From NCBI GenBank assembly GCA_014534425.1, contig JACVRN010000024.1:1-54311 (forward strand): 54,311 nt of DNA, given 5' to 3'. Made by a program: the position numbers and the translations under genes. The DNA comes from Pyrinomonadaceae bacterium (GTDB lineage: Bacteria; Acidobacteriota; Blastocatellia; Pyrinomonadales; Pyrinomonadaceae). The notes beneath the pieces were generated by a model. It saw nothing but the letters and a program-made list of their open reading frames with translations, made no database searches and had not been told where the DNA came from. Below are positions 1-54,311 of the stretch, piece by piece (positions within the stretch are counted from its first letter, which is position 1; every line of letters starts with the position of its first letter).

Positions 1-561
1 ATGTTTGGTTTAGACGGCAAACCCGCGCTCTTCGATGAGCTATTCGAGCAGGCGAATAGCGTCTGGGTCAAGCGCGGCTATATCAGCCAACTCTTCCCTG
101 CGCGCGAGGCGCGTGACAGCACCCTCCTCAAAGCAATCTACATGGCCTCTACGGAGAGTTTGCAAGCGAAGGGATTTAAGCCGCCCGACGAGAATATAAA
201 AAAGAGACAGCCAGTCTCTACCAAGCACGTCTATATCAATTTCGACCCTGGCAGCGCCGAATTGAATGACGAGGCAAAGCGAAGGATAGATGAAGACATA
301 GCCTTCCTGGCTCAAACCAATTCTAATGCCTACATTCGAATAGAGGGCTTTGCAGACCCGGGATTTAATGCGCCCTCTTCATCCCTCGGCCTGGCACGCG
401 CCCAGGCCATAGCCAATTACCTCGTCGAGAAATACAAATGGGACGCGAACCGTTTCATCGTCGCAGGCAACGGCCCGGACAGGCTCCCAAAACCCAACCC
501 CACGGAACCGGGCCACGACACCGACCGCCGAATTGACATCGGAATAGTGCCGCTCAACTAG
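1..561 (+). CDS. OmpA-like C-terminal domain protein (probably 5'-truncated by the window edge)
   Basis: The frame is open from the first base, so the ATG at base 1 may be internal and the gene probably begins upstream. Residues about 75-185 look like an OmpA/MotB peptidoglycan-associating domain: a beta strand HVYINFDPGSAELN, a helix, IRIEGFADPG, a second helix LARAQAIANYLV, and the closing DRRIDIGI motif. In the family this domain binds the diaminopimelate of peptidoglycan in the periplasm. The first 70 residues resemble the tail of a periplasmic solute-binding domain. Substrate-binding/OmpA fusions are known, so such a fusion is my inference. It converges on lon, with a perfect hairpin between the two stop codons. 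Confidence 0.7.
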   Translation: MFGLDGKPALFDELFEQANSVWVKRGYISQLFPAREARDSTLLKAIYMASTESLQAKGFKPPDENIKKRQPVSTKHVYINFDPGSAELNDEAKRRIDEDIAFLAQTNSNAYIRIEGFADPGFNAPSSSLGLARAQAIANYLVEKYKWDANRFIVAGNGPDRLPKPNPTEPGHDTDRRIDIGIVPLN

Positions 562-583
562 GAAAGCTAAGAGCGCCTAATAA

Positions 584-623
584 AACTGTAGGGGCAGAGG
601 ACAAGTCCTCTGCCCCTACAGTT
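584..623. repeat. Perfect 18-bp inverted repeat of the GTAGGGGCAG family between convergent genes
   Basis: Arms at 584-601 and 606-623 are exact reverse complements around a 4-nt CAAG loop. It fills the space between the OmpA-like stop and the lon stop. It could act as a bidirectional transcription end, although no long T-run follows. Related copies lie at 31819-31847 and 45682-45755. Confidence 0.85.
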
Positions 624-626
624 ACT

Positions 627-3116
627 TTATACGCTGCGGACGCGCATGGGTTCGGGTTCGTTGGCGCGGGAGCCGTCGCGGGATTGGTCTGTGGGCGCGG
701 GTGGAGGGGGTGGAGTGGCGACTATGGTTTCCAGGGCGGCGTCTACAACTTCGCTGATGCGGGAGACGGGGACGACCTGGAGTTCACGGCGCACGTCTTC
801 GGGGATGTCTTCGAGGTCTGCTTCGTTGCGTGCGGGCAGGATGATGCGGCGTATGCCTGCGCGGTACGCGGCCAAGACTTTCTCCTTGATACCGCCGACG
901 GGGAAGACCAGACCTGAAAGAGTTATCTCGCCGGTCATGGAGGTGTCCGGGCGCACGCGCCGTCCAGTGTAGAGCGAGGCCAGCGCGGCTGTGATAGTCA
1001 CTCCGGCAGATGGGCCGTCCTTTGGAATAGCGCCTGCGGGGACGTGCAGGTGCACGCCGCAGCCCTTGAACATCTCAGGGTCTATGCCGAACTCCTGCGC
1101 GTGTGACCAGAGGTAGCTGCGAGCGGCGCGTGCAGACTCCTGCATCACTTCTCCGAGTTGTCCTGTGATAGTCAGACCTGAGCCGCCGGGCAAGAGCGTT
1201 GCTTCTATGAAGAGCACCTCGCCGCCCATCTCAGTCCAGGCCATCCCAGTGGCAACGCCCGTCGGCAACTCTTTGCGCGCCTCTTCTGGATAAAAGCGCG
1301 GCGCTCCGAGATAACCTTTGATGTCGCCCTCTTCGACCGTGATGTGCTCAGACTCGCCCTGTGCAATCCTGAGCGCGGCTTTGCGGGCGACGCTGCCTAT
1401 GGTGCGCTCAAGCTGGCGCACTCCGGCCTCGCGCGTGTAACGCGTGGCGATTAGCTGAATCGCTCCGTCCGTGATGTCGAACTGTTCCGGCGTGAGTCCG
1501 TTCTCCGTCACCTGTCGCGGGACAAGATATTGGCGAGCTATGTGAAGCTTCTCCTGGTCGGAGTAGCCCGCGAGCGCTATCACTTCCATGCGGTCACGAA
1601 GCGGCGGCGGAATCGGAGCCAGTTGATTCGCCGTCGCTATGAAGAAGACCTTCGATAAATCAAACGGCAAGTCTATGTAGTGGTCGCGGAACGTGTTGTT
1701 CTGCTGCGGGTCAAGGATTTCAAGCAGCGCCGCCGCAGGGTCTCCCCTGTAATCCGCGCCGAGCTTGTCTATCTCGTCCAGCATCATCACAGGGTTGTTG
1801 ACGCCCGCGCGCCGTATGGATTGAATGATGCGACCCGGCATAGCGCCTATGTAGGTGCGGCGATGCCCGCGCAACTCCGCTTCGTCGCGCACTCCGCCCA
1901 GAGACAGTCGCTCGAATGAACGCCCAAGAGCGCGTGCTATGGAGCGCCCCAAGGAAGTTTTTCCGACTCCCGGCGGGCCTACGAAGCAGAGGATGGGGCT
2001 TTTAGCATCGGGCCTGAGCTTTATCACGGCGAGGAACTCAAGTATGCGCTCCTTTATGTCTTCAAGCCCGTAGTGGTCTTCGTCCAGTACGCGACGCGCT
2101 TCCGCCAGATCGAGCTTGTCCTCGCTGGACTTTCGCCAAGGCAGTTCGAGTATGTATTCCAGGTAAGTGCGTATGACGTGGTAATCGGGCGCGGCCTGCG
2201 GCAGCTTCTCCATGCGCTTGAGTTCGCGCTCGGCCTCTTTGCGAACGTCGTCTGGAAGGTCTGCGGCCTCCAAGCGCTCGCGCATCATCTCTGCGTCGGC
2301 CTGCTCGCCGCCCTCGTCGTCGCCAAGCTCTTTCTGTATGGCCTTCATCTGCTGGCGCAGTATGTAATCGCGCTGCGCCTTGTTCATCTCCGTCTGCGCT
2401 TCCGTCTGAATGCGCGAGCGTATCTGCATTATCTCTATCTCGTGCGCGAGATAACTGTGGGCGAGTTGCAGAAGCTCGTCCGCCGTATCGGCCTCAAGCA
2501 TCTTCTGCTCCTGCTGTACGCCTAAGGTGAGGAGCGAGCCTAAAAAGTATGCCAGGCGAACGGCGTCGTTTGCGCCCAGGACGATAGAGCGAACTTCGGG
2601 CGGAATCTGCGGCATCATCGCCAGAGCCTGCTGTATCAAGCCCTGCACGTTGCGCCTCAAGGCTTCCACCTGATCCGCGTTGATCGTCCTGACCTCAGGA
2701 AGAATCTCCACGCGTGCGCGAAGGAAAGGCTCTTCCTGTAACCATTCGAGAACGCGTACGCGCTCCGTGCCCTGGACTATCATGTTGAGGACATCTTCCG
2801 TACGCATCATGCGCTTAATCATGACGAGCGTGCCTACGCTGTAGAGGTCTGCGGGCCTGGATTCGGCCCCCGCCTCGCTTTCCGTTCGCGCGCTGATGCA
2901 GGCCAGCAGCTTCTCTTCCGTGGCAAGCGCGGCCTCTACAGCAGCGATGGAACGCGTGCGGCCAACCGCCAAAGGCACGACCGTCTCAGGAAAGAGCGTG
3001 GTGTCCTGCAAAGGCAGCACGGCTATCTCGAACGGCGTAGCCTGCCCCGCCTGCGGCTGCGGCTGCTCCGCGCTCCCGCCATCATGACTCTGAATGTCCC
3101 CTCGTTTCTCAACCAT
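627..3116 (-). CDS. lon: Lon ATP-dependent serine protease
   Basis: This cytoplasmic AAA+ protease degrades misfolded and short-lived regulatory proteins. At 829 aa it is close to the usual family size. The order is an N-terminal substrate-binding LAN domain (about 28-230), a coiled middle segment, the AAA+ module with Walker A GPPGVGKTS near residue 380 and Walker B MMLDEIDKLG, and the protease domain. The catalytic Ser lies in KDGPSAGVT near residue 700 and the catalytic Lys in GGIKEKV near 743, giving the typical Lon Ser-Lys dyad spacing. The C-terminus carries a Pro-rich tail (TPPPPPAPT). No clear Shine-Dalgarno precedes the ATG. Hsp20 and a CBS protein follow the same strand just upstream, which suggests a stress-response group. 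Confidence 0.97.
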   Translation of the reverse strand: MVEKRGDIQSHDGGSAEQPQPQAGQATPFEIAVLPLQDTTLFPETVVPLAVGRTRSIAAVEAALATEEKLLACISARTESEAGAESRPADLYSVGTLVMIKRMMRTEDVLNMIVQGTERVRVLEWLQEEPFLRARVEILPEVRTINADQVEALRRNVQGLIQQALAMMPQIPPEVRSIVLGANDAVRLAYFLGSLLTLGVQQEQKMLEADTADELLQLAHSYLAHEIEIMQIRSRIQTEAQTEMNKAQRDYILRQQMKAIQKELGDDEGGEQADAEMMRERLEAADLPDDVRKEAERELKRMEKLPQAAPDYHVIRTYLEYILELPWRKSSEDKLDLAEARRVLDEDHYGLEDIKERILEFLAVIKLRPDAKSPILCFVGPPGVGKTSLGRSIARALGRSFERLSLGGVRDEAELRGHRRTYIGAMPGRIIQSIRRAGVNNPVMMLDEIDKLGADYRGDPAAALLEILDPQQNNTFRDHYIDLPFDLSKVFFIATANQLAPIPPPLRDRMEVIALAGYSDQEKLHIARQYLVPRQVTENGLTPEQFDITDGAIQLIATRYTREAGVRQLERTIGSVARKAALRIAQGESEHITVEEGDIKGYLGAPRFYPEEARKELPTGVATGMAWTEMGGEVLFIEATLLPGGSGLTITGQLGEVMQESARAARSYLWSHAQEFGIDPEMFKGCGVHLHVPAGAIPKDGPSAGVTITAALASLYTGRRVRPDTSMTGEITLSGLVFPVGGIKEKVLAAYRAGIRRIILPARNEADLEDIPEDVRRELQVVPVSRISEVVDAALETIVATPPPPPAPTDQSRDGSRANEPEPMRVRSV

Positions 3117-3134
3117 AAAATTTTGGAGTGAATC

Positions 3135-3200
3135 AGTGAATAGTAAATGGTAAATGGAAAGACGGGTTAGTCTATTTACAATTTACCATTTGCTATTAAC
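3135..3200. repeat. Intergenic hairpin built from AAATGGT-type words
   Basis: The left arm (about 3135-3157) carries AATAGTAAATGGTAAATGG and the right arm (about 3176-3200) its imperfect complement. The right arm overlaps the stop codon of the Hsp20 gene. Each arm is a short tandem of 7-base words. A related word set is used at 20876-20930. Confidence 0.75.
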
Positions 3201-3585
3201 TCGTCTCCTTCTCCTCACAATTTTCTTCGCTCTTGAGATGAAGTATGAGCAGGCCGTCGCGGTAATCACGAAAGAGGGCAGCGCCTTCTATAGAGCATGG
3301 AAAGCGCAAGGTGCGCTCGAAGCGGCTGTAGGTGATTTCAAGTTGCTGGTAAGAGACGCCTTCGCCGTAGAAGGTGTCGCGGCGACAACCACTGACGCGA
3401 AGCTCCGCGCCCGAAATCTCTATCTCCAGATCGTCCGGGCTGATGCCCGCCAAATCCAGCTTGATTATCCAGCCGTCCTGAGTCCTGTACACGTCCGCCG
3501 CAGGTCGCCACAAACGCCCCTTGATAGGCCGCTTGCCGCGCCCCATAGGCATCAACAGAAAATAACGCTCAACCGATTCAGCCAT
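3196..3585 (-). CDS. Small heat-shock protein (Hsp20/alpha-crystallin family)
   Basis: A 129-aa protein with an alpha-crystallin domain at about residues 25-120, including DVYRTQDGWIIKLDLAGISPDD, a beta-rich core (LEIEISGAELRVSG) and an ITYSRFERTLRFP segment typical of the family. Family members are ATP-independent holdases that bind unfolding proteins in the cytoplasm. The frame can be extended to a TTG at 3609, but that extension lies inside an intergenic repeat, so I prefer the ATG at 3585 (MAESVERYF). The C-terminus is short and acidic and lacks the usual I-X-I anchor. It lies upstream of lon on the same strand. Confidence 0.9.
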   Translation of the reverse strand: MAESVERYFLLMPMGRGKRPIKGRLWRPAADVYRTQDGWIIKLDLAGISPDDLEIEISGAELRVSGCRRDTFYGEGVSYQQLEITYSRFERTLRFPCSIEGAALFRDYRDGLLILHLKSEENCEEKETS

Positions 3586-3590
3586 AAGAA

Positions 3591-3664
3591 AGCCATCAGC
3601 GCTCAGCAATCAGCAGTCAGCCAGCAGGTAAAAGCCTGAAGCTGACGGCTGATTACTGACTGCT
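3591..3664. repeat. Intergenic hairpin built from CAGCAATCAG-type words
   Basis: The left arm (3591-3620) contains AGCGCTCAGCAATCAGCAGT and the right arm (3642-3664) is close to its reverse complement. It fills the space between the CBS gene stop and the Hsp20 start. The same word family recurs at 19478-19606. Confidence 0.75.
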
Positions 3665-3665
3665 C

Positions 3666-4535
3666 TTAACCGAAAATTTTGCTCCAGAAAGAGGAGCCGC
3701 TTGAAATCTCTTCGAGGGCGTCGGCCAATTCTTGATCCTCTTCGGTTTCAAGCGCCACGTCGGCCATAGAGATGATGCCGCGCAGGTTTCCCTGGTCGTC
3801 CACGACGGGGATGCGCCGCACCTGCTTGTCGCCCATAGTCCGTATAGCGTCAATCACACGGTCGTTCGGATGCGCCGAGTGAATGTCGTCGGTCATAATC
3901 TCTTCCGCGCGGACTTCGCGCGTGTCGCGCCCTTCGGCCACGGCGCGAATTGCTATGTCTCGGTCTGTGATGAGACCTACGAGGCGACCGTTGCTGCGAA
4001 GGCGATTGTTGATGCGCGGAGTGTCTTCGGGCTTCGCGTCGCTTGCCAGAAGGGGCGTGTCCTGCCGCTCTACGACCGGAATGACGCCTGTGTCCTCGTC
4101 GCGCATCATCTGCGCCACTTCCTGCAAAGTCGTGTCGCGTGTTGCGACCGTCACGTCGCGCGTCATGATGTCGCGGCAGCGAACATGCGAGCGGGTCGCT
4201 CTGCGGCCACGACGCCCGCGCACGCCTTCATAGGGGCGGCGCTCGTCGTAGCGCTCGTCCCTGTAATAGCCGCGCCCTTCGCCGTAATAGCCTCCGCCGT
4301 AGCGGCCAGAGTCCTCTTCGTAATCGTCCCGCGTGCCGTAGCGGCCAAAGTCCTCTCGACCGTAGCCGTAATCGCGCCCCAGTCCAGCGCCTCCTCCGGC
4401 GCGCGAGGCTCTTCCTCCCCTGTAGTCGTCGTAATCATCGCGTGCGTAGCCGCCGCGCCCTTCGCCGCCGTTGCCGCGCCTGTCGCGCGTGCCGCCCCCA
4501 TAGCCTCTATCATCGTCGTCATAATACCTGGACAT
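3666..4535 (-). CDS. Two-CBS-domain protein with a long Arg/Gly/Tyr/Asp-rich disordered head
   Basis: Residues 1 to about 115 are low complexity, almost only R, G, Y, D and E, with many RGG, GYG and DDY patches. Two CBS modules follow: about 120-205 (CRDIMTRDVTVATRDTT, VGLITDRDIAIRAV) and about 213-270 (EEIMTDDIHSAHPND, RRIPVVDDQGNLRGIISMADVAL). Paired CBS domains usually bind adenine nucleotides and act as energy or redox sensors. The RGG/Y head resembles sequences that bind RNA or form condensates; that role is inference. The protein ends in FWSKIFG. It is probably transcribed toward Hsp20 and lon, which suggests a stress role. Confidence 0.88.
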   Translation of the reverse strand: MSRYYDDDDRGYGGGTRDRRGNGGEGRGGYARDDYDDYRGGRASRAGGGAGLGRDYGYGREDFGRYGTRDDYEEDSGRYGGGYYGEGRGYYRDERYDERRPYEGVRGRRGRRATRSHVRCRDIMTRDVTVATRDTTLQEVAQMMRDEDTGVIPVVERQDTPLLASDAKPEDTPRINNRLRSNGRLVGLITDRDIAIRAVAEGRDTREVRAEEIMTDDIHSAHPNDRVIDAIRTMGDKQVRRIPVVDDQGNLRGIISMADVALETEEDQELADALEEISSGSSFWSKIFG

Positions 4536-4713
4536 AGTCTTCCTCCCGTCGAATTAATCGAAACACCTGAAGGGTCGCGCGCCGCCCGCTCTCTGAAAGA
4601 GACACGTACGCCCTCTCTGCCGGGAACGCGACCTCAACCGCTCATCTCTGCCGTCTCAGGGGAACTTGATGAAGAGATTATACATTAGAATGGCTGCCGG
4701 GTGTCAGTGCCAG

Positions 4714-4834
4714 AGGAAATTCAAAGAGGATGGACAGGATAAAAAATTGATTCATTGGTTCATCGGTTCATTGATTCAATGAAGAAATCAATCAATGAAT
4801 CAATTTTTTATCCTGTCCATCCTGTTAATTTCCT
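4714..4834. repeat. Long inverted repeat: GGATGGACAGGAT arms with an ATTGATTCATTG core
   Basis: Arms of about 43 nt (4714-4757 and 4793-4834) pair almost throughout. Both carry GGATGGACAGGATAAAAAA followed by TTGATTCATTG. The loop carries more GGTTCATCGGTTCATT words. Relatives lie at 8410-8526, 35358-35441, 37191-37280 and 53782-53846. Spurious reading frames start inside it, including an apparent N-terminal extension of the Rieske gene. Confidence 0.85.
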
Positions 4835-4875
4835 GCTTGAGTCTTGGGACTTTTACACGTTACGATGCGGGGCTG

Positions 4876-5223
4876 ATGCAGCCATCCAGATTCGGAAATT
4901 TCAAGCGGCCCAGGAAGCAGGGGCAGAAGATAACGGTCGGTCGCGCGGAAGACGTGCCCGCAGGCCGTGGCGCGACCGTGGAGCTTCTGGACGGGACGGA
5001 GCTTGCGCTCTACAACGTGGACGGCGAGTGGTTCGCCACGGAAAATTTCTGCCCGCACAAGGGAGCGCCGCTTGCGGACGGCCATCTGTGCGGCTCGGTG
5101 GTCGAGTGCGACTGGCACGGCTGGCGCTTCGACCTGCGAACAGGCCAGTGCCTCTCCAACGCCAGCCGGATTGAGACCTACGAAGTAGTGATAGAAGACG
5201 GCCTGATAAAGATTATAGTTTAA
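4876..5223 (+). CDS. Rieske [2Fe-2S] ferredoxin-like protein
   Basis: A 115-aa soluble Rieske domain. The cluster ligands are visible as C-P-H in ENFCPHKGAPL and C-x2-H in CDWHGWRF, the standard Cys/His pairs of a [2Fe-2S] Rieske centre. Small stand-alone members act as electron carriers or as subunits of oxygenase and nitrite-reductase-like systems. The frame is open back to 4795, but that part encodes the intergenic repeat, so the ATG at 4876 (MQPSRFGN) is the better start. Its stop lies 17 bases from the stop of a convergent ferredoxin gene. A shared redox partner is possible but not shown. Confidence 0.88.
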   Translation: MQPSRFGNFKRPRKQGQKITVGRAEDVPAGRGATVELLDGTELALYNVDGEWFATENFCPHKGAPLADGHLCGSVVECDWHGWRFDLRTGQCLSNASRIETYEVVIEDGLIKIIV

Positions 5224-5240
5224 GACCGCAGAGAAGAGAT

Positions 5241-5471
5241 TCAACCGTCGTTGCCTATGGCTTCGACAGGGCACGAGGCAAGGGCTTCTTCGCAGAGTAT
5301 GCGCTCTTCTTCCGTCTCCGGCTGCTTGCACACGAAGGAGTAGCCCTTCTCGTCCGAGCGCGCGAAGTTGTCAGGCGCAGTATCACGGCACACGTCGCAA
5401 TCAATGCAGGTAGTGTCCACGTAATACGCGCCCGGCTCGTTCTCTTCCACGCGCTCCTTCGGATCAGCCAA
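5241..5471 (-). CDS. Small [4Fe-4S]/[3Fe-4S] ferredoxin
   Basis: A 76-aa acidic ferredoxin. Cysteines occur as CIDCDVC at residues 22-28 with a later CPVEAI near residue 67, which fits a single-cluster bacterial ferredoxin of the Fer4 type. A further Cys in FVCKQP and one in ILCEE may form a disulfide. The start is TTG at 5471, after a purine-rich GAGGAAG; a GTG seven codons in (MEENEPG) is an alternative. It lies 40 bp downstream of fumC on the same strand and may be co-transcribed with it. Confidence 0.85.
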   Translation of the reverse strand: MADPKERVEENEPGAYYVDTTCIDCDVCRDTAPDNFARSDEKGYSFVCKQPETEEERILCEEALASCPVEAIGNDG

Positions 5472-5511
5472 CTCTTCCTCTCTCCCGAATTCTGAGTCCC
5501 GACTCCTGCTT

Positions 5512-6951
5512 TTACGGATGCGTCATCTCTTCGGGCTTGATGTACTGGTCGAACTGTTCGCCCGTGAGCAATCCCAGTTCAATCGCGGACTCGCGCAAAG
5601 ATATGCCCTTCTTGTGCGCGTTCTTGGCTATCTTCGCGGCGTTGTCATAGCCTATGTGAGGATTCAACGCCGTCACCAGCATGAGAGAGTTTTTCAGATG
5701 CTCTTCTATACGCGCACGGTTAAGCTCTATGCCGCTTACGCAATGCTCCACAAAGCCGTGGCACGCGTCCTTCAGCAGCCTTATCGAGTTGAGCAGGTTG
5801 TGAATCATCACGGGGTTGAAGACGTTCAACTCGAAGTTGCCCTGCGAGCCTGCGAAGCCAATCGCGGCGTCATTCCCCATCACCTGCACCGCCACCATAG
5901 TCATGGCCTCGCTCTGCGTGGGATTCACCTTGCCGGGCATGATGGAAGAACCTGGCTCGTTCTCAGGAAGTATTAGTTCGCCGAATCCGGCGCGCGGCCC
6001 CGAAGCCAGCCACCTCACGTCGTTGGCAATCTTCATCAAGGATGCGGCCAGCGTCTTCAAAGCGCCGCTCGCAAAGACCATCTCGTCGTGCGCCGAAAGA
6101 GCCGCGAACTTGTTCGGATGCGACTTGAAAGGCAGGCCCGTCAACTCCGCAATCCTGCGCGCCGCGCGCTCCGCAAATTCAGGATGAGAATTCAGCCCCG
6201 TCCCCACAGCCGTCCCGCCAATCGCAAGATCATAAAGCCCAGGCAAGACCTGTCTCAATCTCTCCACGTCCCTGTCAAGCAGGCTGGCCCAACCGCCCAT
6301 CTCCTGCCCCACCGTCAAAGGCGTGGCGTCCTGCAAGTGAGTGCGCCCAATCTTCACCACGTCCTTAAACTCTTCGGCCTTGACTTGGATAGCATCCCTC
6401 AGACGCTCAACCTCCGGTATGAGCTTGTTCATCTCTTCCGCAGCAGCGATGTGCATAGCCGTAGGGAAAGTGTCGTTCGAAGACTGAGACATATTCACAT
6501 CGTCATTCGGATGCACAGGCTTCTTGCTCCCCATCACCCCGCCCGCAATCTCAATCGCGCGGTTCGAGATGACTTCGTTCGCATTCATGTTCGTCTGCGT
6601 CCCACTCCCCGTCTGCCACACCCTCAAAGGAAAATGCTCGTCCAACTTCCCCTCAATCACCTCGTCCGCCGCCTGAACAATAAGCCTAGCCTTCTCGCCC
6701 GACAGCTTCCCCAACTCCTCATTCACTAGCGCCGCAGCCTTCTTCAAGATGCCCAAAGCCCTAATCATCTCCCTCGGCATCACGTCGAACCCAATATCAA
6801 AGTGCATCAGACTGCGCTCCGTCTGCGCCCCCCAATACCTATCCGACGGCACCTGAATACTACCCATAGAATCCGACTCCAACCTCATCTCCAACGTCTC
6901 ATCATCCTGCTTATTGCCGACTGCCTTCTTCATCTGCGCCATCTCGACCAC
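5512..6951 (-). CDS. fumC: Class II fumarate hydratase
   Basis: Catalyses reversible hydration of fumarate to L-malate in the TCA cycle, in the cytoplasm. The class II signature [16 protein letters not shown] is present, as are [13 protein letters not shown] and [14 protein letters not shown], which supply the tetrameric active site. The 479-aa length is slightly above the usual 460-467 because of an N-terminal stretch with several possible starts. A GTG at 6951 and an ATG at 6942 both follow AAAGGATG. Conservation begins at [18 protein letters not shown]. The small ferredoxin follows 40 bp downstream. Confidence 0.96.
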
Positions 6952-7047
6952 TCATCCTTTACCAGTATTAAGCAACAGCCAGAGTTTCAAAGCCTTCTCT
7001 CAAACACCATAATTGTACACCACACCCAACCCGCCACAGTAATCCCC

Positions 7048-7317
7048 CTACGATTCACCCCTTATCCTCTTTAAGCTACGACGCGCGATATTCGCGTCGG
7101 GCGACTTGAGCCGCTCCAATATACTCAAAGCCTCACTCACCAACCGCTCAGCTTCCGCCAAATCCCCCTGCTCTTACGCAATCCTGCCCAACTGGTGCAG
7201 CGTGATAGCGATACCGCTCTGATCACCCAGATGCTTTCTTAGCTCGTCTCTAAGCTGTTCGTCTTCGCGGGCGTAGGAGTAGAAGACTTCTATGGATTGG
7301 GGCGGCTGAGGTTCCAC
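7048..7317 (-). pseudogene. Fossil of a TIR-domain/TPR protein, internally deleted and with an in-frame stop
   Basis: On the minus strand a GTG at 7317 follows AAAGGAG and reads VEPQPPQSIEVFYSYARED, then EQLRDELRKHL. This is the first strand and helix of a TIR domain. The frame then jumps directly into GDQSGIAITLHQLGRIA, a tetratricopeptide repeat, meets TAA at 7174-7176, and continues as EQGDLAEAERLVSEALSILE to a TAG at 7048. The missing middle (rest of the TIR and probably an NTPase or further TPRs) points to an internal deletion followed by a nonsense change. TIR-TPR proteins often serve in NAD-depleting defence or signalling. The rest of 6952-7453 shows no other gene. Confidence 0.75.
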
Positions 7318-7453
7318 TGCGACGGCAAACTCCTTTCTGAAGTTGCAGGGAAATATAACATAAGGCTGAGGAAGCGTAGAGGTGAGGAAAGCAAGACTCG
7401 TACTTGAAGCTTATCCTGCTTCAAGTACGAGCCGTTGATGTGTCTATAAGGCT

Positions 7454-8305
7454 TCAGAGGTTGCGGGCGTTGAAGGTGTCGCCTTGTCTTATATCTCCGG
7501 TCTCTAGACCTTTGCGGAACCAGCGTACGCGTTGTTCGGAGGTGCCGTGGGTGAAGGAGTCCGGGACGACGTAGCCCTGGGACTCTTTTTGTAGGCGGTC
7601 GTCGCCTATGGCTGTGGCGGCGCGCAGCGCTTCTTCTACGTCGCCTACTTCCAGCAAGCCTTTCTTCTGCGCGTAGTAGGCCCAGACGCCCGCGTAGAAG
7701 TCTGCCTGAAGCTCAAGGCGCACGGAGAGTTGGTTCATCTCGCGTTCGCTCAAGCGGCCTCGCATGGCGTCTACTTTGTCGGACGTGCCTAGAAGCTTCT
7801 GGACGTGGTGGCCTACTTCGTGCGCTATGACGTAGGCTTGCGCGAAGTCGCCGGGCGCGCGGAAGCGGTTCTGTAGCTCTCTGAAAAATGAGAGGTCAAG
7901 ATAGACCCTCTGGTCGCCCGGACAGTAGAAGGGGCCTACGGCTGAACTGGCAGCGCCGCAGGCGGAGTCGACCTGGTCTGTAAAGAGCCTGAGCTTTGGC
8001 TCAACGTATTGACGCCCTTCGCGGCGGAAGATGTCAGTCCACACGTCTTCCGTGCTGGCTAGCACAACGGAGCTAAATTTTTTGAGTTCTTCCTCTTCAG
8101 GATTGACGGGTCTTGAGCCTTGAGTGGCGGGAGCAGGAGCGCCGCCGCCCTGAATCTGGTTGAGAATCTGGCGCGGGTCTGCGCCGAACAGGAGCGCCAG
8201 GGCGAGTACGACGATCGTGCCTAAGCCACCTCCGACGGCCAACCCACGGCGCGAACCTCTCACGTCCTCAACGTTTGAACTCTCTCGCTCGCCTCTCCAA
8301 CGCAT
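7454..8305 (-). CDS. Membrane-anchored neutral zinc metallopeptidase (YpfJ-type)
   Basis: A 283-aa protein of the putative neutral zinc metallopeptidase family. Residues 20-42 form one membrane segment (GLAVGGGLGTIVVLALALLF), followed by a Gly/Ala/Pro-rich linker and a periplasmic catalytic domain. The zinc motif HEVGHH is present (YVIAHEVGHHVQKLLG), with FYCPGDQRVYLDLSFF and the ELQADFYAGVWA helix that supplies the third ligand region. The ATG follows a strong AAGGAGG. Function in the family is not established. It lies downstream of the TIR-TPR fossil's promoter side, with no visible functional link. Confidence 0.93.
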   Translation of the reverse strand: MRWRGERESSNVEDVRGSRRGLAVGGGLGTIVVLALALLFGADPRQILNQIQGGGAPAPATQGSRPVNPEEEELKKFSSVVLASTEDVWTDIFRREGRQYVEPKLRLFTDQVDSACGAASSAVGPFYCPGDQRVYLDLSFFRELQNRFRAPGDFAQAYVIAHEVGHHVQKLLGTSDKVDAMRGRLSEREMNQLSVRLELQADFYAGVWAYYAQKKGLLEVGDVEEALRAATAIGDDRLQKESQGYVVPDSFTHGTSEQRVRWFRKGLETGDIRQGDTFNARNL

Positions 8306-8409
8306 GGCTTTGGGCCTCCTTCAAGAACTTGCGAATCAGCCGCCAATATTAACTTAAAAGTTTTTTCTATAATGTCACATAAGCAATAAGAACTTCGCCT
8401 GAGAGAGAA

Positions 8410-8526
8410 GAAATTAACAGGATGGACAGGATAAGAAGAAATTGATTCATTGATTGATTTCTTCATTGAATCAATGAACCGATGAACCAATGATTAAATT
8501 TTTTATCCTCTCCATCCTGTTTGATT
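8410..8526. repeat. GGATGGACAGGAT/ATTGATTCATTG inverted repeat next to cstA
   Basis: The left arm (8410-8451) and right arm (8487-8526) pair imperfectly; both carry the TCC-ATCCTGTT/AACAGGATGGA ends and an ATTGATTCATTG-like core. The right arm overlaps the cstA stop codon. Same family as 4714-4834. Confidence 0.8.
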
Positions 8527-10390
8527 AAGCAGCCTTCGCCTGGGCCAAATCCACCTCCGGCTCAGAACTCTTTCCTCCGCCCATCCAGCGCCGCGCCGAA
8601 TCAATCAGGACGACGATTGATGCCACCATCAAGATGGCCGTGAGCGAGACGTTGATGTAGCCCTGGACAGCCGTTTCGGGTTTTTGAGAGAGCGGCCAGA
8701 AGTTGTCCGTGATGGATTGCCAGCCCGCTACGAGCGTCGTTATGGCTACGAAGGAGAGCGGTAACAGAGTCACCCAACTGTAACGCGCGCGGCCCATGTT
8801 GATGATGATGGTCGTAGCCACGCAGAGCGCCACGGACGCGAGAAGCTGGTTGGCTATGCCGAACATGGGCCAGATGGTAGAGATGGAGCCTGACCAGATG
8901 AAGGCTGCCCATCCGGCTACCACGAGCGCGGTCGTCACGAACGAGCCGGGCAGCCAGTTAGGCTCTTCAAATTTTTTGTAGAACCTTCCGCCGAACTCTC
9001 CGACGAGAAAGCGCGCGACGCGCGTGCCTGTGTCAATCGTCGTCAGTATGAAGAGCGCCTCGAACATGATTGCGAAGTGATACCAATACTTCATGAAGCC
9101 GGAAAGCAACGGGATGCCGTCGAAGATTTTGGCTATGCCGAGCGCTAAGGTGACAGCGCCGCCCGTGCGCCCGCGCAAGTTTTTCTCGCCCGACTCGGCT
9201 TCCAGCCTGTCAATCTCTTTCGGCTGTATGTCGAAGCCTTGTCCCGTGTGATTGTCAACCATCTGCACGTAGGCGGCCCTTTGCGCGTCCGTCTTCTGCG
9301 CCGTGTTGATGGCGAAATAGTCGCCTGGGAAGAGCGACGTTGCAGCAATCAGGGCCACAACGCCGACGACTCCCTCCATCAACATCCCGCCGTAGCCAAT
9401 CATGCGCGCGTCCCCTTCTTTGGCAATCATCTTCGGCGTGGTGCCAGAAGAGATGAGCGCGTGAAAGCCGCTTATTGCGCCGCAAGCGATGGTGATGAAG
9501 ACGAACGGGTAGACCTTGCCCGGAATCACAGGCCCGCCGCCCGCCACGAACGGCGTCCACGCAGGCATGTTCAGAGTCGGGTGAACAAGTATGACGCCTA
9601 TGATTAGAAAAGCAATCGTCCCGATTTTCAGGTAAGATGAAAGATAATCGCGCGGGCACAGCAGCATCCAGACGGGAAGCACAGAGGCTATGAAACCGTA
9701 GGCCGCCATCAGCAGGATGATGGTGTTGCGCGAAAAGGTGAAGCTCGCGGCCCAGGAGCTTTCCGCTATGCGTCCGCCTAAGAAAACGGCCAGCAGCAGT
9801 CCTACGACGCCTATGGCGCTCGCTTCCGCAATCTTGCCGGGCCGTATGCGGTACATGTAAAGACCCATCAGGAGAGCTAACGGAATCGTAAAGCCCACCG
9901 TAAAGGCTCCCCACGGCGATTCGGCCAGAGCATTAACGACCACAAGGCCGAGGCCCGCGAGCGCTATGACGACGATGAAGAGAATTGCGACGCCAGCCAC
10001 CAGACCCGAAAGCGGGCTAATCTCTGTACGCGCAATCTCTGCCAGAGATTTTCCGCGCCTGCGAACGCTCGCCACCAGAATCATGAAGTCATGAACCGCG
10101 CCGCCCAGGCAGACGCCTATCACCAGCCACAGCAGGCCCGGCAGAAAACCGAACTGCGCCGCCAGCACAGGCCCCACCAGAGGCCCCGCGCCAGAGATGG
10201 CCGCGAAGTGATGGCCGAACAGCACCCACTTGTTCGTAGGGTAATAGTTGTGGCCGTCATACATGGTCTTCGAAGGCACGGGCCGCGCATCATCCAGCGT
10301 CAGAACCCGCGCCGCTATAAACGCGGAGTAGTAGCGATAAGCAATCGCCATCACGCACAGCGCGCCAACGATAATCGGTAATGCATTCAT
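8525..10390 (-). CDS. cstA: Carbon starvation protein CstA family transporter
   Basis: A 621-aa polytopic inner-membrane protein with about 16 hydrophobic segments. The family signature near the N-terminus ([23 protein letters not shown], and the following CLGGAVHDF) is clear. CstA/BtsT proteins import pyruvate or peptides, often induced on carbon limitation. A soluble loop near residue 370 ([20 protein letters not shown]) is typical of the shorter branch of the family. The ATG follows AGGAGAG. No regulatory two-component genes are adjacent. The 390 bp upstream form a leader without recognisable genes. Confidence 0.94.
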
Positions 10391-10776
10391 CTCTCTAAAA
10401 CTCTCCTGATTCGGAGCATGCGTGGAGTGCTTTCGTCTTGCCCTAGATAATATTCACCTTTTCCAAATTTGCGAAGCGGCAAGCCGCGCATTAAGCCATC
10501 AGATAAGTGAATGTCTGGATTCTTATAACATGGGATTAAGCCGCGCGAGTGTTGATTTGAAGAGCGCAGCCTCACATGGGGCTAGGCCCGCCGGGGCAGC
10601 AAATTCTTATTGCTTTTCCTGTGAGAGAACGGTTAAGCTTCGCGGCGCTGCGAGTCGCGCCTCCTCGCCGGGCAAACAACAGAAATTTCCGGCGACTTCA
10701 AGACACACTAACACCCGACCGCGCGTGAAGGCGCTCACGGCAGCTAGGAAAACTTGAAACTTACAGCGCGTAGCCC
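10391..10776. other. Non-coding stretch upstream of cstA
   Basis: About 385 bases between the cstA start and the small secreted peptide's stop. A 62-codon minus-strand frame here has no family signal. I see no strong hairpin, terminator or tRNA. It probably holds the cstA promoter and leader. Confidence 0.4.
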
Positions 10777-11031
10777 TTAGAAAACTGACAGCACGTTAAC
10801 CATCAGGGTCAACGCAATCTCAGCCACCGAGCCAGCATCCGATGTCAAAGGCGTATCCATCGGCCCCGCAACCGTCACGCTTGGGTTTTGCATCTCGCCC
10901 GTCGCGGATGTTTGCTGCTGGTCAGGCGGTGGATTTGTTACGCCTGGACATAATATGTCACCGGCAAAAGTAGGGAAGCTAAGCACTAATATTAAAGTTG
11001 CTGCTGCCCAGAATCGCTGAAGTTTTTTCAT
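10777..11031 (-). CDS. Small secreted peptide of unknown function (GDILCPG type)
   Basis: An 84-aa protein with a clear signal peptide (MKKLQRFWAAATLILVLSFP, then TFA|GD). The mature part begins GDILCPGVTNPPP, is rich in Pro, Thr and Ser, has one Cys, and ends in a hydrophobic ALTLMVNVLSVF. The ATG follows TGGAGAAA at good spacing, which supports real expression. It is transcribed divergently from the TPR-AAA+ regulator at 11152, with 120 bp shared between them. I do not recognise a family by name. A secreted signal or a surface peptide controlled by the neighbour is a hypothesis only. Confidence 0.75.
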   Translation of the reverse strand: MKKLQRFWAAATLILVLSFPTFAGDILCPGVTNPPPDQQQTSATGEMQNPSVTVAGPMDTPLTSDAGSVAEIALTLMVNVLSVF

Positions 11032-11151
11032 TGTATTTCTCCAGAGCTTTTGAAATTAGAAAAGTGTTTAGAGTTAAGACTAGGGCCAAAAACGGGCGCA
11101 TAATAGCACTGTATTAAGTCGAAACACTATCCGCAAATTTTTTTGCAAGAT

Positions 11152-13443
11152 ATGGAAAGGTATAAGCCTCAGATGAGTTTAGCGGCGCGGCTCATTCGAC
11201 AAATAGAAAATCCTGATCTTGACTACGTTGAGCGGGTGTGTCTGCGCTGTCAACTTGCTAAAGAACTGGAAGATTCTGGTAACTATGAGGCTGCCCGTCG
11301 CGCTATAGGTCAATTGTGGCAACGAATTGGTGAACGACCAAATCTTGACGGTCTTAACCAGCAAATTGCCGCAGAAGTGCTATTGCGTGCTGGGTCTTTG
11401 TCAGGGTGGATTGGCAGCGCCAATCAGATAGAGGGTGCACAAGAAATAGCAAAAAACCTCATTAGCGAGAGTATTACGATCTTTCAGACATTAGAGCAGA
11501 GGGAGAAAATAGCTGAGGCATATATTGATCTCGGAATTTGCTACTGGCGTGAAGGCGCTTTTGATGAAGCGCGTGTGACTTTACGCGAGGTGCTGAATCG
11601 ATTCGCTGATACGAATGGTGAACACAGGGCGCGCGCTTTACTCAATAGCGCTATAGTTGAAATATCAGTGATGAAATTCAGCGATGCTCTTCAACTCTTA
11701 TTGGAAGCAGCTCCCTTATTTGAAGAAAGTAAGAATCACTCTGCTAAAGGTAGATTCCATGTTAACTATGCTGCTCTACTAAAGAAGCTTGGCGTAGCAG
11801 AACAACGTGAGGATTATATAGATCAAGCTTTGATTGAGTATGCCGCCGCCAGTTATCACTTTGAGCAAGCGGGTCATATACGCTACCAAGCTGCCGTAGA
11901 AAATAATCTTGGCTATCTATTCTTTGTCACGGGAAAGATTGCTGAAGCGTATGAGCATTTAGACCGCGCTCGCAGGCTTTTCAGTAATCTCAAAGATAGT
12001 GTTCATACTGTGCAGGTTGATGAGACTCGCGCGCGTGTGTTCTTAGCACAACGCCGGAATGCTGAGGCTGAGAAGGTTGCGCGTGGGGCGGTGCAGACGC
12101 TGGAGCGGGGCGATGAGTTGTCGCTCCTGGCGGAGGCTTTGACGACGTGGGGTGTGGCGCTGGCGCGGCTTGGAAGGTATGAAGAGGCGAGGACGGCGCT
12201 TGGGCGCGCGGGCGAGGTGGCAGAGCGTGCGGGTGATAAAGAGAGCGCGGGCGTCGCTGCTATTACGACTATCGAAGAGCTTGGGGAACAGCTTGCAGTG
12301 GGCGAGCTAAGAGCTATGTATGAGCGCGCCGACGTGCTGCTGGGCGAGTCGCAGAACACGGAAACGCTGAGGCGTCTTAGGGCTTGCGCGCGTGTGGTCG
12401 TGGATGCTGTGCGCGTTCGTGTCGTGCAATCAACCGCGCCGGACTTCGTGTACGCGGATGAGCGCACGGGCGAGCTATTGCGAACGGCGCATCTCATTGC
12501 GGGAACGCAGTCACCTGTGCTGATTACGGGTGAGACGGGTGTGGGAAAAGAAGTGCTGGCGCGGCTCATTCATCATTGGAGCGGGCGCGAGGGCGAGTTC
12601 GTTGCGATCAACTGCGGAGCGCTGACGGAGACGCTTTTTGAGTCGTTGCTCTTCGGCCACGTACGTGGCAGCTTTACAGACGCCGTGCGAGATCACGCGG
12701 GCGCTGTACGCGAAGCTGTGGGCGGCACGCTCTTTCTGGACGAGATTGCGGACCTCAGCTTTACTAGCCAGGGCAAGCTCCTTCGCTTAATAGAGCGCGG
12801 GGAGATTCACGCCGTAGGCGCGCCTCTGCCTGAGCATGTGGACGTGCGCATCATCGCTGCCGCCAATTGCGACCTTGAGCGAAGCACCGCGCGCAGAGAG
12901 TTTCGCGCAGACCTCTTCTACAGGCTCAACACTTTTCATCTGGTCATCCCTGCGCTCAGGGAGCGGCCCGACGATATTCCTCCGCTCGCCAACCATTTCA
13001 TTGAAGAACTCCTCAAAATACATCGCAAGCGCGTGACCTTTACTCCAGAAACAGTCCAGGCTATGCGAAGACTTCCGCTCAAAGGCAATGCACGCGAGTT
13101 GCGTGCTCTGATAGAGCGTACGCTGCTGACGGCGAAAGACAATATGGTAATTACACCTCCCGACGTAGAAGCTGTTTCGCTCAGACGATTGGTGAGCATG
13201 GCTACGCTGTCCGACCCTTGGGAAGGATTCTCGCTGAAGGCCGAAGTGCTGGACTTTGAAAACAATCTCATCAAGCTTGCGCTTGAAACCGCCGGAGGCG
13301 GAGTCACGCAGGCCGCACGCCTGCTAGGCATCACACACCAGCGTCTTTGCGCCATGCTTCAGCGTAAGCATAAAAATCTACTCCCCGCAAAAAAGAGTTC
13401 ACCACCACGCAAGCGAAGCGTTATTAGCAAATTAGGTCGTTAA
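11152..13443 (+). CDS. TPR-sensor AAA+ transcription activator, NtrC-like, with Fis-type HTH
   Basis: About 763 aa. Residues 1-400 are helical TPR-like repeats (AEAYIDLGICYWREGAFDEA, NNLGYLFFVTGKIAEAYEHL). A sigma-54-activator AAA+ domain follows: Walker A GETGVGKE near 460, Walker B GGTLFLDEIADL, and the arginine region REFRADLFYRL. The loop that is normally GAFTGA reads GSFTDA. The C-terminus carries a Fis-type helix-turn-helix (GGGVTQAARLLGITHQRLCAML). TPR heads usually sense a peptide or protein partner. I chose the ATG at 11152; a TTG at 11143 and an ATG at 11173 are alternatives. Base composition shifts from AT-richer to GC-rich near 12050, suggesting a domain graft. Confidence 0.9.
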   Translation: MERYKPQMSLAARLIRQIENPDLDYVERVCLRCQLAKELEDSGNYEAARRAIGQLWQRIGERPNLDGLNQQIAAEVLLRAGSLSGWIGSANQIEGAQEIAKNLISESITIFQTLEQREKIAEAYIDLGICYWREGAFDEARVTLREVLNRFADTNGEHRARALLNSAIVEISVMKFSDALQLLLEAAPLFEESKNHSAKGRFHVNYAALLKKLGVAEQREDYIDQALIEYAAASYHFEQAGHIRYQAAVENNLGYLFFVTGKIAEAYEHLDRARRLFSNLKDSVHTVQVDETRARVFLAQRRNAEAEKVARGAVQTLERGDELSLLAEALTTWGVALARLGRYEEARTALGRAGEVAERAGDKESAGVAAITTIEELGEQLAVGELRAMYERADVLLGESQNTETLRRLRACARVVVDAVRVRVVQSTAPDFVYADERTGELLRTAHLIAGTQSPVLITGETGVGKEVLARLIHHWSGREGEFVAINCGALTETLFESLLFGHVRGSFTDAVRDHAGAVREAVGGTLFLDEIADLSFTSQGKLLRLIERGEIHAVGAPLPEHVDVRIIAAANCDLERSTARREFRADLFYRLNTFHLVIPALRERPDDIPPLANHFIEELLKIHRKRVTFTPETVQAMRRLPLKGNARELRALIERTLLTAKDNMVITPPDVEAVSLRRLVSMATLSDPWEGFSLKAEVLDFENNLIKLALETAGGGVTQAARLLGITHQRLCAMLQRKHKNLLPAKKSSPPRKRSVISKLGR

Positions 13444-13603
13444 AAAAAAGGGGCGCGTATCAAATATTCCCTTCTGCCCGGTCACGCCCCGCATTAAATA
13501 GCCCGTATTTATTTACCCCTATCCTTGTGGCCCGGATTGTGCAACGGGCCTTCCAATCAAACCTCATCTCATCATTTCAGTGGCCGGATTCTGTTTACAG
13601 GAC

Positions 13604-13948
13604 ATGAACCCACGCGTCCAGACGGTTATTAATATCATTCAAAAAGACCTGAGCCGGAAAGTTACTCTCAGCGAGATGGCGCAGGCCGTGAATCTTTCTG
13701 CCGAACACCTGCGCCGTCTTTTCAAATCCGAAATAGGTATGACGCCGGTTCAGTATCAGAAGAAGCTACGGCTGCTGGAAGCGCGCCGTCTGCTTGAGAG
13801 CACTTTCCTGAACGTGCAGGAGATTATGGTGCAGGTGGGCTTGAGCGACGACAGCCACTTCGTACGCGACTTCAAGAAGCTGTACGGACTCACTCCGGCG
13901 CAGTACAGGGCGCGTCACAGGCACGCAAAGAAGGAAAAAAGAGAATAA
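13604..13948 (+). CDS. Stand-alone AraC-type DNA-binding domain protein
   Basis: About 114 aa containing only the double helix-turn-helix of AraC/XylS regulators: first HTH KVTLSEMAQAVNLSAEHLRRLF, then the second helix pair and signature VGLSDDSHFVRDFKKLYGLTPAQYR. There is no ligand-binding domain. The GTG at 13580 gives eight more residues, but the ATG at 13604 (MNPRVQTVI) starts at the natural domain edge. Lone domains of this kind may act as constitutive regulators or with a partner. A hairpin, a repeated TCGGCCAATAAAT-like element and a perfect palindrome follow immediately downstream. Confidence 0.88.
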   Translation: MNPRVQTVINIIQKDLSRKVTLSEMAQAVNLSAEHLRRLFKSEIGMTPVQYQKKLRLLEARRLLESTFLNVQEIMVQVGLSDDSHFVRDFKKLYGLTPAQYRARHRHAKKEKRE

Positions 13949-13950
13949 TT

Positions 13951-14017
13951 CGGACGTTTTGTCCGAAACGGCCAATAAATGCTCGTTTCGGCCAATAAAT
14001 TAGTGTTGACGCGTCAA
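13951..14017. promoter_or_regulatory. Possible operator region: direct repeats and a perfect palindrome
   Basis: CGGCCAATAAAT occurs twice at 20-bp spacing (13969-13980 and 13989-14000), a helical-face distance of two turns. The 12-bp palindrome TTGACGCGTCAA lies at 14006-14017 and contains a -35-like TTGACG with a TAATTT 17 bp downstream. A small hairpin (CGGACGTTTTGTCCG) at 13951-13965 may end the AraC-type gene. AraC proteins commonly bind such direct repeats, so autoregulation or control of the downstream RNA is plausible. Confidence 0.45.
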
Positions 14018-14080
14018 TGAAGCTAATTTAATTTACATGTGTTCATTGGATACTCCTTCTGAGCAAGAAGGCGCAAGAGG

Positions 14081-14113
14081 GAATGGGATGCTATTCTTAC
14101 CGGCATCCCATTC
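14081..14113. repeat. Perfect 11-bp hairpin GAATGGGATGC
   Basis: GAATGGGATGC at 14081-14091 pairs exactly with 14103-14113 around an 11-nt loop and is followed by an A-run. A second hairpin, GCGACGGA/TCCGTCGC at 14144-14151/14170-14177, follows. They may be parts of the transcript leading to the structured RNA. Confidence 0.55.
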
Positions 14114-14195
14114 TAAAAAAAAGCTTCAAGACTTTTAGCGCGGGCGACGGAATAAACATCTCGAACTTCTCCGTCGCTCCTTATTAAAAACTTTA

Positions 14196-14366
14196 ATCTT
14201 GTGGTGCAACGTGGCGGTCGGGGGATTGGCTAGACCGGCAGGCCGTAGGTCTATGCTTTGCGAGCGCCACTTCACAAGATACTCCTTTGCTTGAGGCGCA
14301 AGTGAAGGGGGAACCCGAACCGCCCTTGAGTTTGATGAGGTGCTCTTGGGCGGTTCGGCGTTTATT
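14196..14366 (+). ncRNA. Candidate structured RNA of unknown family ending in an intrinsic terminator
   Basis: Three nested stems are visible: ATCTTGTG 14196-14203 with CACAAGAT 14273-14280, GTGGCG 14211-14216 with CGCCAC 14265-14270, and TAGACC 14231-14236 with GGTCTA 14248-14253. A small CTTG/CAAG hairpin follows at 14290-14302. Then comes a 10-bp terminator stem CGAACCGCCC/GGGCGGTTCG (14316-14325/14348-14357) trailed by TTTATTT. No reading frame fits. I do not recognise 6S, SRP, tmRNA or a known riboswitch core. Confidence 0.5.
14316..14366 (+). terminator. Intrinsic terminator
   Basis: The 10-bp stem CGAACCGCCC pairs exactly with GGGCGGTTCG across a 22-nt loop and is followed by GCGTTTATTT. 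It is the clearest rho-independent terminator in the window and ends the candidate RNA. Confidence 0.65.
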
Positions 14367-14438
14367 TAGGGGAAGTCTCAAGACTAAAGACTAATTTTTT
14401 GGTGGTGGTTTAATTTCAGATTGAATGTAAAGCTGCTT

Positions 14439-14910
14439 GATATTCACCACAGAGGCGCAGAGGACACAGAGATAGCACAGAGGGTTGAATGAGTCCTCAG
14501 GTTAACAAAATAACTGAGGCGATTATTGGAGCGGCAATAGAAGTTGATCGTTCGCTTGGGCCTGGATTATTAGAATCAACTTATAAAGGGTGCTTATGCC
14601 GTGAGTTGAGTTTGCGCGAAGTATCGTTCGAGCGCGAAAAGCCATTGCCTTTAGAATATAAGGGCATTCATTTAGAATGCGGCTATCGCCTTGATTTACT
14701 GGTTGCCGGTGCAGTTGTAGTTGAAATTAAAGCTATCGAAGCTATAGCGCCAGTACATGAAGCACAGCTATTAACATATTTAAGACTGGGCGGCTGGCGT
14801 GTTGGCTTGCTCATTAACTTCAACGTCGAGGTGCTCAAACAGGGCATTCGGCGGAAGATTCTTTAACTCTGTGCTATCTCTGTATCCTCTGCGCCTCTGT
14901 GGTGAATATC
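14439..14910. repeat. 44-bp inverted repeats tightly flanking the GxxExxY gene
   Basis: The left arm 14439-14482 and right arm 14867-14910 are reverse complements with one mismatch. Both contain CACCACAGAGGCGCAGAGG and the ACAGAGATAGCACAGAG segment. Weaker pairing continues outward to about 14375 and 14972 (ACTAATTTTTTGGTGGTGG against CCACCACAAAAAAGAATTAGT). The coding region starts 6 bp after the left arm and its stop codon abuts the right arm. Confidence 0.92.
14489..14866 (+). CDS. GxxExxY family protein (PD-(D/E)XK nuclease-like)
   Basis: A 125-aa protein with the naming motif in [12 protein letters not shown] (G-LL-E-ST-Y). The nuclease-like core is YRLDLLV followed by VVVEIKAIE, a D...E-x-K arrangement matching the PD-(D/E)XK fold to which this family is assigned. 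Its function is unknown. Translation is probably driven by AGAGGG at the end of the left inverted-repeat arm, so a paired hairpin could hide the ribosome site. The gene is more AT-rich than its neighbours, consistent with transfer. A role in moving or processing its own flanking repeats is conceivable but unproven. Confidence 0.92.
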
Positions 14911-14980
14911 AACCTTCCCCTCACTCAATCTTAAATCAACCCACCACAAAAAAGAATTAGTCTGAGGACTCCCACAGCCT

Positions 14981-16132
14981 TTATTCGTTGCTCATAGTAA
15001 TGCGTATGTTTCGCGCGGCCAGTTCTTTGACGAAAGCTTCAGGGGGGATGCAGCGTTCCTGTGGGATAGCGCCCTTTTCGAGTGTCTCGCCGCGAGCCAT
15101 CATCTGGGCGATGATGGAGGCGGGAAATGCGGTCGTGCGCTGCATGGCTGAAAGACCTGTGGACTCGTCGAAGCGGTCGATGATGTAGTAACGAAGCGTC
15201 TCCGACTCGCTCTTGCCAAGGCGTGCGCCGCGAAATTCTACGAGAATCAGAACCACGTCAGGCTCGTCCGCCGGAAGACGGCGCAGCAGCATTTCTCCCA
15301 GCACGCGCCTGGGGCTGACGCTTGCGCCTTCAACTTCAATCGCTTCGCTTGAGCAGAGGCCTAGGTCAACCAGGAGCTTGAATTTTTCACAGTGGCCCGG
15401 ATAACGAATCGTCTTGTAATCAAGCTCTCGCACGCGATTCAAGAATGTTTCGGGCAGCGTGGAGGTGCCGCCCGAAGTTTGAAACGCCTCCAACTCTTCG
15501 AAGGGCGCGGGGAAGCTCAGGCGCTCGACCTCTGTCATAGAATCAATCTCTACTATGCGGCCTTCGCGTATGACGCGTGCGCGCTCTATGTACTCATTGA
15601 TTAAGCCTTCGACGGAAAAGACAATCTGGTAATTGAGCGGCGGCCTGGGGGCTTGCGGAAGTCCGCCGACGCGTATGTGTATCTCTTCCAGCTTCTCAAA
15701 GCGGGCCGCGCCGTGCGCTACCAGCACAGAGGCCATGCCGGGCGCAAGGCCGCAGTCCGGGATGATATTTATACCGGCGCGCTTTGCCTCAGCATCCAGC
15801 GCAAGCTCGCTGTCAACGACAATGTTATTGCCGCCCAAGTCGCAGAAGTTCACACGCGCCTCAATCGCCGCTCGCGCAAGCTGAAGGTTATAGCTGTAGA
15901 CGACGCAGCTAATCACGGCATCGTGTCCCCGCATCAACTCTACGACCTGCTCGTGGTCAGAGACATCGACCTGCGCCGCGCGTAGCCTGTCACTTTTGAC
16001 GGCCTCCACGACCGCGCGTGCGCGCTCTCTGTCAACGTCAGCGACAGTCACGCGCACGCCTTCGGCATTGTGCGCCAAATCAAAGGCCGCACCAAGTCCC
16101 ATGCGGCCCGCTCCGAGTACCAGAATCTTCAT
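14981..16132 (-). CDS. Saccharopine dehydrogenase-family oxidoreductase
   Basis: A 383-aa NAD(P)-dependent enzyme. The N-terminal Rossmann fold is visible as VLGAGRMGLGAAFDLA, followed by TVADVDRERARAV. The middle contains CDLGGNNIVVDSELALDAEAK and IIPDCGLAPGMASVL, hallmark segments of saccharopine/lysine-6-dehydrogenase-like proteins. The length matches lysine 6-dehydrogenases better than full saccharopine dehydrogenases. The substrate cannot be fixed from sequence. An amino-acid ABC transporter sits just upstream on the same strand, which supports a role in basic amino-acid catabolism. Confidence 0.88.
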   Translation of the reverse strand: MKILVLGAGRMGLGAAFDLAHNAEGVRVTVADVDRERARAVVEAVKSDRLRAAQVDVSDHEQVVELMRGHDAVISCVVYSYNLQLARAAIEARVNFCDLGGNNIVVDSELALDAEAKRAGINIIPDCGLAPGMASVLVAHGAARFEKLEEIHIRVGGLPQAPRPPLNYQIVFSVEGLINEYIERARVIREGRIVEIDSMTEVERLSFPAPFEELEAFQTSGGTSTLPETFLNRVRELDYKTIRYPGHCEKFKLLVDLGLCSSEAIEVEGASVSPRRVLGEMLLRRLPADEPDVVLILVEFRGARLGKSESETLRYYIIDRFDESTGLSAMQRTTAFPASIIAQMMARGETLEKGAIPQERCIPPEAFVKELAARNIRITMSNE

Positions 16133-16143
16133 AATAAAAGTCC

Positions 16144-16222
16144 AGAGAGTCTGGAGAGTCTAGAGAGTCTGGAGAGAAGAACGAGTTGACTCTCTAGACT
16201 CTCCAGACTCTCTAAACTCTCT
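16144..16222. repeat. Hairpin built from GAGAGTCT words
   Basis: The left arm (16144-16176) repeats AGAGAGTCTGGAGAGTCTAG and the right arm (16190-16222) is its near-complement. It separates the saccharopine-dehydrogenase-like gene from the transporter genes. Confidence 0.8.
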
Positions 16223-16232
16223 AGACTGTTTT

Positions 16233-17702
16233 TTATGATCTTGTTACCGGTCGCCATCTTCGCTCTAAGTATTCCGCGACGCGTGTGAGGGGGAAGGTCA
16301 GGAGCAGGTAGAAGATTGCTACGACGGGCCAGATGGTTAAAGGCGCGGCGTAGCGGCTGGCTAGCTCCTGTCCTGTGCGCGTCAACTCCGTCAGGCCGAT
16401 GATGGTGACGAGCGACGAGTCTTTCAAAAGCGCTATGCCTTCGTTAGTCAAAGGCGGGACGACGCGGCGGAAGGTTTGCGGCAGAATAATTCGGCGCATG
16501 GCCTGCGCGTAGGTCATCCCTAAGGAACGCGCAGCCTCCATCTGGCCCACGTCAATCGAGAGAATTCCGGCGCGGAAAATCTCTGAGATGTAGGCTGCGG
16601 AGTTTAGCGTCAGGGCGATGATGCCGCTCCAGAAGGCCGGAATGTTGACGCCGAAGGACGGCAGCACAAAATAGATGAAGAGTATCTGAACGAGCAGGGG
16701 CGTGCCGCGCATCACTTCCACGTAAACGGCTGCGGGCGCTGCCAGAATCTTTGAGGACTGCACGCGCGCCAGCGCCAGCAGCAAGCCAACGGGAAGGCCG
16801 AAGGCAAGGCTGAGGATGGCGAGCCGCGCCGTCAGCCAGAGGCCCGAAAGGAAGAGTCGCCACAGGCGGCGAACGAGGTCGAAGTTAAAAGCTCTTGAGC
16901 CTGCTCCGCCGCCGGTCGTCTGAGCCAGCGCTCGCTCCGCCGCCTCTCCGAACCATTTTTCGTGGATGCGGTTGTACTCCCCGGAGTCCTCTATGCGCCA
17001 CAGGGCGGCGTTGATGGCGCGGCGCAAGTCGTCGCTCCCCTGCGCCAGAGCGATGCCGAATTTCTCGTCCGTGAAGCGCCGCCCGACCGTCTTCAACTGA
17101 CGAAAGCTCTGAAAGATCATCCACTTCAAAACGGGCGCGTCGCCGACCACGGCGTCAATGCGCTTGTTCTGCAAGTCCTGAAGCGCAAGGTCAATCGTGT
17201 TGTATTTTTCTACCTGAACGCCCGCGCGCTTCTCCAGGTCATATTGCGCCGTAGTGTTAATCTGCACGCCGACTTTCTTGCCAGTAAGGTCGTCGGGCAC
17301 GTTGATGTTCTGCGTGTCCTGACGTACGGCGATTAGCTGGCCCGAATCGTAGTAAGGCTCTGAGAAGAGCATGGAGGCGGAGCGTTCAGGCGTGATGGTC
17401 ACGGATGACATGACGGCATCGAACGAGCCGTTTTGAAGCGCGGGGAAGATGCCGTCAAAGCCTGCGTTGATAAAGGTGGCGCGCACGCCCATCTCGCGCG
17501 CTATGGCCTCGCCAAGCTCTATGTCGAAGCCCGTGAAGGTGCCGCCCTCAGCCGTCTCGAACGGCGGATAGGTGGCGTCCGTGCCGATTCTCAACTCGCC
17601 ATTTTTTCGCACACGCTCCAGCGCCGACTGAGCGAAAGAGGGCGCGGGCAGAAACAGTAGAAGAAGAAAGATAGCAACGGCGCGGCTGATGATGTGCTTC
17701 AT
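16233..17702 (-). CDS. Amino-acid ABC transporter: fused substrate-binding protein and permease
   Basis: 489 aa. A signal-like N-terminus ends in PAPSFAQ. A family-3 solute-binding domain spans about 28-255 (LRIGTDATYPPFETAEGGTF, GFDIELGEAIAREMG, MSSVTITPERS). A HisM/GlnP-type permease with about four to five membrane helices follows at 273-489, with the EAARSLGMTYAQAMRRIILPQ coupling motif that docks the ATPase. Such fusions are known for glutamine/glutamate-type importers. The ATPase gene lies 12 bp upstream on the same strand, so the two form an operon. The substrate is probably a polar amino acid. Confidence 0.93.
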   Translation of the reverse strand: MKHIISRAVAIFLLLLFLPAPSFAQSALERVRKNGELRIGTDATYPPFETAEGGTFTGFDIELGEAIAREMGVRATFINAGFDGIFPALQNGSFDAVMSSVTITPERSASMLFSEPYYDSGQLIAVRQDTQNINVPDDLTGKKVGVQINTTAQYDLEKRAGVQVEKYNTIDLALQDLQNKRIDAVVGDAPVLKWMIFQSFRQLKTVGRRFTDEKFGIALAQGSDDLRRAINAALWRIEDSGEYNRIHEKWFGEAAERALAQTTGGGAGSRAFNFDLVRRLWRLFLSGLWLTARLAILSLAFGLPVGLLLALARVQSSKILAAPAAVYVEVMRGTPLLVQILFIYFVLPSFGVNIPAFWSGIIALTLNSAAYISEIFRAGILSIDVGQMEAARSLGMTYAQAMRRIILPQTFRRVVPPLTNEGIALLKDSSLVTIIGLTELTRTGQELASRYAAPLTIWPVVAIFYLLLTFPLTRVAEYLERRWRPVTRS

Positions 17703-17714
17703 TTGGATTTAGTC

Positions 17715-18563
17715 TCACTCTTCCTGTCCGAGGGATAAACGCGTGCCTTTGTCTGCGACCTCTTCCACCTTCCCTTCGCTCGCGTCAGCTTCATTGCCCG
17801 CCTCGTCTTCATCCTGAAAGCTTCGCATAAAGGCGCGCGTCTCTTCCTTCTGCGGGCGGCCAAAGACCTCTTCGGGCGTGCCAGCCTCAACGGCGTGGCC
17901 GCCTTCGAAGTAGATGACCTGATCCGAGATGCGGCGCGCGAAGTTCATGTCGTGTGAGACGACCACGATTGTCTTGCCAAGGTCGTCGAGCGCGCGGAAC
18001 ATGCGCGCGACTTCCTGTATAAGCTGCGGGTCAAGCGCGCTCGTAGGCTCGTCAAAGAGAATCACGTCCGGCTCCATAGCCAGCGCCCGCGCAATCGCCA
18101 CGCGCTGTTGCTGTCCGCCGGAAAGCTGCGCCGGATAAAACTCCTCTTTGGCCGACAGCCCTACCTTGCTCAGATAATGGCGCGCGACTTCCTCAGCCTC
18201 TTTACGCGGCAGACCTTTGACTGTGACGGGCGCTTCTATGGCGTTGCCTAAGACGGTCAGGTGCGGGAAGAGGTTGAAGTTCTGAAAGACTATGCCCACG
18301 TGTGCGCGCAGGCGGCGGGTTAAATCCTTCTCTTCGGCAGCCGTGAGCTTTTTATCCTCTGTGCCGAGGACTTCGACTCCGGCTATGTTCATGCGGCCAC
18401 GGTCGAACTTCTCCAGCCGGTTCATGCAGCGCAGCATGGTTGATTTGCCGCAGCCCGACGGGCCAAGGATGGTTGTCAGTTGGCCTTCTTCTATCTGGAA
18501 CGTGGCGTTGTTAAGGACTGTGTTCGGGCCGTAACGCTTGACGACATTCGTGACTTCTATCAA
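17715..18563 (-). CDS. Amino-acid ABC transporter ATP-binding protein
   Basis: 282 aa. Walker A GPSGCGKST, the Q-loop region FQNFNLFPHLTVLGN, signature LSGGQQQRVAIARAL, Walker B VILFDEPTSALD and the H-loop VVSHDM are all present. This is the GlnQ/HisP type that powers polar amino-acid import. An acidic C-terminal tail of about 30 residues (DEDEAGNEADASEGKVEEV) exceeds the usual 240-250-aa length. It is the first gene of a two-gene operon with the fused binding protein-permease. Confidence 0.95.
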   Translation of the reverse strand: MIEVTNVVKRYGPNTVLNNATFQIEEGQLTTILGPSGCGKSTMLRCMNRLEKFDRGRMNIAGVEVLGTEDKKLTAAEEKDLTRRLRAHVGIVFQNFNLFPHLTVLGNAIEAPVTVKGLPRKEAEEVARHYLSKVGLSAKEEFYPAQLSGGQQQRVAIARALAMEPDVILFDEPTSALDPQLIQEVARMFRALDDLGKTIVVVSHDMNFARRISDQVIYFEGGHAVEAGTPEEVFGRPQKEETRAFMRSFQDEDEAGNEADASEGKVEEVADKGTRLSLGQEE

Positions 18564-18698
18564 CTCGACTCGGTCTCCTCGATTCGGGGTTACGGACGTG
18601 TGCGGCGGAGTTTGGCACAGTATAAGACAAAAGAAAAGAGGTCAGAGGTCATCTGCTCTTTGCCTTTTTACTTTTGCCTTATAGAATACGGTTCGCTC

Positions 18699-19481
18699 AT
18701 GAGTCGCTCGAAAAACTTTGCCGTTTACGAGAACCTGGACACGTCCTTCGTCAATCTGGGCGCGCTCCTGCGCTATCTTCAGCAGAAGGACTTTACAGGG
18801 CACGTGCGTGTAGAGATGGGCGACTACCGTGCAGAGGTTCTGCTGCACGCGGGAGAGCGACCGCAGTGCAGAGAGTTGGACACCGTTACGGGACGCGAGG
18901 GCGAGGGCGAAGCCGCGCTGCAAAGGTTGCTGGTGCGCGCGTCGGAGGCGGGCGGGCTAATCAGCGTCTACGGGAATGAAGACGAAGACGCTGACGCGTT
19001 TGAAGAGCAACAAGACTCGCATCAGACACCGCAGGCCGATGCGGCTGGCGCTGCTGCGGGCAGGGAAGCTTCGGGTGAAGAGCTTGACTGGCATGGACTC
19101 CTGCGCGCGAGCGCCGACTTGATTGCCTGCGTAGAGCGCACGGCGCACGCTCTGGGCGTGAATTTCGATGCGCTGTTTCGCGCGGCGCGGATGGAGCTTG
19201 CGGACGACTACTCTTTTCTTGATCCGAACGGCGGCACGTTCAGGTACTTGAACCACGAGATAGAGCTTTATTCAAGCCCGAATGCACGCGTATTCGTCTC
19301 TGGTCTTTCGGAGGCGCTGCGCCGGGTGGTGGAAAAACTGGCGACCGTGCGCCGCGCAGCCAGCACACGCGAGCGCGTGGCCCTTGAACTGGCCGTGCTT
19401 GCACGCCGCCACAAGCGACAACTCGAATACTTCGGCTTCATGCAACAGCTTGACCGCATTGCCGGAACTAGAGTGATATAA
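18699..19481 (+). CDS. Uncharacterised cytoplasmic protein (possible DUF4388-like head)
   Basis: About 260 aa from the ATG at 18699 (MSRSKNFAVYENLDTSFVNL). The frame stays open back to 18480, but that region overlaps the divergent ATPase gene and a Lys/Gln-coding low-complexity stretch. Residues 10-90 (GALLRYLQQKDFTGHVRVEM, AEVLLHAGERPQC) resemble the one-barrel PATAN/DUF4388 modules seen in bacterial signalling proteins. An acidic, Ala-rich linker at about 90-130 leads to a helical C-terminal half. No catalytic motif is visible, and there is no strong ribosome site. Confidence 0.65.
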   Translation: MSRSKNFAVYENLDTSFVNLGALLRYLQQKDFTGHVRVEMGDYRAEVLLHAGERPQCRELDTVTGREGEGEAALQRLLVRASEAGGLISVYGNEDEDADAFEEQQDSHQTPQADAAGAAAGREASGEELDWHGLLRASADLIACVERTAHALGVNFDALFRAARMELADDYSFLDPNGGTFRYLNHEIELYSSPNARVFVSGLSEALRRVVEKLATVRRAASTRERVALELAVLARRHKRQLEYFGFMQQLDRIAGTRVI

Positions 19482-19606
19482 AAGCTGTCAGCTATCAGCC
19501 GTCAGCTTTCAGCTTCTTTTGTTTGGTTCTGTTTTAGGTTGAAAGGATGCTCTCAGGCTTAAATGCAATTGCTGATTGCTGAGCGCTGATAGCTGACAGC
19601 TTTTAT
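19478..19606. repeat. Perfect 22-bp inverted repeat of CAGCTATCAGC words spanning a stop and a start codon
   Basis: The arms at 19478-19499 and 19585-19606 are exact reverse complements, extended inward by further CAGC words. The left arm contains the stop codon of the upstream gene and the right arm contains the ATG of the GDT1-like gene. Same word family as 3591-3664. Confidence 0.85.
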
Positions 19607-19880
19607 GTTTAAATGGACTGCATTCTGGACGACTTTTGGCGCGCTGTTTCTGGCGGAGATGGGCGATAAGACGCAGTTGGCCGCGATAACGTTCGCGGCA
19701 CAGACTCGCTCGCCGCTCTCTGTTTTCCTGGGGGCGGCGCTCGCTCTGGCTTTGGTCTCTTTGATAGGCGTTGCGGTCGGCTCCGTGCTCGGCGAGTACC
19801 TGTCCGAAAACATCCTACGCAAAGTAGCCGCCGCCGCGTTCATAGTGATAGGTGTTCTCATGCTCTGGGGAAAAATGTGA
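19605..19880 (+). CDS. GDT1/TMEM165 (UPF0016) family half-size cation transporter
   Basis: A 91-aa membrane protein with three hydrophobic segments and the family motif E-x-G-D-K-T in FLAEMGDKTQLA. Full family members have two such repeats; this single-repeat form would work as a dimer or with a partner. GDT1/MneA-type proteins export Mn2+ or exchange Ca2+/H+. No second half-size gene is adjacent. The start codon lies inside the arm of an inverted repeat, so a folded leader could affect translation. Confidence 0.87.
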   Translation: MFKWTAFWTTFGALFLAEMGDKTQLAAITFAAQTRSPLSVFLGAALALALVSLIGVAVGSVLGEYLSENILRKVAAAAFIVIGVLMLWGKM

Positions 19881-19902
19881 AGGGACGGAACTCATTAATC
19901 CT

Positions 19903-20868
19903 ATGTACCCATTCCGAAATATTCTGTTTCCGACCGATTTTACGTCGCACGCCCGCGCGGCTTTGAAGTACGCGGCGGCCTTTGCGCGCGAGGGCGCGGG
20001 GCGCGTGGTGCTCTTCAGCGTGCAGGGCGGCACTGTTCCGGCTAATCTACTGACGCTGCCGGAGCGCATCTTTGAAGAGATGGATAAGCGCTGGCTCAGA
20101 CAGTTGCGCGCGGATGTCCACGACGTTCTGGCAGACCCTCTGCTCGCCGGTCTTGAGGTGGAGCCTATCATCGTGGAGGGCGAGCCTGCGCCTGAGATTG
20201 CGCGTGCCGCTCACGAGTTCGGCATAGACCTGGTGACGATTGTGACGCACGGTCGTCAAGGGCTGTCGCGTGCGCTCTGGGGTTCCACAGCCGAAGAGAT
20301 AATCGCGGAAGCGCCCTGTCCTGTTCTGACGATTCGCCCGCCGCAGAGAGATTTCGTGGAGCATCGCGGCGCTAACACAGAGATTCGATTGAACCGCGTG
20401 CTGCTGGCTACGAACTTTCGCCCGACCGCCAACGCCGCTACACAGATGGCAGTCGCTCTGGCCGCGCGCACGGGCGCAGAGCTTCACGCCATCTATGTCA
20501 TCAGCGATTACGTCGGCCAGATGGCGGAGATGTTTCCAGAGGCTAGCGGCCCGCCGCTCTCACGCCTGCGCGACTATGTTAACGAGCGCATGCTCAACTT
20601 CGTGAGCGAGAACGGAGGGCGCGCGACCACGCACATAGCCGAAGGTCGTCCCTACGAAGAGATAGTGCGGCTCGCTATGGAAGCAGATTTCGATTTGATA
20701 GTGATAGGGACGAGCGTTCACGCCTCACTCTTTGGCGGCGCGCCCGTCCTGGGGCCGGACATAGAGCGCGTGGTGAGAAACGCTCCGTGCCCAGTGCTCT
20801 CCGTCCCTTCAGGCCGCGTAGTCACCCCGCAAGCCATACGCGTCACCGAGCCTGTTCCGCAGACGTGA
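19903..20868 (+). CDS. Tandem universal stress protein (two Usp domains)
   Basis: About 321 aa from the ATG at 19903, preceded by AAGGGACGG. Domain 1 (about 1-150) starts FRNILFPTDFTSHARAALKY and has VTHGRQGLSRALWGSTAEEI. Domain 2 (about 165-310) starts LNRVLLATNFRPTANA and ends with IVIGTSVHASLFGG and VVRNAPCPVLSVP. The G-x2-G-x9-GS/T nucleotide motif is reasonable in domain 1 and degenerate in domain 2. Usp proteins bind ATP or other small ligands and promote survival under stress. The gene follows the GDT1-like gene closely and may be co-transcribed. Confidence 0.93.
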   Translation: MYPFRNILFPTDFTSHARAALKYAAAFAREGAGRVVLFSVQGGTVPANLLTLPERIFEEMDKRWLRQLRADVHDVLADPLLAGLEVEPIIVEGEPAPEIARAAHEFGIDLVTIVTHGRQGLSRALWGSTAEEIIAEAPCPVLTIRPPQRDFVEHRGANTEIRLNRVLLATNFRPTANAATQMAVALAARTGAELHAIYVISDYVGQMAEMFPEASGPPLSRLRDYVNERMLNFVSENGGRATTHIAEGRPYEEIVRLAMEADFDLIVIGTSVHASLFGGAPVLGPDIERVVRNAPCPVLSVPSGRVVTPQAIRVTEPVPQT

Positions 20869-20875
20869 AAAGAAG

Positions 20876-20930
20876 AAATGGTGAATGGTGAATGGAGAAA
20901 AGCAGTTCTTCCATTCACCATTCACCATTT
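20876..20930. repeat. Perfect 21-bp hairpin of AATGGTG words
   Basis: Arms at 20876-20896 and 20910-20930 are exact reverse complements, each a tandem of AATGGTG with a 13-nt loop. It lies between the convergent Usp gene and the first rhodanese gene and may act as a transcription boundary. Confidence 0.88.
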
Positions 20931-20945
20931 ACTATTTACTCGCTT

Positions 20946-21410
20946 TTACTTTCCGCTCTCCATAGGAAAGCCCGCGCTCTTCCAGGCGTTGGTTCCGCCC
21001 AGGAGCGCTGCCACATTGTCGAAGCCGGATTTTTGAAGCGTCTGCGCCGCACGGGCGCTGGAGTGTTCAGCCGGTCAAGAACAGTAGAGGACTATCAGCT
21101 TGTCCTTGGGAAGCTCGCCTGCACGCGCGCTCAACTCTTTTTCGGGAATGTCCAGCGCGCCCTTGATGTGCTCCGGCTTGTAAGCGTCCGTGCCGCGCAC
21201 GTCAACTATCACGGCCTTGTTCTGCTCCAGCATGTCGCGCAGTTCACCCACGGTCACACGCTTCACGTTATCCGGCGAAATATTGCGCGCCGTCCCCGGA
21301 GCATTAGCCGCGCCCGCACCGGCAGGCAGATTACTATTACGATTGCATCCCGCAATCATCGCCGCAGCCAGCAACAACAATGCTCCCGCCAGCAAACCCC
21401 AAAGACGCAT
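20946..21410 (-). CDS. Rhodanese-like lipoprotein with in-frame TGA: probable selenocysteine (copy A)
   Basis: ATG at 21410 follows GGAGG. Residues 1-22 form a lipoprotein signal (LLLLAAAMIAGC). A rhodanese domain follows: VTVGELRDMLEQNKAVIVDV, RGTDAYKPEHIKGALDIPE, DKLIVLYCS, then TGA (21075-21077, residue 112), then PAEHSSARAAQTLQ and AALLGGTNAWKSAGFP to TAA. The sequence after TGA is typical for the family and is needed to complete the fold. The TGA occupies the second Cys position of the Y-C-x-C active loop. Reading it as selenocysteine gives 154 aa. The product would face the periplasm and handle sulfur or selenium. It is downstream of copy B on the same strand. Confidence 0.85.
21044..21058 (-). 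promoter_or_regulatory. Candidate bacterial SECIS hairpin, rhodanese A
   Basis: On the minus strand GCGCC pairs with GGCGC around the loop CGTGC. The stem begins 16 nt after the TGA, so the loop begins 21 nt after it. A G lies in the first two loop bases. This fits published criteria for bacterial SECIS elements. Confidence 0.65.
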
Positions 21411-21426
21411 TCGACAAACCTCCAAA

Positions 21427-21503
21427 AACAGTTTTCAATTTTGAGTTTTCAGAAAAGAGCAACTTGCTTTTAACTGAAAACTGATTACTGAAAACTGCTC
21501 TTT
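21427..21503. repeat. Hairpin of GTTTTCAG/CTGAAAAC words between the rhodanese genes
   Basis: The left arm carries CAGTTTTCAATTTTGAG and GTTTTCAGAAAAGAGC. The right arm carries GCTCTTTACTTT and ACTGAAAACTGATTACTG in complementary order. The right end overlaps the stop codon of rhodanese B. Confidence 0.65.
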
Positions 21504-21981
21504 ACTTTTTCTCCACGGGGAATCCCGCTCGTTCCCAGGCTGCGTAGCCGCCGAGGAGTGCGGCTGCGTTTTCGAAACCCTTCTGCTTGATGTCCTGCAC
21601 CGCACGGGCGCTGGTGTGCTCGTTCGGTCAAGAACAGTAGGTGACTATGAGCTTGTCTTTAGGCAGTTCTTTGGTGCGATTTGCTATCTCGTTTTCAGGA
21701 ATCGAGACGGCACCCTTGATGTGACCTGCCTTGTAAGCATCCGTGCCGCGCACGTCGACGACTATGGCCGTGCCTTTGTCTAAAGCCGCGCGAAGCTCTT
21801 CGACCGTCACGCGCCGCACTCCGTCCGATGGAGTCTGCTGCGCCTGTGCCTGCTCCGCCGTTTCCATAGGCTGCGACGGCTGCGATGTGTTAGCGCTATC
21901 TCTTTTATTGCCGGAGCCGACTGCAAGTATAACCACCAGGGCGACGAGCAGCAGCGCCGATGCGAGGATTAGAGTACGCAT
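21502..21981 (-). CDS. Membrane-anchored rhodanese with in-frame TGA: probable selenocysteine (copy B)
   Basis: ATG at 21981 follows AAGGAGG. Residues 1-22 form an uncleaved or signal anchor (RTLILASALLLVALVVILAV), followed by a Ser/Gln-rich linker. The rhodanese domain runs VTVEELRAALDKGTAIVVDV, RGTDAYKAGHIKGAVSIPE, DKLIVTYCS, TGA (21628-21630, residue 118), PNEHTSARAVQDIKQKGFE, AALLGGYAAWERAGFP, TAA. The codon after YCS is TGA in exactly the position seen in copies A and C. Full read-through gives 159 aa. It shares a 227-bp divergent region with the sulfate-type transporter operon, so co-regulation by sulfur or selenium supply is plausible. Confidence 0.85.
21597..21611 (-). promoter_or_regulatory. 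Candidate bacterial SECIS hairpin, rhodanese B
   Basis: On the minus strand GCGCC pairs with GGTGC (one G-U pair) around the loop CGTGC, 16 nt after the TGA. The base change relative to copy A keeps pairing. Confidence 0.65.
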
Positions 21982-22208
21982 TCTTTTTAACCTCCTTCCA
22001 GCAATAGTTCTATCATGTTCTGTGCCCGCACCGCAAAAGCATAGGGTCAGTCGGCAGATTATTCTTTGGTTACAAGGACTTAATTTTCTCTTCAAAAACC
22101 TTCCCGAAACGGCAAAGGTGTGCTATAGACCGAGCTTAATTTTTAAAAATCCAGCAATAGTTTCAGGTCGGCGGGAGTAAGAGAGCGGAGGCATTGGAAG
22201 AGAAGCCT

Positions 22209-23255
22209 ATGTCGTGGCGAAGTTTACTCATTTTCGGGGTGCGCCTCTCGTGTGCAGCGCTCGTGCTCTCGGTTCTGCTCGTGGCGAACAGTTGTCTTCC
22301 GCAAGCGCCCACGACCGCAGGCGGGCGGAACCTGACCGTCTACGGCTTCTCCGTCATGAAGGAGTCTCTGGAGAAGGCAATCTTTCCGGCCTTCGCCGCC
22401 AAGTGGAAGCAGGAGCACGGCGAGGATGTAAAGTTCACTTCCAGCTTCGCGGGGTCTGAGACGGTCACGAACCAGATCATTCAGGGCGTCGAAGCGGACG
22501 TTGCCATTCTCTCCATAGAGCGCGACGTTGACCGCCTGAAGCCTGGCGGCTTTGTGACTTCAGACTGGCGTCAACTGCCCGCGCAGGGCATCGTCAACAA
22601 GACGCCCTTCGTCATACTGGTGCGGCGCGGCAATCCAAAAGGCATTCACGATTTTCCAGACCTCGCCAAGCCCGGAGTCCGTGTCATTCATCCAGACCCA
22701 GTATCTTCCGGCGGCGCGCAGTGGTCTATACTTGCAATCTACGGCTCAGAGCTAATCAAGTCCGAGAAGGAGACGGGCAAGCGCGACGAGGCACGCGCGC
22801 TCAACACTCTCCGAGCCATCTGGCGCAACGTCATAGCCACGCCCGGCTCCGCGCGCGAAGCCCGCACACAGTTCGAGACGGGCTATTCGGACGCGCTCAT
22901 CACCTACGAACTGGAAGCCATCCTGATGAAGCAGGCGCGTGCCGACGTTGAAATCGTAGTCCCGCAGGCGACCATCTTCAGCGAACACCCTACGGCCATC
23001 ATAGACCGCAACATCACTAATGAAGAGCGCCCCCTGGTCAACGCTTTTCTTCAATACCTCTGGACGGACGAAGCGCAGCGCGCCTTCGTCCAGTATCACT
23101 TCCGCTCCGTCACGAACGAAGAGCTAAACAAGGAGAACAAAGAGTTCGCCGAAATCAAGATGCCCTTCTACGTCAAAGACCTCGGCGGCTGGTCAAAAGC
23201 TTACCCTGAGATAATAGAGCGCATCTGGCGCGACCAGGTACAGAAAAGCAAGTGA
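22209..23255 (+). CDS. Sulfate-type ABC transporter substrate-binding lipoprotein
   Basis: About 348 aa from the ATG at 22209, preceded by GGAAGAG. A TTG at 22194 would add five residues. The signal ends in a lipobox-like LLVANSC. The sulfate/thiosulfate-binding family is indicated by LTVYGFSVMKESLEKAIFPAF, FTSSFAGSETVTNQIIQGVEADV, the ligand-loop HPDPVSSGGAQWSILAIYGS and YVKDLGGWSKAYPEI. It captures sulfate or a similar oxyanion outside the inner membrane. Such systems often also carry selenate. It starts a three-gene operon and diverges from the Sec-rhodanese genes. Confidence 0.9.
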   Translation: MSWRSLLIFGVRLSCAALVLSVLLVANSCLPQAPTTAGGRNLTVYGFSVMKESLEKAIFPAFAAKWKQEHGEDVKFTSSFAGSETVTNQIIQGVEADVAILSIERDVDRLKPGGFVTSDWRQLPAQGIVNKTPFVILVRRGNPKGIHDFPDLAKPGVRVIHPDPVSSGGAQWSILAIYGSELIKSEKETGKRDEARALNTLRAIWRNVIATPGSAREARTQFETGYSDALITYELEAILMKQARADVEIVVPQATIFSEHPTAIIDRNITNEERPLVNAFLQYLWTDEAQRAFVQYHFRSVTNEELNKENKEFAEIKMPFYVKDLGGWSKAYPEIIERIWRDQVQKSK

Positions 23256-23270
23256 ACTGAAGACTGAATT

Positions 23271-24104
23271 ATGAGTGCGACTGTCAGAGCGATGCGGCAT
23301 GTGAGGGGCTTTGATGTGGTGCGGCCCGTGAGTATTGGTGTGATGCTCGCAATCATGCTGCCGCTTGTGCTGTTACCTCTGGCTTCCATCTTCATCTTCG
23401 GGACGAACAAGGGATTGGGGAGTTTCTGGGCGGCTTTGACCGCGCCGGAGGCCATCTTTGCCTTAAAGCTCTCGATTGTGACCAGCTTTTGGGCGACCGT
23501 TTTCAACGTGCTGTTCGGTGTGCTGGGAGCTTACGTTCTCTCGCGTTACATGTTCTGGGGAAGGACGGCGCTGATTGTGACCATCTCGCTGCCGACGGCG
23601 ATTCCGACCGCCGTGGCGGGCTTCGCGCTGCTTCTGCTGTGGGGCAAGTACGGGATGATAGGCCAGTTTCTTTCCGAAGAGCACCAGATAATGTTCACGC
23701 CGTATGCCATCATCCTGGCAAACATCTTCGTCACGTTCCCGTTGGCCTTCGGCGTGCTGATGTCCGTCTTCGAGACCATGAGCCGTTCACTTGAAGAAGC
23801 CTCTGCGACAATAGGCGCGACACGCTGGCAGACCTTCTGGCATGTGACGCTGCCCTCGCTTCGCGGGGCCATAGTGACGGGCGCTCTTTTGACTTTCGCG
23901 CGGGCCATAGGTGAATTCGGCTCGACCATACTTGTCTCCGGCAACCTCGCCATGCGAACTCAGACCGCGCCGCTCTACATCTTCGCCAAGTTCAACGAGG
24001 GGCAGGTCGAGGCGGCCAACGCGGTCGCCATTGTGCTCGCGCTCTTTTCCTTCGTCATCTTCAGCATTCTCTTTTTCGCGCGCGACTGGCTGGACACGGA
24101 TTGA
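23271..24104 (+). CDS. Sulfate-type ABC transporter permease (single CysT/CysW-like subunit)
   Basis: A 277-aa protein with six membrane helices. The ATPase-docking loop reads EEASATIGATRWQTFWHVTLPS. The helices around LPTAIPTAVAGFALLLLWGK resemble CysT, while the tail FAKFNEGQVEAANAVAIVL resembles CysW. Classical sulfate importers need two permeases, CysT and CysW; only one lies between the binding protein and the ATPase here, so it probably forms a homodimer. It begins 16 bp after the binding-protein gene. Confidence 0.9.
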   Translation: MSATVRAMRHVRGFDVVRPVSIGVMLAIMLPLVLLPLASIFIFGTNKGLGSFWAALTAPEAIFALKLSIVTSFWATVFNVLFGVLGAYVLSRYMFWGRTALIVTISLPTAIPTAVAGFALLLLWGKYGMIGQFLSEEHQIMFTPYAIILANIFVTFPLAFGVLMSVFETMSRSLEEASATIGATRWQTFWHVTLPSLRGAIVTGALLTFARAIGEFGSTILVSGNLAMRTQTAPLYIFAKFNEGQVEAANAVAIVLALFSFVIFSILFFARDWLDTD

Positions 24105-24116
24105 GGTAAACGCTTT

Positions 24117-25373
24117 ATGCAGTCTGAGGAGTTCACGACGATATTCGGTAGCGAGGAGAACGGCGCGCAAGCTAGCGAGCGCGAAACGACTGCTGCCGCC
24201 AGCGTGCGTGGGCTGAGCAAGAGCTTTAAGGGCACGCGCGTTCTCGAAGACATTGATTTCGATGTCGCGGAAGGTGAATCGCTTGTGCTGCTTGGCTCGT
24301 CCGGGAGCGGCAAGACCACAATCCTTCGCATCATAGCCGGTCTCGAAGAGCCTGACACGGGGCGCGTCATTCTTCATGGCAAGGACGTTTCGGAGCTTCC
24401 CGCGCGCGAGCGCAACGTGGGCGTCATCTTTCAATCTTATGCTCTCTTCCCGCGCATGACGGTCGAAGCGAACATAGGCTACGGCCTTCGCATACGTGGC
24501 CGCCCGCGTAAAGAGATGCGGCGGGAAGTGGAGCGCTTAATAGAGCTTGTCGGCCTGGAAGAGCATCACAAGAAATATCCTTCGCAGCTTTCCGGCGGAC
24601 AGCAGCAGCGCGTGGCTATCGCGCGCACGCTCGCTTACAAGCCGCAGGTGCTTCTCTTCGACGAACCGTTCGGCGCGCTCGACGCGCAGATACGCGTGCG
24701 CTTGCGTAGAGAGATACACGCGCTCCTGAAGAAGGTGAACGTGCCAGCCATCTTCATCACGCACGACCAGGAGGAGGCGCTTGAGATGGGCGACCGCATT
24801 GCCGTCATCAACGCGGGGCGCATAGAGCAGATAGGCACGCCGCACGAGGTTTACAACAAGCCTGAGACGGAATTCGTCGCCACCTTCCTGGGCGCGGCCA
24901 ACCTGCTCCTTGGCGTTGTGAGCGGCCAGAACATCTCCGTCAACGCCATCCTTGTTCCTGCTGCGGAAGAGACGGCGCACTTTCAGGATGGGCAGGCCGT
25001 CAAGGTGGTCTTTCGACCGGAAGACGTTTGCCTGAGCCGCACGGGCGCTCTGCCCGAAGGCGCGCGTCGTCTGATGAACGGCATAGTCGAAGAGATAAGC
25101 TTCGTGGGCGCGTACGAGCGCTTGACTATCCGGCTTGACCTCACGGGGCGACAACCGGCAGTGAACGAGCCGCCGCTCTACAATGTCAACGCGGGCGCGA
25201 CCGACACGAAAACCGGCGTCCCCATCATCGTCACACGCCCCAAAGCTGAAGTCTCCGCCCTACCTTTCAATCCAGACGACCACGTAGCGGTCGGCCTCAC
25301 CTCTTTCCGAGTGCTTCCGAATTTCACGCTCGCATCCGAACGCGCAGGAAAAATCGTCGCCGCGCGGAAATAG
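24117..25373 (+). CDS. Sulfate-type ABC transporter ATP-binding protein (CysA-like)
   Basis: 418 aa. Walker A LGSSGSGKTT, Q-loop FQSYALFPRMTVEANI, signature LSGGQQQRVAIARTL, Walker B VLLFDEPFGALD and H-loop ITHDQEEALEMGDRI are present. A C-terminal TOBE-like regulatory domain follows at about 270-400 (VKVVFRPEDVCLS). The first 30 residues are an unusual acidic, Ala-rich extension. It is the last gene of the transporter operon, 13 bp after the permease. Confidence 0.93.
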   Translation: MQSEEFTTIFGSEENGAQASERETTAAASVRGLSKSFKGTRVLEDIDFDVAEGESLVLLGSSGSGKTTILRIIAGLEEPDTGRVILHGKDVSELPARERNVGVIFQSYALFPRMTVEANIGYGLRIRGRPRKEMRREVERLIELVGLEEHHKKYPSQLSGGQQQRVAIARTLAYKPQVLLFDEPFGALDAQIRVRLRREIHALLKKVNVPAIFITHDQEEALEMGDRIAVINAGRIEQIGTPHEVYNKPETEFVATFLGAANLLLGVVSGQNISVNAILVPAAEETAHFQDGQAVKVVFRPEDVCLSRTGALPEGARRLMNGIVEEISFVGAYERLTIRLDLTGRQPAVNEPPLYNVNAGATDTKTGVPIIVTRPKAEVSALPFNPDDHVAVGLTSFRVLPNFTLASERAGKIVAARK

Positions 25374-25442
25374 AAGACAATTCATCCCCTGCGAAAGAGA
25401 AGCAGTTTTGAGCGAGGCGCGATGTTGGGCTAAGATGCGCGC

Positions 25443-26978
25443 GTGAATCAACAATCGGAAGTTGCCAGCGAGTATCAGGCTAAATGGGCCAAGGTCATTG
25501 ACCAGACGCGCTGCATTGGCTGTCATGCCTGCACTACGGCCTGCAAATCTGAGAACCTTGTGCCCCTTGGCGTGACGCGCACCTACGTCAAGCACGTAGA
25601 CGTAGGCGTGTTTCCGCAGGCCCGGCGCGCTCATCAGGTGACGCGCTGTAATCAGTGCGCGCATGCGCCGTGCGTCGTGGCCTGTCCCACGACGGCCATG
25701 TTCAAGCGCGCAGACGGCATAGTCGATTTCGACAAGTCCATCTGCATAGGCTGTAAAGCCTGCATGGCCGCCTGTCCCTACGACGCAATCTTCATCAACC
25801 CTGAAGACCACTCTGCGGAGAAGTGCAACTTCTGCGCGCACAGGATTGACATGGGGCTTGAGCCTGCGTGCGTGGTGGTCTGCCCCGTCGAAGCGATTCT
25901 GGTCGGAGACATCAACGATGAGGCTTCAAAGGTTGCAAGCCTTGTCAACCGCGAGGCTGTCAACGTGCGCCGTCCTGAGAAAGAGACGCTGCCGAAACTG
26001 TTTTACAAGGGCGCGCATCAGGCCACGCTCGACCCACTGGCGGCGCGCCGCCCCACGGGCGGACTCTTCATGTGGAGCGAGCAGGCGACGGGAACAGACA
26101 CGGTAGTCTCAGGCAATCCTGATTTCAATAACACTTCGGCAGCCGCGCTTCTCTCTTACGACGTGGGCCACGCGATTCCCTGGGATTGGCGTGTGAGCCT
26201 TTACACCTGGACGAAGGGCATAGCTGCGGGCGCTTACCTGGTTCCGCTTCTGCTGGTCGTCTTCAGCTTGATGTCCGCGTCTAGTCCCATCTGGCTCTGG
26301 GTCGCGCCGGTTCTCTCAGGAATATTTCTGGCAATAACAGGCGGCCTGCTTATATGGGATTTAGAGCATCCCGCGCGCTTCCTGTTGATATTCACGCGCC
26401 CGCAGTGGCGAAGCTGGCTGGTCAAGGGGGCTTTTATCATAGCTGGCTACTCCGCGCTGCTCGCGCTGCATTTCATAGCGAGCCTTGTGGGCAGCCGTGA
26501 TGTTCAGAGCATACTTATCCCAATCGGATTGACGCTCGGCACGCTGACCGCCGTCTACACAGCTTATCTCTTCGCGCAGGCGAAGGCGCGCGACATGTGG
26601 CAGAACCCTCTGCTGCCGCCGCATCTCTTCGTGCAGGCGCTCCTTTTAGGCTCGGCTGCGCTCGCGCCTTTCGCCGCGTGGCTGGAGCCGCGCGCCCTGA
26701 CGGCGCTTTTCTGGACGCTTGGAATCACGAGCGCGATTCACCTGCTGCTGGTCTGGGGCGAGATAACACTCGCGCACCCGACCACTCACGCGCGCTTGGC
26801 TGTGTGGGAGATGACTGAAGGGCGATACCGCGCAGTCTTCTGGGTGGGCCTCTTGCTTTCGCTTGTGGGCCTCTTCGCGCCCATCTTCGGGCTGACCTCT
26901 GTTTCATTCGCGCTCGTGGGCCTGCTGCTCTACGAGCACGCGTACGTTCAGGCGGGCCAGTCGGTGCCGCTCGCATGA
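25443..26978 (+). CDS. Fused four-cluster ferredoxin-NrfD membrane subunit (CISM oxidoreductase)
   Basis: 511 aa starting at GTG. Residues 20-170 are a DmsB/NrfC-like iron-sulfur protein with four Cys clusters: CIGCHACTTAC, CNQCAHAPCVVAC, CIGCKACMAAC and CNFCAHRIDMGLEPACVVVC. Residues about 240-505 are an NrfD/PsrC-like membrane protein with around eight helices, which normally exchanges electrons with quinones. The two are usually separate polypeptides. No Tat or Sec signal precedes the FeS part, so it may face the cytoplasm. The catalytic molybdopterin subunit and its chaperone follow in the same direction. Confidence 0.93.
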   Translation: MNQQSEVASEYQAKWAKVIDQTRCIGCHACTTACKSENLVPLGVTRTYVKHVDVGVFPQARRAHQVTRCNQCAHAPCVVACPTTAMFKRADGIVDFDKSICIGCKACMAACPYDAIFINPEDHSAEKCNFCAHRIDMGLEPACVVVCPVEAILVGDINDEASKVASLVNREAVNVRRPEKETLPKLFYKGAHQATLDPLAARRPTGGLFMWSEQATGTDTVVSGNPDFNNTSAAALLSYDVGHAIPWDWRVSLYTWTKGIAAGAYLVPLLLVVFSLMSASSPIWLWVAPVLSGIFLAITGGLLIWDLEHPARFLLIFTRPQWRSWLVKGAFIIAGYSALLALHFIASLVGSRDVQSILIPIGLTLGTLTAVYTAYLFAQAKARDMWQNPLLPPHLFVQALLLGSAALAPFAAWLEPRALTALFWTLGITSAIHLLLVWGEITLAHPTTHARLAVWEMTEGRYRAVFWVGLLLSLVGLFAPIFGLTSVSFALVGLLLYEHAYVQAGQSVPLA

Positions 26979-26990
26979 AGGATTAGGAAG

Positions 26991-27536
26991 ATGATTGAGA
27001 CCGCGCGCCTTCGTTTAGTCCCCTGCGAGCTTCGGCACTTCGAGGCCATCCTGGGAGACGAGAGCGAGCTTGAAGGGCTGCTCAAAGTTAAGCTGACTGA
27101 GGATTGGCTTGGCTTTGAACCTGCGAAGCAAGTTATGTCTTACTCATATGAATATCTGAAGTCGCATCCGTCCGCGCTAGGCTGGTGGATGCATTTAATC
27201 GTGCACAGCGCGGACAATGCCCTGATAGGTCTGGGCGGTTTCAAGGGAGAGGCGGACGCAGACGGGGTGGTTGAAATCGGCTACAGCATAGCTCCCGGTT
27301 ACAGACAGCAGGGGCTTGCAACGGAAGCCGCGCGCGGGCTGATTGATTACTCTTTCTCGCACCCGCACGTCACGGAGGTCATCGCGCACACTCTGCCCGA
27401 AACGAATCCTTCGACACGGGTTCTGCAAGCGGTCGGAATGCGGCGCGCGGGCACATCAATAGACCCGGACGAGGGCGAAGTGTGGCGCTGGAGTTTGAAG
27501 AGAGCCGATTACGCGAAGGAGTCAAGCGATGATTGA
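26991..27536 (+). CDS. GNAT family N-acetyltransferase (RimJ/RimL-like)
   Basis: A 181-aa acetyltransferase. It opens MIETARLRLVPCELRHFEAI, typical of RimJ/RimL-type GNATs. The acetyl-CoA-binding segment is visible as YSIAPGYRQQGLATEAARGL (the R/Q-x-x-G-x-A loop) and is followed by VIAHTLPETNPSTRVLQAVG. The substrate is unknown. The ATG follows AGGAAG, 12 bp after the NrfD fusion gene. Its stop overlaps the DinB start, so it is translationally coupled within the Mo-enzyme operon. Confidence 0.9.
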   Translation: MIETARLRLVPCELRHFEAILGDESELEGLLKVKLTEDWLGFEPAKQVMSYSYEYLKSHPSALGWWMHLIVHSADNALIGLGGFKGEADADGVVEIGYSIAPGYRQQGLATEAARGLIDYSFSHPHVTEVIAHTLPETNPSTRVLQAVGMRRAGTSIDPDEGEVWRWSLKRADYAKESSDD

Positions 27537-28050
27537 GCGACAGGCATGGTTCGAGCGGCGTTTCTCGTTCGATTATTTGCCCACGTCCATGTATGCGAAC
27601 GTGGTGGAGCGGCTGCGCGGCACGCCCGCGCGTCTAGAAGACCGCCTGCTTAATTTGCCGCAGGCGATTTTGACAAGGCGCGACGGCGACAAGTGGTCTA
27701 TACAGGAGCACGCGGGCCACCTGCTGGATTTAGAAGACCTGGAGATGAAGCGGCTTGAGGATTACGCCGCCGGGCGAGAGACTCTAACGCCCGCAGACCT
27801 ACAGAACCGTAAGACCTTCGAGGCAAACCACAACTCTAAAGAGATAGCCGAACTCCTCTCGGAGTTTCGCAGAGAGCGCATGAAGTTCGTGGAGCGCCTT
27901 GAAGCCCTCGATGCGGAGTTCATAGAGAGGTCTGCCCTGCACCCGCGCCTGAAGATTCCCATGCGCGTCATTGACTTTGCCTTCTTCAAGGCAGAGCACG
28001 ACGACCATCACATGGCGCGCATCTCTGAGCTAATCAAAAAGTGGGCATGA
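27529..28050 (+). CDS. DinB-like metal-binding four-helix protein
   Basis: 173 aa. The family metal histidines are visible in WSIQEHAGHLLDLEDLEMKR and near the C-terminus in AEHDDHHMARI. DinB/YfiT-like proteins bind a divalent metal and include thiol-dependent transferases (bacillithiol or mycothiol S-transferases) and damage-induced proteins. The substrate is not evident. It overlaps the GNAT gene by 8 bp and ends 9 bp before the molybdopterin oxidoreductase gene, so it is embedded in that operon. Confidence 0.9.
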   Translation: MIERQAWFERRFSFDYLPTSMYANVVERLRGTPARLEDRLLNLPQAILTRRDGDKWSIQEHAGHLLDLEDLEMKRLEDYAAGRETLTPADLQNRKTFEANHNSKEIAELLSEFRRERMKFVERLEALDAEFIERSALHPRLKIPMRVIDFAFFKAEHDDHHMARISELIKKWA

Positions 28051-28059
28051 GAAGAAGCT

Positions 28060-30978
28060 ATGAGCGTTGGCAAATTAAATGAGCGTGTGAGCGCTCTGAG
28101 GCGCGAAGTGGAGGCGCGCGGCGAGACCTTTTATCCCGGGCCTAGCCGCATTCATCTGGCAATGTTCCCGCCGAAGGAGCGTTGGGATGATTGGGTGGAG
28201 TTGGAATCGCGCGCCTGGCCTGAGCGCGAGGAGCGCCGCTACATGCTCGTGCCCACGACCTGCTTTAACTGCGAGGCGGCGTGCGGTCTTCTGGCTTACG
28301 TCGATAAGGAGAGCCTTCAGGTGCGTAAGTTCGAGGGCAATCCTGAGCATCCAGGCTCGCGCGGTCGCAACTGCGCCAAAGGCCCAGCCACCTTGAATCA
28401 AATCACAGACCCCGACCGCATCCTTTATCCTCTGAAGCGCGCGGGCCGACGCGGGATGGGCAAATGGGTTCAGGTCTCCTGGGATGAAGTCCTGAACGAA
28501 CTTGCATCGCGCATCCGTAAGGCAATCCTGGAAGACCGTCGCGGCGAGATTATGTATCACGTGGGGCGTCCGGGCGAGGACGGCTTCACCGAGCGTATAC
28601 TCGCCGCGTGGGGCGTTGACGGCCACAACTCGCACACGAACATCTGCTCTTCCTCTTCGCGCGCAGGCTATCAATTCTGGATGGGGCTTGACCGTCCGAG
28701 TCCAGACCACGCGAATGCCGATGTCATCTTCCTCATCAGCGCGCACCTCGAATCGGGCCACTACTTCAACCCGCACGCGCAACGCATCATAGAAGCCAAG
28801 GCTCGCGGCGCACGGCTGATTGTCTTCGACACGCGTCTTTCCAACACAGCCACGCACGCGGACTACTGGGTCTCGCCTTATCCAGGCTCGGAAGCGGCCA
28901 TCGTTTTGGCAATCGCAAACTACCTGATTCAGAACGACCTCTATAACCGCGAGTTCGTGCGGCGATGGTGGAACTGGGAAGAGTACATGGCCGTGGAGCG
29001 GCCCGAAGCGGAGACGACGTTTGAAAACTTCGAGCTTGTTTTGAAGGAGCTTTACGCCAGCTACACTTTCGAGTTCGCCGCGCAGGAAGCGAAAGTGGAT
29101 GCGCGCGTGATTGAAGAGATTGCGCGCATAGTCTCGCAGGCGGGCACACGGTTTTCTAGCCACAACTGGAGAAGCGCTTCGTCCGGCAACCGTGGCGGGT
29201 GGAGCGTTGCCCGCGCGCTCTTCATGCTGAACGCGCTGCTTGGAGCGGTGGCGACCGAGGGCGGCGTCTTTCCGAACGCCTGGAACAAGTTTGTGCCGAA
29301 GCCCATCTACACGCCGCCTCACCCGCAGATGTGGAACGAGATGACGTGGCCGGGCGAGTATCCGCTCTCCATGAACGAGATGTCTTTCCTCTTGCCGCAG
29401 CTTTTGAAAGACGGGCGCGGGCGGATTGACACCTACTTCACGCGCGTCTACAACCCCGTGTGGACGAACCCAGACGGCTTCTCCTGGATTGAGGTTTTGA
29501 CGGATGAGCGGTTGGTCGGCTGTCACGTAGCCTTAACGCCCGTCTGGAACGAGACCTCTTACTTCGCGGACTACGTGCTGCCTATGGGCCTCGGCTCCGA
29601 GCGTCACGACATACATTCTTACGAGACGCACGACGCGCAGTGGCTAGGGTTTCGCCAGCCAGTGCTTCGCGCAGTGCGCGAGCGAATGGGCGAGCGCTTA
29701 AGGGACACGCGCGACGTGAACCCGGGCGAGGTCTGGGAAGAGAACGAGTTCTGGCTTGAGTTGACGTGGCGCATTGACCCCGATGGGAGTTTGGGAATAC
29801 GTCAGTACGCGGAATCGAAGGCGCGTCCGGGCGAGCGACTCAGCGTAGACGAGTACTACGCTTACATCTTCGAGAATTCTATCCCCGGATTGCCTGAGCG
29901 CGCGGCCAAGGAAAATCTGACGCCGCTTGAGTTCATGCGGCGCTACGGCGCGTTCGAGATTGAGAGGAAGATAGGCGCTCTCTACGAGCAGGCGGTTCCC
30001 GCCGAAGAGCTTGAAGACACGCGCACCGATCGCTTCGGCAGAGTTTATACGCGCGCCTCCAAACCGCCTTCGACCAACGTTGTGCCGGTGCCCACGATTG
30101 ACCCGGACTCGGAGGGGAGGCGCATGGTCGGCGTTGATGTTGACGGTCTAACCTTGCGTGGGTTCCCGACGCCAAGCGGAAGGCTTGAGTTTTATTCAAG
30201 GACTCTGGCGGACTGGGGCTGGCCCGAATGGAGCACCCCGGTTTACATCAAGAGCCACGTTCACCCCGACAACTTGGAAGAAGACCAGACGGTTTTAATC
30301 TCGACCTTCCGCCTGGCGATGCAGATTCACACTCGAAGCGCCAACGCGAAATGGTTGAATGAAATCGCGCACACCAACCCGCTCTGGCTTCATCCCACGC
30401 ATGCCGCGCGACTGGGTGTAGAGACGGGCGACCTGGTGCGTGTGGAAACCGAGACGGGCTACTTCGTGGTGCGCGCCTGGGTGACGGAAGGAATTAAACC
30501 GGGAATAGTCGCGTGCAGTCATCACATGGGACGCTGGAAATTGTCTGACGAAGGCGAGCGACAGATGATGGCGACAGTCCGGTTGAATCACGAAGGCCAC
30601 GAGTGGGGCATCAGGCGAGAGCGCGGCGTAGAGCCGTACAGGTCGGATGATGCTGACACTTCGCGCATCTGGTGGACGGACGTGGGCGTGCATCAAAATC
30701 TGACTTTTCCTGTGCATCCCGACCCGATCTCCGGCATGCACTGCTGGCATCAGGCCGTGCGCGTGCGCCGAGCCGAAGCGGGCGACTCCTACGGCGACAT
30801 ACATGTTGATACAAAGAAGTCGCGCGAGGCTTACCAGCGCTGGCTAGCCATGACGCGGCCCGCCGACAGGTTTTCACCTGACGGCACCCGCCGCCCCTAC
30901 TGGCTCCTGCGCCCTCTCAAGCCCGCAAGGGAATTTTACAAGCTCCCCGCAGAGGCCGAGCCTGTAGGCGTGGAGTAG
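28060..30978 (+). CDS. Molybdopterin-dependent oxidoreductase catalytic subunit (DMSO-reductase family)
   Basis: 972 aa. An N-terminal [4Fe-4S] site is CFNCEAAC at 68-75 with a fourth Cys near 105 (GRNCAKG). The Mo/W-bis-MGD domain follows, with the likely metal ligand Cys196 in HTNICSSSSRAGYQF. The C-terminal cofactor-binding domain includes NPLWLHPTHAARLGVETGDLVRVETETG and VACSHHMGRW. The substrate is not clear from sequence; arsenate, polysulfide, tetrathionate and formate-type enzymes share this plan. No twin-arginine signal is present, so the enzyme is probably cytoplasmic. It works with the upstream FeS-NrfD fusion and the downstream chaperone. Confidence 0.93.
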   Translation: MSVGKLNERVSALRREVEARGETFYPGPSRIHLAMFPPKERWDDWVELESRAWPEREERRYMLVPTTCFNCEAACGLLAYVDKESLQVRKFEGNPEHPGSRGRNCAKGPATLNQITDPDRILYPLKRAGRRGMGKWVQVSWDEVLNELASRIRKAILEDRRGEIMYHVGRPGEDGFTERILAAWGVDGHNSHTNICSSSSRAGYQFWMGLDRPSPDHANADVIFLISAHLESGHYFNPHAQRIIEAKARGARLIVFDTRLSNTATHADYWVSPYPGSEAAIVLAIANYLIQNDLYNREFVRRWWNWEEYMAVERPEAETTFENFELVLKELYASYTFEFAAQEAKVDARVIEEIARIVSQAGTRFSSHNWRSASSGNRGGWSVARALFMLNALLGAVATEGGVFPNAWNKFVPKPIYTPPHPQMWNEMTWPGEYPLSMNEMSFLLPQLLKDGRGRIDTYFTRVYNPVWTNPDGFSWIEVLTDERLVGCHVALTPVWNETSYFADYVLPMGLGSERHDIHSYETHDAQWLGFRQPVLRAVRERMGERLRDTRDVNPGEVWEENEFWLELTWRIDPDGSLGIRQYAESKARPGERLSVDEYYAYIFENSIPGLPERAAKENLTPLEFMRRYGAFEIERKIGALYEQAVPAEELEDTRTDRFGRVYTRASKPPSTNVVPVPTIDPDSEGRRMVGVDVDGLTLRGFPTPSGRLEFYSRTLADWGWPEWSTPVYIKSHVHPDNLEEDQTVLISTFRLAMQIHTRSANAKWLNEIAHTNPLWLHPTHAARLGVETGDLVRVETETGYFVVRAWVTEGIKPGIVACSHHMGRWKLSDEGERQMMATVRLNHEGHEWGIRRERGVEPYRSDDADTSRIWWTDVGVHQNLTFPVHPDPISGMHCWHQAVRVRRAEAGDSYGDIHVDTKKSREAYQRWLAMTRPADRFSPDGTRRPYWLLRPLKPAREFYKLPAEAEPVGVE

Positions 30979-30988
30979 ACACTCATTC

Positions 30989-31822
30989 ATGGAACTCTTT
31001 CGCGCGCTCGCGCTGTTTGCCGAATCGCCTGTAGAAGAGAGCGCGCGTGTTGCGGAGGCTCTGGAACTTGGAGCGCCGCCTGCGTCGAGCGAGTACACGG
31101 AGACGTTCCTCTTTCAACTCTATCCTTACGCCTCCGTGTATCTTGGTGCAGAAGGGATGATGGGAGGCGAGGCGCGCGACCGTGTGGCGGGATTCTGGCG
31201 CGCTCTCTCGCTCACTCCGCCCGCAGAGCCTGACCATCTTTCGTTGATGCTGGCGCTCTATGCGGAGCTTGTAGAAAGGGAAGAGCGTGATGCTTCGGCA
31301 AGCGAGCGTTGGCGTCACGCGCGCAAGGCTTTCCTGTGGGAGCATCTTTTAAGCTGGCTGCCGGTTTACCTGCGGAAGCTGGATGAGATAGCCGCGCCCT
31401 TCTATCGCAGGTGGGGCGAGACTCTGAAGGCAGCGCTCGCGGAGGAGATTGAAGCGTTGGGGCAACCTCAACAGCTTCCTCTTGCGTTACGCGCGACTGC
31501 GACCCTCGCAGACCCGCGCGAGCAAGGCACGGAAGAGTTCCTGCAATCGCTCCTTGCGCCTGCGCGAAGCGGCATGATAATCACGCGCGCTGACCTCGTA
31601 CGCGCCGGACGAAGGCTCGGCCTAGGTCTGCGTTTGGGGGAGCGAAAGTTCATCCTCACCGCCTACTTTAATCAGAACTCTCAAGCAATCCTCGAATGGC
31701 TGTCGGCGGAAGCCGCGCGCTGGCAGCAGCATCACCGGCAGAGCCAAGAGACGCTCGGCACGATTGCCGCCGCCTGGCTGGAGAAGTCCGCAAGGGCCGC
31801 AAAGCTCCTGGAAGAACTGTAG
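30989..31822 (+). CDS. TorD/NarJ-type molybdoenzyme chaperone
   Basis: 277 aa, all-helical. The segment EPDHLSLMLALYAELVEREE matches the conserved E-P-x-D-H-x3-L motif of the TorD/DmsD/NarJ family, and AFLWEHLLSWLPVYLRKLDE follows as expected. Such proteins guide cofactor insertion and folding of the neighbouring molybdoenzyme. The second half (HRQSQETLGTIAAAWLEKSA) is an extra helical region. It begins 11 bp after the catalytic subunit gene. Its stop codon lies inside a hairpin repeat. Confidence 0.85.
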   Translation: MELFRALALFAESPVEESARVAEALELGAPPASSEYTETFLFQLYPYASVYLGAEGMMGGEARDRVAGFWRALSLTPPAEPDHLSLMLALYAELVEREERDASASERWRHARKAFLWEHLLSWLPVYLRKLDEIAAPFYRRWGETLKAALAEEIEALGQPQQLPLALRATATLADPREQGTEEFLQSLLAPARSGMIITRADLVRAGRRLGLGLRLGERKFILTAYFNQNSQAILEWLSAEAARWQQHHRQSQETLGTIAAAWLEKSARAAKLLEEL

Positions 31823-31847
31823 GGCAGGGCTTGTCCCTGCCCCTACA
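31819..31847. repeat. GTAGGGCAGGG hairpin overlapping the chaperone stop codon
   Basis: TGTAGGGCAGGG pairs with CCCTGCCCCTACA around a short loop, with one bulge. It is the same family as 584-623 and 45682-45755 and may end the molybdoenzyme operon. Confidence 0.8.
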
Positions 31848-31859
31848 ATTGAGCTTTAC

Positions 31860-32090
31860 ATGGACAGATGGAAGCCTTCCGCCCGTACAGGGGAGCCTCC
31901 CACTTGCAGATGGAGAGCTTCCGTGCACTGATGGAAGGCTCCCATTTGCGCAGGGGAGGTTCCCATCCGCACACGGGGGCTTTCCATTTGCAGATGGAAG
32001 CCTCCCATCCGCGCACGGAAGCCTTACATGTGCGGATGGAAAGCCTCCGTGCGTGGATGTAGAAGCTTCATTTGCGAGTGGGAGGCCATC
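31860..32090. repeat. Minisatellite: 11 imperfect 21-bp tandem units
   Basis: Eleven consecutive 21-bp units follow a consensus containing TTTGCAGATGGAAGCCTCCC, with GGAAGCCTCC forming a near-palindrome in each. Units differ mainly in the first six bases (ATTTGC, ATCCGC, GTGCAC, ATGTGC). Because 21 is a multiple of three, a frame through it reads SLPxADG-like heptapeptides, but no start codon or ribosome site supports translation. The remaining bases up to 32195 show no gene. Confidence 0.88.
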
Positions 32091-32260
32091 TTTTTCAGTT
32101 TCAAGGGCCGGGTTTTCAGGCGTGTCGTCCTCTCTTATGCGTTGACGCGATTCCCCTCTTGCATTTACATTCAGGCTGTTCCCTTAAGCTTTGACTGACG
32201 CCCTGGATTGTCTGGGAGAAGTCCGCCATAGAACTGCTGTCGAACAAGATTTTTCTCTCT

Positions 32261-33829
32261 GTGATGATAGTTGTCATCGCTACCGTGCATGGCTATGGCG
32301 CTGCGTGGCTGGCTATACGGATGCTCTTTCGCCCGCGACGCGCGGTCAAGCTGTTGGGCGTCACCATCTGGCCGCAGGGAATGATTCCGCGCCACCGCGA
32401 GCGCCTTGCCCAAAGCATAGGCAACGCCGTAGGCAACGAACTGGTCTCGCAGGAGACGGTCGTCAACGCGCTCTTTGAGACGGACTTCTTTCGACGCAAG
32501 GTGGAGAGCCTCGTTAACTCCTACACGGAAGAGCTTCTCAACAAGTCCTATCCTTCATTCATAGACGCGCTGCCCAAAGGGGCAAGAGCGCCAGTGCTGG
32601 ATGCGCTCTCGGCCATTCAATATCGCATAGCCGAATACATCGCAGCCGCGCTCCGCAGCGAAGAGACAGCCGAAGCCGTCTCGGCTTTTATCAGCCGCCG
32701 CGTGGACGAGATTCTGGCAAGGCGATTGACGGACGTTGTTGACGAAGAGACGTTCGAGCAAGTCTTAGGGTTCGTGGAAGAGCGCTTTCGCGGCATAGTC
32801 AATGAACGCTCCTTTGAGACCAAGGTGCGCGACTTCGTAGGGGGCCGCCTTGATGATTTAGCTCACAGTCAATCTCCCTTAGCAGAGATGTTCACGCCGG
32901 AAACCGTGGGCATCATCAAGGAGCGCGTTGACCAGCAGGTTCCGCCCATAGTCCAGCAGTTGACAGAGATTGCCACCAACGCTCGCACGCGCACGCAGAT
33001 AGGCGCGCTCATCAAGCGAGAGGTTGACGATTACTACGCGCAGCTTTCCTTCTTCAAAAAAATCTTCATCTCGCGCGAGCGCATACATCACGAGGTTGAC
33101 GACCTTGTTAATAAGACTTTGCCCCGCCGAGTGGAAGAACTCCTGAGCGGCGAAGCCTTTGAGCAGGAGGCCGAGGGCTTTCTGAATTCCACGATTGATA
33201 GCTTCTTCGCGCGTCCCATCAACGAACTCATCGGACAGATTGCGCCCGACAAACTCCTGATGATTAAGGATCAGGTCTCGGAGAGAATTTTAGCGCTGGC
33301 CCGCAGCCCTGAGCTTTCCACAACAGTCTCGGCTTACGCCACGGACGCCTTGGAGCGCATACGCCCTCACACCTTGCGCGCGCTGCTTGAGCACGCCAAC
33401 CCGGATTCCGGGGCACGGCTCAAGAATTTTCTCTCTAAGGGATTGCTGACCGTTCTCTCGCGTGAAGAGACGGCCCAGACCATCAACAACATCCTGAGCA
33501 GCCAGATTGAGCGGCTGCTTGTGACGCCGATTGGCCGCCTCGGCGACAGCCTCCCCGAACAGACCATGCTGAACATGAGCGAAGCGCTCACAGACCGCAT
33601 CACTCAGGCTGCGAGAGAGAGACTGCCTGCAGCCATCCTGGAATTTGACATAGGCGGCATTGTTCGTCGAAAGGTCGCGGATTATCCTGCGGACAAACTG
33701 GAAGCGCTGGTGCTATCGGTCGCCCAACAGCACTTGAAGACAATAGAGCTTTTCGGCGCGATCATAGGTCTCGTCATAGGCGTCTTTCAAGCCTTCTACT
33801 TCTGGTACTTCTCCGGCACCGCGCACTAG
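32261..33829 (+). CDS. DUF445 family membrane-anchored protein
   Basis: 522 aa from the GTG at 32261. Conserved-looking residues continue upstream in frame (LTPWIVWEKSAIELLSNKIF) to a stop at 32192-32194, so the true start may be a non-ATG codon near 32195. An N-terminal hydrophobic segment (VVIATVHGYGAAWLAIRMLF) and a C-terminal one (FGAIIGLVIGVFQAFYFWYF) bracket a long helical middle with repeated VDEILARRL-like and VDQQVPPIV-like segments, the DUF445/YheB pattern. Its function is unknown; a membrane-bridging role has been suggested for relatives by topology. Confidence 0.85.
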   Translation: MMIVVIATVHGYGAAWLAIRMLFRPRRAVKLLGVTIWPQGMIPRHRERLAQSIGNAVGNELVSQETVVNALFETDFFRRKVESLVNSYTEELLNKSYPSFIDALPKGARAPVLDALSAIQYRIAEYIAAALRSEETAEAVSAFISRRVDEILARRLTDVVDEETFEQVLGFVEERFRGIVNERSFETKVRDFVGGRLDDLAHSQSPLAEMFTPETVGIIKERVDQQVPPIVQQLTEIATNARTRTQIGALIKREVDDYYAQLSFFKKIFISRERIHHEVDDLVNKTLPRRVEELLSGEAFEQEAEGFLNSTIDSFFARPINELIGQIAPDKLLMIKDQVSERILALARSPELSTTVSAYATDALERIRPHTLRALLEHANPDSGARLKNFLSKGLLTVLSREETAQTINNILSSQIERLLVTPIGRLGDSLPEQTMLNMSEALTDRITQAARERLPAAILEFDIGGIVRRKVADYPADKLEALVLSVAQQHLKTIELFGAIIGLVIGVFQAFYFWYFSGTAH

Positions 33830-33843
33830 CCCGCGCGAACAAT

Positions 33844-34392
33844 CTAGTACTTCAACTGCAAGACCTTCGCTTTTCCTTTGGCGTAGACCGTCACTATAAA
33901 GAGGTCGTCGAACCTTTTCTCGTCCATCGTGGGAACCACGTCGCCTCCTAGCATGCGTATAACATCGGGCACGGAGTTGACGTGGCCTATGACGAGCGCG
34001 GTCTCGCCTGCTCGTTCCATTATCTTGTCAACAATCTGTCGTATGGACTGCTCGGAAACTTCTCTGGGGTTGGATTGCTTTGATTGAAGTGTGACGGGAG
34101 TAATCGTTAGCCCAAGCTGTTTGGCGAGCGGCTCGGCTGTCTGTTTCGTGCGCGAGTATTGCGAGGTGTAAATCGCTTTGACTCCTGCACCGGCCAGGAG
34201 GGCCGCCAATTTCTGCGAGCGCGCAACGCCCGCTTCCGTGAGCGGCGGGTCTTCGCGCGGAGCGTCCGCCCGCTCCGCATGACGAACCAGGATGACGGTC
34301 GTCGCTTTGAAGCCTTCATCGGTTGATTGTATGCCACTGACCGAAGCGCACAAGGCGAGTATCAAGAGTATAGGCAAGAAAAGTTTCTTCAT
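33844..34392 (-). CDS. Secreted histidine phosphatase (SixA/PGM-like)
   Basis: About 182 aa from the ATG at 34392 (MKKLFLPILLILALCASVSG), a clear signal peptide, preceded by AAGGAG. The phosphohistidine motif is LVRHAER, the partner histidine is in VIGHVNSVPDVI, and YTSQYSRTKQTAEPLA is the usual helix. The export signal suggests a periplasmic or outer-surface phosphatase; the substrate is unknown. The frame extends upstream to 34476, but only through a hairpin repeat. Confidence 0.9.
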   Translation of the reverse strand: MKKLFLPILLILALCASVSGIQSTDEGFKATTVILVRHAERADAPREDPPLTEAGVARSQKLAALLAGAGVKAIYTSQYSRTKQTAEPLAKQLGLTITPVTLQSKQSNPREVSEQSIRQIVDKIMERAGETALVIGHVNSVPDVIRMLGGDVVPTMDEKRFDDLFIVTVYAKGKAKVLQLKY

Positions 34393-34423
34393 CGAGAGCG
34401 AGTCTCCTTCAACTATATAAAGC

Positions 34424-34462
34424 AGGACAGTACCGCCCGGCTTAAGCAGGCGGTACTGTCCT
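34424..34462. repeat. Perfect 14-bp hairpin AGGACAGTACCGCC
   Basis: AGGACAGTACCGCC (34424-34437) pairs exactly with 34449-34462 across an 11-nt loop. It lies between the LolA-like stop and the phosphatase start and may limit read-through. Confidence 0.85.
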
Positions 34463-34479
34463 ACTCTGCGAACCACAGC

Positions 34480-35238
34480 TTATTTCTTCCAGTGCGCGGC
34501 GGTGGCCCAGCTTTGCGGGTCGAAGAATTTATCGTCGAGCGCGACGTTAGTTTTGATGTCGGTGTAATCCTCACGCACGGTCGTCTTTCCATCCAGCATA
34601 AAGATGACTTCGGGCGAGACCCAGCCGCCGTCTTTCATCTTCACGTACTTGTTGAATTGCGTCTCAGAGGTTCGGGTCTTATCTTTTCCTGCGGGCCGCA
34701 GCATGCGTACGAAGTAGAGATTCTCTTTATCAATCCAGAACTGCGACGAATGAAGGTCGCCCTCTTTCGCGCCGACGACGTAAACGGGACGCCCCTGCCA
34801 GGTGTCCTCGCGCAGGATGGAAAGGTCAAAACCCATAGCCTTGAGCTTCGTCATTGTCTGCTCGACTGGTATAAAGTAAGCGTCGAATCCCAGGAGCAGA
34901 AGCGGGTGAACCAGTGGTTGAGATTTCTCCACCTTCCCGCCCTTGATGTCGTAGACTGTGTCGTTCACAAAGAGGATTCCGTTCCCCTCTTTTATGGGGT
35001 CAAAGTCTATGCGAAGCTTTCCGGGCATCGCCAGCGCTTCGTACCATATGGAAGCCTTGCTTGTGCCATCCGGGTGATACTCCGTGGTCTTCTGCGTGAA
35101 GACTACGTTCTTGTACCACTTGCCCGCGTAACGTTTCTGCATGGCGTGCAGGAGGTCTTCCGTAGTCTTGACCTTGTCGGCCCGCACGGGCGCGACCGTC
35201 GCAGCAAGCAGAGCGATGAGAAGCAAAAGATAGCGCAC
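34480..35238 (-). CDS. Secreted LolA-like outer-membrane lipoprotein-sorting protein
   Basis: 252 aa starting at GTG after AAGGAGAG. A signal peptide (RYLLLLIALLAATVAPVRA) is followed by a beta-rich LolA/LolB-like domain (MQKRYAGKWYKNVVFTQKTT, PGKLRIDFDPIKEGNGILFV, FWIDKENLYFVRMLRP). Such folds bind acyl chains in the periplasm. It is not the classical LolA and may serve another lipid. It is transcribed toward the phosphatase gene. Confidence 0.82.
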   Translation of the reverse strand: MRYLLLLIALLAATVAPVRADKVKTTEDLLHAMQKRYAGKWYKNVVFTQKTTEYHPDGTSKASIWYEALAMPGKLRIDFDPIKEGNGILFVNDTVYDIKGGKVEKSQPLVHPLLLLGFDAYFIPVEQTMTKLKAMGFDLSILREDTWQGRPVYVVGAKEGDLHSSQFWIDKENLYFVRMLRPAGKDKTRTSETQFNKYVKMKDGGWVSPEVIFMLDGKTTVREDYTDIKTNVALDDKFFDPQSWATAAHWKK

Positions 35239-35357
35239 TTGTCTCTCTCCTTCAGATTGTTTTACTAGATTCTGTAATGAATCCGAGAAATCGTCAAAGC
35301 CTTTTCGGATTACTCTCTTCTACCTTCAGAAAGACTGAAAAGTTGTCGGACGATGAT

Positions 35358-35441
35358 ATTAACAGGGATGGACAGGATAAGCAGGATAAGAAAGAGAGAT
35401 TACTTTTCTTTATCCTGCTCATCCTATCCATCCCTGTTAAT
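35358..35441. repeat. ATTAACAGGGATGGACAGG inverted repeat
   Basis: The left arm (35358-35392) and right arm (35405-35441) pair almost completely, with tandem GGATAAGCAGGATAAG words inside. It is a member of the GGATGGACAGGAT family but lacks the ATTGATTCATTG core. Confidence 0.82.
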
Positions 35442-35531
35442 TATTCCCTCTCATTTATAAACTTTGCTGTCTAGCCCTTCGTATAAAGGGGAGCCTCGAA
35501 GAGCACACTTTTTCCACCTGTGGAGATTTTA

Positions 35532-37190
35532 ATGAAACAACTAAAGCTTAAGTCCTGGCGCAGGCCCCTGGCCGCGCTCCTGTTAGCAACCTTTTTATCT
35601 TCCGTGGCCTTCGGCTGGCAGCAGGCTGCGACGGGCGCTGCGGTCAAGACGGCTCCGACCTTGAGCGCTGCCGAGCGGGCTGCGGCCTCGCTCGTGCGCG
35701 CCGAAACTATTCGCAAGATAACCACTGAGCTTTCCGCCCCCGAAATGCAGGGACGCGGCACGGCGCAGCCCGGCGGAGAGCGCGCCGCGCGTTACATAGC
35801 AGACCACTTCCAGAAGTTGGGGCTGAAGCCCGCAGGCGATAACGGAACTTACCTGCAAGCCATCAAGTTCAAAAGCTCGCAGGTCACGCCGGACTCCAGC
35901 CTCAAGGCTGGCAACGCTGTGCTGAAGCAGGGCGCGGATTTCGTCCTCGCGCCTCCCTTTACCTCCGAGCAGATGGACGCGAGTGGCGGGCTTGTCTTCG
36001 TGGGCTACGGCGTGAACTCTCAGGAGCTAAAGCGCAACGACTTCGAAGGCATAGATGTCAAAGGCAAGATAGTCGTCATACTGAATGGCCGCCCGCAGAA
36101 CGTGGATGAAGCCGCCTGGAGAAAAGCAGGCTCGACCATGGCCCTGGCGCGCAACCTTATCATGCAGGGCGCAGCAGGCATCATCCTAGCCAACTTCGGC
36201 ACGCCAGCGCAGCCCTACAAGCTGGTCGCCAACTATCTCTCTCGCCGCCGCGTGCAACTGGCGGACGCGCCCGTGCCTCCCATCAAGCTGCCGCCTATCC
36301 TTCTCATGAGCGATGAAGGATTGGAGAAACTGTTCGCGGACACAGGCTCTACCTACGCGCAGACGGTTGCCAAAGCGCAATCGGGTGAGTTCGCTTCGCG
36401 CGATTTGAACAAGCAGGCTACCATCTCCGTCAGCATCAAGATGGAAGAAGCCGTCAGCAGCAACGTCGCAGCCGTCCTGGAAGGCTCCGACCCTAAGCTG
36501 AAAGACCAGGCGGTCGTCTATACGGCTCACTATGATGCTTACGGGATTGACACGCAGGGGCGCATCTATCCGGGCGCAGCCGACAACGCGCTAGGTGTAG
36601 GCATGATTACAGCCATCGCGGAAGCCTTTGCGAAATCCAAAGAGCGCCCGCGCCGCTCCATCATCTTCCTCGCTGTGACGGGCGAAGAGTACGGCCTTCT
36701 GGGTGCCGAGTACTGGGTCAAGCATCCCACCTGGCCGATTGAAAAGATAGCAGCCGATTTGAACTTCGACGGTATAGGCACTGAAATTTACGGGCCAGTC
36801 AAAAGGGTCGTGGGCTTCGGCGCGGAATATTCCGAACTGGGCAAGACCCTGGAAGATGTCTTGCAGGCGACAGGCGTTGCATTAACGCCTGACCCTATGC
36901 CGGAAGAGCAAGCCTTCTATCGCTCAGACCATTTCGCTTTCGTGAAGAAGGGCGTGCCTGCGTTGATGCTGCTCGGCGGCCCCGAAGGTGACACTGCCGT
37001 CTGGATTGCACGCGCCAAGAAGTGGCTCGACACGGACTATCATCAGCCGACCGACACGGTGCAGCCCAACTGGAACTGGGAAGGCCCGCGCACCAGCGCA
37101 ACTATCGGCCTCATCATAGGCATGAGGGTCGCAAACGCCGAAGCCATGCCCGCCTGGCTCCCCGGCGCACCCTTCAAGCGCGGAGCTTAA
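35532..37190 (+). CDS. Secreted M28 family zinc aminopeptidase with PA domain
   Basis: About 552 aa from the ATG at 35532 after GGAG. A signal peptide (ALLLATFLSSVAFG) comes first. A protease-associated insert (about 130-275) contains FEGIDVKGKIVVILNGRP. The M28 core has zinc ligands in YTAHYDAYG, GAADNALGVG, TGEEYGLLGAEYW and NFDGIG, with a late His in DYHQPTDT. M28 enzymes remove N-terminal residues from peptides, here outside the cytoplasm. It is the largest secreted enzyme in this segment. Confidence 0.93.
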   Translation: MKQLKLKSWRRPLAALLLATFLSSVAFGWQQAATGAAVKTAPTLSAAERAAASLVRAETIRKITTELSAPEMQGRGTAQPGGERAARYIADHFQKLGLKPAGDNGTYLQAIKFKSSQVTPDSSLKAGNAVLKQGADFVLAPPFTSEQMDASGGLVFVGYGVNSQELKRNDFEGIDVKGKIVVILNGRPQNVDEAAWRKAGSTMALARNLIMQGAAGIILANFGTPAQPYKLVANYLSRRRVQLADAPVPPIKLPPILLMSDEGLEKLFADTGSTYAQTVAKAQSGEFASRDLNKQATISVSIKMEEAVSSNVAAVLEGSDPKLKDQAVVYTAHYDAYGIDTQGRIYPGAADNALGVGMITAIAEAFAKSKERPRRSIIFLAVTGEEYGLLGAEYWVKHPTWPIEKIAADLNFDGIGTEIYGPVKRVVGFGAEYSELGKTLEDVLQATGVALTPDPMPEEQAFYRSDHFAFVKKGVPALMLLGGPEGDTAVWIARAKKWLDTDYHQPTDTVQPNWNWEGPRTSATIGLIIGMRVANAEAMPAWLPGAPFKRGA

Positions 37191-37280
37191 AATTTAACAG
37201 GATGGACAGGATAGAAGAAATTTATTCATTTCTTCATTGAATCAATGAACCGATGATTCAATCTCTTCCATCCTGTTTGA
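37191..37280. repeat. Degenerate GGATGGACAGGAT/ATTGATTCATTG inverted repeat
   Basis: AACAGGATGGACAGGAT at the left and TCTTCCATCCTGTTTGAAT at the right pair, with TTCATTGAATCAATGAACCG in the middle. It follows the M28 gene stop directly. The remaining 200 bases up to 37483 hold no gene I can see. Confidence 0.75.
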
Positions 37281-37483
37281 ATCCTAGAAAAATTCGCGCC
37301 CGCCGTGTTAAATAAATTCGTGTGTGTTCGTCTTAGTTTGTGGCAGGCCGAAAATCGCTTCATATTCTTATCATACGTCTCCTTTTCCAGAACTTTCGCG
37401 CCCGCTTCGTCGTTGTCGTAAGAGCACAAGGGAAAAGAGCAAATCCTCCGAGGGCTTCACTTTTTTTGCAGGGAGAGGTCGAA

Positions 37484-38140
37484 ATGAAGAGAACAATCTG
37501 TTTGCTCGCGGCACTGATAATTATGACTGGCTGCGGGAGTTTGAAATGGAGCAGACACGGCACGTCCGGCTCAGGCAACGTCAAGACGGAGAAGCGCGAC
37601 GTGGGCGCTTTCTCTTCTGTAGACGTGTCGGGCGCTTACGAGGTTCAGATAGTCTGCCAGAAGCAGCCCGGTCTTGAAGTCGAAGGCGACGACAACATTC
37701 TGCCGCTCGTAGAGACCTACGTCAAAAACAACACGCTCTACATTAAGAGCGAGAAATCCTTCAACGTCAAAAGGTCTATTAAGATAAGAATCACCACGGA
37801 AAATCTTGAGGGCGTCAACACTTCGGGCGCGAGCACGATTACGCTCGAAGGCGTAAAGAACGAGCAGCTTGTGATTGAGACGAGCGGCGCGAGCAAGATT
37901 GACGCCTCCGGCGAAACCAAGACGCTTGAGATTGAATCGAGCGGCGCGAGCAAAGTTGATGTCAGAGACCTCAGAGCCGCGCGCGTCAAAGTATCCTTGA
38001 GCGGCGCAGGCCACGCCAACGTTTACGCCTCGGAAGAGGTCAACGCGGATGTCTCCGGCGCAGCAAGCGTCACCTACTACGGCGAGCCGAAGGTAGTCAA
38101 CAAGAGCGTCTCCGGCGCAGGCTCTATCAACAAGGGATAA
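37484..38140 (+). CDS. DUF2807 lipoprotein (head GIN domain)
   Basis: About 218 aa from the ATG at 37484 after GGGAGAGG. The lipobox is IIMTGC. The rest is a right-handed beta-helix-like repeat with the phrases VDVSGAYEVQI, GVNTSGASTITLEGV, ETSGASKIDASGETKT, IESSGASKVDV and SLSGAGHANV. This SGAS/SGAG periodicity defines the head-GIN domain. Function is unknown; an adhesive or envelope role is inferred for the family. Confidence 0.9.
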   Translation: MKRTICLLAALIIMTGCGSLKWSRHGTSGSGNVKTEKRDVGAFSSVDVSGAYEVQIVCQKQPGLEVEGDDNILPLVETYVKNNTLYIKSEKSFNVKRSIKIRITTENLEGVNTSGASTITLEGVKNEQLVIETSGASKIDASGETKTLEIESSGASKVDVRDLRAARVKVSLSGAGHANVYASEEVNADVSGAASVTYYGEPKVVNKSVSGAGSINKG

Positions 38141-38148
38141 TAGAACAG

Positions 38149-38218
38149 TGATAAGTGACAAGTGACGAGCAAGAAGAAAAGCTTTTATCTCGTCACTCGT
38201 CACTTGTCACTTGTTACT
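38149..38218. repeat. Hairpin of GTGACAA words
   Basis: GTGATAAGTGACAAGTGACG on the left pairs with CGTCACTCGTCACTTGTCAC on the right. It lies between convergent genes (DUF2807 and the 135-aa secreted protein). Confidence 0.8.
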
Positions 38219-38221
38219 GCT

Positions 38222-38629
38222 TTAGGGGTTTGTGTTGGTGGTTGAGGGTTTGGCGGCGGCGGGATTTTCCGTGACGCCGCCTTTTTCGTGCATGACTATG
38301 GTTTCGCGCTCGCCGCGAAAAGTGATGCTGCGAAGGGTCTTTGCATTTCCTTCCTGAAACAGACCGAACTCTGTGCGCTCCGCGCCTTTCTCACGCTTCT
38401 CAAGACGGGCGCTGGTGCGCGCCACGACCTTTTTACCTTTCAGGAAAAGCAGTTCGCCTGTCTGCTCATCGAACTTCAACTTGTACTGGCCCTTCTTGAC
38501 GAGCGTGCCGTTGATGACGACATCCTGGGGGAGCGTCACCTGCTCAGTCTTGCCCTTGGCAAGCGCAGCCGCGCTCATTAAAGCGCACAGGGCCAGCAGT
38601 ATCATTAAGCGGTTTGCGATCTTTCTCAT
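38222..38629 (-). CDS. Small secreted protein of unknown function
   Basis: About 135 aa from the in-frame ATG at 38629 (MRKIANRLMILLALCALMSA), which begins a good signal peptide ending ALAKG. The frame can be extended ten codons. The mature part is a beta-rich stretch (VTLPQDVVINGTLVKKGQYK, LKFDEQTGELLFLKGKKVV) resembling small DUF2911-like or envelope beta proteins, with a Pro/Thr/Asn tail. No catalytic motif is visible. Confidence 0.75.
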   Translation of the reverse strand: MRKIANRLMILLALCALMSAAALAKGKTEQVTLPQDVVINGTLVKKGQYKLKFDEQTGELLFLKGKKVVARTSARLEKREKGAERTEFGLFQEGNAKTLRSITFRGERETIVMHEKGGVTENPAAAKPSTTNTNP

Positions 38630-38762
38630 CTCTCTTGTCCTTTCATTACTTGCATTCAACAGGTGGGCAGGCTCTTTTTCCGATTAGTTCGGGTAACACG
38701 CAACAGCATAGAGAGAAGAGGCTGTGCGTGTGGATTGAAATGTGACCAGTGGGCCTTAAAGC

Positions 38763-38777
38763 GTGACGATTCGTCAC
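38763..38777. promoter_or_regulatory. Operator-like palindrome GTGACGATTCGTCAC
   Basis: A 7-bp half-site GTGACGA and its complement around one central base, in the 290-bp divergent space between two secreted-protein genes. It resembles a regulator site with TGAC/GTCA half-sites. No family can be assigned. The rest of 38630-38918 shows no gene. Confidence 0.4.
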
Positions 38778-38918
38778 AAAGAGGCCGCGCGTTTGCGTTA
38801 TTCGGAAAGAAACTTAAACTTTTATAGACAGCGAGCAGATTTCACTCCGCATGCGTGTTGAAGTTAAACTGAGATTGCTGAGGGTTCTATAAAAATTTAA
38901 GGAGATAGGTTCAAGACA

Positions 38919-39308
38919 ATGCTGACAGGTAGAGTAAAAGCCATCATCGTATCTTTCATCACAGTCACTTTGCTGACAATCGTTCCGGCGGGCGTAGCAC
39001 AGATAGGCAAGACCAGGCGCGTGCGGTTTCCAAAAGGGCGAACCTCCGTGACCTTGAAGGGCGCAGCCGTTCGAGGAACTCAGGACAGGTACATGCTGCG
39101 CGCAGGCAGTGGGCAGACCATGACGCTTCACATCACTTCTACGGAAGATAACGCTGTCTTCGACGTTATCCCGCCGACGAGCGACCGGCCACTGGCAACG
39201 GAAGTGACGGATTGGACTGGCAAGCTACCGGCGACGGGCGACTATACAATCGTCGTCGGCCCCACACGCGGCAACGCAACCTATACGCTTGAGGTGACGG
39301 TGCGATGA
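38919..39308 (+). CDS. Small secreted PPC-like beta-sandwich protein
   Basis: 129 aa, ATG after AAGGAGA. A signal peptide (AIIVSFITVTLLTIVPAGVA) precedes a beta-sandwich resembling the bacterial pre-peptidase C-terminal domain: YMLRAGSGQTMTLHITSTED and LPATGDYTIVVGPTRGNATY. In other proteins this module sits at protease C-termini; here it stands alone. A carbohydrate- or surface-binding role is only a guess. Confidence 0.75.
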   Translation: MLTGRVKAIIVSFITVTLLTIVPAGVAQIGKTRRVRFPKGRTSVTLKGAAVRGTQDRYMLRAGSGQTMTLHITSTEDNAVFDVIPPTSDRPLATEVTDWTGKLPATGDYTIVVGPTRGNATYTLEVTVR

Positions 39309-39376
39309 AGGGTTAATGAAATAGCCTCTTCGGCGCTTGACCGAGGGCACCGTGCGAAGGCAAGATTCATGATGTT

Positions 39377-41116
39377 ATGTTGTATGAATTCCCCGGCGCG
39401 CTCGGCCTGTTGGCGCGCCTCCCTCGTTTCGGAAAAAATTTAGCAATTATCTTCGGATTCCTGCTTCTAGCCGCCGCTACTACTGAGAGCGCGCGAGCGC
39501 AGGCGGTCGTGCGCGAAGTGAACCTGCCTGAGAAGGGCACCGTCTCGATTAAGAATCGCAATGGCCGCGTCACCGTCATTGCCTCCGACGAGCAAAAGGG
39601 CGTGGCCTCTCTCAAGGCAGAATCGCCCGGCGCGGCAGTCGAAGAGACGGACATCATCTCGACGCCTTCGGGCAGCACCATACAGATTGACGTGCGCGGG
39701 CGCAGAGAGCGCGACCGCATAGACGTGACGGTTCGCGTGCCTTCTCGCACCAGGGTCAAGGTCGAGTCTGAAGCGGGCGCGGTCGATGTCGCTGGCAATT
39801 TCGAGTCAGCCGAAGTCAGAACCAACACGGGCACGATTCACGCGGACGTGCCAGTGGACGCGGTCAGCTTCGAGTTCCTCTGGGAAGCCAGCCGCCCGCG
39901 CTACTTTTCGGACGTTGAGTTGCCGAAGGTGAAAGAGAAAAGAGGCGGCTGGTATTCCATTAGCGGCAAGCTGGGAGAGAAGAAGGCTAAAAGAGAAGAG
40001 CGCGTCGAGCTTAGTTTTTCGACGCAGCGCGGCGTGATTCTCTTCAACGTTGACCCTGCGATGGTGCCTTCGGACTTGCGCGAGCGGCCTTTGACGGAAG
40101 CCGCGCGGGCCATCGTTCGCAGTGGCGACAGCCGTTTGATGGAGGCCATACGAAAGGTCAGCCCCAAGCTCTTCGGCGATTACGCCAAAACTCTGCCGCC
40201 GCCGAAAGAAGCGCCGAGCCTTGTTATGAAGCGTGCGCCCGGCGACGTAGCCACGGAAGTCTCGCCGCAACTGCTGCGGCTCAACGTCAGCGTCACAGAC
40301 CGCAACGGGCGCGCCCTGAGCGGACTTCGAGCGCAGGACTTCACTCTCTTTGAGAACGGGCAGGAGCGAAAGATTATTGACGTAAAGCCCGTGAACGCGC
40401 CCTTCAATCTGGTGCTGCTGCTGGATGTGTCGGGCAGCGTGGAAGAGCGCATAGACTTTATACGCAAGGCCGCGCGAAACTTTCTTGCGACCGTCAGCCC
40501 GCAGGATCGCATCAGCATCATCAGTTTCCGCGACGACATACAAATCATCTCGGAATTTACTACCGACCGACAGAAGCTTTCCGTCAGCCTGGACAAAATT
40601 GATGCGGGCGGAGGCACGGCACTTTACGATGCGCTCGCCTACACGCTCGTAGATACGTTGAAGCCGCTTCGCGGAGAGAGAACCGCCATCGTCATTCTCT
40701 CGGACGGCGATGATAACAAGAGCTTCATTCCGTTCGGCGCTGTGCTTGAAGCGATAACTGAATCCGGCGCTCTCATCTATCCGCTCTACGTGCCTTCGAT
40801 TCTGATTCCCGAATCTAGCGTGGCCGCGCCCACAACTACGCTTGACCCCACGCGCACGCGCTACCTGACGATTACTACGCGGGCCGAAGAGGAAGGCAAG
40901 CGGCTGGCGACCGTTTCGGGCGGAGTCTTTTATCCGATTCGCCGTCTTGAGGATTTGCAGCGAGCCTACGACGACGTGGTCGCACAGCTTCGCATGTCCT
41001 ACACTATAACTTACGCCTCCGTGTCTGCGCCCGCCGGACGCCGCGTGCGCGTGCGTATCAATCGTGACGGCGCGTCCGCGCTCCTTAGCCCGGCTGTGAA
41101 CATAGCTTCGCCGTAG
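39377..41116 (+). CDS. Secreted von Willebrand factor A protein with DUF4097-like head
   Basis: 579 aa with a signal region (LAIIFGFLLLAAATTESARA). The first part (about 45-150) is a beta-repeat head (GTVSIKNRNGRVTVIASDEQ, RVKVESEAGAVDVAGNFESA) like DUF4097 adhesin modules. A bacterial VWFA-related domain follows from about 300: LRLNVSVTDRNGRALSGLRA, with the MIDAS motif LLDVSGSVEE and ILSDGDDNKSF. VWA domains bind metal-dependently to other proteins. A similar but shorter VWFA-related gene follows at 41160. Confidence 0.9.
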   Translation: MLYEFPGALGLLARLPRFGKNLAIIFGFLLLAAATTESARAQAVVREVNLPEKGTVSIKNRNGRVTVIASDEQKGVASLKAESPGAAVEETDIISTPSGSTIQIDVRGRRERDRIDVTVRVPSRTRVKVESEAGAVDVAGNFESAEVRTNTGTIHADVPVDAVSFEFLWEASRPRYFSDVELPKVKEKRGGWYSISGKLGEKKAKREERVELSFSTQRGVILFNVDPAMVPSDLRERPLTEAARAIVRSGDSRLMEAIRKVSPKLFGDYAKTLPPPKEAPSLVMKRAPGDVATEVSPQLLRLNVSVTDRNGRALSGLRAQDFTLFENGQERKIIDVKPVNAPFNLVLLLDVSGSVEERIDFIRKAARNFLATVSPQDRISIISFRDDIQIISEFTTDRQKLSVSLDKIDAGGGTALYDALAYTLVDTLKPLRGERTAIVILSDGDDNKSFIPFGAVLEAITESGALIYPLYVPSILIPESSVAAPTTTLDPTRTRYLTITTRAEEEGKRLATVSGGVFYPIRRLEDLQRAYDDVVAQLRMSYTITYASVSAPAGRRVRVRINRDGASALLSPAVNIASP

Positions 41117-41159
41117 AGTAAGACAAGAGTTCAAATCACACGCTCAGAGGGAATCCGCA

Positions 41160-42119
41160 ATGCCTCAGTTTTTTCAAAGCGCACGCTCACGGTTGCTGCT
41201 CCTTTCGGTACTCTTAGTTTGCTCTGTTGTGCCAGTGAGCCTGCGCGCACAGGGAAAAGCGGTCACGATTCCCTTTACGGCTCTGGGAAAGGATAAGCGT
41301 TTCGTCGCGGGGCTTCGCAAAGAAGACATACGCATCTCGGACGAGGGCGTGCCGCAGGAGATTACAAAGCTTGAGCAGCAAACCGAGCGCCCTTTCTCGC
41401 TCGTCATCATGATTGACACGAGCTTCTCGCAGAGAGGCGTACTGCCGACGGCCAAACGCGCGGCCATCGCTATCCTGGACTCATTGATTCGCCCCGGCAA
41501 AGACTCTGCGGCGGTCATGAGCTTTGCGAGCGAAGCCATTCTGGAGCAGGGGTTGACCTCGGATGTTGAAAGAGCGCGAAAGGGAATCGCAAACGTCCAG
41601 GCTGAAAGTGATGTCTCTATAGTGTTGGGCGGCGGCACTACCGACCCCAAGTCCAGACCTCCAGGCTCATCCGCATCCTGGGACGCAATCTGGCTCGCCT
41701 GCACGGACGTTCTGGGCGAGGATAAAAGCGACAGGCGTCGTGCTATCATCCTCATCACAGACGGGCAGGACACGGCCAGCATGAAGAAGATGACTCAGGC
41801 TATTGACCAGGCGCTTCAGGCTCAAGTTACTATCTTCGCCATAGGCGCGGGCAGCAAGGATTACGGCATCGTAGAGGAGACGCTCAACAAGATAACAGAG
41901 CGCACCGGCGGGCGAGCTTTCTTTCCTGAGAAGATCACTGAGTTGCCGCCCATTCTGGCGGAACTAGAGCACAGGCTTCGCTCGCAGTACCTAGTTACTT
42001 ATACGCCGACGCCCGCGAAACAGGGCGGCAAGATGCGTAAGGTTAAGATAGAGATTGTTAATCCAGAGCTACGCAAACAGAACTTGCGCCTTTCGTACCA
42101 GCAGGGTTACTTCAAGTAA
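41160..42119 (+). CDS. Secreted VWFA-related domain protein
   Basis: 319 aa with a signal peptide (LLLLSVLLVCSVVPVSLRAQ). It has a compact N-terminal beta segment (GLRKEDIRISDEGVPQEITK), then a VWA domain with MIDAS IDTSFSQ (slightly altered from D-x-S-x-S to D-T-S-F-S) and IILITDGQDTASM. It matches the acidobacterial VWFA-related pattern. It lies 43 bp after the previous VWA gene, suggesting duplication and co-transcription. Confidence 0.9.
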   Translation: MPQFFQSARSRLLLLSVLLVCSVVPVSLRAQGKAVTIPFTALGKDKRFVAGLRKEDIRISDEGVPQEITKLEQQTERPFSLVIMIDTSFSQRGVLPTAKRAAIAILDSLIRPGKDSAAVMSFASEAILEQGLTSDVERARKGIANVQAESDVSIVLGGGTTDPKSRPPGSSASWDAIWLACTDVLGEDKSDRRRAIILITDGQDTASMKKMTQAIDQALQAQVTIFAIGAGSKDYGIVEETLNKITERTGGRAFFPEKITELPPILAELEHRLRSQYLVTYTPTPAKQGGKMRKVKIEIVNPELRKQNLRLSYQQGYFK

Positions 42120-42185
42120 TTAATTTTCATTTACTCGCCATCCTTGAAGTTGTTGGTATATGCTCTCGCTTCGGCAAACAGATAG

Positions 42186-43589
42186 ATGACTCATCCTTTA
42201 CTCTTATCATTGTTTGACGAGACGGAGCGACGCCCGCTCTCGGTCTCCGAGTTGACCGCGCAGGTACGCGGGGCACTTGAGACGCGCTTCTCTAACGTCT
42301 GGGTCGAAGGTGAAATCTCGAACTTCAAGGCGGCGCAGTCCGGCCACTGGTACTTCACCATCAAGGACGAATGGTCGCAGCTTCGCTCCACCTGCTTTCG
42401 CGGCGTCAACGGTCGCATACGCTTTCGCCCTTCGGACGGCCTACAGGTTCGTGCGCGCGGGCGGCTGACCGTTTACGAGCCGCGCGGCGAATACGAGTTG
42501 ATGGTCGAAGCCCTCGACCCCGTGGGCGCTGGTGCCTTGCGTGTAGCCTTCGAGCAGATGCGCGAGCGCCTTTCCGGTGAAGGTCTCTTTGACGAAGAAC
42601 TGAAACGCTCCCTTCCGCTCTTTCCGCAACGCGTAGGCATCGTCACATCCCTTAACGGCGCTGCGCTCAGGGACATCCTGCATGTCCTCTCGCGCCGCAC
42701 GCGAACGGTTCACGTACTGGTTGCGCCTACGCGCGTGCAGGGCGAAGGCGCAGGCGAAGAGATTGTGCGCGCCATCTCCCGCCTGAACGATTATCAGGAT
42801 GAGTGCATAAGGTGCGGGCGCGTGAGCGAGTTGATTGATGTCATCATAGTCGGTCGCGGCGGAGGCTCTGCCGAAGACCTCTGGGCTTTTAATGAAGAGC
42901 AGGTGGCGCGTGCCATACGCGCGTCCGCGATTCCCGTCATCTCTGCCGTGGGCCACGAGACGGACGTGACGATAGCGGATTTCGCGGCAGACCTGCGAGC
43001 CGCCACGCCTTCGGCTGCCGCAGAGCTTGTGGCCGCCCGCGAGGACGAGATAGAAGCACTGATAATGAATCTGACGCGAGACATGCTGCGCGCCTTGCGC
43101 TTTCAACTGGTGAATGCCAGAGCGCGCGTGCAGGAAGCTGCCATGTCGCACGGCTTCGATGACGTGCAGGCAAGGCTTCGTGACAGCGTTCAGAGAACAA
43201 GCGAGGCGCGGTACAGGCTTGAGACACTCGCGCGACGCTATCTTGAAAGAGCAAGACGGCGCACCGGTTCTTCCATCGCGCGTCTCACGCCCGTTCGCCT
43301 GAGCGCTCACCTTTCGGACGCGCGCATGCGGCTCCACAAGGCTATCGCACGCCGCGATGCTCTGATAGATTCTCGTCTTGAAGAGGCTAGGGCGCGTTTG
43401 GGCGTGCTGGCCGCGTCGCTCGACGCGCTCTCGCCGCTCAGTGTGCTCAAGCGAGGCTATTCGATTGCACAGGACGAGCGTGGGCGGCTTCTTCGTGATG
43501 CTCGCGCGGTCAACGTGGGCGAGACCTTGCGCTTGCAGTTGGCCGGAGGCTCGCTGCGTTGCAGAGTGTTGGAGAGAAAGGACGTTTGA
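42186..43589 (+). CDS. xseA: Exodeoxyribonuclease VII large subunit
   Basis: 467 aa. An N-terminal OB-fold (about 18-115: VWVEGEISNFKAAQSGHWYF) precedes the catalytic domain, with FPQRVGIVTSLNGAALRDIL, VIIVGRGGGSAEDLWAFNEE and AVGHETDVTIADFAADLRAATPSAAAELV. A long coiled coil comes next, and the C-terminus has LSPLSVLKRGYSIAQDERGR. The XseA-XseB complex degrades single-stranded DNA. Its TGA overlaps the ATG of the next gene. Confidence 0.96.
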   Translation: MTHPLLLSLFDETERRPLSVSELTAQVRGALETRFSNVWVEGEISNFKAAQSGHWYFTIKDEWSQLRSTCFRGVNGRIRFRPSDGLQVRARGRLTVYEPRGEYELMVEALDPVGAGALRVAFEQMRERLSGEGLFDEELKRSLPLFPQRVGIVTSLNGAALRDILHVLSRRTRTVHVLVAPTRVQGEGAGEEIVRAISRLNDYQDECIRCGRVSELIDVIIVGRGGGSAEDLWAFNEEQVARAIRASAIPVISAVGHETDVTIADFAADLRAATPSAAAELVAAREDEIEALIMNLTRDMLRALRFQLVNARARVQEAAMSHGFDDVQARLRDSVQRTSEARYRLETLARRYLERARRRTGSSIARLTPVRLSAHLSDARMRLHKAIARRDALIDSRLEEARARLGVLAASLDALSPLSVLKRGYSIAQDERGRLLRDARAVNVGETLRLQLAGGSLRCRVLERKDV

Positions 43590-44437
43590 TGGCTGCACCC
43601 GAAGGGGGCGAACGCCCTAAAAGAAATCGCATCATCATTAACCTTGAGCGCGCCAGAGAGGCCGCGCACATTCCTCCGCTCCCAAGGCGCGGCAGTCGCG
43701 GCGCTCGCATTCTCGCTCTCATTGGCATAGTCTTCGTCGTCATCATTCTGGCCCTCGCGCTCGGCATCTTTCTCTGGTGGCAGAACTATAAAACGAAGCC
43801 CGCCTACTCGCTCGCTCTGCTGGTTGATGCCGTGCAGACGAACGATGAAGCGGCCTTTAACGAACTTGTTGATACGGACAAGGTGGTCGAGAACTTTGTG
43901 CCGCAGGTGACTGAGAAGGCAATCGGGAGATACGCTGCGGCGCTGACCACTCCCATACGCAAGCAGGTAGAGGCGCTCGTCCCAAAGCTTCTGCCGAGAG
44001 TGAAAGCGCAGGTGCGCGAGGAAGTGACGAAGAAGATAAAGGAGCTTTCAGCCCGCGCCGAAGGCAGGCCCTTCATTCTGATAGCGCTCGGCATGCCCTA
44101 CGTGGTGGACGTGACGGAGGAGGGCGATACTGCGCGCGTGATGGCGAATTTGAATGACCGGCAGGTTGAGTTGACTATGGCCCGAAACGAAAGTCGCTGG
44201 AAGATTGTGGGCGTAAAAGACGACGTGATGGCGACGCAGCTTGTAGACCGCATCATGAAAGACCTCCCGGCCATAGGCTCGGAGCTTGATAAGATACGAA
44301 AGAATCTGCCGAAGGAGGTTGAAAAGAATATACCCAAGAACATGAACGTGGACGATATAAGAAAGAACCTGCCGAACATCCCCGGCATCACGGACAACGC
44401 CAACGAAAACAGAAACGGCAACAGCAACGAGCGGTAG
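43589..44437 (+). CDS. Uncharacterised single-pass membrane protein between xseA and xseB
   Basis: About 282 aa, start ATG overlapping the xseA stop (TGATG), so translation is coupled. Residues about 48-68 form one membrane helix (ILALIGIVFVVIILALALGI). The extracytoplasmic part has an alpha/beta domain with YSLALLVDAVQTNDEAAFNE, a helical stretch, and a beta half (DTARVMANLNDRQVELTMAR, WKIVGVKDDV), resembling DUF2939-like folds. It ends in an Asn/Gly-rich tail. I do not recognise its function. Confidence 0.8.
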   Translation: MAAPEGGERPKRNRIIINLERAREAAHIPPLPRRGSRGARILALIGIVFVVIILALALGIFLWWQNYKTKPAYSLALLVDAVQTNDEAAFNELVDTDKVVENFVPQVTEKAIGRYAAALTTPIRKQVEALVPKLLPRVKAQVREEVTKKIKELSARAEGRPFILIALGMPYVVDVTEEGDTARVMANLNDRQVELTMARNESRWKIVGVKDDVMATQLVDRIMKDLPAIGSELDKIRKNLPKEVEKNIPKNMNVDDIRKNLPNIPGITDNANENRNGNSNER

Positions 44438-44462
44438 TTCTCCTGAGCAGGAGAGGTCATAA

Positions 44463-44765
44463 ATGAAGAAAAGGGAAGCGCAGGCGAAGAGTTTCGAGGG
44501 GTCTCTGACGGCGCTGGAAAAAATAGTCCGCGAGCTTGAGCACGGCGACCTTCCGCTTGAGCGCAGCCTGGAATTGTTTGAGGAGGGCGTGCGGCTGTCG
44601 CGCGAGTGCCAGGAACGCTTGAACGCTGCGGAGCGCCGCATAGAGCTTCTGCTTCACGACAACGAGGGCCAGCCCACCATCTCTGCCTTCGACGAAGAGA
44701 CGGCTGCGAGCTTGCGTCTTGATGAGACCGATGACGAGGCGGACGATGATGAGAGCGTCTTCTGA
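44463..44765 (+). CDS. xseB: Exodeoxyribonuclease VII small subunit
   Basis: 100 aa. The XseB helical hairpin is visible: SFEGSLTALEKIVRELEHGD, LPLERSLELFEEGVRLSREC, QERLNAAERRIELLL. An acidic tail (DETDDEADDDESVF) follows. Several small subunits wrap the XseA coiled coil. The ispA start lies inside its last codons, a common xseB-ispA arrangement. Confidence 0.95.
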   Translation: MKKREAQAKSFEGSLTALEKIVRELEHGDLPLERSLELFEEGVRLSRECQERLNAAERRIELLLHDNEGQPTISAFDEETAASLRLDETDDEADDDESVF

Positions 44766-45672
44766 AGCCGTAAAAAACACGGAGAGCGCGCAGGGCTTCT
44801 TTGCGGAAGCTCGCGCGTTGATTGACGCGCGACTGGACGCTCTGCTCCCGAAGGATGCGACCGAGCCTCAGAGCTTGCACGCGGCGATTCGCTGGAGCGT
44901 GTTTGCCGGAGGCAAGCGCTTTCGTCCGTCGCTCATGCTCGCTGCAGGCCGCGCGTTCGGCGCGGGTGATGATGCGCTTCTGAACACGGCCTGCGCGCTT
45001 GAGATGATTCACACCTACTCGCTCATTCACGACGACCTGCCCGCTATGGATGACGATGATTTGAGGCGCGGGCGGCCTACGTGTCATGTGCGTTTCGGTG
45101 AAGCTGTGGCAATCCTTGCGGGCGACGTTCTGCAAACGCTGGCCTTTCAAGTCATCTCGGAAGATGAAAAGCTTGCGCCGGATGTGCGCGTGCGCCTCAT
45201 AGCCGAACTGGCGCGTGCCGCAGGAACTCCTTACGGCATGGTCGCGGGACAGGCTTATGATTTAATCGCAGCATCGCACGAGTCTTCGCCCGAAGAGCTT
45301 GAGCGCATACATCTGCACAAGACGGGCGCGCTGATACAGGCTGCGGCGCGTTCGGGAGCAATCATCGCGGGCGCGAAAGCGGATGATACGGAGCTTCAGG
45401 CTTTGACTCGCTACGCCGCGCAGTTGGGGCTGCTGTTTCAGATAACGGACGACCTGCTGGACGTGACGGCGACGGCAGAGGATTTGGGCAAGACGCCGGG
45501 CAAGGATGAGCGCGCAAGCAAGGCCACGTATCCGGCGCTCTATGGTCTGGAAGAGGCGCGCGGGCTTGCTCAGGCGGCATACTCGGAGGCGTGCGCCGCG
45601 CTCGAAGAGATTTCCAGGCCGACAGAGCTTCTCAAATCAATCGCCCTGTTCATTCTTGAAAGACGTGCTTGA
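44749..45672 (+). CDS. ispA: Polyprenyl (farnesyl) diphosphate synthase
   Basis: About 307 aa from the ATG at 44749 (MRASSEAVKNTES), overlapping xseB; an upstream ATG at 44719 is less likely. The isoprenoid synthase motifs are GGKRFRPSLML, the first Asp-rich motif DDLPAMDDDDLRRG and the second FQITDDLLDVT. It builds C15 (or longer) prenyl diphosphates from IPP and DMAPP in the cytoplasm. The dxs gene that often follows is absent; a repeat and a secreted protease come next. Confidence 0.94.
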   Translation: MRASSEAVKNTESAQGFFAEARALIDARLDALLPKDATEPQSLHAAIRWSVFAGGKRFRPSLMLAAGRAFGAGDDALLNTACALEMIHTYSLIHDDLPAMDDDDLRRGRPTCHVRFGEAVAILAGDVLQTLAFQVISEDEKLAPDVRVRLIAELARAAGTPYGMVAGQAYDLIAASHESSPEELERIHLHKTGALIQAAARSGAIIAGAKADDTELQALTRYAAQLGLLFQITDDLLDVTATAEDLGKTPGKDERASKATYPALYGLEEARGLAQAAYSEACAALEEISRPTELLKSIALFILERRA

Positions 45673-45681
45673 AGCAAAGGC

Positions 45682-45755
45682 TGTAGGGGCAGGGACAAGT
45701 CCTCTGCTCGCTCTATGTTTACAAAACAACGGGCAGGGACAAGCCCTGCCCCTAC
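45682..45755. repeat. Two partial copies of the GTAGGGGCAGGG repeat, in hairpin orientation
   Basis: A GTAGGGGCAGGGACAAGTCC copy at 45683-45702 is followed after about 30 bp by GGGCAGGGACAAGCCCTGCC at 45731-45750, which forms an 8-bp hairpin. The outer ends (TGTAGGGGC and GCCCCTAC) also pair. Same family as 584-623. Confidence 0.8.
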
Positions 45756-45790
45756 TTAAACCATCTACATTTTCAGTAGGAGAAAACTTT

Positions 45791-46735
45791 ATGAGACGAA
45801 AGCTTGTGGCGCTTGCGACGCTCTGTGCGCTCGGCCTGGCGCTTATTCTCACCCGAACAACTCTTAATCAAGTGCGCGCGGACAATGCTCTCAATGCGAG
45901 CGCGCCTACGGCTACGGCGAATGCGCCGGGCAAGGGGCGAGACCGTTGCGGGACGCGCGACCTGGACGAGACTACCGCCGCTTCTTATCAGAACTCTGTG
46001 AATGCTTTTACGAAGAGTCGCGGGCAGGGTCGCGGCCCAGGCACCGTGACCATTCCAGTCTTTTTTCACGTCGTCAATAAAGGCGCTGGCATTGAGAACG
46101 GCGACGTGCCTCTGAGCATGCTACAGGCGCAGGTGAAGGTTTTGAACCAGTCTTATAGTGGCGCGACGGGCGGCGCGAATACTGCTTTCAGGTTCGTGCT
46201 GGCTGGCGTTGACCGCACTACGAACGTAGATTGGTTCAACGCAGGGCCGGACACGGACGCAGAGCGCGAGATGAAGACGGCGCTTCACACGGGCGATGCG
46301 AAAGTCTTGAACTTCTACACGAACAACGCTGGCGGCTTCCTGCTGGGGTGGGCGACGTTCCCCTTCTGGTACGCGGGCGACCCACTTATGGACGGAGTCG
46401 TTTGTCTCTACTCGTCCCTGCCGGGCGGCAACTGCTGCGACGGAGTTCCCTACAACGAGGGCGACACGGGCACGCACGAGGTAGGTCACTGGCTAGGTCT
46501 TTATCACACCTTCCAGGGCGGCTGCGCTGCTATCTATAACGACTTCGTGGACGACACTCCTTTGGAGCGCTCGCCCGCTTTCGGCTGTCCTGCCGGGCGC
46601 GATACCTGCCCGAAGCCTGGGCTTGACCCGATTGAGAATTTCATGGATTACTCGAACGACCCCTGCATGCACGTGTTCACAGCAGGGCAGTCTACGCGCG
46701 CCGACGCCTACTCGGCTTTCTATAGAGGTTTGTAG
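45791..46735 (+). CDS. Secreted M43 (cytophagalysin/pappalysin-like) metzincin protease 1
   Basis: About 314 aa from the ATG at 45791. The signal peptide is RRKLVALATLCALGLALILT. The catalytic motif is HEVGHWLGLYH (HExxHxxGxxH) and the Met-turn is ENFMDYSND. Cysteines are arranged as in M43B proteases (FQGGC, FGCPAGRDTCP, NDPCMHVF). The N-terminal part (VFFHVVNKGAGIENGDVPLS) matches the family pro/catalytic entry. The product would be an extracellular or periplasmic endopeptidase. A paralogue follows at 47110. Confidence 0.94.
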   Translation: MRRKLVALATLCALGLALILTRTTLNQVRADNALNASAPTATANAPGKGRDRCGTRDLDETTAASYQNSVNAFTKSRGQGRGPGTVTIPVFFHVVNKGAGIENGDVPLSMLQAQVKVLNQSYSGATGGANTAFRFVLAGVDRTTNVDWFNAGPDTDAEREMKTALHTGDAKVLNFYTNNAGGFLLGWATFPFWYAGDPLMDGVVCLYSSLPGGNCCDGVPYNEGDTGTHEVGHWLGLYHTFQGGCAAIYNDFVDDTPLERSPAFGCPAGRDTCPKPGLDPIENFMDYSNDPCMHVFTAGQSTRADAYSAFYRGL

Positions 46736-47109
46736 TTCTCAAGCTTCAAAAAGGCCGTCAAAAGAGCGGGAGGCCGCAGCGTTTCTCAAGGGATGCTGCG
46801 CCTCTTGCGCTTTTGATGGTTGACAACTGCGTGAGAATCCTGTAATAACTTTCGACTGTTGACATTCACAAACAAGTGGTTTCAACCTCTTGCCCTCTCA
46901 CATAGCTAATAGATTAGCAGGCCCAGGTGATAGCTTTTATTTCGCGCTATTAATCTACCCCGTTGCCAGGCAATGGGGGGCGTAATTTCTTTGATTGCAT
47001 TCCGGCATCATTACCCGATGCGTGTAGACGTGAGAGCACCTAGCCCTCACAAACATCAAGCCACGACTCTCTATCCCCTGATAGAGAGCGATTGAACCGG
47101 AGGAGTTGA
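46736..47109. other. 374-base leader between two M43 protease genes, with small hairpins
   Basis: No reading frame of note. CCCCGTTGCC/GGCAATGGGG at 46958-46978, GCATC/GATGC at 47005-47021 and a perfect CTCTCTATC/GATAGAGAG at 47067-47088 lie in series. The last is just upstream of the GGAGGAG ribosome site, so it could tune translation. I do not recognise a riboswitch class. Confidence 0.45.
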
Positions 47110-48144
47110 ATGAAATTTAAGTTAGGAGCACTGCTGGCCTTAATCACACTCGGCGTTGCGCTGACGCTGTCGAGCCTTCCCACCACTAACACTCGCGCTC
47201 AGGGTCGTCAGTACGGCCCCGGCGATCACCCCGGCCTTCAGGCGGACGGAACTTTCAGAGCGCCGGACGGCACCCTCTTCGATTCTCAACGAGCGTTCGT
47301 GGAGAGCGGTCGTCGCTGCGCCTCAAAGAATGCTGATGATCAGGATATAGAACAGATTGAAAGGGATGTCAAAAACGCACGCCGCGCCGGTGGCGGTAGC
47401 GGTAACTTGGGCGGAACCGATGGCGCGCGTCTCTACGCCAACGGACAGATTACCATCAATGTCTATTTTCACGTCGTTTATAGAGCAGACGGCACGGGCA
47501 ATATTCCTGATTCCAGATTGGACGCTCAGATTGCAGCAATGAACGAGCATTATTCCGGCCTGGATACGCCCGTCTACAGAGGCGCTGCCGCTAACACCTC
47601 TTTTCGTTTCGTGAGGGCGGGCGTCACACGCACACAGAATGATACCTGGTACGCAGCCGGGCCTGGGTCTGCGGCGCAGACACAGATGAAGAACGCGCTT
47701 CATCAGGGTACGGCGGACGACCTTAACTTCTACACCAATAGCGGCGGCGGCTACCTCGGCTGGGCCACCTTCCCCAACGAGTACGCTGGCGCTCCCTTGC
47801 AGGACGGCATAGTTTGCTACTGGGCATCACTGCCCGGCTCTAACTACGTCCCCTACAACGAGGGCGACACGGGCACGCACGAGGCTGGACACTGGCTCGG
47901 CCTTTATCACACCTTCCAGGGCGGATGCCTTGGCAGTGGCGACGGCGTTGCAGATACTCCCGCCGAGCGCGCGGCAACCTATGGCTGCCCGACCAAGGCT
48001 CAGGACACCTGCAAGCAGAACGCCGGTCTTGACCCGTACGAGAACTTCATGGACTACACGGATGACCCGTGCATGTACAAGTTCTCGCTCGGACAATCCG
48101 ACCGCATGGACACTATGTGGTCAACCTACCGCTTCGGCAAATAA
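47110..48144 (+). CDS. Secreted M43 metzincin protease 2
   Basis: 344 aa, ATG after GGAGGAG. The signal peptide is KLGALLALITLGVALTLSSL. The zinc motif is HEAGHWLGLYHTFQGGC and the Met-turn is ENFMDYTDD. The region VPYNEGDTGTHE is shared with protease 1, and the two differ mostly in the N-terminal 110 residues, where this copy has a longer basic/acidic linker (IEQIERDVKNARRAGG). It is therefore a recent tandem duplicate of the same extracellular protease type. Confidence 0.94.
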   Translation: MKFKLGALLALITLGVALTLSSLPTTNTRAQGRQYGPGDHPGLQADGTFRAPDGTLFDSQRAFVESGRRCASKNADDQDIEQIERDVKNARRAGGGSGNLGGTDGARLYANGQITINVYFHVVYRADGTGNIPDSRLDAQIAAMNEHYSGLDTPVYRGAAANTSFRFVRAGVTRTQNDTWYAAGPGSAAQTQMKNALHQGTADDLNFYTNSGGGYLGWATFPNEYAGAPLQDGIVCYWASLPGSNYVPYNEGDTGTHEAGHWLGLYHTFQGGCLGSGDGVADTPAERAATYGCPTKAQDTCKQNAGLDPYENFMDYTDDPCMYKFSLGQSDRMDTMWSTYRFGK

Positions 48145-48179
48145 CAAGGGCCGAAGTCCTTGATGCCTTGAGTGAAGAT

Positions 48180-48223
48180 GAAAGGGGCGCTTCTCCGCTA
48201 CAGAAGGGGACAGCGCCCCTTTC
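48180..48223 (+). terminator. Hairpin after M43 protease 2
   Basis: GAAAGGGGCGCT (48180-48191) pairs exactly with AGCGCCCCTTTC (48212-48223). The trailing bases are TTCCGTG, so it lacks a proper T-run and could be a weak terminator or an mRNA-stabilising hairpin. Confidence 0.55.
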
Positions 48224-48256
48224 CGTGATTGAGAAAGAGAGTCGGTCTAAAAAGCT

Positions 48257-48742
48257 ATGCGAGCCGCAATCCTTCTGATGCTGACAATCGCTTTCACTAT
48301 TTTGAGCGGCCCCGCCTCATGCCGTACGGGTAACTCCAGCAGAAGAGATGCTAAAGACGCCCGCACCGCGTCACAGCCCACAGAAGATGCTAACGCGCCA
48401 ACTGAAGGCGACCCCTTCGCGGCCATCCCGCGCGTGAAGGTGGAGGAACTCGTCAGAGCGCTCGAAGAAGGCAGGGCCGTGGTGGTTGATATTCGCGCGG
48501 CGGAGGCTTATCAGGAAGAGCACATCAAAGGAGCGGTTTCGATTCCACTGGAAGAGATACGCGAGCGCGGGGCCAGAGAGTTGCCTACGGATAAACTGAT
48601 AGTAACCTACTGCGCTTGACCGGAAGAGCATTCGAGCGCCCGTGCGGCGTCATTCTTAAGATACAAGGGATTCAAACAAACCGCCGCGCTGCTTGGCGGT
48701 CTCGATGCATGGAAGGCCGCAGGACTTCCCGTAGAGCGTTAG
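48257..48742 (+). CDS. Secreted rhodanese with in-frame TGA: probable selenocysteine (copy C)
   Basis: ATG at 48257. A signal or lipoprotein-like N-terminus (LLMLTIAFTILSGPASC) is followed by a linker. The rhodanese domain reads VKVEELVRALEEGRAVVVDI, RAAEAYQEEHIKGAVSIPLE, DKLIVTYCA, TGA (48617-48619, residue 121), PEEHSSARAASFLRYKGFK, AALLGGLDAWKAAGLPVER, TAG. The TGA sits exactly where copies A and B have it. Read-through gives 161 aa. This copy is about 27 kb away and on the opposite strand, so three independent mutations at one codon are very unlikely. Confidence 0.85.
48636..48650 (+). promoter_or_regulatory. Candidate bacterial SECIS hairpin, rhodanese C
   Basis: GCGCC pairs with GGCGT (one G-U pair) around the loop CGTGC, 16 nt after the TGA. 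Loop and spacing match copies A and B. Confidence 0.65.
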
Positions 48743-48842
48743 GTGCTTGTCTCTTTGCAAACAGATTGACAGTTAGATTTTCAGTGATAGAATTCGCTCC
48801 CCTCGCAATAACCTACTTAGCTACTCACTCTCAGGAGGACTC

Positions 48843-49817
48843 ATGACATCAGAAGCCTCTCTTGCTCCAAGACCAAAACGTGTTCCATTAAAAGGTCTGC
48901 CAGCTACAGCATTTCAACATCCCCTCGATAGACAAGCCACAGAGAATCTTAAAAAGATCAAGGGGTTTGATTGGCTGGTTGGCAAATTCATCGAATATGG
49001 CTTTGAGCGTATAGATTACATTACTCACATTGGCGGCGGTATACGTATCGGGCCGAAACAGATGTCTAAACATTATGCCATGTTGCGTGAATGCTGTGAC
49101 ATTCTTGATGTGCCTGAGCCGGAAATGTACGTCATGCAAGGCGGCGTTGGTGCCTTCACCTCTGGACACAATCATCCGTTTATTGTGCTGGAAACAGGTT
49201 TGCTGGAATTGCTGGAGGATGATGATGAGGTGATGGCGATAATTGCACACGAACTTGGTCATATCAAATGTGGTCATGTGCTTTATACGACGATGGCTCG
49301 CGCAATTAAACCCCTTGTCGAAATGGCGGGTAAAGCTACTCTTGGGATTGGCTCAGTGGTGGGTGCGGGCATTGAGGGTGGCCTACTGGCTTGGAGCAGA
49401 CGCTCCGAGTTGAGCGCTGATAGAGCAGCATTGTTAGTTATGCAGGATGCGCGCCCCTGCATAACGATGCTAATGAAACTGGCTGGTGGGACTGAACGAC
49501 ATGTGACTTCATTAGACCCTGAACAGTTTCTTAACCAAGCGCGCGCTTATAAAGAAGGCTTAGATCAAAGTATGTCTGACCGCTTCTACCGCTTCATAGT
49601 TAATATGAGAGCTACGCATCCGTTCGCGGTCGAGCGCGCCAGAATGTTGGATGAGTGGGTAGGAAGCCCTGAATATAATGGAATCTTGGCCGGTAATTAT
49701 TACGGTACTGGTTTACCTGTTCAGGCAATATTATGTATCAATCCTAATTGCCGGAAACCATTGTGGCCTAATGCGATGTTCTGCGCTATTTGTGGGACGC
49801 CGCACCGCCCACATTGA
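48843..49817 (+). CDS. M48 family zinc peptidase with C-terminal zinc ribbon
   Basis: 324 aa, ATG after AGGAGG. The HELGH motif lies in IIAHELGHIKCGHVLYTTMA and a later ELSADRAAL supplies the third ligand, as in M48/HtpX-like proteases. There is no strong N-terminal membrane helix, so it may be cytoplasmic. The C-terminus has CINPNCRKPLWPNAMFCAICG, a four-Cys zinc ribbon. The gene is markedly AT-richer than its neighbours, which suggests recent acquisition. Confidence 0.9.
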   Translation: MTSEASLAPRPKRVPLKGLPATAFQHPLDRQATENLKKIKGFDWLVGKFIEYGFERIDYITHIGGGIRIGPKQMSKHYAMLRECCDILDVPEPEMYVMQGGVGAFTSGHNHPFIVLETGLLELLEDDDEVMAIIAHELGHIKCGHVLYTTMARAIKPLVEMAGKATLGIGSVVGAGIEGGLLAWSRRSELSADRAALLVMQDARPCITMLMKLAGGTERHVTSLDPEQFLNQARAYKEGLDQSMSDRFYRFIVNMRATHPFAVERARMLDEWVGSPEYNGILAGNYYGTGLPVQAILCINPNCRKPLWPNAMFCAICGTPHRPH

Positions 49818-49873
49818 AGGGCATCAACATGGTTACAGTAGTTGTCTCTATTCGCACCCAGTTAATTTGGGGG

Positions 49874-50386
49874 CTAGATTGAATTTGTCTGGATAATTAG
49901 CTTGAGCGCTGTTACGAAAGAGCCTCCCTGCTCGTTTGGCCGCCAGTCAATGATTTCAGCGTGAAAATCGTCCGCCTCGTCGCGGCATGCCCAGATGGTC
50001 GCGCGCATCTTCGGACGAAGTACCCCGCGTGCGCGCTCAATCTTCTTCCAATCGCCCGCGCGAAAAGCCTCGCCCTGAAAGAGAAACTTTTTAGACGCGT
50101 CTTCGCCACGTTTGAGAGGGATTGTGAACTGCTCTGTCGTCTGCTCGTCCGTGCGAACTCGTATAAATATGCGCTGGCTATTGCGCGAGTAAGCGGTGAT
50201 GCGGCCCGTGAAAGAGGTCGTGTTGTTACGGTCGCAACTGAGTCCTGTGGGCGGGCGCATGCGTCCGCCTTGCCCTCTGCCTTCCTGTGCCTGAGCGGAA
50301 CGGCCCTGACTCTGGACGCTGGCCGCGAGCATGAAAGCTAAGCTCAAGGCCGCGATGAGTATGAGAAGAAGCTTTAGAAATCGCAT
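49874..50386 (-). CDS. Secreted protein of unknown function
   Basis: About 170 aa from the ATG at 50386 (MRFLKLLLILIAALSLAFML), a good signal peptide. The mature part starts with a Gly/Gln/Arg-rich stretch (GRGQGGRMRPPTG) and continues with a beta barrel-like domain (NTTSFTGRITAYSRNSQRIF, TEQFTIPLKRGED, GVLRPKMRATIWACRDEADD). Two cysteines may pair. No enzyme motif is visible. It lies 16 bp after the phosphatase gene stop, on the same strand. Confidence 0.75.
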   Translation of the reverse strand: MRFLKLLLILIAALSLAFMLAASVQSQGRSAQAQEGRGQGGRMRPPTGLSCDRNNTTSFTGRITAYSRNSQRIFIRVRTDEQTTEQFTIPLKRGEDASKKFLFQGEAFRAGDWKKIERARGVLRPKMRATIWACRDEADDFHAEIIDWRPNEQGGSFVTALKLIIQTNSI

Positions 50387-50401
50387 GCTCTCTGCTTTCA
50401 A

Positions 50402-51217
50402 TCACGCCGAAGTTGCGTCCGATGCTAGCTGAGTCACAGCCCTCTTCTTCATCGCGCGAAGCTGGTCTGGAATCAGGGTCGTAATGTGGTGCTGCGCCGT
50501 GTGACCGTCCGCGAAGGTCTGGTAGAGCTTGAACTCCGGCAACTCAAGACAACTGAGCGGCGAGTGATAGTTGTAGCCGGTGTCTATGCCTATGGCGGAA
50601 TGAAAGATGTATATGCCGTGGCGGCCCAGTCGCCCGCGCAAGGGCAGAAAGGTCGTAGGCGTGTGGCCGAACAGGCAGGGCTTGCCGCGATAGTTCTTGT
50701 AAAAGTCCATGTCGCGCGACCAGAGAAGAGAGTACTCGTCCGTCTCGCAAGGGTGCTTGCCTTGGTCAAGTCCAGCGTGCACGTAGAGCGCGTAATCGTC
50801 TTCGTAAAAGAGTTGAAGGCCGCGCATGAATTCCAGATGCTCCGGCGGGAAAAGTTTGAGAAACTGCTCGTGCGTTTTCTTTAGCTCCTCCTCTTTTTTC
50901 CAAGAGGGAGCTATGCCCGTGTATTGTTGATAGGTGCGCTCGCCGCCGGATTGTGGCGCGAGCCAGAGCGGCATCGCGTCGTCAAAGAAATCCAGCAACA
51001 TCTGCTCGTGATTGCCGCGCAGGGTGATGACCTTTGAAGGATTGGCGCGTTGCAGTTCTATCACTTCGCGGACGACGCCGGGCGCGTCCGGGCCGCGATC
51101 TATGAAGTCGCCAAGGAAGACCACAGTATCGGCAGATTCGTCTCGCGGCAGCATCTCAAGCAGAGCTTTTAACTGCGCGCGGCGACCGTGGACATCGCCG
51201 ATGACAAAGGTTTTCAT
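50402..51217 (-). CDS. PPP-family metallophosphatase (PrpA/bis(5'-nucleosyl)-tetraphosphatase-like)
   Basis: 271 aa. Metal-binding motifs are GDVHG, GDFIDRGP, RGNHE, HAGLDQ and FGHTPTTF, the full bacterial PPP signature. It can dephosphorylate Ser/Thr/Tyr residues or cleave Ap4A-type nucleotides; the sequence does not decide which. It lies directly downstream (38 bp) of a Ser/Thr kinase gene on the same strand, which favours a partner phosphatase. Confidence 0.93.
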   Translation of the reverse strand: MKTFVIGDVHGRRAQLKALLEMLPRDESADTVVFLGDFIDRGPDAPGVVREVIELQRANPSKVITLRGNHEQMLLDFFDDAMPLWLAPQSGGERTYQQYTGIAPSWKKEEELKKTHEQFLKLFPPEHLEFMRGLQLFYEDDYALYVHAGLDQGKHPCETDEYSLLWSRDMDFYKNYRGKPCLFGHTPTTFLPLRGRLGRHGIYIFHSAIGIDTGYNYHSPLSCLELPEFKLYQTFADGHTAQHHITTLIPDQLRAMKKRAVTQLASDATSA

Positions 51218-51255
51218 CTATCCCGCCTCCCCAGTACGGTGCGTTCGGGCGGGCC

Positions 51256-53730
51256 TCAGTCCATCTTCTTCTTCGTGTCGATCCTCTCCATCAACTCTTT
51301 AAAACGCGGATCGTCACGGAGTGAGGCCCAGTTGGAATCCGTTTCAAACCACTTCCTGTTTTCATTCCCCAGTTCTATTGCCCTCTCTAACCATTTGAAA
51401 GCCTCGTCCCTTTCGTTCTCAAGAGCATAAACGGAAGCCGTCCAGTAAGCAATGTCGTGGTCGGCTGCCGCAGACTCTAAGACCCGCTCGCTCAACTCCG
51501 CCCGCGCGGCCTCGTGCTGGCCCAGCTTGCTCAGGCACATGGCTAGGATGGGACGTATGCCGTTCATCTTTGGCCGCTCCGCCAGCACTTCGCGCAGCAG
51601 TTCAGCCGCAATCTCATATTCGCCGCGATAGAAAAGTATGCGAGCGCGGAAGGTTTTCACGAGCGGGTGGTCAGGCTCTATGGCGCTGGCACGGTCAAGC
51701 TCGTCCATGGCCTGGTCTTCCATGCCCTGATACCAGAAGATGCGTGCGCGGTTGTAAGCGGCAACGACTCTTGCGGCAGGGTCTAGCGTCGCCAGCTTGT
51801 CCCAACTTCTAAGCGCGCGGTCGTACTCTCCGTCCAGGCGATGCACCACGGCTTTGACGAAATAGACCGCCGCGTGATTGGGAGCTTTCTGGCGAAGGCG
51901 CGCGACGGCCTCTCTGGCCTTCTTCTTTTCGCCGCGCGAAAGATAAATGAAGACCATCAGCATACGCGCCTCAACGACTTCGGGGTCAATCGCGGTCGCC
52001 TTGTTGAAAGCCTCTTCGGCGCGCTCGTAATCCTCCGCGCTTCCGAAGCCCTTGAAGACGCGGTTGGCGTAGCAGGCACCAAGCCCGCTATAAGCCAGAG
52101 CAAAGTTCGGGTCAAGCTCTATGGCGCGTGTGAAGCGCTCGCAGGCTTCGTCGCAATCCTCGCGCGAGACCGTGCGAAAGACGAAGCGCCCGAAGGCGTC
52201 GCGCCCGCGCAGGTACTCTTCATAGGCTTCCGCGTTATCCGTTGGCTTGCTGGTAAGCCTGCCCTGCTCGTCCGGGCTTAACTCCACGCGCATCTTCTCT
52301 ACGATGTGCTGCGCTATGGTGTCCTGCACTTTGATGACATCCTCGCTTGAGACATCAAAGCGGTCGCTCCACATCATGTTGCCGGAATCAACGTCCAGAA
52401 GCTGAGCGGTCACGCGAAGGCGGTCTCCGGCGCGAAGGAAGCTCGCGGCCAGCACTGCGCTGACATCTAACTCGCGCCCTATCTCGCGCGGGTCTTCAGT
52501 GTTCCCTTGGTACTTGGAGATTAAAGACGAGGGACGCACGACCAGCGAGCGCAACTGCGCTAGCTCCGTAATCACAGCGTCGGCCAGCGCAAACTCGTAG
52601 AAGCTCGAAGCCGGGTCATTGCTCAAATTTCTGAAGGGCAGAATAGCAATGGACTTCTTCTCTTGGTCAGGCACGCTCGTCAGGGGAGTTTCATGAAAGT
52701 CGCGCGGGCTTGATGTCTGGTGGCCGTAGGTCGAAGGAGCCTGCGTTGGAGGCTCTGTGCCCGTGATGTTTCGCAGCCAGCGAAGCGCGCGGGCCATTGG
52801 ACTCGGAGCCGAAAGATGCCTGGGCACAGCGCCCGTCCCGCCTTCCGTGATGTCTATGGCGGAGGACGTTCCCATGGTGACTTCGCGCAGGACGCTCTTG
52901 AGGTCGTCGCGCATGTCGCTAATCTTCTGATAGCGCTCGCGCGGGTCTTTAGCCAGCGCGCGGTCAAGAATCTGTTGAAGGCGCGGAGGCACTGGGTCGT
53001 TACGCATCTCCGCTATGGGCCGAGGCGTAGCGTGCAGCACGGCATGGCGCACATCCACGCTGGTCTTACCCTGAAAAGGCCAGATGCCGGTCAACAGTTC
53101 GTAAAGCAGAACGCCCGTAGAGAAGATGTCCGCGCGATGGTCAACGCGGTCGCCGCGCGCCTGCTCCGGCGCGGCATAAGTCGCAGTCCCGTAGGGCACG
53201 CCTATCTCTGTCAACTCTGTGTGATGGATGCCGGAATCGCGCGCCTGAGTTTCGTCAACCAGCTTGGCTAAACCGAAATCCAGAATCTTGACCTGGCCCT
53301 GGCTTGTGACCATCACGTTGCCAGCCTTGATGTCTCTGTGAATGATGCCGCGCTTGTGGGCAGAGGCCAGGGCGTCCGCGACTTGTATGGTAATCAGGAG
53401 CGCGCTTTTTAGTTCAAGCGGGCGTCCCGCGACAAGCTGGCGCACGTTTTTGCCTTCGACGTACTGCATGACTATGAAGTGCAGGCCGTCCGCAGTATTA
53501 AGGTCGAAGATGGTGCAGATGTTCGGATGGTCGAGTGCCGAAGCCAATCGAGCCTCACGCTCAAAGCGTTTGAGGTTGGCTTCCTTCGTAGTCAATTCCG
53601 GCGGCAGAACTTTGATGACAACCGTGCGGCCTAGCTTCTTATCCAGCGCCTTGTAAACCGTTCCCTGTCCTCCAGCGCCTATCTTTTCGAGGATGCGATA
53701 ATTGAGCAGCGTTGTTCCGGGCGTAATCAT
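51256..53730 (-). CDS. Ser/Thr protein kinase with TolB-like and TPR domains
   Basis: 824 aa. The N-terminal Hanks kinase (about 10-270) has the P-loop GAGGQGTVYKALDKK, the catalytic Lys in VVIKVLP, HRDIKAGNVM, DFGLAKL and APEQARGDRV. A TolB-N-like segment follows at about 365-490 (KKSIAILPFRNLSNDPASSF, VLAASFLRAGDRLRVTAQLL). At least six TPRs complete it (FNKATAIDPEVVEARMLMVF, ELDRASAIEPDHPLVKTFRA). No transmembrane helix is seen, so it is probably soluble. This modular plan is typical of Acidobacteriota. Confidence 0.96.
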   Translation of the reverse strand: MITPGTTLLNYRILEKIGAGGQGTVYKALDKKLGRTVVIKVLPPELTTKEANLKRFEREARLASALDHPNICTIFDLNTADGLHFIVMQYVEGKNVRQLVAGRPLELKSALLITIQVADALASAHKRGIIHRDIKAGNVMVTSQGQVKILDFGLAKLVDETQARDSGIHHTELTEIGVPYGTATYAAPEQARGDRVDHRADIFSTGVLLYELLTGIWPFQGKTSVDVRHAVLHATPRPIAEMRNDPVPPRLQQILDRALAKDPRERYQKISDMRDDLKSVLREVTMGTSSAIDITEGGTGAVPRHLSAPSPMARALRWLRNITGTEPPTQAPSTYGHQTSSPRDFHETPLTSVPDQEKKSIAILPFRNLSNDPASSFYEFALADAVITELAQLRSLVVRPSSLISKYQGNTEDPREIGRELDVSAVLAASFLRAGDRLRVTAQLLDVDSGNMMWSDRFDVSSEDVIKVQDTIAQHIVEKMRVELSPDEQGRLTSKPTDNAEAYEEYLRGRDAFGRFVFRTVSREDCDEACERFTRAIELDPNFALAYSGLGACYANRVFKGFGSAEDYERAEEAFNKATAIDPEVVEARMLMVFIYLSRGEKKKAREAVARLRQKAPNHAAVYFVKAVVHRLDGEYDRALRSWDKLATLDPAARVVAAYNRARIFWYQGMEDQAMDELDRASAIEPDHPLVKTFRARILFYRGEYEIAAELLREVLAERPKMNGIRPILAMCLSKLGQHEAARAELSERVLESAAADHDIAYWTASVYALENERDEAFKWLERAIELGNENRKWFETDSNWASLRDDPRFKELMERIDTKKKMD

Positions 53731-53781
53731 AGGGGGACTACATTCTAAGAAGGCAGAGGGAAAAAGGCAAAGGGGAAATGA

Positions 53782-53846
53782 AGAAGAAATTGATACATCG
53801 GTTCATTGTTTCATTGATTCAATGAACCGATGTATCAATTTCTTCT
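53782..53846. repeat. Perfect 26-bp inverted repeat of ATTGATACATCGGTTCATT words
   Basis: The arms at 53782-53807 and 53821-53846 are exact reverse complements around a 13-nt loop. It belongs to the ATTGATTCATTGGTTCATCGG family but lacks the GGATGGACAGGAT ends. Confidence 0.88.
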
Positions 53847-53859
53847 GACTTGCTTTTAT

Positions 53860-53874
53860 CTGGCTCACGGCCAG
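53860..53874 (-). promoter_or_regulatory. Candidate bacterial SECIS hairpin, glutaredoxin (3' of the stop)
   Basis: On the minus strand CTGGC pairs with GCCAG around the loop CGTGA, 17 nt after the TGA. It lies entirely after the final TAA, so protein conservation cannot account for it. The loop is nearly identical to the rhodanese loops. Confidence 0.65.
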
Positions 53875-53876
53875 CT

Positions 53877-54113
53877 TTAATCGTGGACGGTTCAACCACG
53901 CGGGGGCCTGCCCCAGCCTGAGCCTACGTATTCGCCGTCCTGTACTATGCAGGGCACGGTCGGGTCGCCGTCCGAAAGGGCGAGCATCTCACGCCTGCGC
54001 TCGCGGTCGTTTTGCGCGTCGTACTCCGTAAAGGGAATGCCCTCGGAGTTGTAATAATCCCTGGCCTGCTGGCAATACGGACAGCCAGGCTTCGTGTAAA
54101 TAACTAAAGCCAC
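53877..54113 (-). CDS. Glutaredoxin-like protein with C-terminal in-frame TGA: probable selenoprotein
   Basis: GTG at 54113 after AAGGAGG gives ALVIYTKPGCPYCQQARDYY, a thioredoxin fold with the CPYC redox motif. The chain continues DPTVPCIVQDGEYVGSGWGR, PPRG, TGA (53892-53894), then TVHD and TAA. The TGA near the C-terminus resembles the pattern of C-terminal Sec in UXX-star-type glutaredoxin selenoproteins, although here four residues follow rather than two. The product is about 78 aa with Sec at 74. If TGA is a stop, the protein simply lacks five residues, so this call is weaker alone and rests on the shared hairpin. Confidence 0.65.
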
Positions 54114-54175
54114 TCTAGCTTCTTCCTCCTTTTTCTTATACCGCATAGTTTAAAGGCAAAAGGCGAAAGGGCAAA

Positions 54176-54262
54176 GTGGGGATGGGGGTTAGGGGTTGGG
54201 GGCTGGGTACAAGAAAGACAACTGGATTTTCTTTCTCAACCCCCCCAACCCATACACCCCAC
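54176..54262. repeat. G-rich/C-rich inverted repeat of GGGGTTGGG words
   Basis: GTGGGGATGGGGGTTAGGGG on the left (54176-54195) faces CAACCCCCCCAACCC on the right (54238-54252), with imperfect pairing. Each arm repeats a G- or C-rich 7-8-base word. The G-rich strand could also form a quadruplex. Confidence 0.65.
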
Positions 54263-54271
54263 ACCTTTTCA

Positions 54272-54279
54272 TGTATAAT
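54272..54279 (+). promoter_or_regulatory. Possible -10 element at the right edge
   Basis: TGTATAAT at 54272-54279 matches the -10 consensus TATAAT exactly. No convincing -35 lies 17 bp upstream. If real, it would drive a gene beyond the window. Confidence 0.35.
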
Positions 54280-54311
54280 GCGCCCAGCTATTTGGCCGCC
54301 GGCTTGGTGGG

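Follow-up and report, generated by a model that had tools for sequence, protein, structure and literature searches.

The window considered here, a 54,311-nucleotide stretch of a Pyrinomonadaceae genome, encodes three rhodanese-domain proteins, each carrying a single in-frame TGA two residues after the active-loop Cys. Judged from sequence, these three genes almost certainly encode genuine selenoproteins. The best explanation as a whole, of moderate confidence, is that the products are exported selenorhodaneses which use a Cys/selenocysteine (Sec) redox pair on sulfane sulfur.

Three rhodanese genes with an in-frame TGA

An earlier, sequence-only reading of the window had proposed three rhodanese genes with TGA at the identical codon, running on in frame past it to conserved C-terminal residues and a normal stop. 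Both points are borne out by the frames, motifs and profile scores (features in Table 1). With translation table 11 the frames stop at the TGA (21075..21425 and 21628..22095 on the minus strand, 48257..48619 on the plus strand), and when the TGA is read the open frames span 20946-21605 (-), 21502-22095 (-) and 48257-48742 (+). Extension of paralogue 1 to 21605 requires a second TGA to be read; the ATG at 21410 chosen in the sequence-only reading requires none. Read through the TGA, all three proteins score above the PF00581 (Rhodanese) gathering threshold, with 70.4, 68.8 and 64.1 bits against 22.2. Their active-loop motifs are YCSUPAEHSSARA, YCSUPNEHTSARA and YCAUPEEHSSARA in paralogues 1, 2 and 3, respectively, each followed by LLGG..AW..AG.P and the stop. 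Paralogues 2 and 3 are 55% and 53% identical to paralogue 1, and are therefore not recent copies.

Table 1. Positions of the selenorhodanese genes, their Sec codons and hairpins, and neighbouring genes within the window.
Feature	Position	Strand	Remarks
Selenorhodanese paralogue 1	20946..21410	-	154 aa with Sec; lipobox-like IAGC close to N-terminus
Sec codon (in-frame TGA), paralogue 1	21075..21077	-	
SECIS-like hairpin, paralogue 1	21044..21058	-	5 bp stem, loop CGUGC (GCGCC-CGTGC-GGCGC)
Selenorhodanese paralogue 2	21502..21981	-	159 aa with Sec; hydrophobic helix at N-terminus
Sec codon (in-frame TGA), paralogue 2	21628..21630	-	
SECIS-like hairpin, paralogue 2	21597..21611	-	GCGCC-CGTGC-GGTGC
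Sulfate-type ABC transporter (substrate-binding protein, permease, ATPase)	22194..25373	+	adjoins paralogue 1/2 pair
4Fe-4S / NrfD (polysulphide-reductase type) protein	25443..26978	+	
Molybdopterin oxidoreductase	28060..30978	+	best NCBIfam model thiosulfate reductase PhsA, far below cut-off
Selenorhodanese paralogue 3	48257..48742	+	161 aa with Sec; hydrophobic segment at N-terminus
Sec codon (in-frame TGA), paralogue 3	48617..48619	+	
SECIS-like hairpin, paralogue 3	48636..48650	+	GCGCC-CGTGC-GGCGT

A rhodanese fold is predicted for these proteins, with a domain pLDDT of 94-98. Among homologous rows shorter than 260 aa, taken from all groups, a hydropathy and regex scan finds a hydrophobic segment in 118 of 137 and a lipobox-like motif in 86 of 137; within the window, the regex scan finds the lipobox in the 20946-21410 protein only. 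By this simple scan, on which the word "exported" in the sequence-only reading also depends, most copies look N-anchored or like lipoproteins.

Proposed loop chemistry and gene neighbourhood

Residues C116, U/C118, E121 and S124 (numbered as in the 21502-21981 protein) are invariant in all 38 aligned sequences, and C116 aligns with the Cys of the 3tp9 rhodanese domain. Sequence evidence supports decoding of the UGA as selenocysteine via SelB and tRNA-Sec under the direction of a small hairpin, and the products are predicted to be, most likely, exported rhodanese domains, anchored at the N-terminus or lipidated. The rhodanese catalytic position keeps its Cys, with Sec at +2, the ordinary loop Arg missing and the Glu and Ser invariant. 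In the most likely chemistry, this Cys would either bind sulfur in persulfide form or become oxidised. Sec would resolve the Cys through a selenenyl-sulfide bond, which a thiol partner would then reduce. Such proteins may serve in periplasmic sulfane-sulfur or disulfide reduction rather than in cyanide detoxification.

In 41 stretches searched for a conserved neighbourhood, no gene is found beside the rhodanese in every case: NrfD/Fe-S proteins occur in 8 of 41, Mo enzymes in 6 and peroxiredoxins in 8. Function is weakly constrained because no neighbour is general. The sulfur-related neighbours in the window were counted in favour of the sulfane-sulfur reading.

A tentative alternative retains the selenoproteins and assigns them to peroxide or disulfide defence, as thiol oxidoreductases partnering a PrxQ-type peroxiredoxin. 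In eight neighbourhoods, all from genus g22, the gene immediately upstream of the rhodanese, on the same strand, encodes a thioredoxin-dependent PrxQ/Bcp peroxiredoxin; one of these eight peroxiredoxins was identified by profile, and two of the eight belong to Cys genomes (G063 and G066). One review places nearly every selenoprotein whose function is known in antioxidant defence. However, the association is limited to that one genus, and the neighbours in the window are a sulfate-type transporter, NrfD and Mo enzymes, which leaves this role rather unlikely.

Less probable again is that the selenoproteins are classical thiosulfate:acceptor sulfurtransferases, with Sec doing no more than tuning the loop. 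The PF00581 fold, the retained Cys and the adjoining sulfate-type transporter would suit such an enzyme. Classical thiosulfate sulfurtransferases have a Cys loop with a cationic residue, of the C-x4-R type. The loop here, in contrast, is two residues longer than that of 3tp9, lacks the Arg seen there and has no Arg among its invariant residues, and the invariant Cys-x-Sec/Cys together with Glu and Ser suggests redox chemistry.

The Sec column, the hairpin and the Sec machinery

The homologue alignment proposed in the sequence-only reading was drawn from 119 genomes of the order, in which 138 homologous sites were read and the column itself could be read in 109 genomes. TGA stands at 123 of the 138 sites and Cys codons at 12, 11 of them in a C-x-C loop, which upholds the earlier claim that TGA takes the place of the second Cys of the active loop. 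The three other codons encode Ser, Met and Glu, in odd or remote rows; Trp and Gly occur at none of the 138 sites. Beyond the three window genes, 120 further sites in other genomes carry TGA at this column, far above chance, and 103 of the 109 genomes have at least one TGA copy. Over 139 between-genome pairs, which are not independent, the median dN/dS is 0.20 after the TGA and 0.19 before it. By this measure the sequence after the TGA is under purifying selection, and the earlier argument against decay from its conservation holds. Pyrinomonas methylaliphatogenes K22 has a Sec form and a Cys form within one genome. This organism is a cultured obligate aerobe (PMC4644332), which would allow function to be tested directly.

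All three window genes have a SECIS-like hairpin with a 5 bp stem that starts 16 nt after the UGA and a G-U loop that starts 21 nt after it. The window contains 1846 TGA triplets; just three of them match this hairpin motif, and these are exactly the three Sec codons. Among the 123 copies, 114 have NGT (CGT, GGT or AGT) as the loop codon and the other nine NGG, although the residue varies among Arg, Gly and Ser; elsewhere in the same genes CGT makes up 10% of Arg codons, GGT 21% of Gly codons and AGT 8% of Ser codons. The five stem pairs are formed in 93.6% of alignment cells, compared with 24-55% when slid and a maximum of 89.5% in 500 shuffles, and 41 two-sided stem changes are observed against at most 20 in shuffles; as the shuffle control preserves column make-up and not relatedness, these outcomes are not probabilities.

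The hairpin fits the bacterial SECIS model, which describes a 3-9 nt apical loop with G[G/U] among its first nucleotides and an upper stem of 4 bp or more, located 16-37 nt from the UGA, with a minimum free energy (MFE) of -7.5 kcal/mol or lower (PMC13188914). A 4 bp stem with a G[G/U] loop is present in 107 of 123 copies, and the 45-nt MFE is at or below -7.5 in 113 of 123; for paralogue 2, the predicted 45-nt MFE fold is a structure other than the hairpin. When the 45 nt that follow the TGA are compared by MFE z-score, the signal is weak (mean -0.94 in 123 Sec copies vs -0.10 in 10 Cys copies), and for this reason the SECIS argument rests on the position-specific pair and codon tests. Rfam at gathering scores gives no match within the window. 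By the pair and codon tests, the hairpin is conserved at the RNA level while the encoded amino acid changes, and the family offers a clean case of such conservation.

The search for Sec machinery that the sequence-only reading had called for turned up the complete set in this genome, namely SelA (552 bits), SelB (388 bits), SelD (360 bits), which itself carries a TGA at SCAGU, and a tRNA-Sec with anticodon TCA. Across the order, SelA is present in 97 of the 103 genomes with a TGA copy and absent from all six Cys-only genomes. The six genomes with a TGA copy and no SelA detected are G013, G031, G086, G089, G094 and G102, five of which are just 62-82% complete. The other, G102, is 96% complete in 820 contigs and has TGA copies and tRNA-Sec without SelA and SelB. 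G052, a Cys genome, is also without SelA and SelB yet retains tRNA-Sec. A test for linked loss of Sec and SelA on starred branches yielded four independent pairs, with SelA changing in the same direction in a mean of 2.8 and never in the opposite one; this is not significant, because fewer than six such pairs cannot reach 0.05. The family likewise gives a clean example of Sec giving way to Cys in genomes that have lost the Sec system.

That the TGA is a real stop, with the genes decaying or yielding truncated half-domains, is highly improbable: the standard-code frames do end there and two nearby genes use TGA stops, but TGA recurs at nearly nine-tenths of the homologous sites, followed by constrained sequence, in a genome with full Sec machinery and SECIS constraint. 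Reassignment of TGA in the lineage (to Trp or Gly, for instance) or sequencing error is more improbable still, having the in-frame TGA and nothing further in its favour, whereas the column's other codons never encode Trp or Gly, the first two transporter genes, which lie 1.3 and 2.1 kb away from the pair, end at ordinary TGA stops, and 103 assemblies hold a TGA copy. All three readings (a pseudogene, a reassigned code, an error in the sequence) were rejected on these grounds.

Relation to known rhodanese selenoproteins

A broader proposal, which falls slightly short of an even chance, is that selenorhodaneses are a core cell-envelope part in an acidobacterial family, some of whose members are aerobic. 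They would belong to a wider acidobacterial set together with two membrane fusions, one DedA/VTT-rhodanese and one cation/proton-exchanger-rhodanese, whose rhodanese domains also carry an in-frame TGA. On that view, persulfide chemistry in the periplasm would help to explain why these organisms retain the Sec system, and the repeated loss of Sec with Cys replacement would be a natural experiment.

The novelty claimed in the sequence-only reading was overstated, since CxU rhodanese selenoproteins are already in reviews and in NCBIfam. They go under the names "Rhodanese-like domain-containing protein form 3, CxU" (PMC13188914) and "COG0607 form 2, CxU" (PMC9312934), and the best NCBIfam model for all three window proteins is NF041203 (rhodanese_LYCAU, "rhodanese-related (seleno)protein"), which shares Cys-x-Sec in a single rhodanese domain. 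With Sec scored as Cys, the window proteins reach 106.7, 100.8 and 82.7 against its cut-off of 115. They sit in a 110-row clade (SH-aLRT 99) that excludes L117 (125.2 bits), the sole row seen to pass. The tree, a quick search over 117 columns and 162 rows with many forks open, comprises 148 of 149 homologues and 14 rows chosen from 79 Cys rows; the row left out is L111, the Cys row of G063, whose extracted sequence was too short. A Sec copy is placed in the window-gene clade, whose members mostly look N-anchored, in 93 of the 119 genomes searched. It is well supported that the window rhodaneses are a new subfamily, in a clade of its own, of this known kind. In a phylum sample of 396 genomes, 133 match NF041203 at E <= 1e-15 and one passes the cut-off, so annotation by this model would probably miss most copies; where TGA is not recoded, annotation would be expected to end these genes at the TGA.

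Other relatives are more distant. CxC rhodaneses, found in Nitrospirota, Pseudomonadota, Verrucomicrobiota and Acidobacteriota, share the loop with Cys for Sec, mostly as YC.CPNE..S or YC.CPSE..S; the contig motif scan could find Cys forms only, as its pattern spans the Sec column, read as Cys. They differ in having no Sec and in length, most of the 79 rows being longer (about 270-340 aa) with an N-terminal part that is DedA-like, judged by its length and appearance; testing for the VTT domain itself covered only three Sec relatives. TsoB (NF045694), rhodanese/DsbD fusion-like, is also a rhodanese-type selenoprotein and shows weak similarity over the rhodanese part, the window proteins scoring 32-37 against a cut-off of 805. 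Unlike them, it combines a DsbD-like part with two Sec residues, according to its listing (PMC13188914). The closest solved folds, neither of them recorded as a selenoprotein, are BH2092 (3nhv), at 37% identity, and the rhodanese domain of the beta-lactamase/rhodanese protein 3tp9, at 32%, whose loop is an ordinary YCRTGGRS.

Three rhodanese genes with an in-frame TGA

The three rhodaneses of the window had been put forward as probable selenoproteins by the sequence-only reading, and this is right. Their frames, with TGA read as selenocysteine (Sec, U) in a CxU loop (Cys, any residue, Sec), were recovered with the loop sequences it had stated (see table). Under the standard code all three frames close precisely at the TGA; past the loop, each runs for about 40 residues, including LLGG..AW..AG.P, to a normal stop. 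All three exceed the PF00581 gathering score in a profile match, and the copies at 21502 and 48257 are 55% and 53% identical, respectively, to that at 20946. TGA also serves as an ordinary stop in the window, ending the sulfate-binding protein (23253-23255) and the permease (24102-24104).

Selenorhodanese copies in the window
Feature	Loop	Positions	Strand	Reading
Rhodanese copy	YCSUPAEHSSARA	20946-21410	minus	TGA read as residue
Rhodanese copy	YCSUPNEHTSARA	21502-21981	minus	TGA read as residue
Rhodanese copy	YCAUPEEHSSARA	48257-48742	plus	TGA read as residue

The TGA is followed by a SECIS-like hairpin. With the T of TGA taken as position 0, positions 19-23 pair with 29-33 around a loop at 24-28. 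Among 123 copies, pairs 22-30 and 23-29 are always C-G; at pair 20-32, 71 copies have C-G and 35 T-A, and at pair 19-33, 74 have G-C, 16 G-T and 9 C-G. Across 118 distinct rows, the five stem pairs are intact in 93.6% of cells; sliding the 3′ side gives 24-55%, and 500 shuffles average 87.6% and peak at 89.5%. Stem changes on both sides of a pair occur 41 times, compared with 12 on average and at most 20 in the shuffles. As loop codon, 50 copies have CGT, 45 GGT, 19 AGT and 9 NGG: its residue varies among Arg, Gly and Ser, the loop G is constant and the loop U nearly always kept. Elsewhere in the same genes the shares are 10% for CGT among Arg codons, 21% for GGT among Gly codons and 8% for AGT among Ser codons. 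When the stem codon before the loop encodes Ala, GCC accounts for all 121 cases, versus 32% of Ala codons elsewhere. These data agree with the published bacterial SECIS model (PMC13188914), 107 of the 123 TGA copies having its stem and loop and 113 falling within its energy limit. The motif is retained in one of ten Cys copies. An unspecific energy test of the region gave a weak signal, and the hairpin lies inside the predicted MFE fold (45 nt) for two window copies, a different fold being preferred in the 21502 copy. Among the 1846 TGA triplets on both strands of the window, the motif fits three, the rhodanese TGAs, which belong to the set from which it was derived.

Selenocysteine, cysteine and the Sec machinery

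The assembly containing the window (5.4 Mb, 89.8% complete; the window is one entire contig) encodes all the Sec machinery that the earlier reading had proposed to look for: SelA (552 bits, cut-off 268), SelB (388, cut-off 242), SelD (360, cut-off 125), which has its own TGA in SCAGU, and a tRNA-Sec with anticodon TCA. Its question of whether homologues carry Cys or TGA was answered across the order. Rhodanese matches at E <= 1e-12 occur in 118 of 119 genomes, all carrying one family label. Column DNA was read at 30 loci of this search, 100 fetched regions (one a filler) and further loci; the 138 distinct sites comprise 123 TGA, 12 Cys (11 within a C-x-C loop) and three other codons. Median dN/dS is 0.20 after the TGA and 0.19 before it, over 139 between-genome pairs that are non-independent and possibly include paralogues.

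Counted by genome, one or more TGA copies are present in 103, a Cys copy only in six, and neither in ten among the sites read. Further matches of these ten contain one internal TGA in G053, G087 and G114; G019, G020, G047, G080, G091 and G103 have weaker matches only, lacking TGA or bearing additional stops, and G014 gave no match in this follow-up search.

SelA is above cut-off in 104 of the 119 genomes, including 97 of the 103 with a TGA copy. In the Cys-only genomes (G052, G063, G065, G066, G068, G079), neither SelA above cut-off nor SelB at E <= 1e-60 was found; five also lack a tRNA-Sec at E <= 1e-7, G052 retaining one. TGA genomes without SelA are G013, G031, G086, G089 and G094 (62-82% complete) and G102 (96%, 820 contigs); all except G089 have tRNA-Sec or SelB. 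G102 holds two TGA rhodaneses and a tRNA-Sec, with SelA and SelB not found, which reflects either assembly gaps across its contigs or recent loss.

A well-supported branch (SH-aLRT 99) separates 110 rows (101 Sec, 9 Cys), including the window copies, from 52 rows of small forms, DedA fusions and exchanger fusions. Within the window's clade, 90 of 93 genomes with a Sec copy have SelA, and five of seven with Cys copies only lack it; G101 and G095, which make up the seven, carry SelA and TGA copies of other groups. Cys copies of G052 and G079, of G066 and G068, and of G065 occupy separate positions among Sec rows of the tree. An independent-branch test of Sec and SelA loss pointed in the same direction, but with too few pairs. 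Among copies read, three Sec copies in this clade occur only in the window's genome, and two in six others.

Architecture, neighbourhood and predicted role

AlphaFold2 predicts a confident rhodanese domain (blocks 94-98) preceded by an N-terminal helix and a low-confidence linker. A simple scan of 137 rows below 260 aa, drawn from every group, picked out a hydrophobic segment ahead of the domain in 118 and a lipobox-like motif in 86. C116, U/C118, E121 and S124 (numbered from 21502-21981) are invariant across 38 aligned sequences. Among the closest folds are 3nhv and 3tp9. The Cys two before Sec aligns with that of the ordinary rhodanese loop in 3tp9; the selenorhodanese loop exceeds it by two residues and has no counterpart of its Arg.

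Fused forms were also seen. Loci L165:154-1845 (+) and L172:268-1857 (+) encode a cation/proton exchanger (PF00999) with a C-terminal rhodanese and an in-frame TGA at the equivalent CxU site, and L143-L146 cluster with them in the tree. DedA-type (VTT domain)-rhodanese fusions with TGA at CxU come from other acidobacterial families (L170:1391-2347 (-), L178:1480-2370 (-), L182:895-1851 (+)). L183 resembles these by appearance, and Nitrospira commonly has Cys forms of comparable length.

A sulfate-type ABC transporter (TIGR00971 above cut-off) adjoins the pair at 20946-21981, with a 4Fe-4S/NrfD protein nearby and, farther off, a Mo enzyme for which PhsA is the best model, at a score far below the PhsA cut-off. 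Forty-one neighbourhoods were compared, 13 kb of the window and 40 fetched stretches (two from one genome; two from Cys genomes), with one member of each recurring kind identified by profile. NrfD/Fe-S proteins recur in eight, Mo enzymes in six (the window's own lies outside its slice) and metallo-beta-lactamase/rhodanese proteins in three; in three loci of genus g29 (L295, L296, L319), no more than about 3 kb separates SelB from the selenorhodanese. Together with the window context, these recurring neighbours suggest that the selenorhodaneses may carry out periplasmic sulfane-sulfur or disulfide redox chemistry via their Cys/Sec pair. The main rival prediction would be peroxide defence; a PrxQ-type peroxiredoxin occurs in eight neighbourhoods, all in genus g22.

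A 333-aa ORF with no Pfam match (18480-19481, plus strand) lies near a selenorhodanese in five of the 41 neighbourhoods. Short intergenic inverted repeats at 19478-19606 and 20864-20942 have arms of 36 and 33 nt that are 85-89% complementary, the latter with units such as ATGGTGA.

Relation to known selenoproteins

A CxU rhodanese selenoprotein already appears in reviews (PMC9312934, PMC13188914), and NF041203 (rhodanese_LYCAU) models it. The model's cut-off is 115, and the window copies reach 106.7, 100.8 and 82.7; in a phylum sample of 396 genomes, 133 match at E <= 1e-15 and one, G101, passes the cut-off through copy L117. G101 and the window's organism share a family-level group. Earlier publications list three families and four proteins for Acidobacteria in 2006 (PMC1794560) and three selenoproteins in Occallatibacter riparius (PMC12013277). 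A paper-library search on selenoproteins in Blastocatellia, Acidobacteriota or Pyrinomonas and on CxU rhodaneses showed no title or abstract opening on the group, which may nevertheless have been described earlier. The kind of selenorhodanese is already known; added here are the subfamily, its broad occurrence across the family, and the association of Sec-system loss with Cys replacement.
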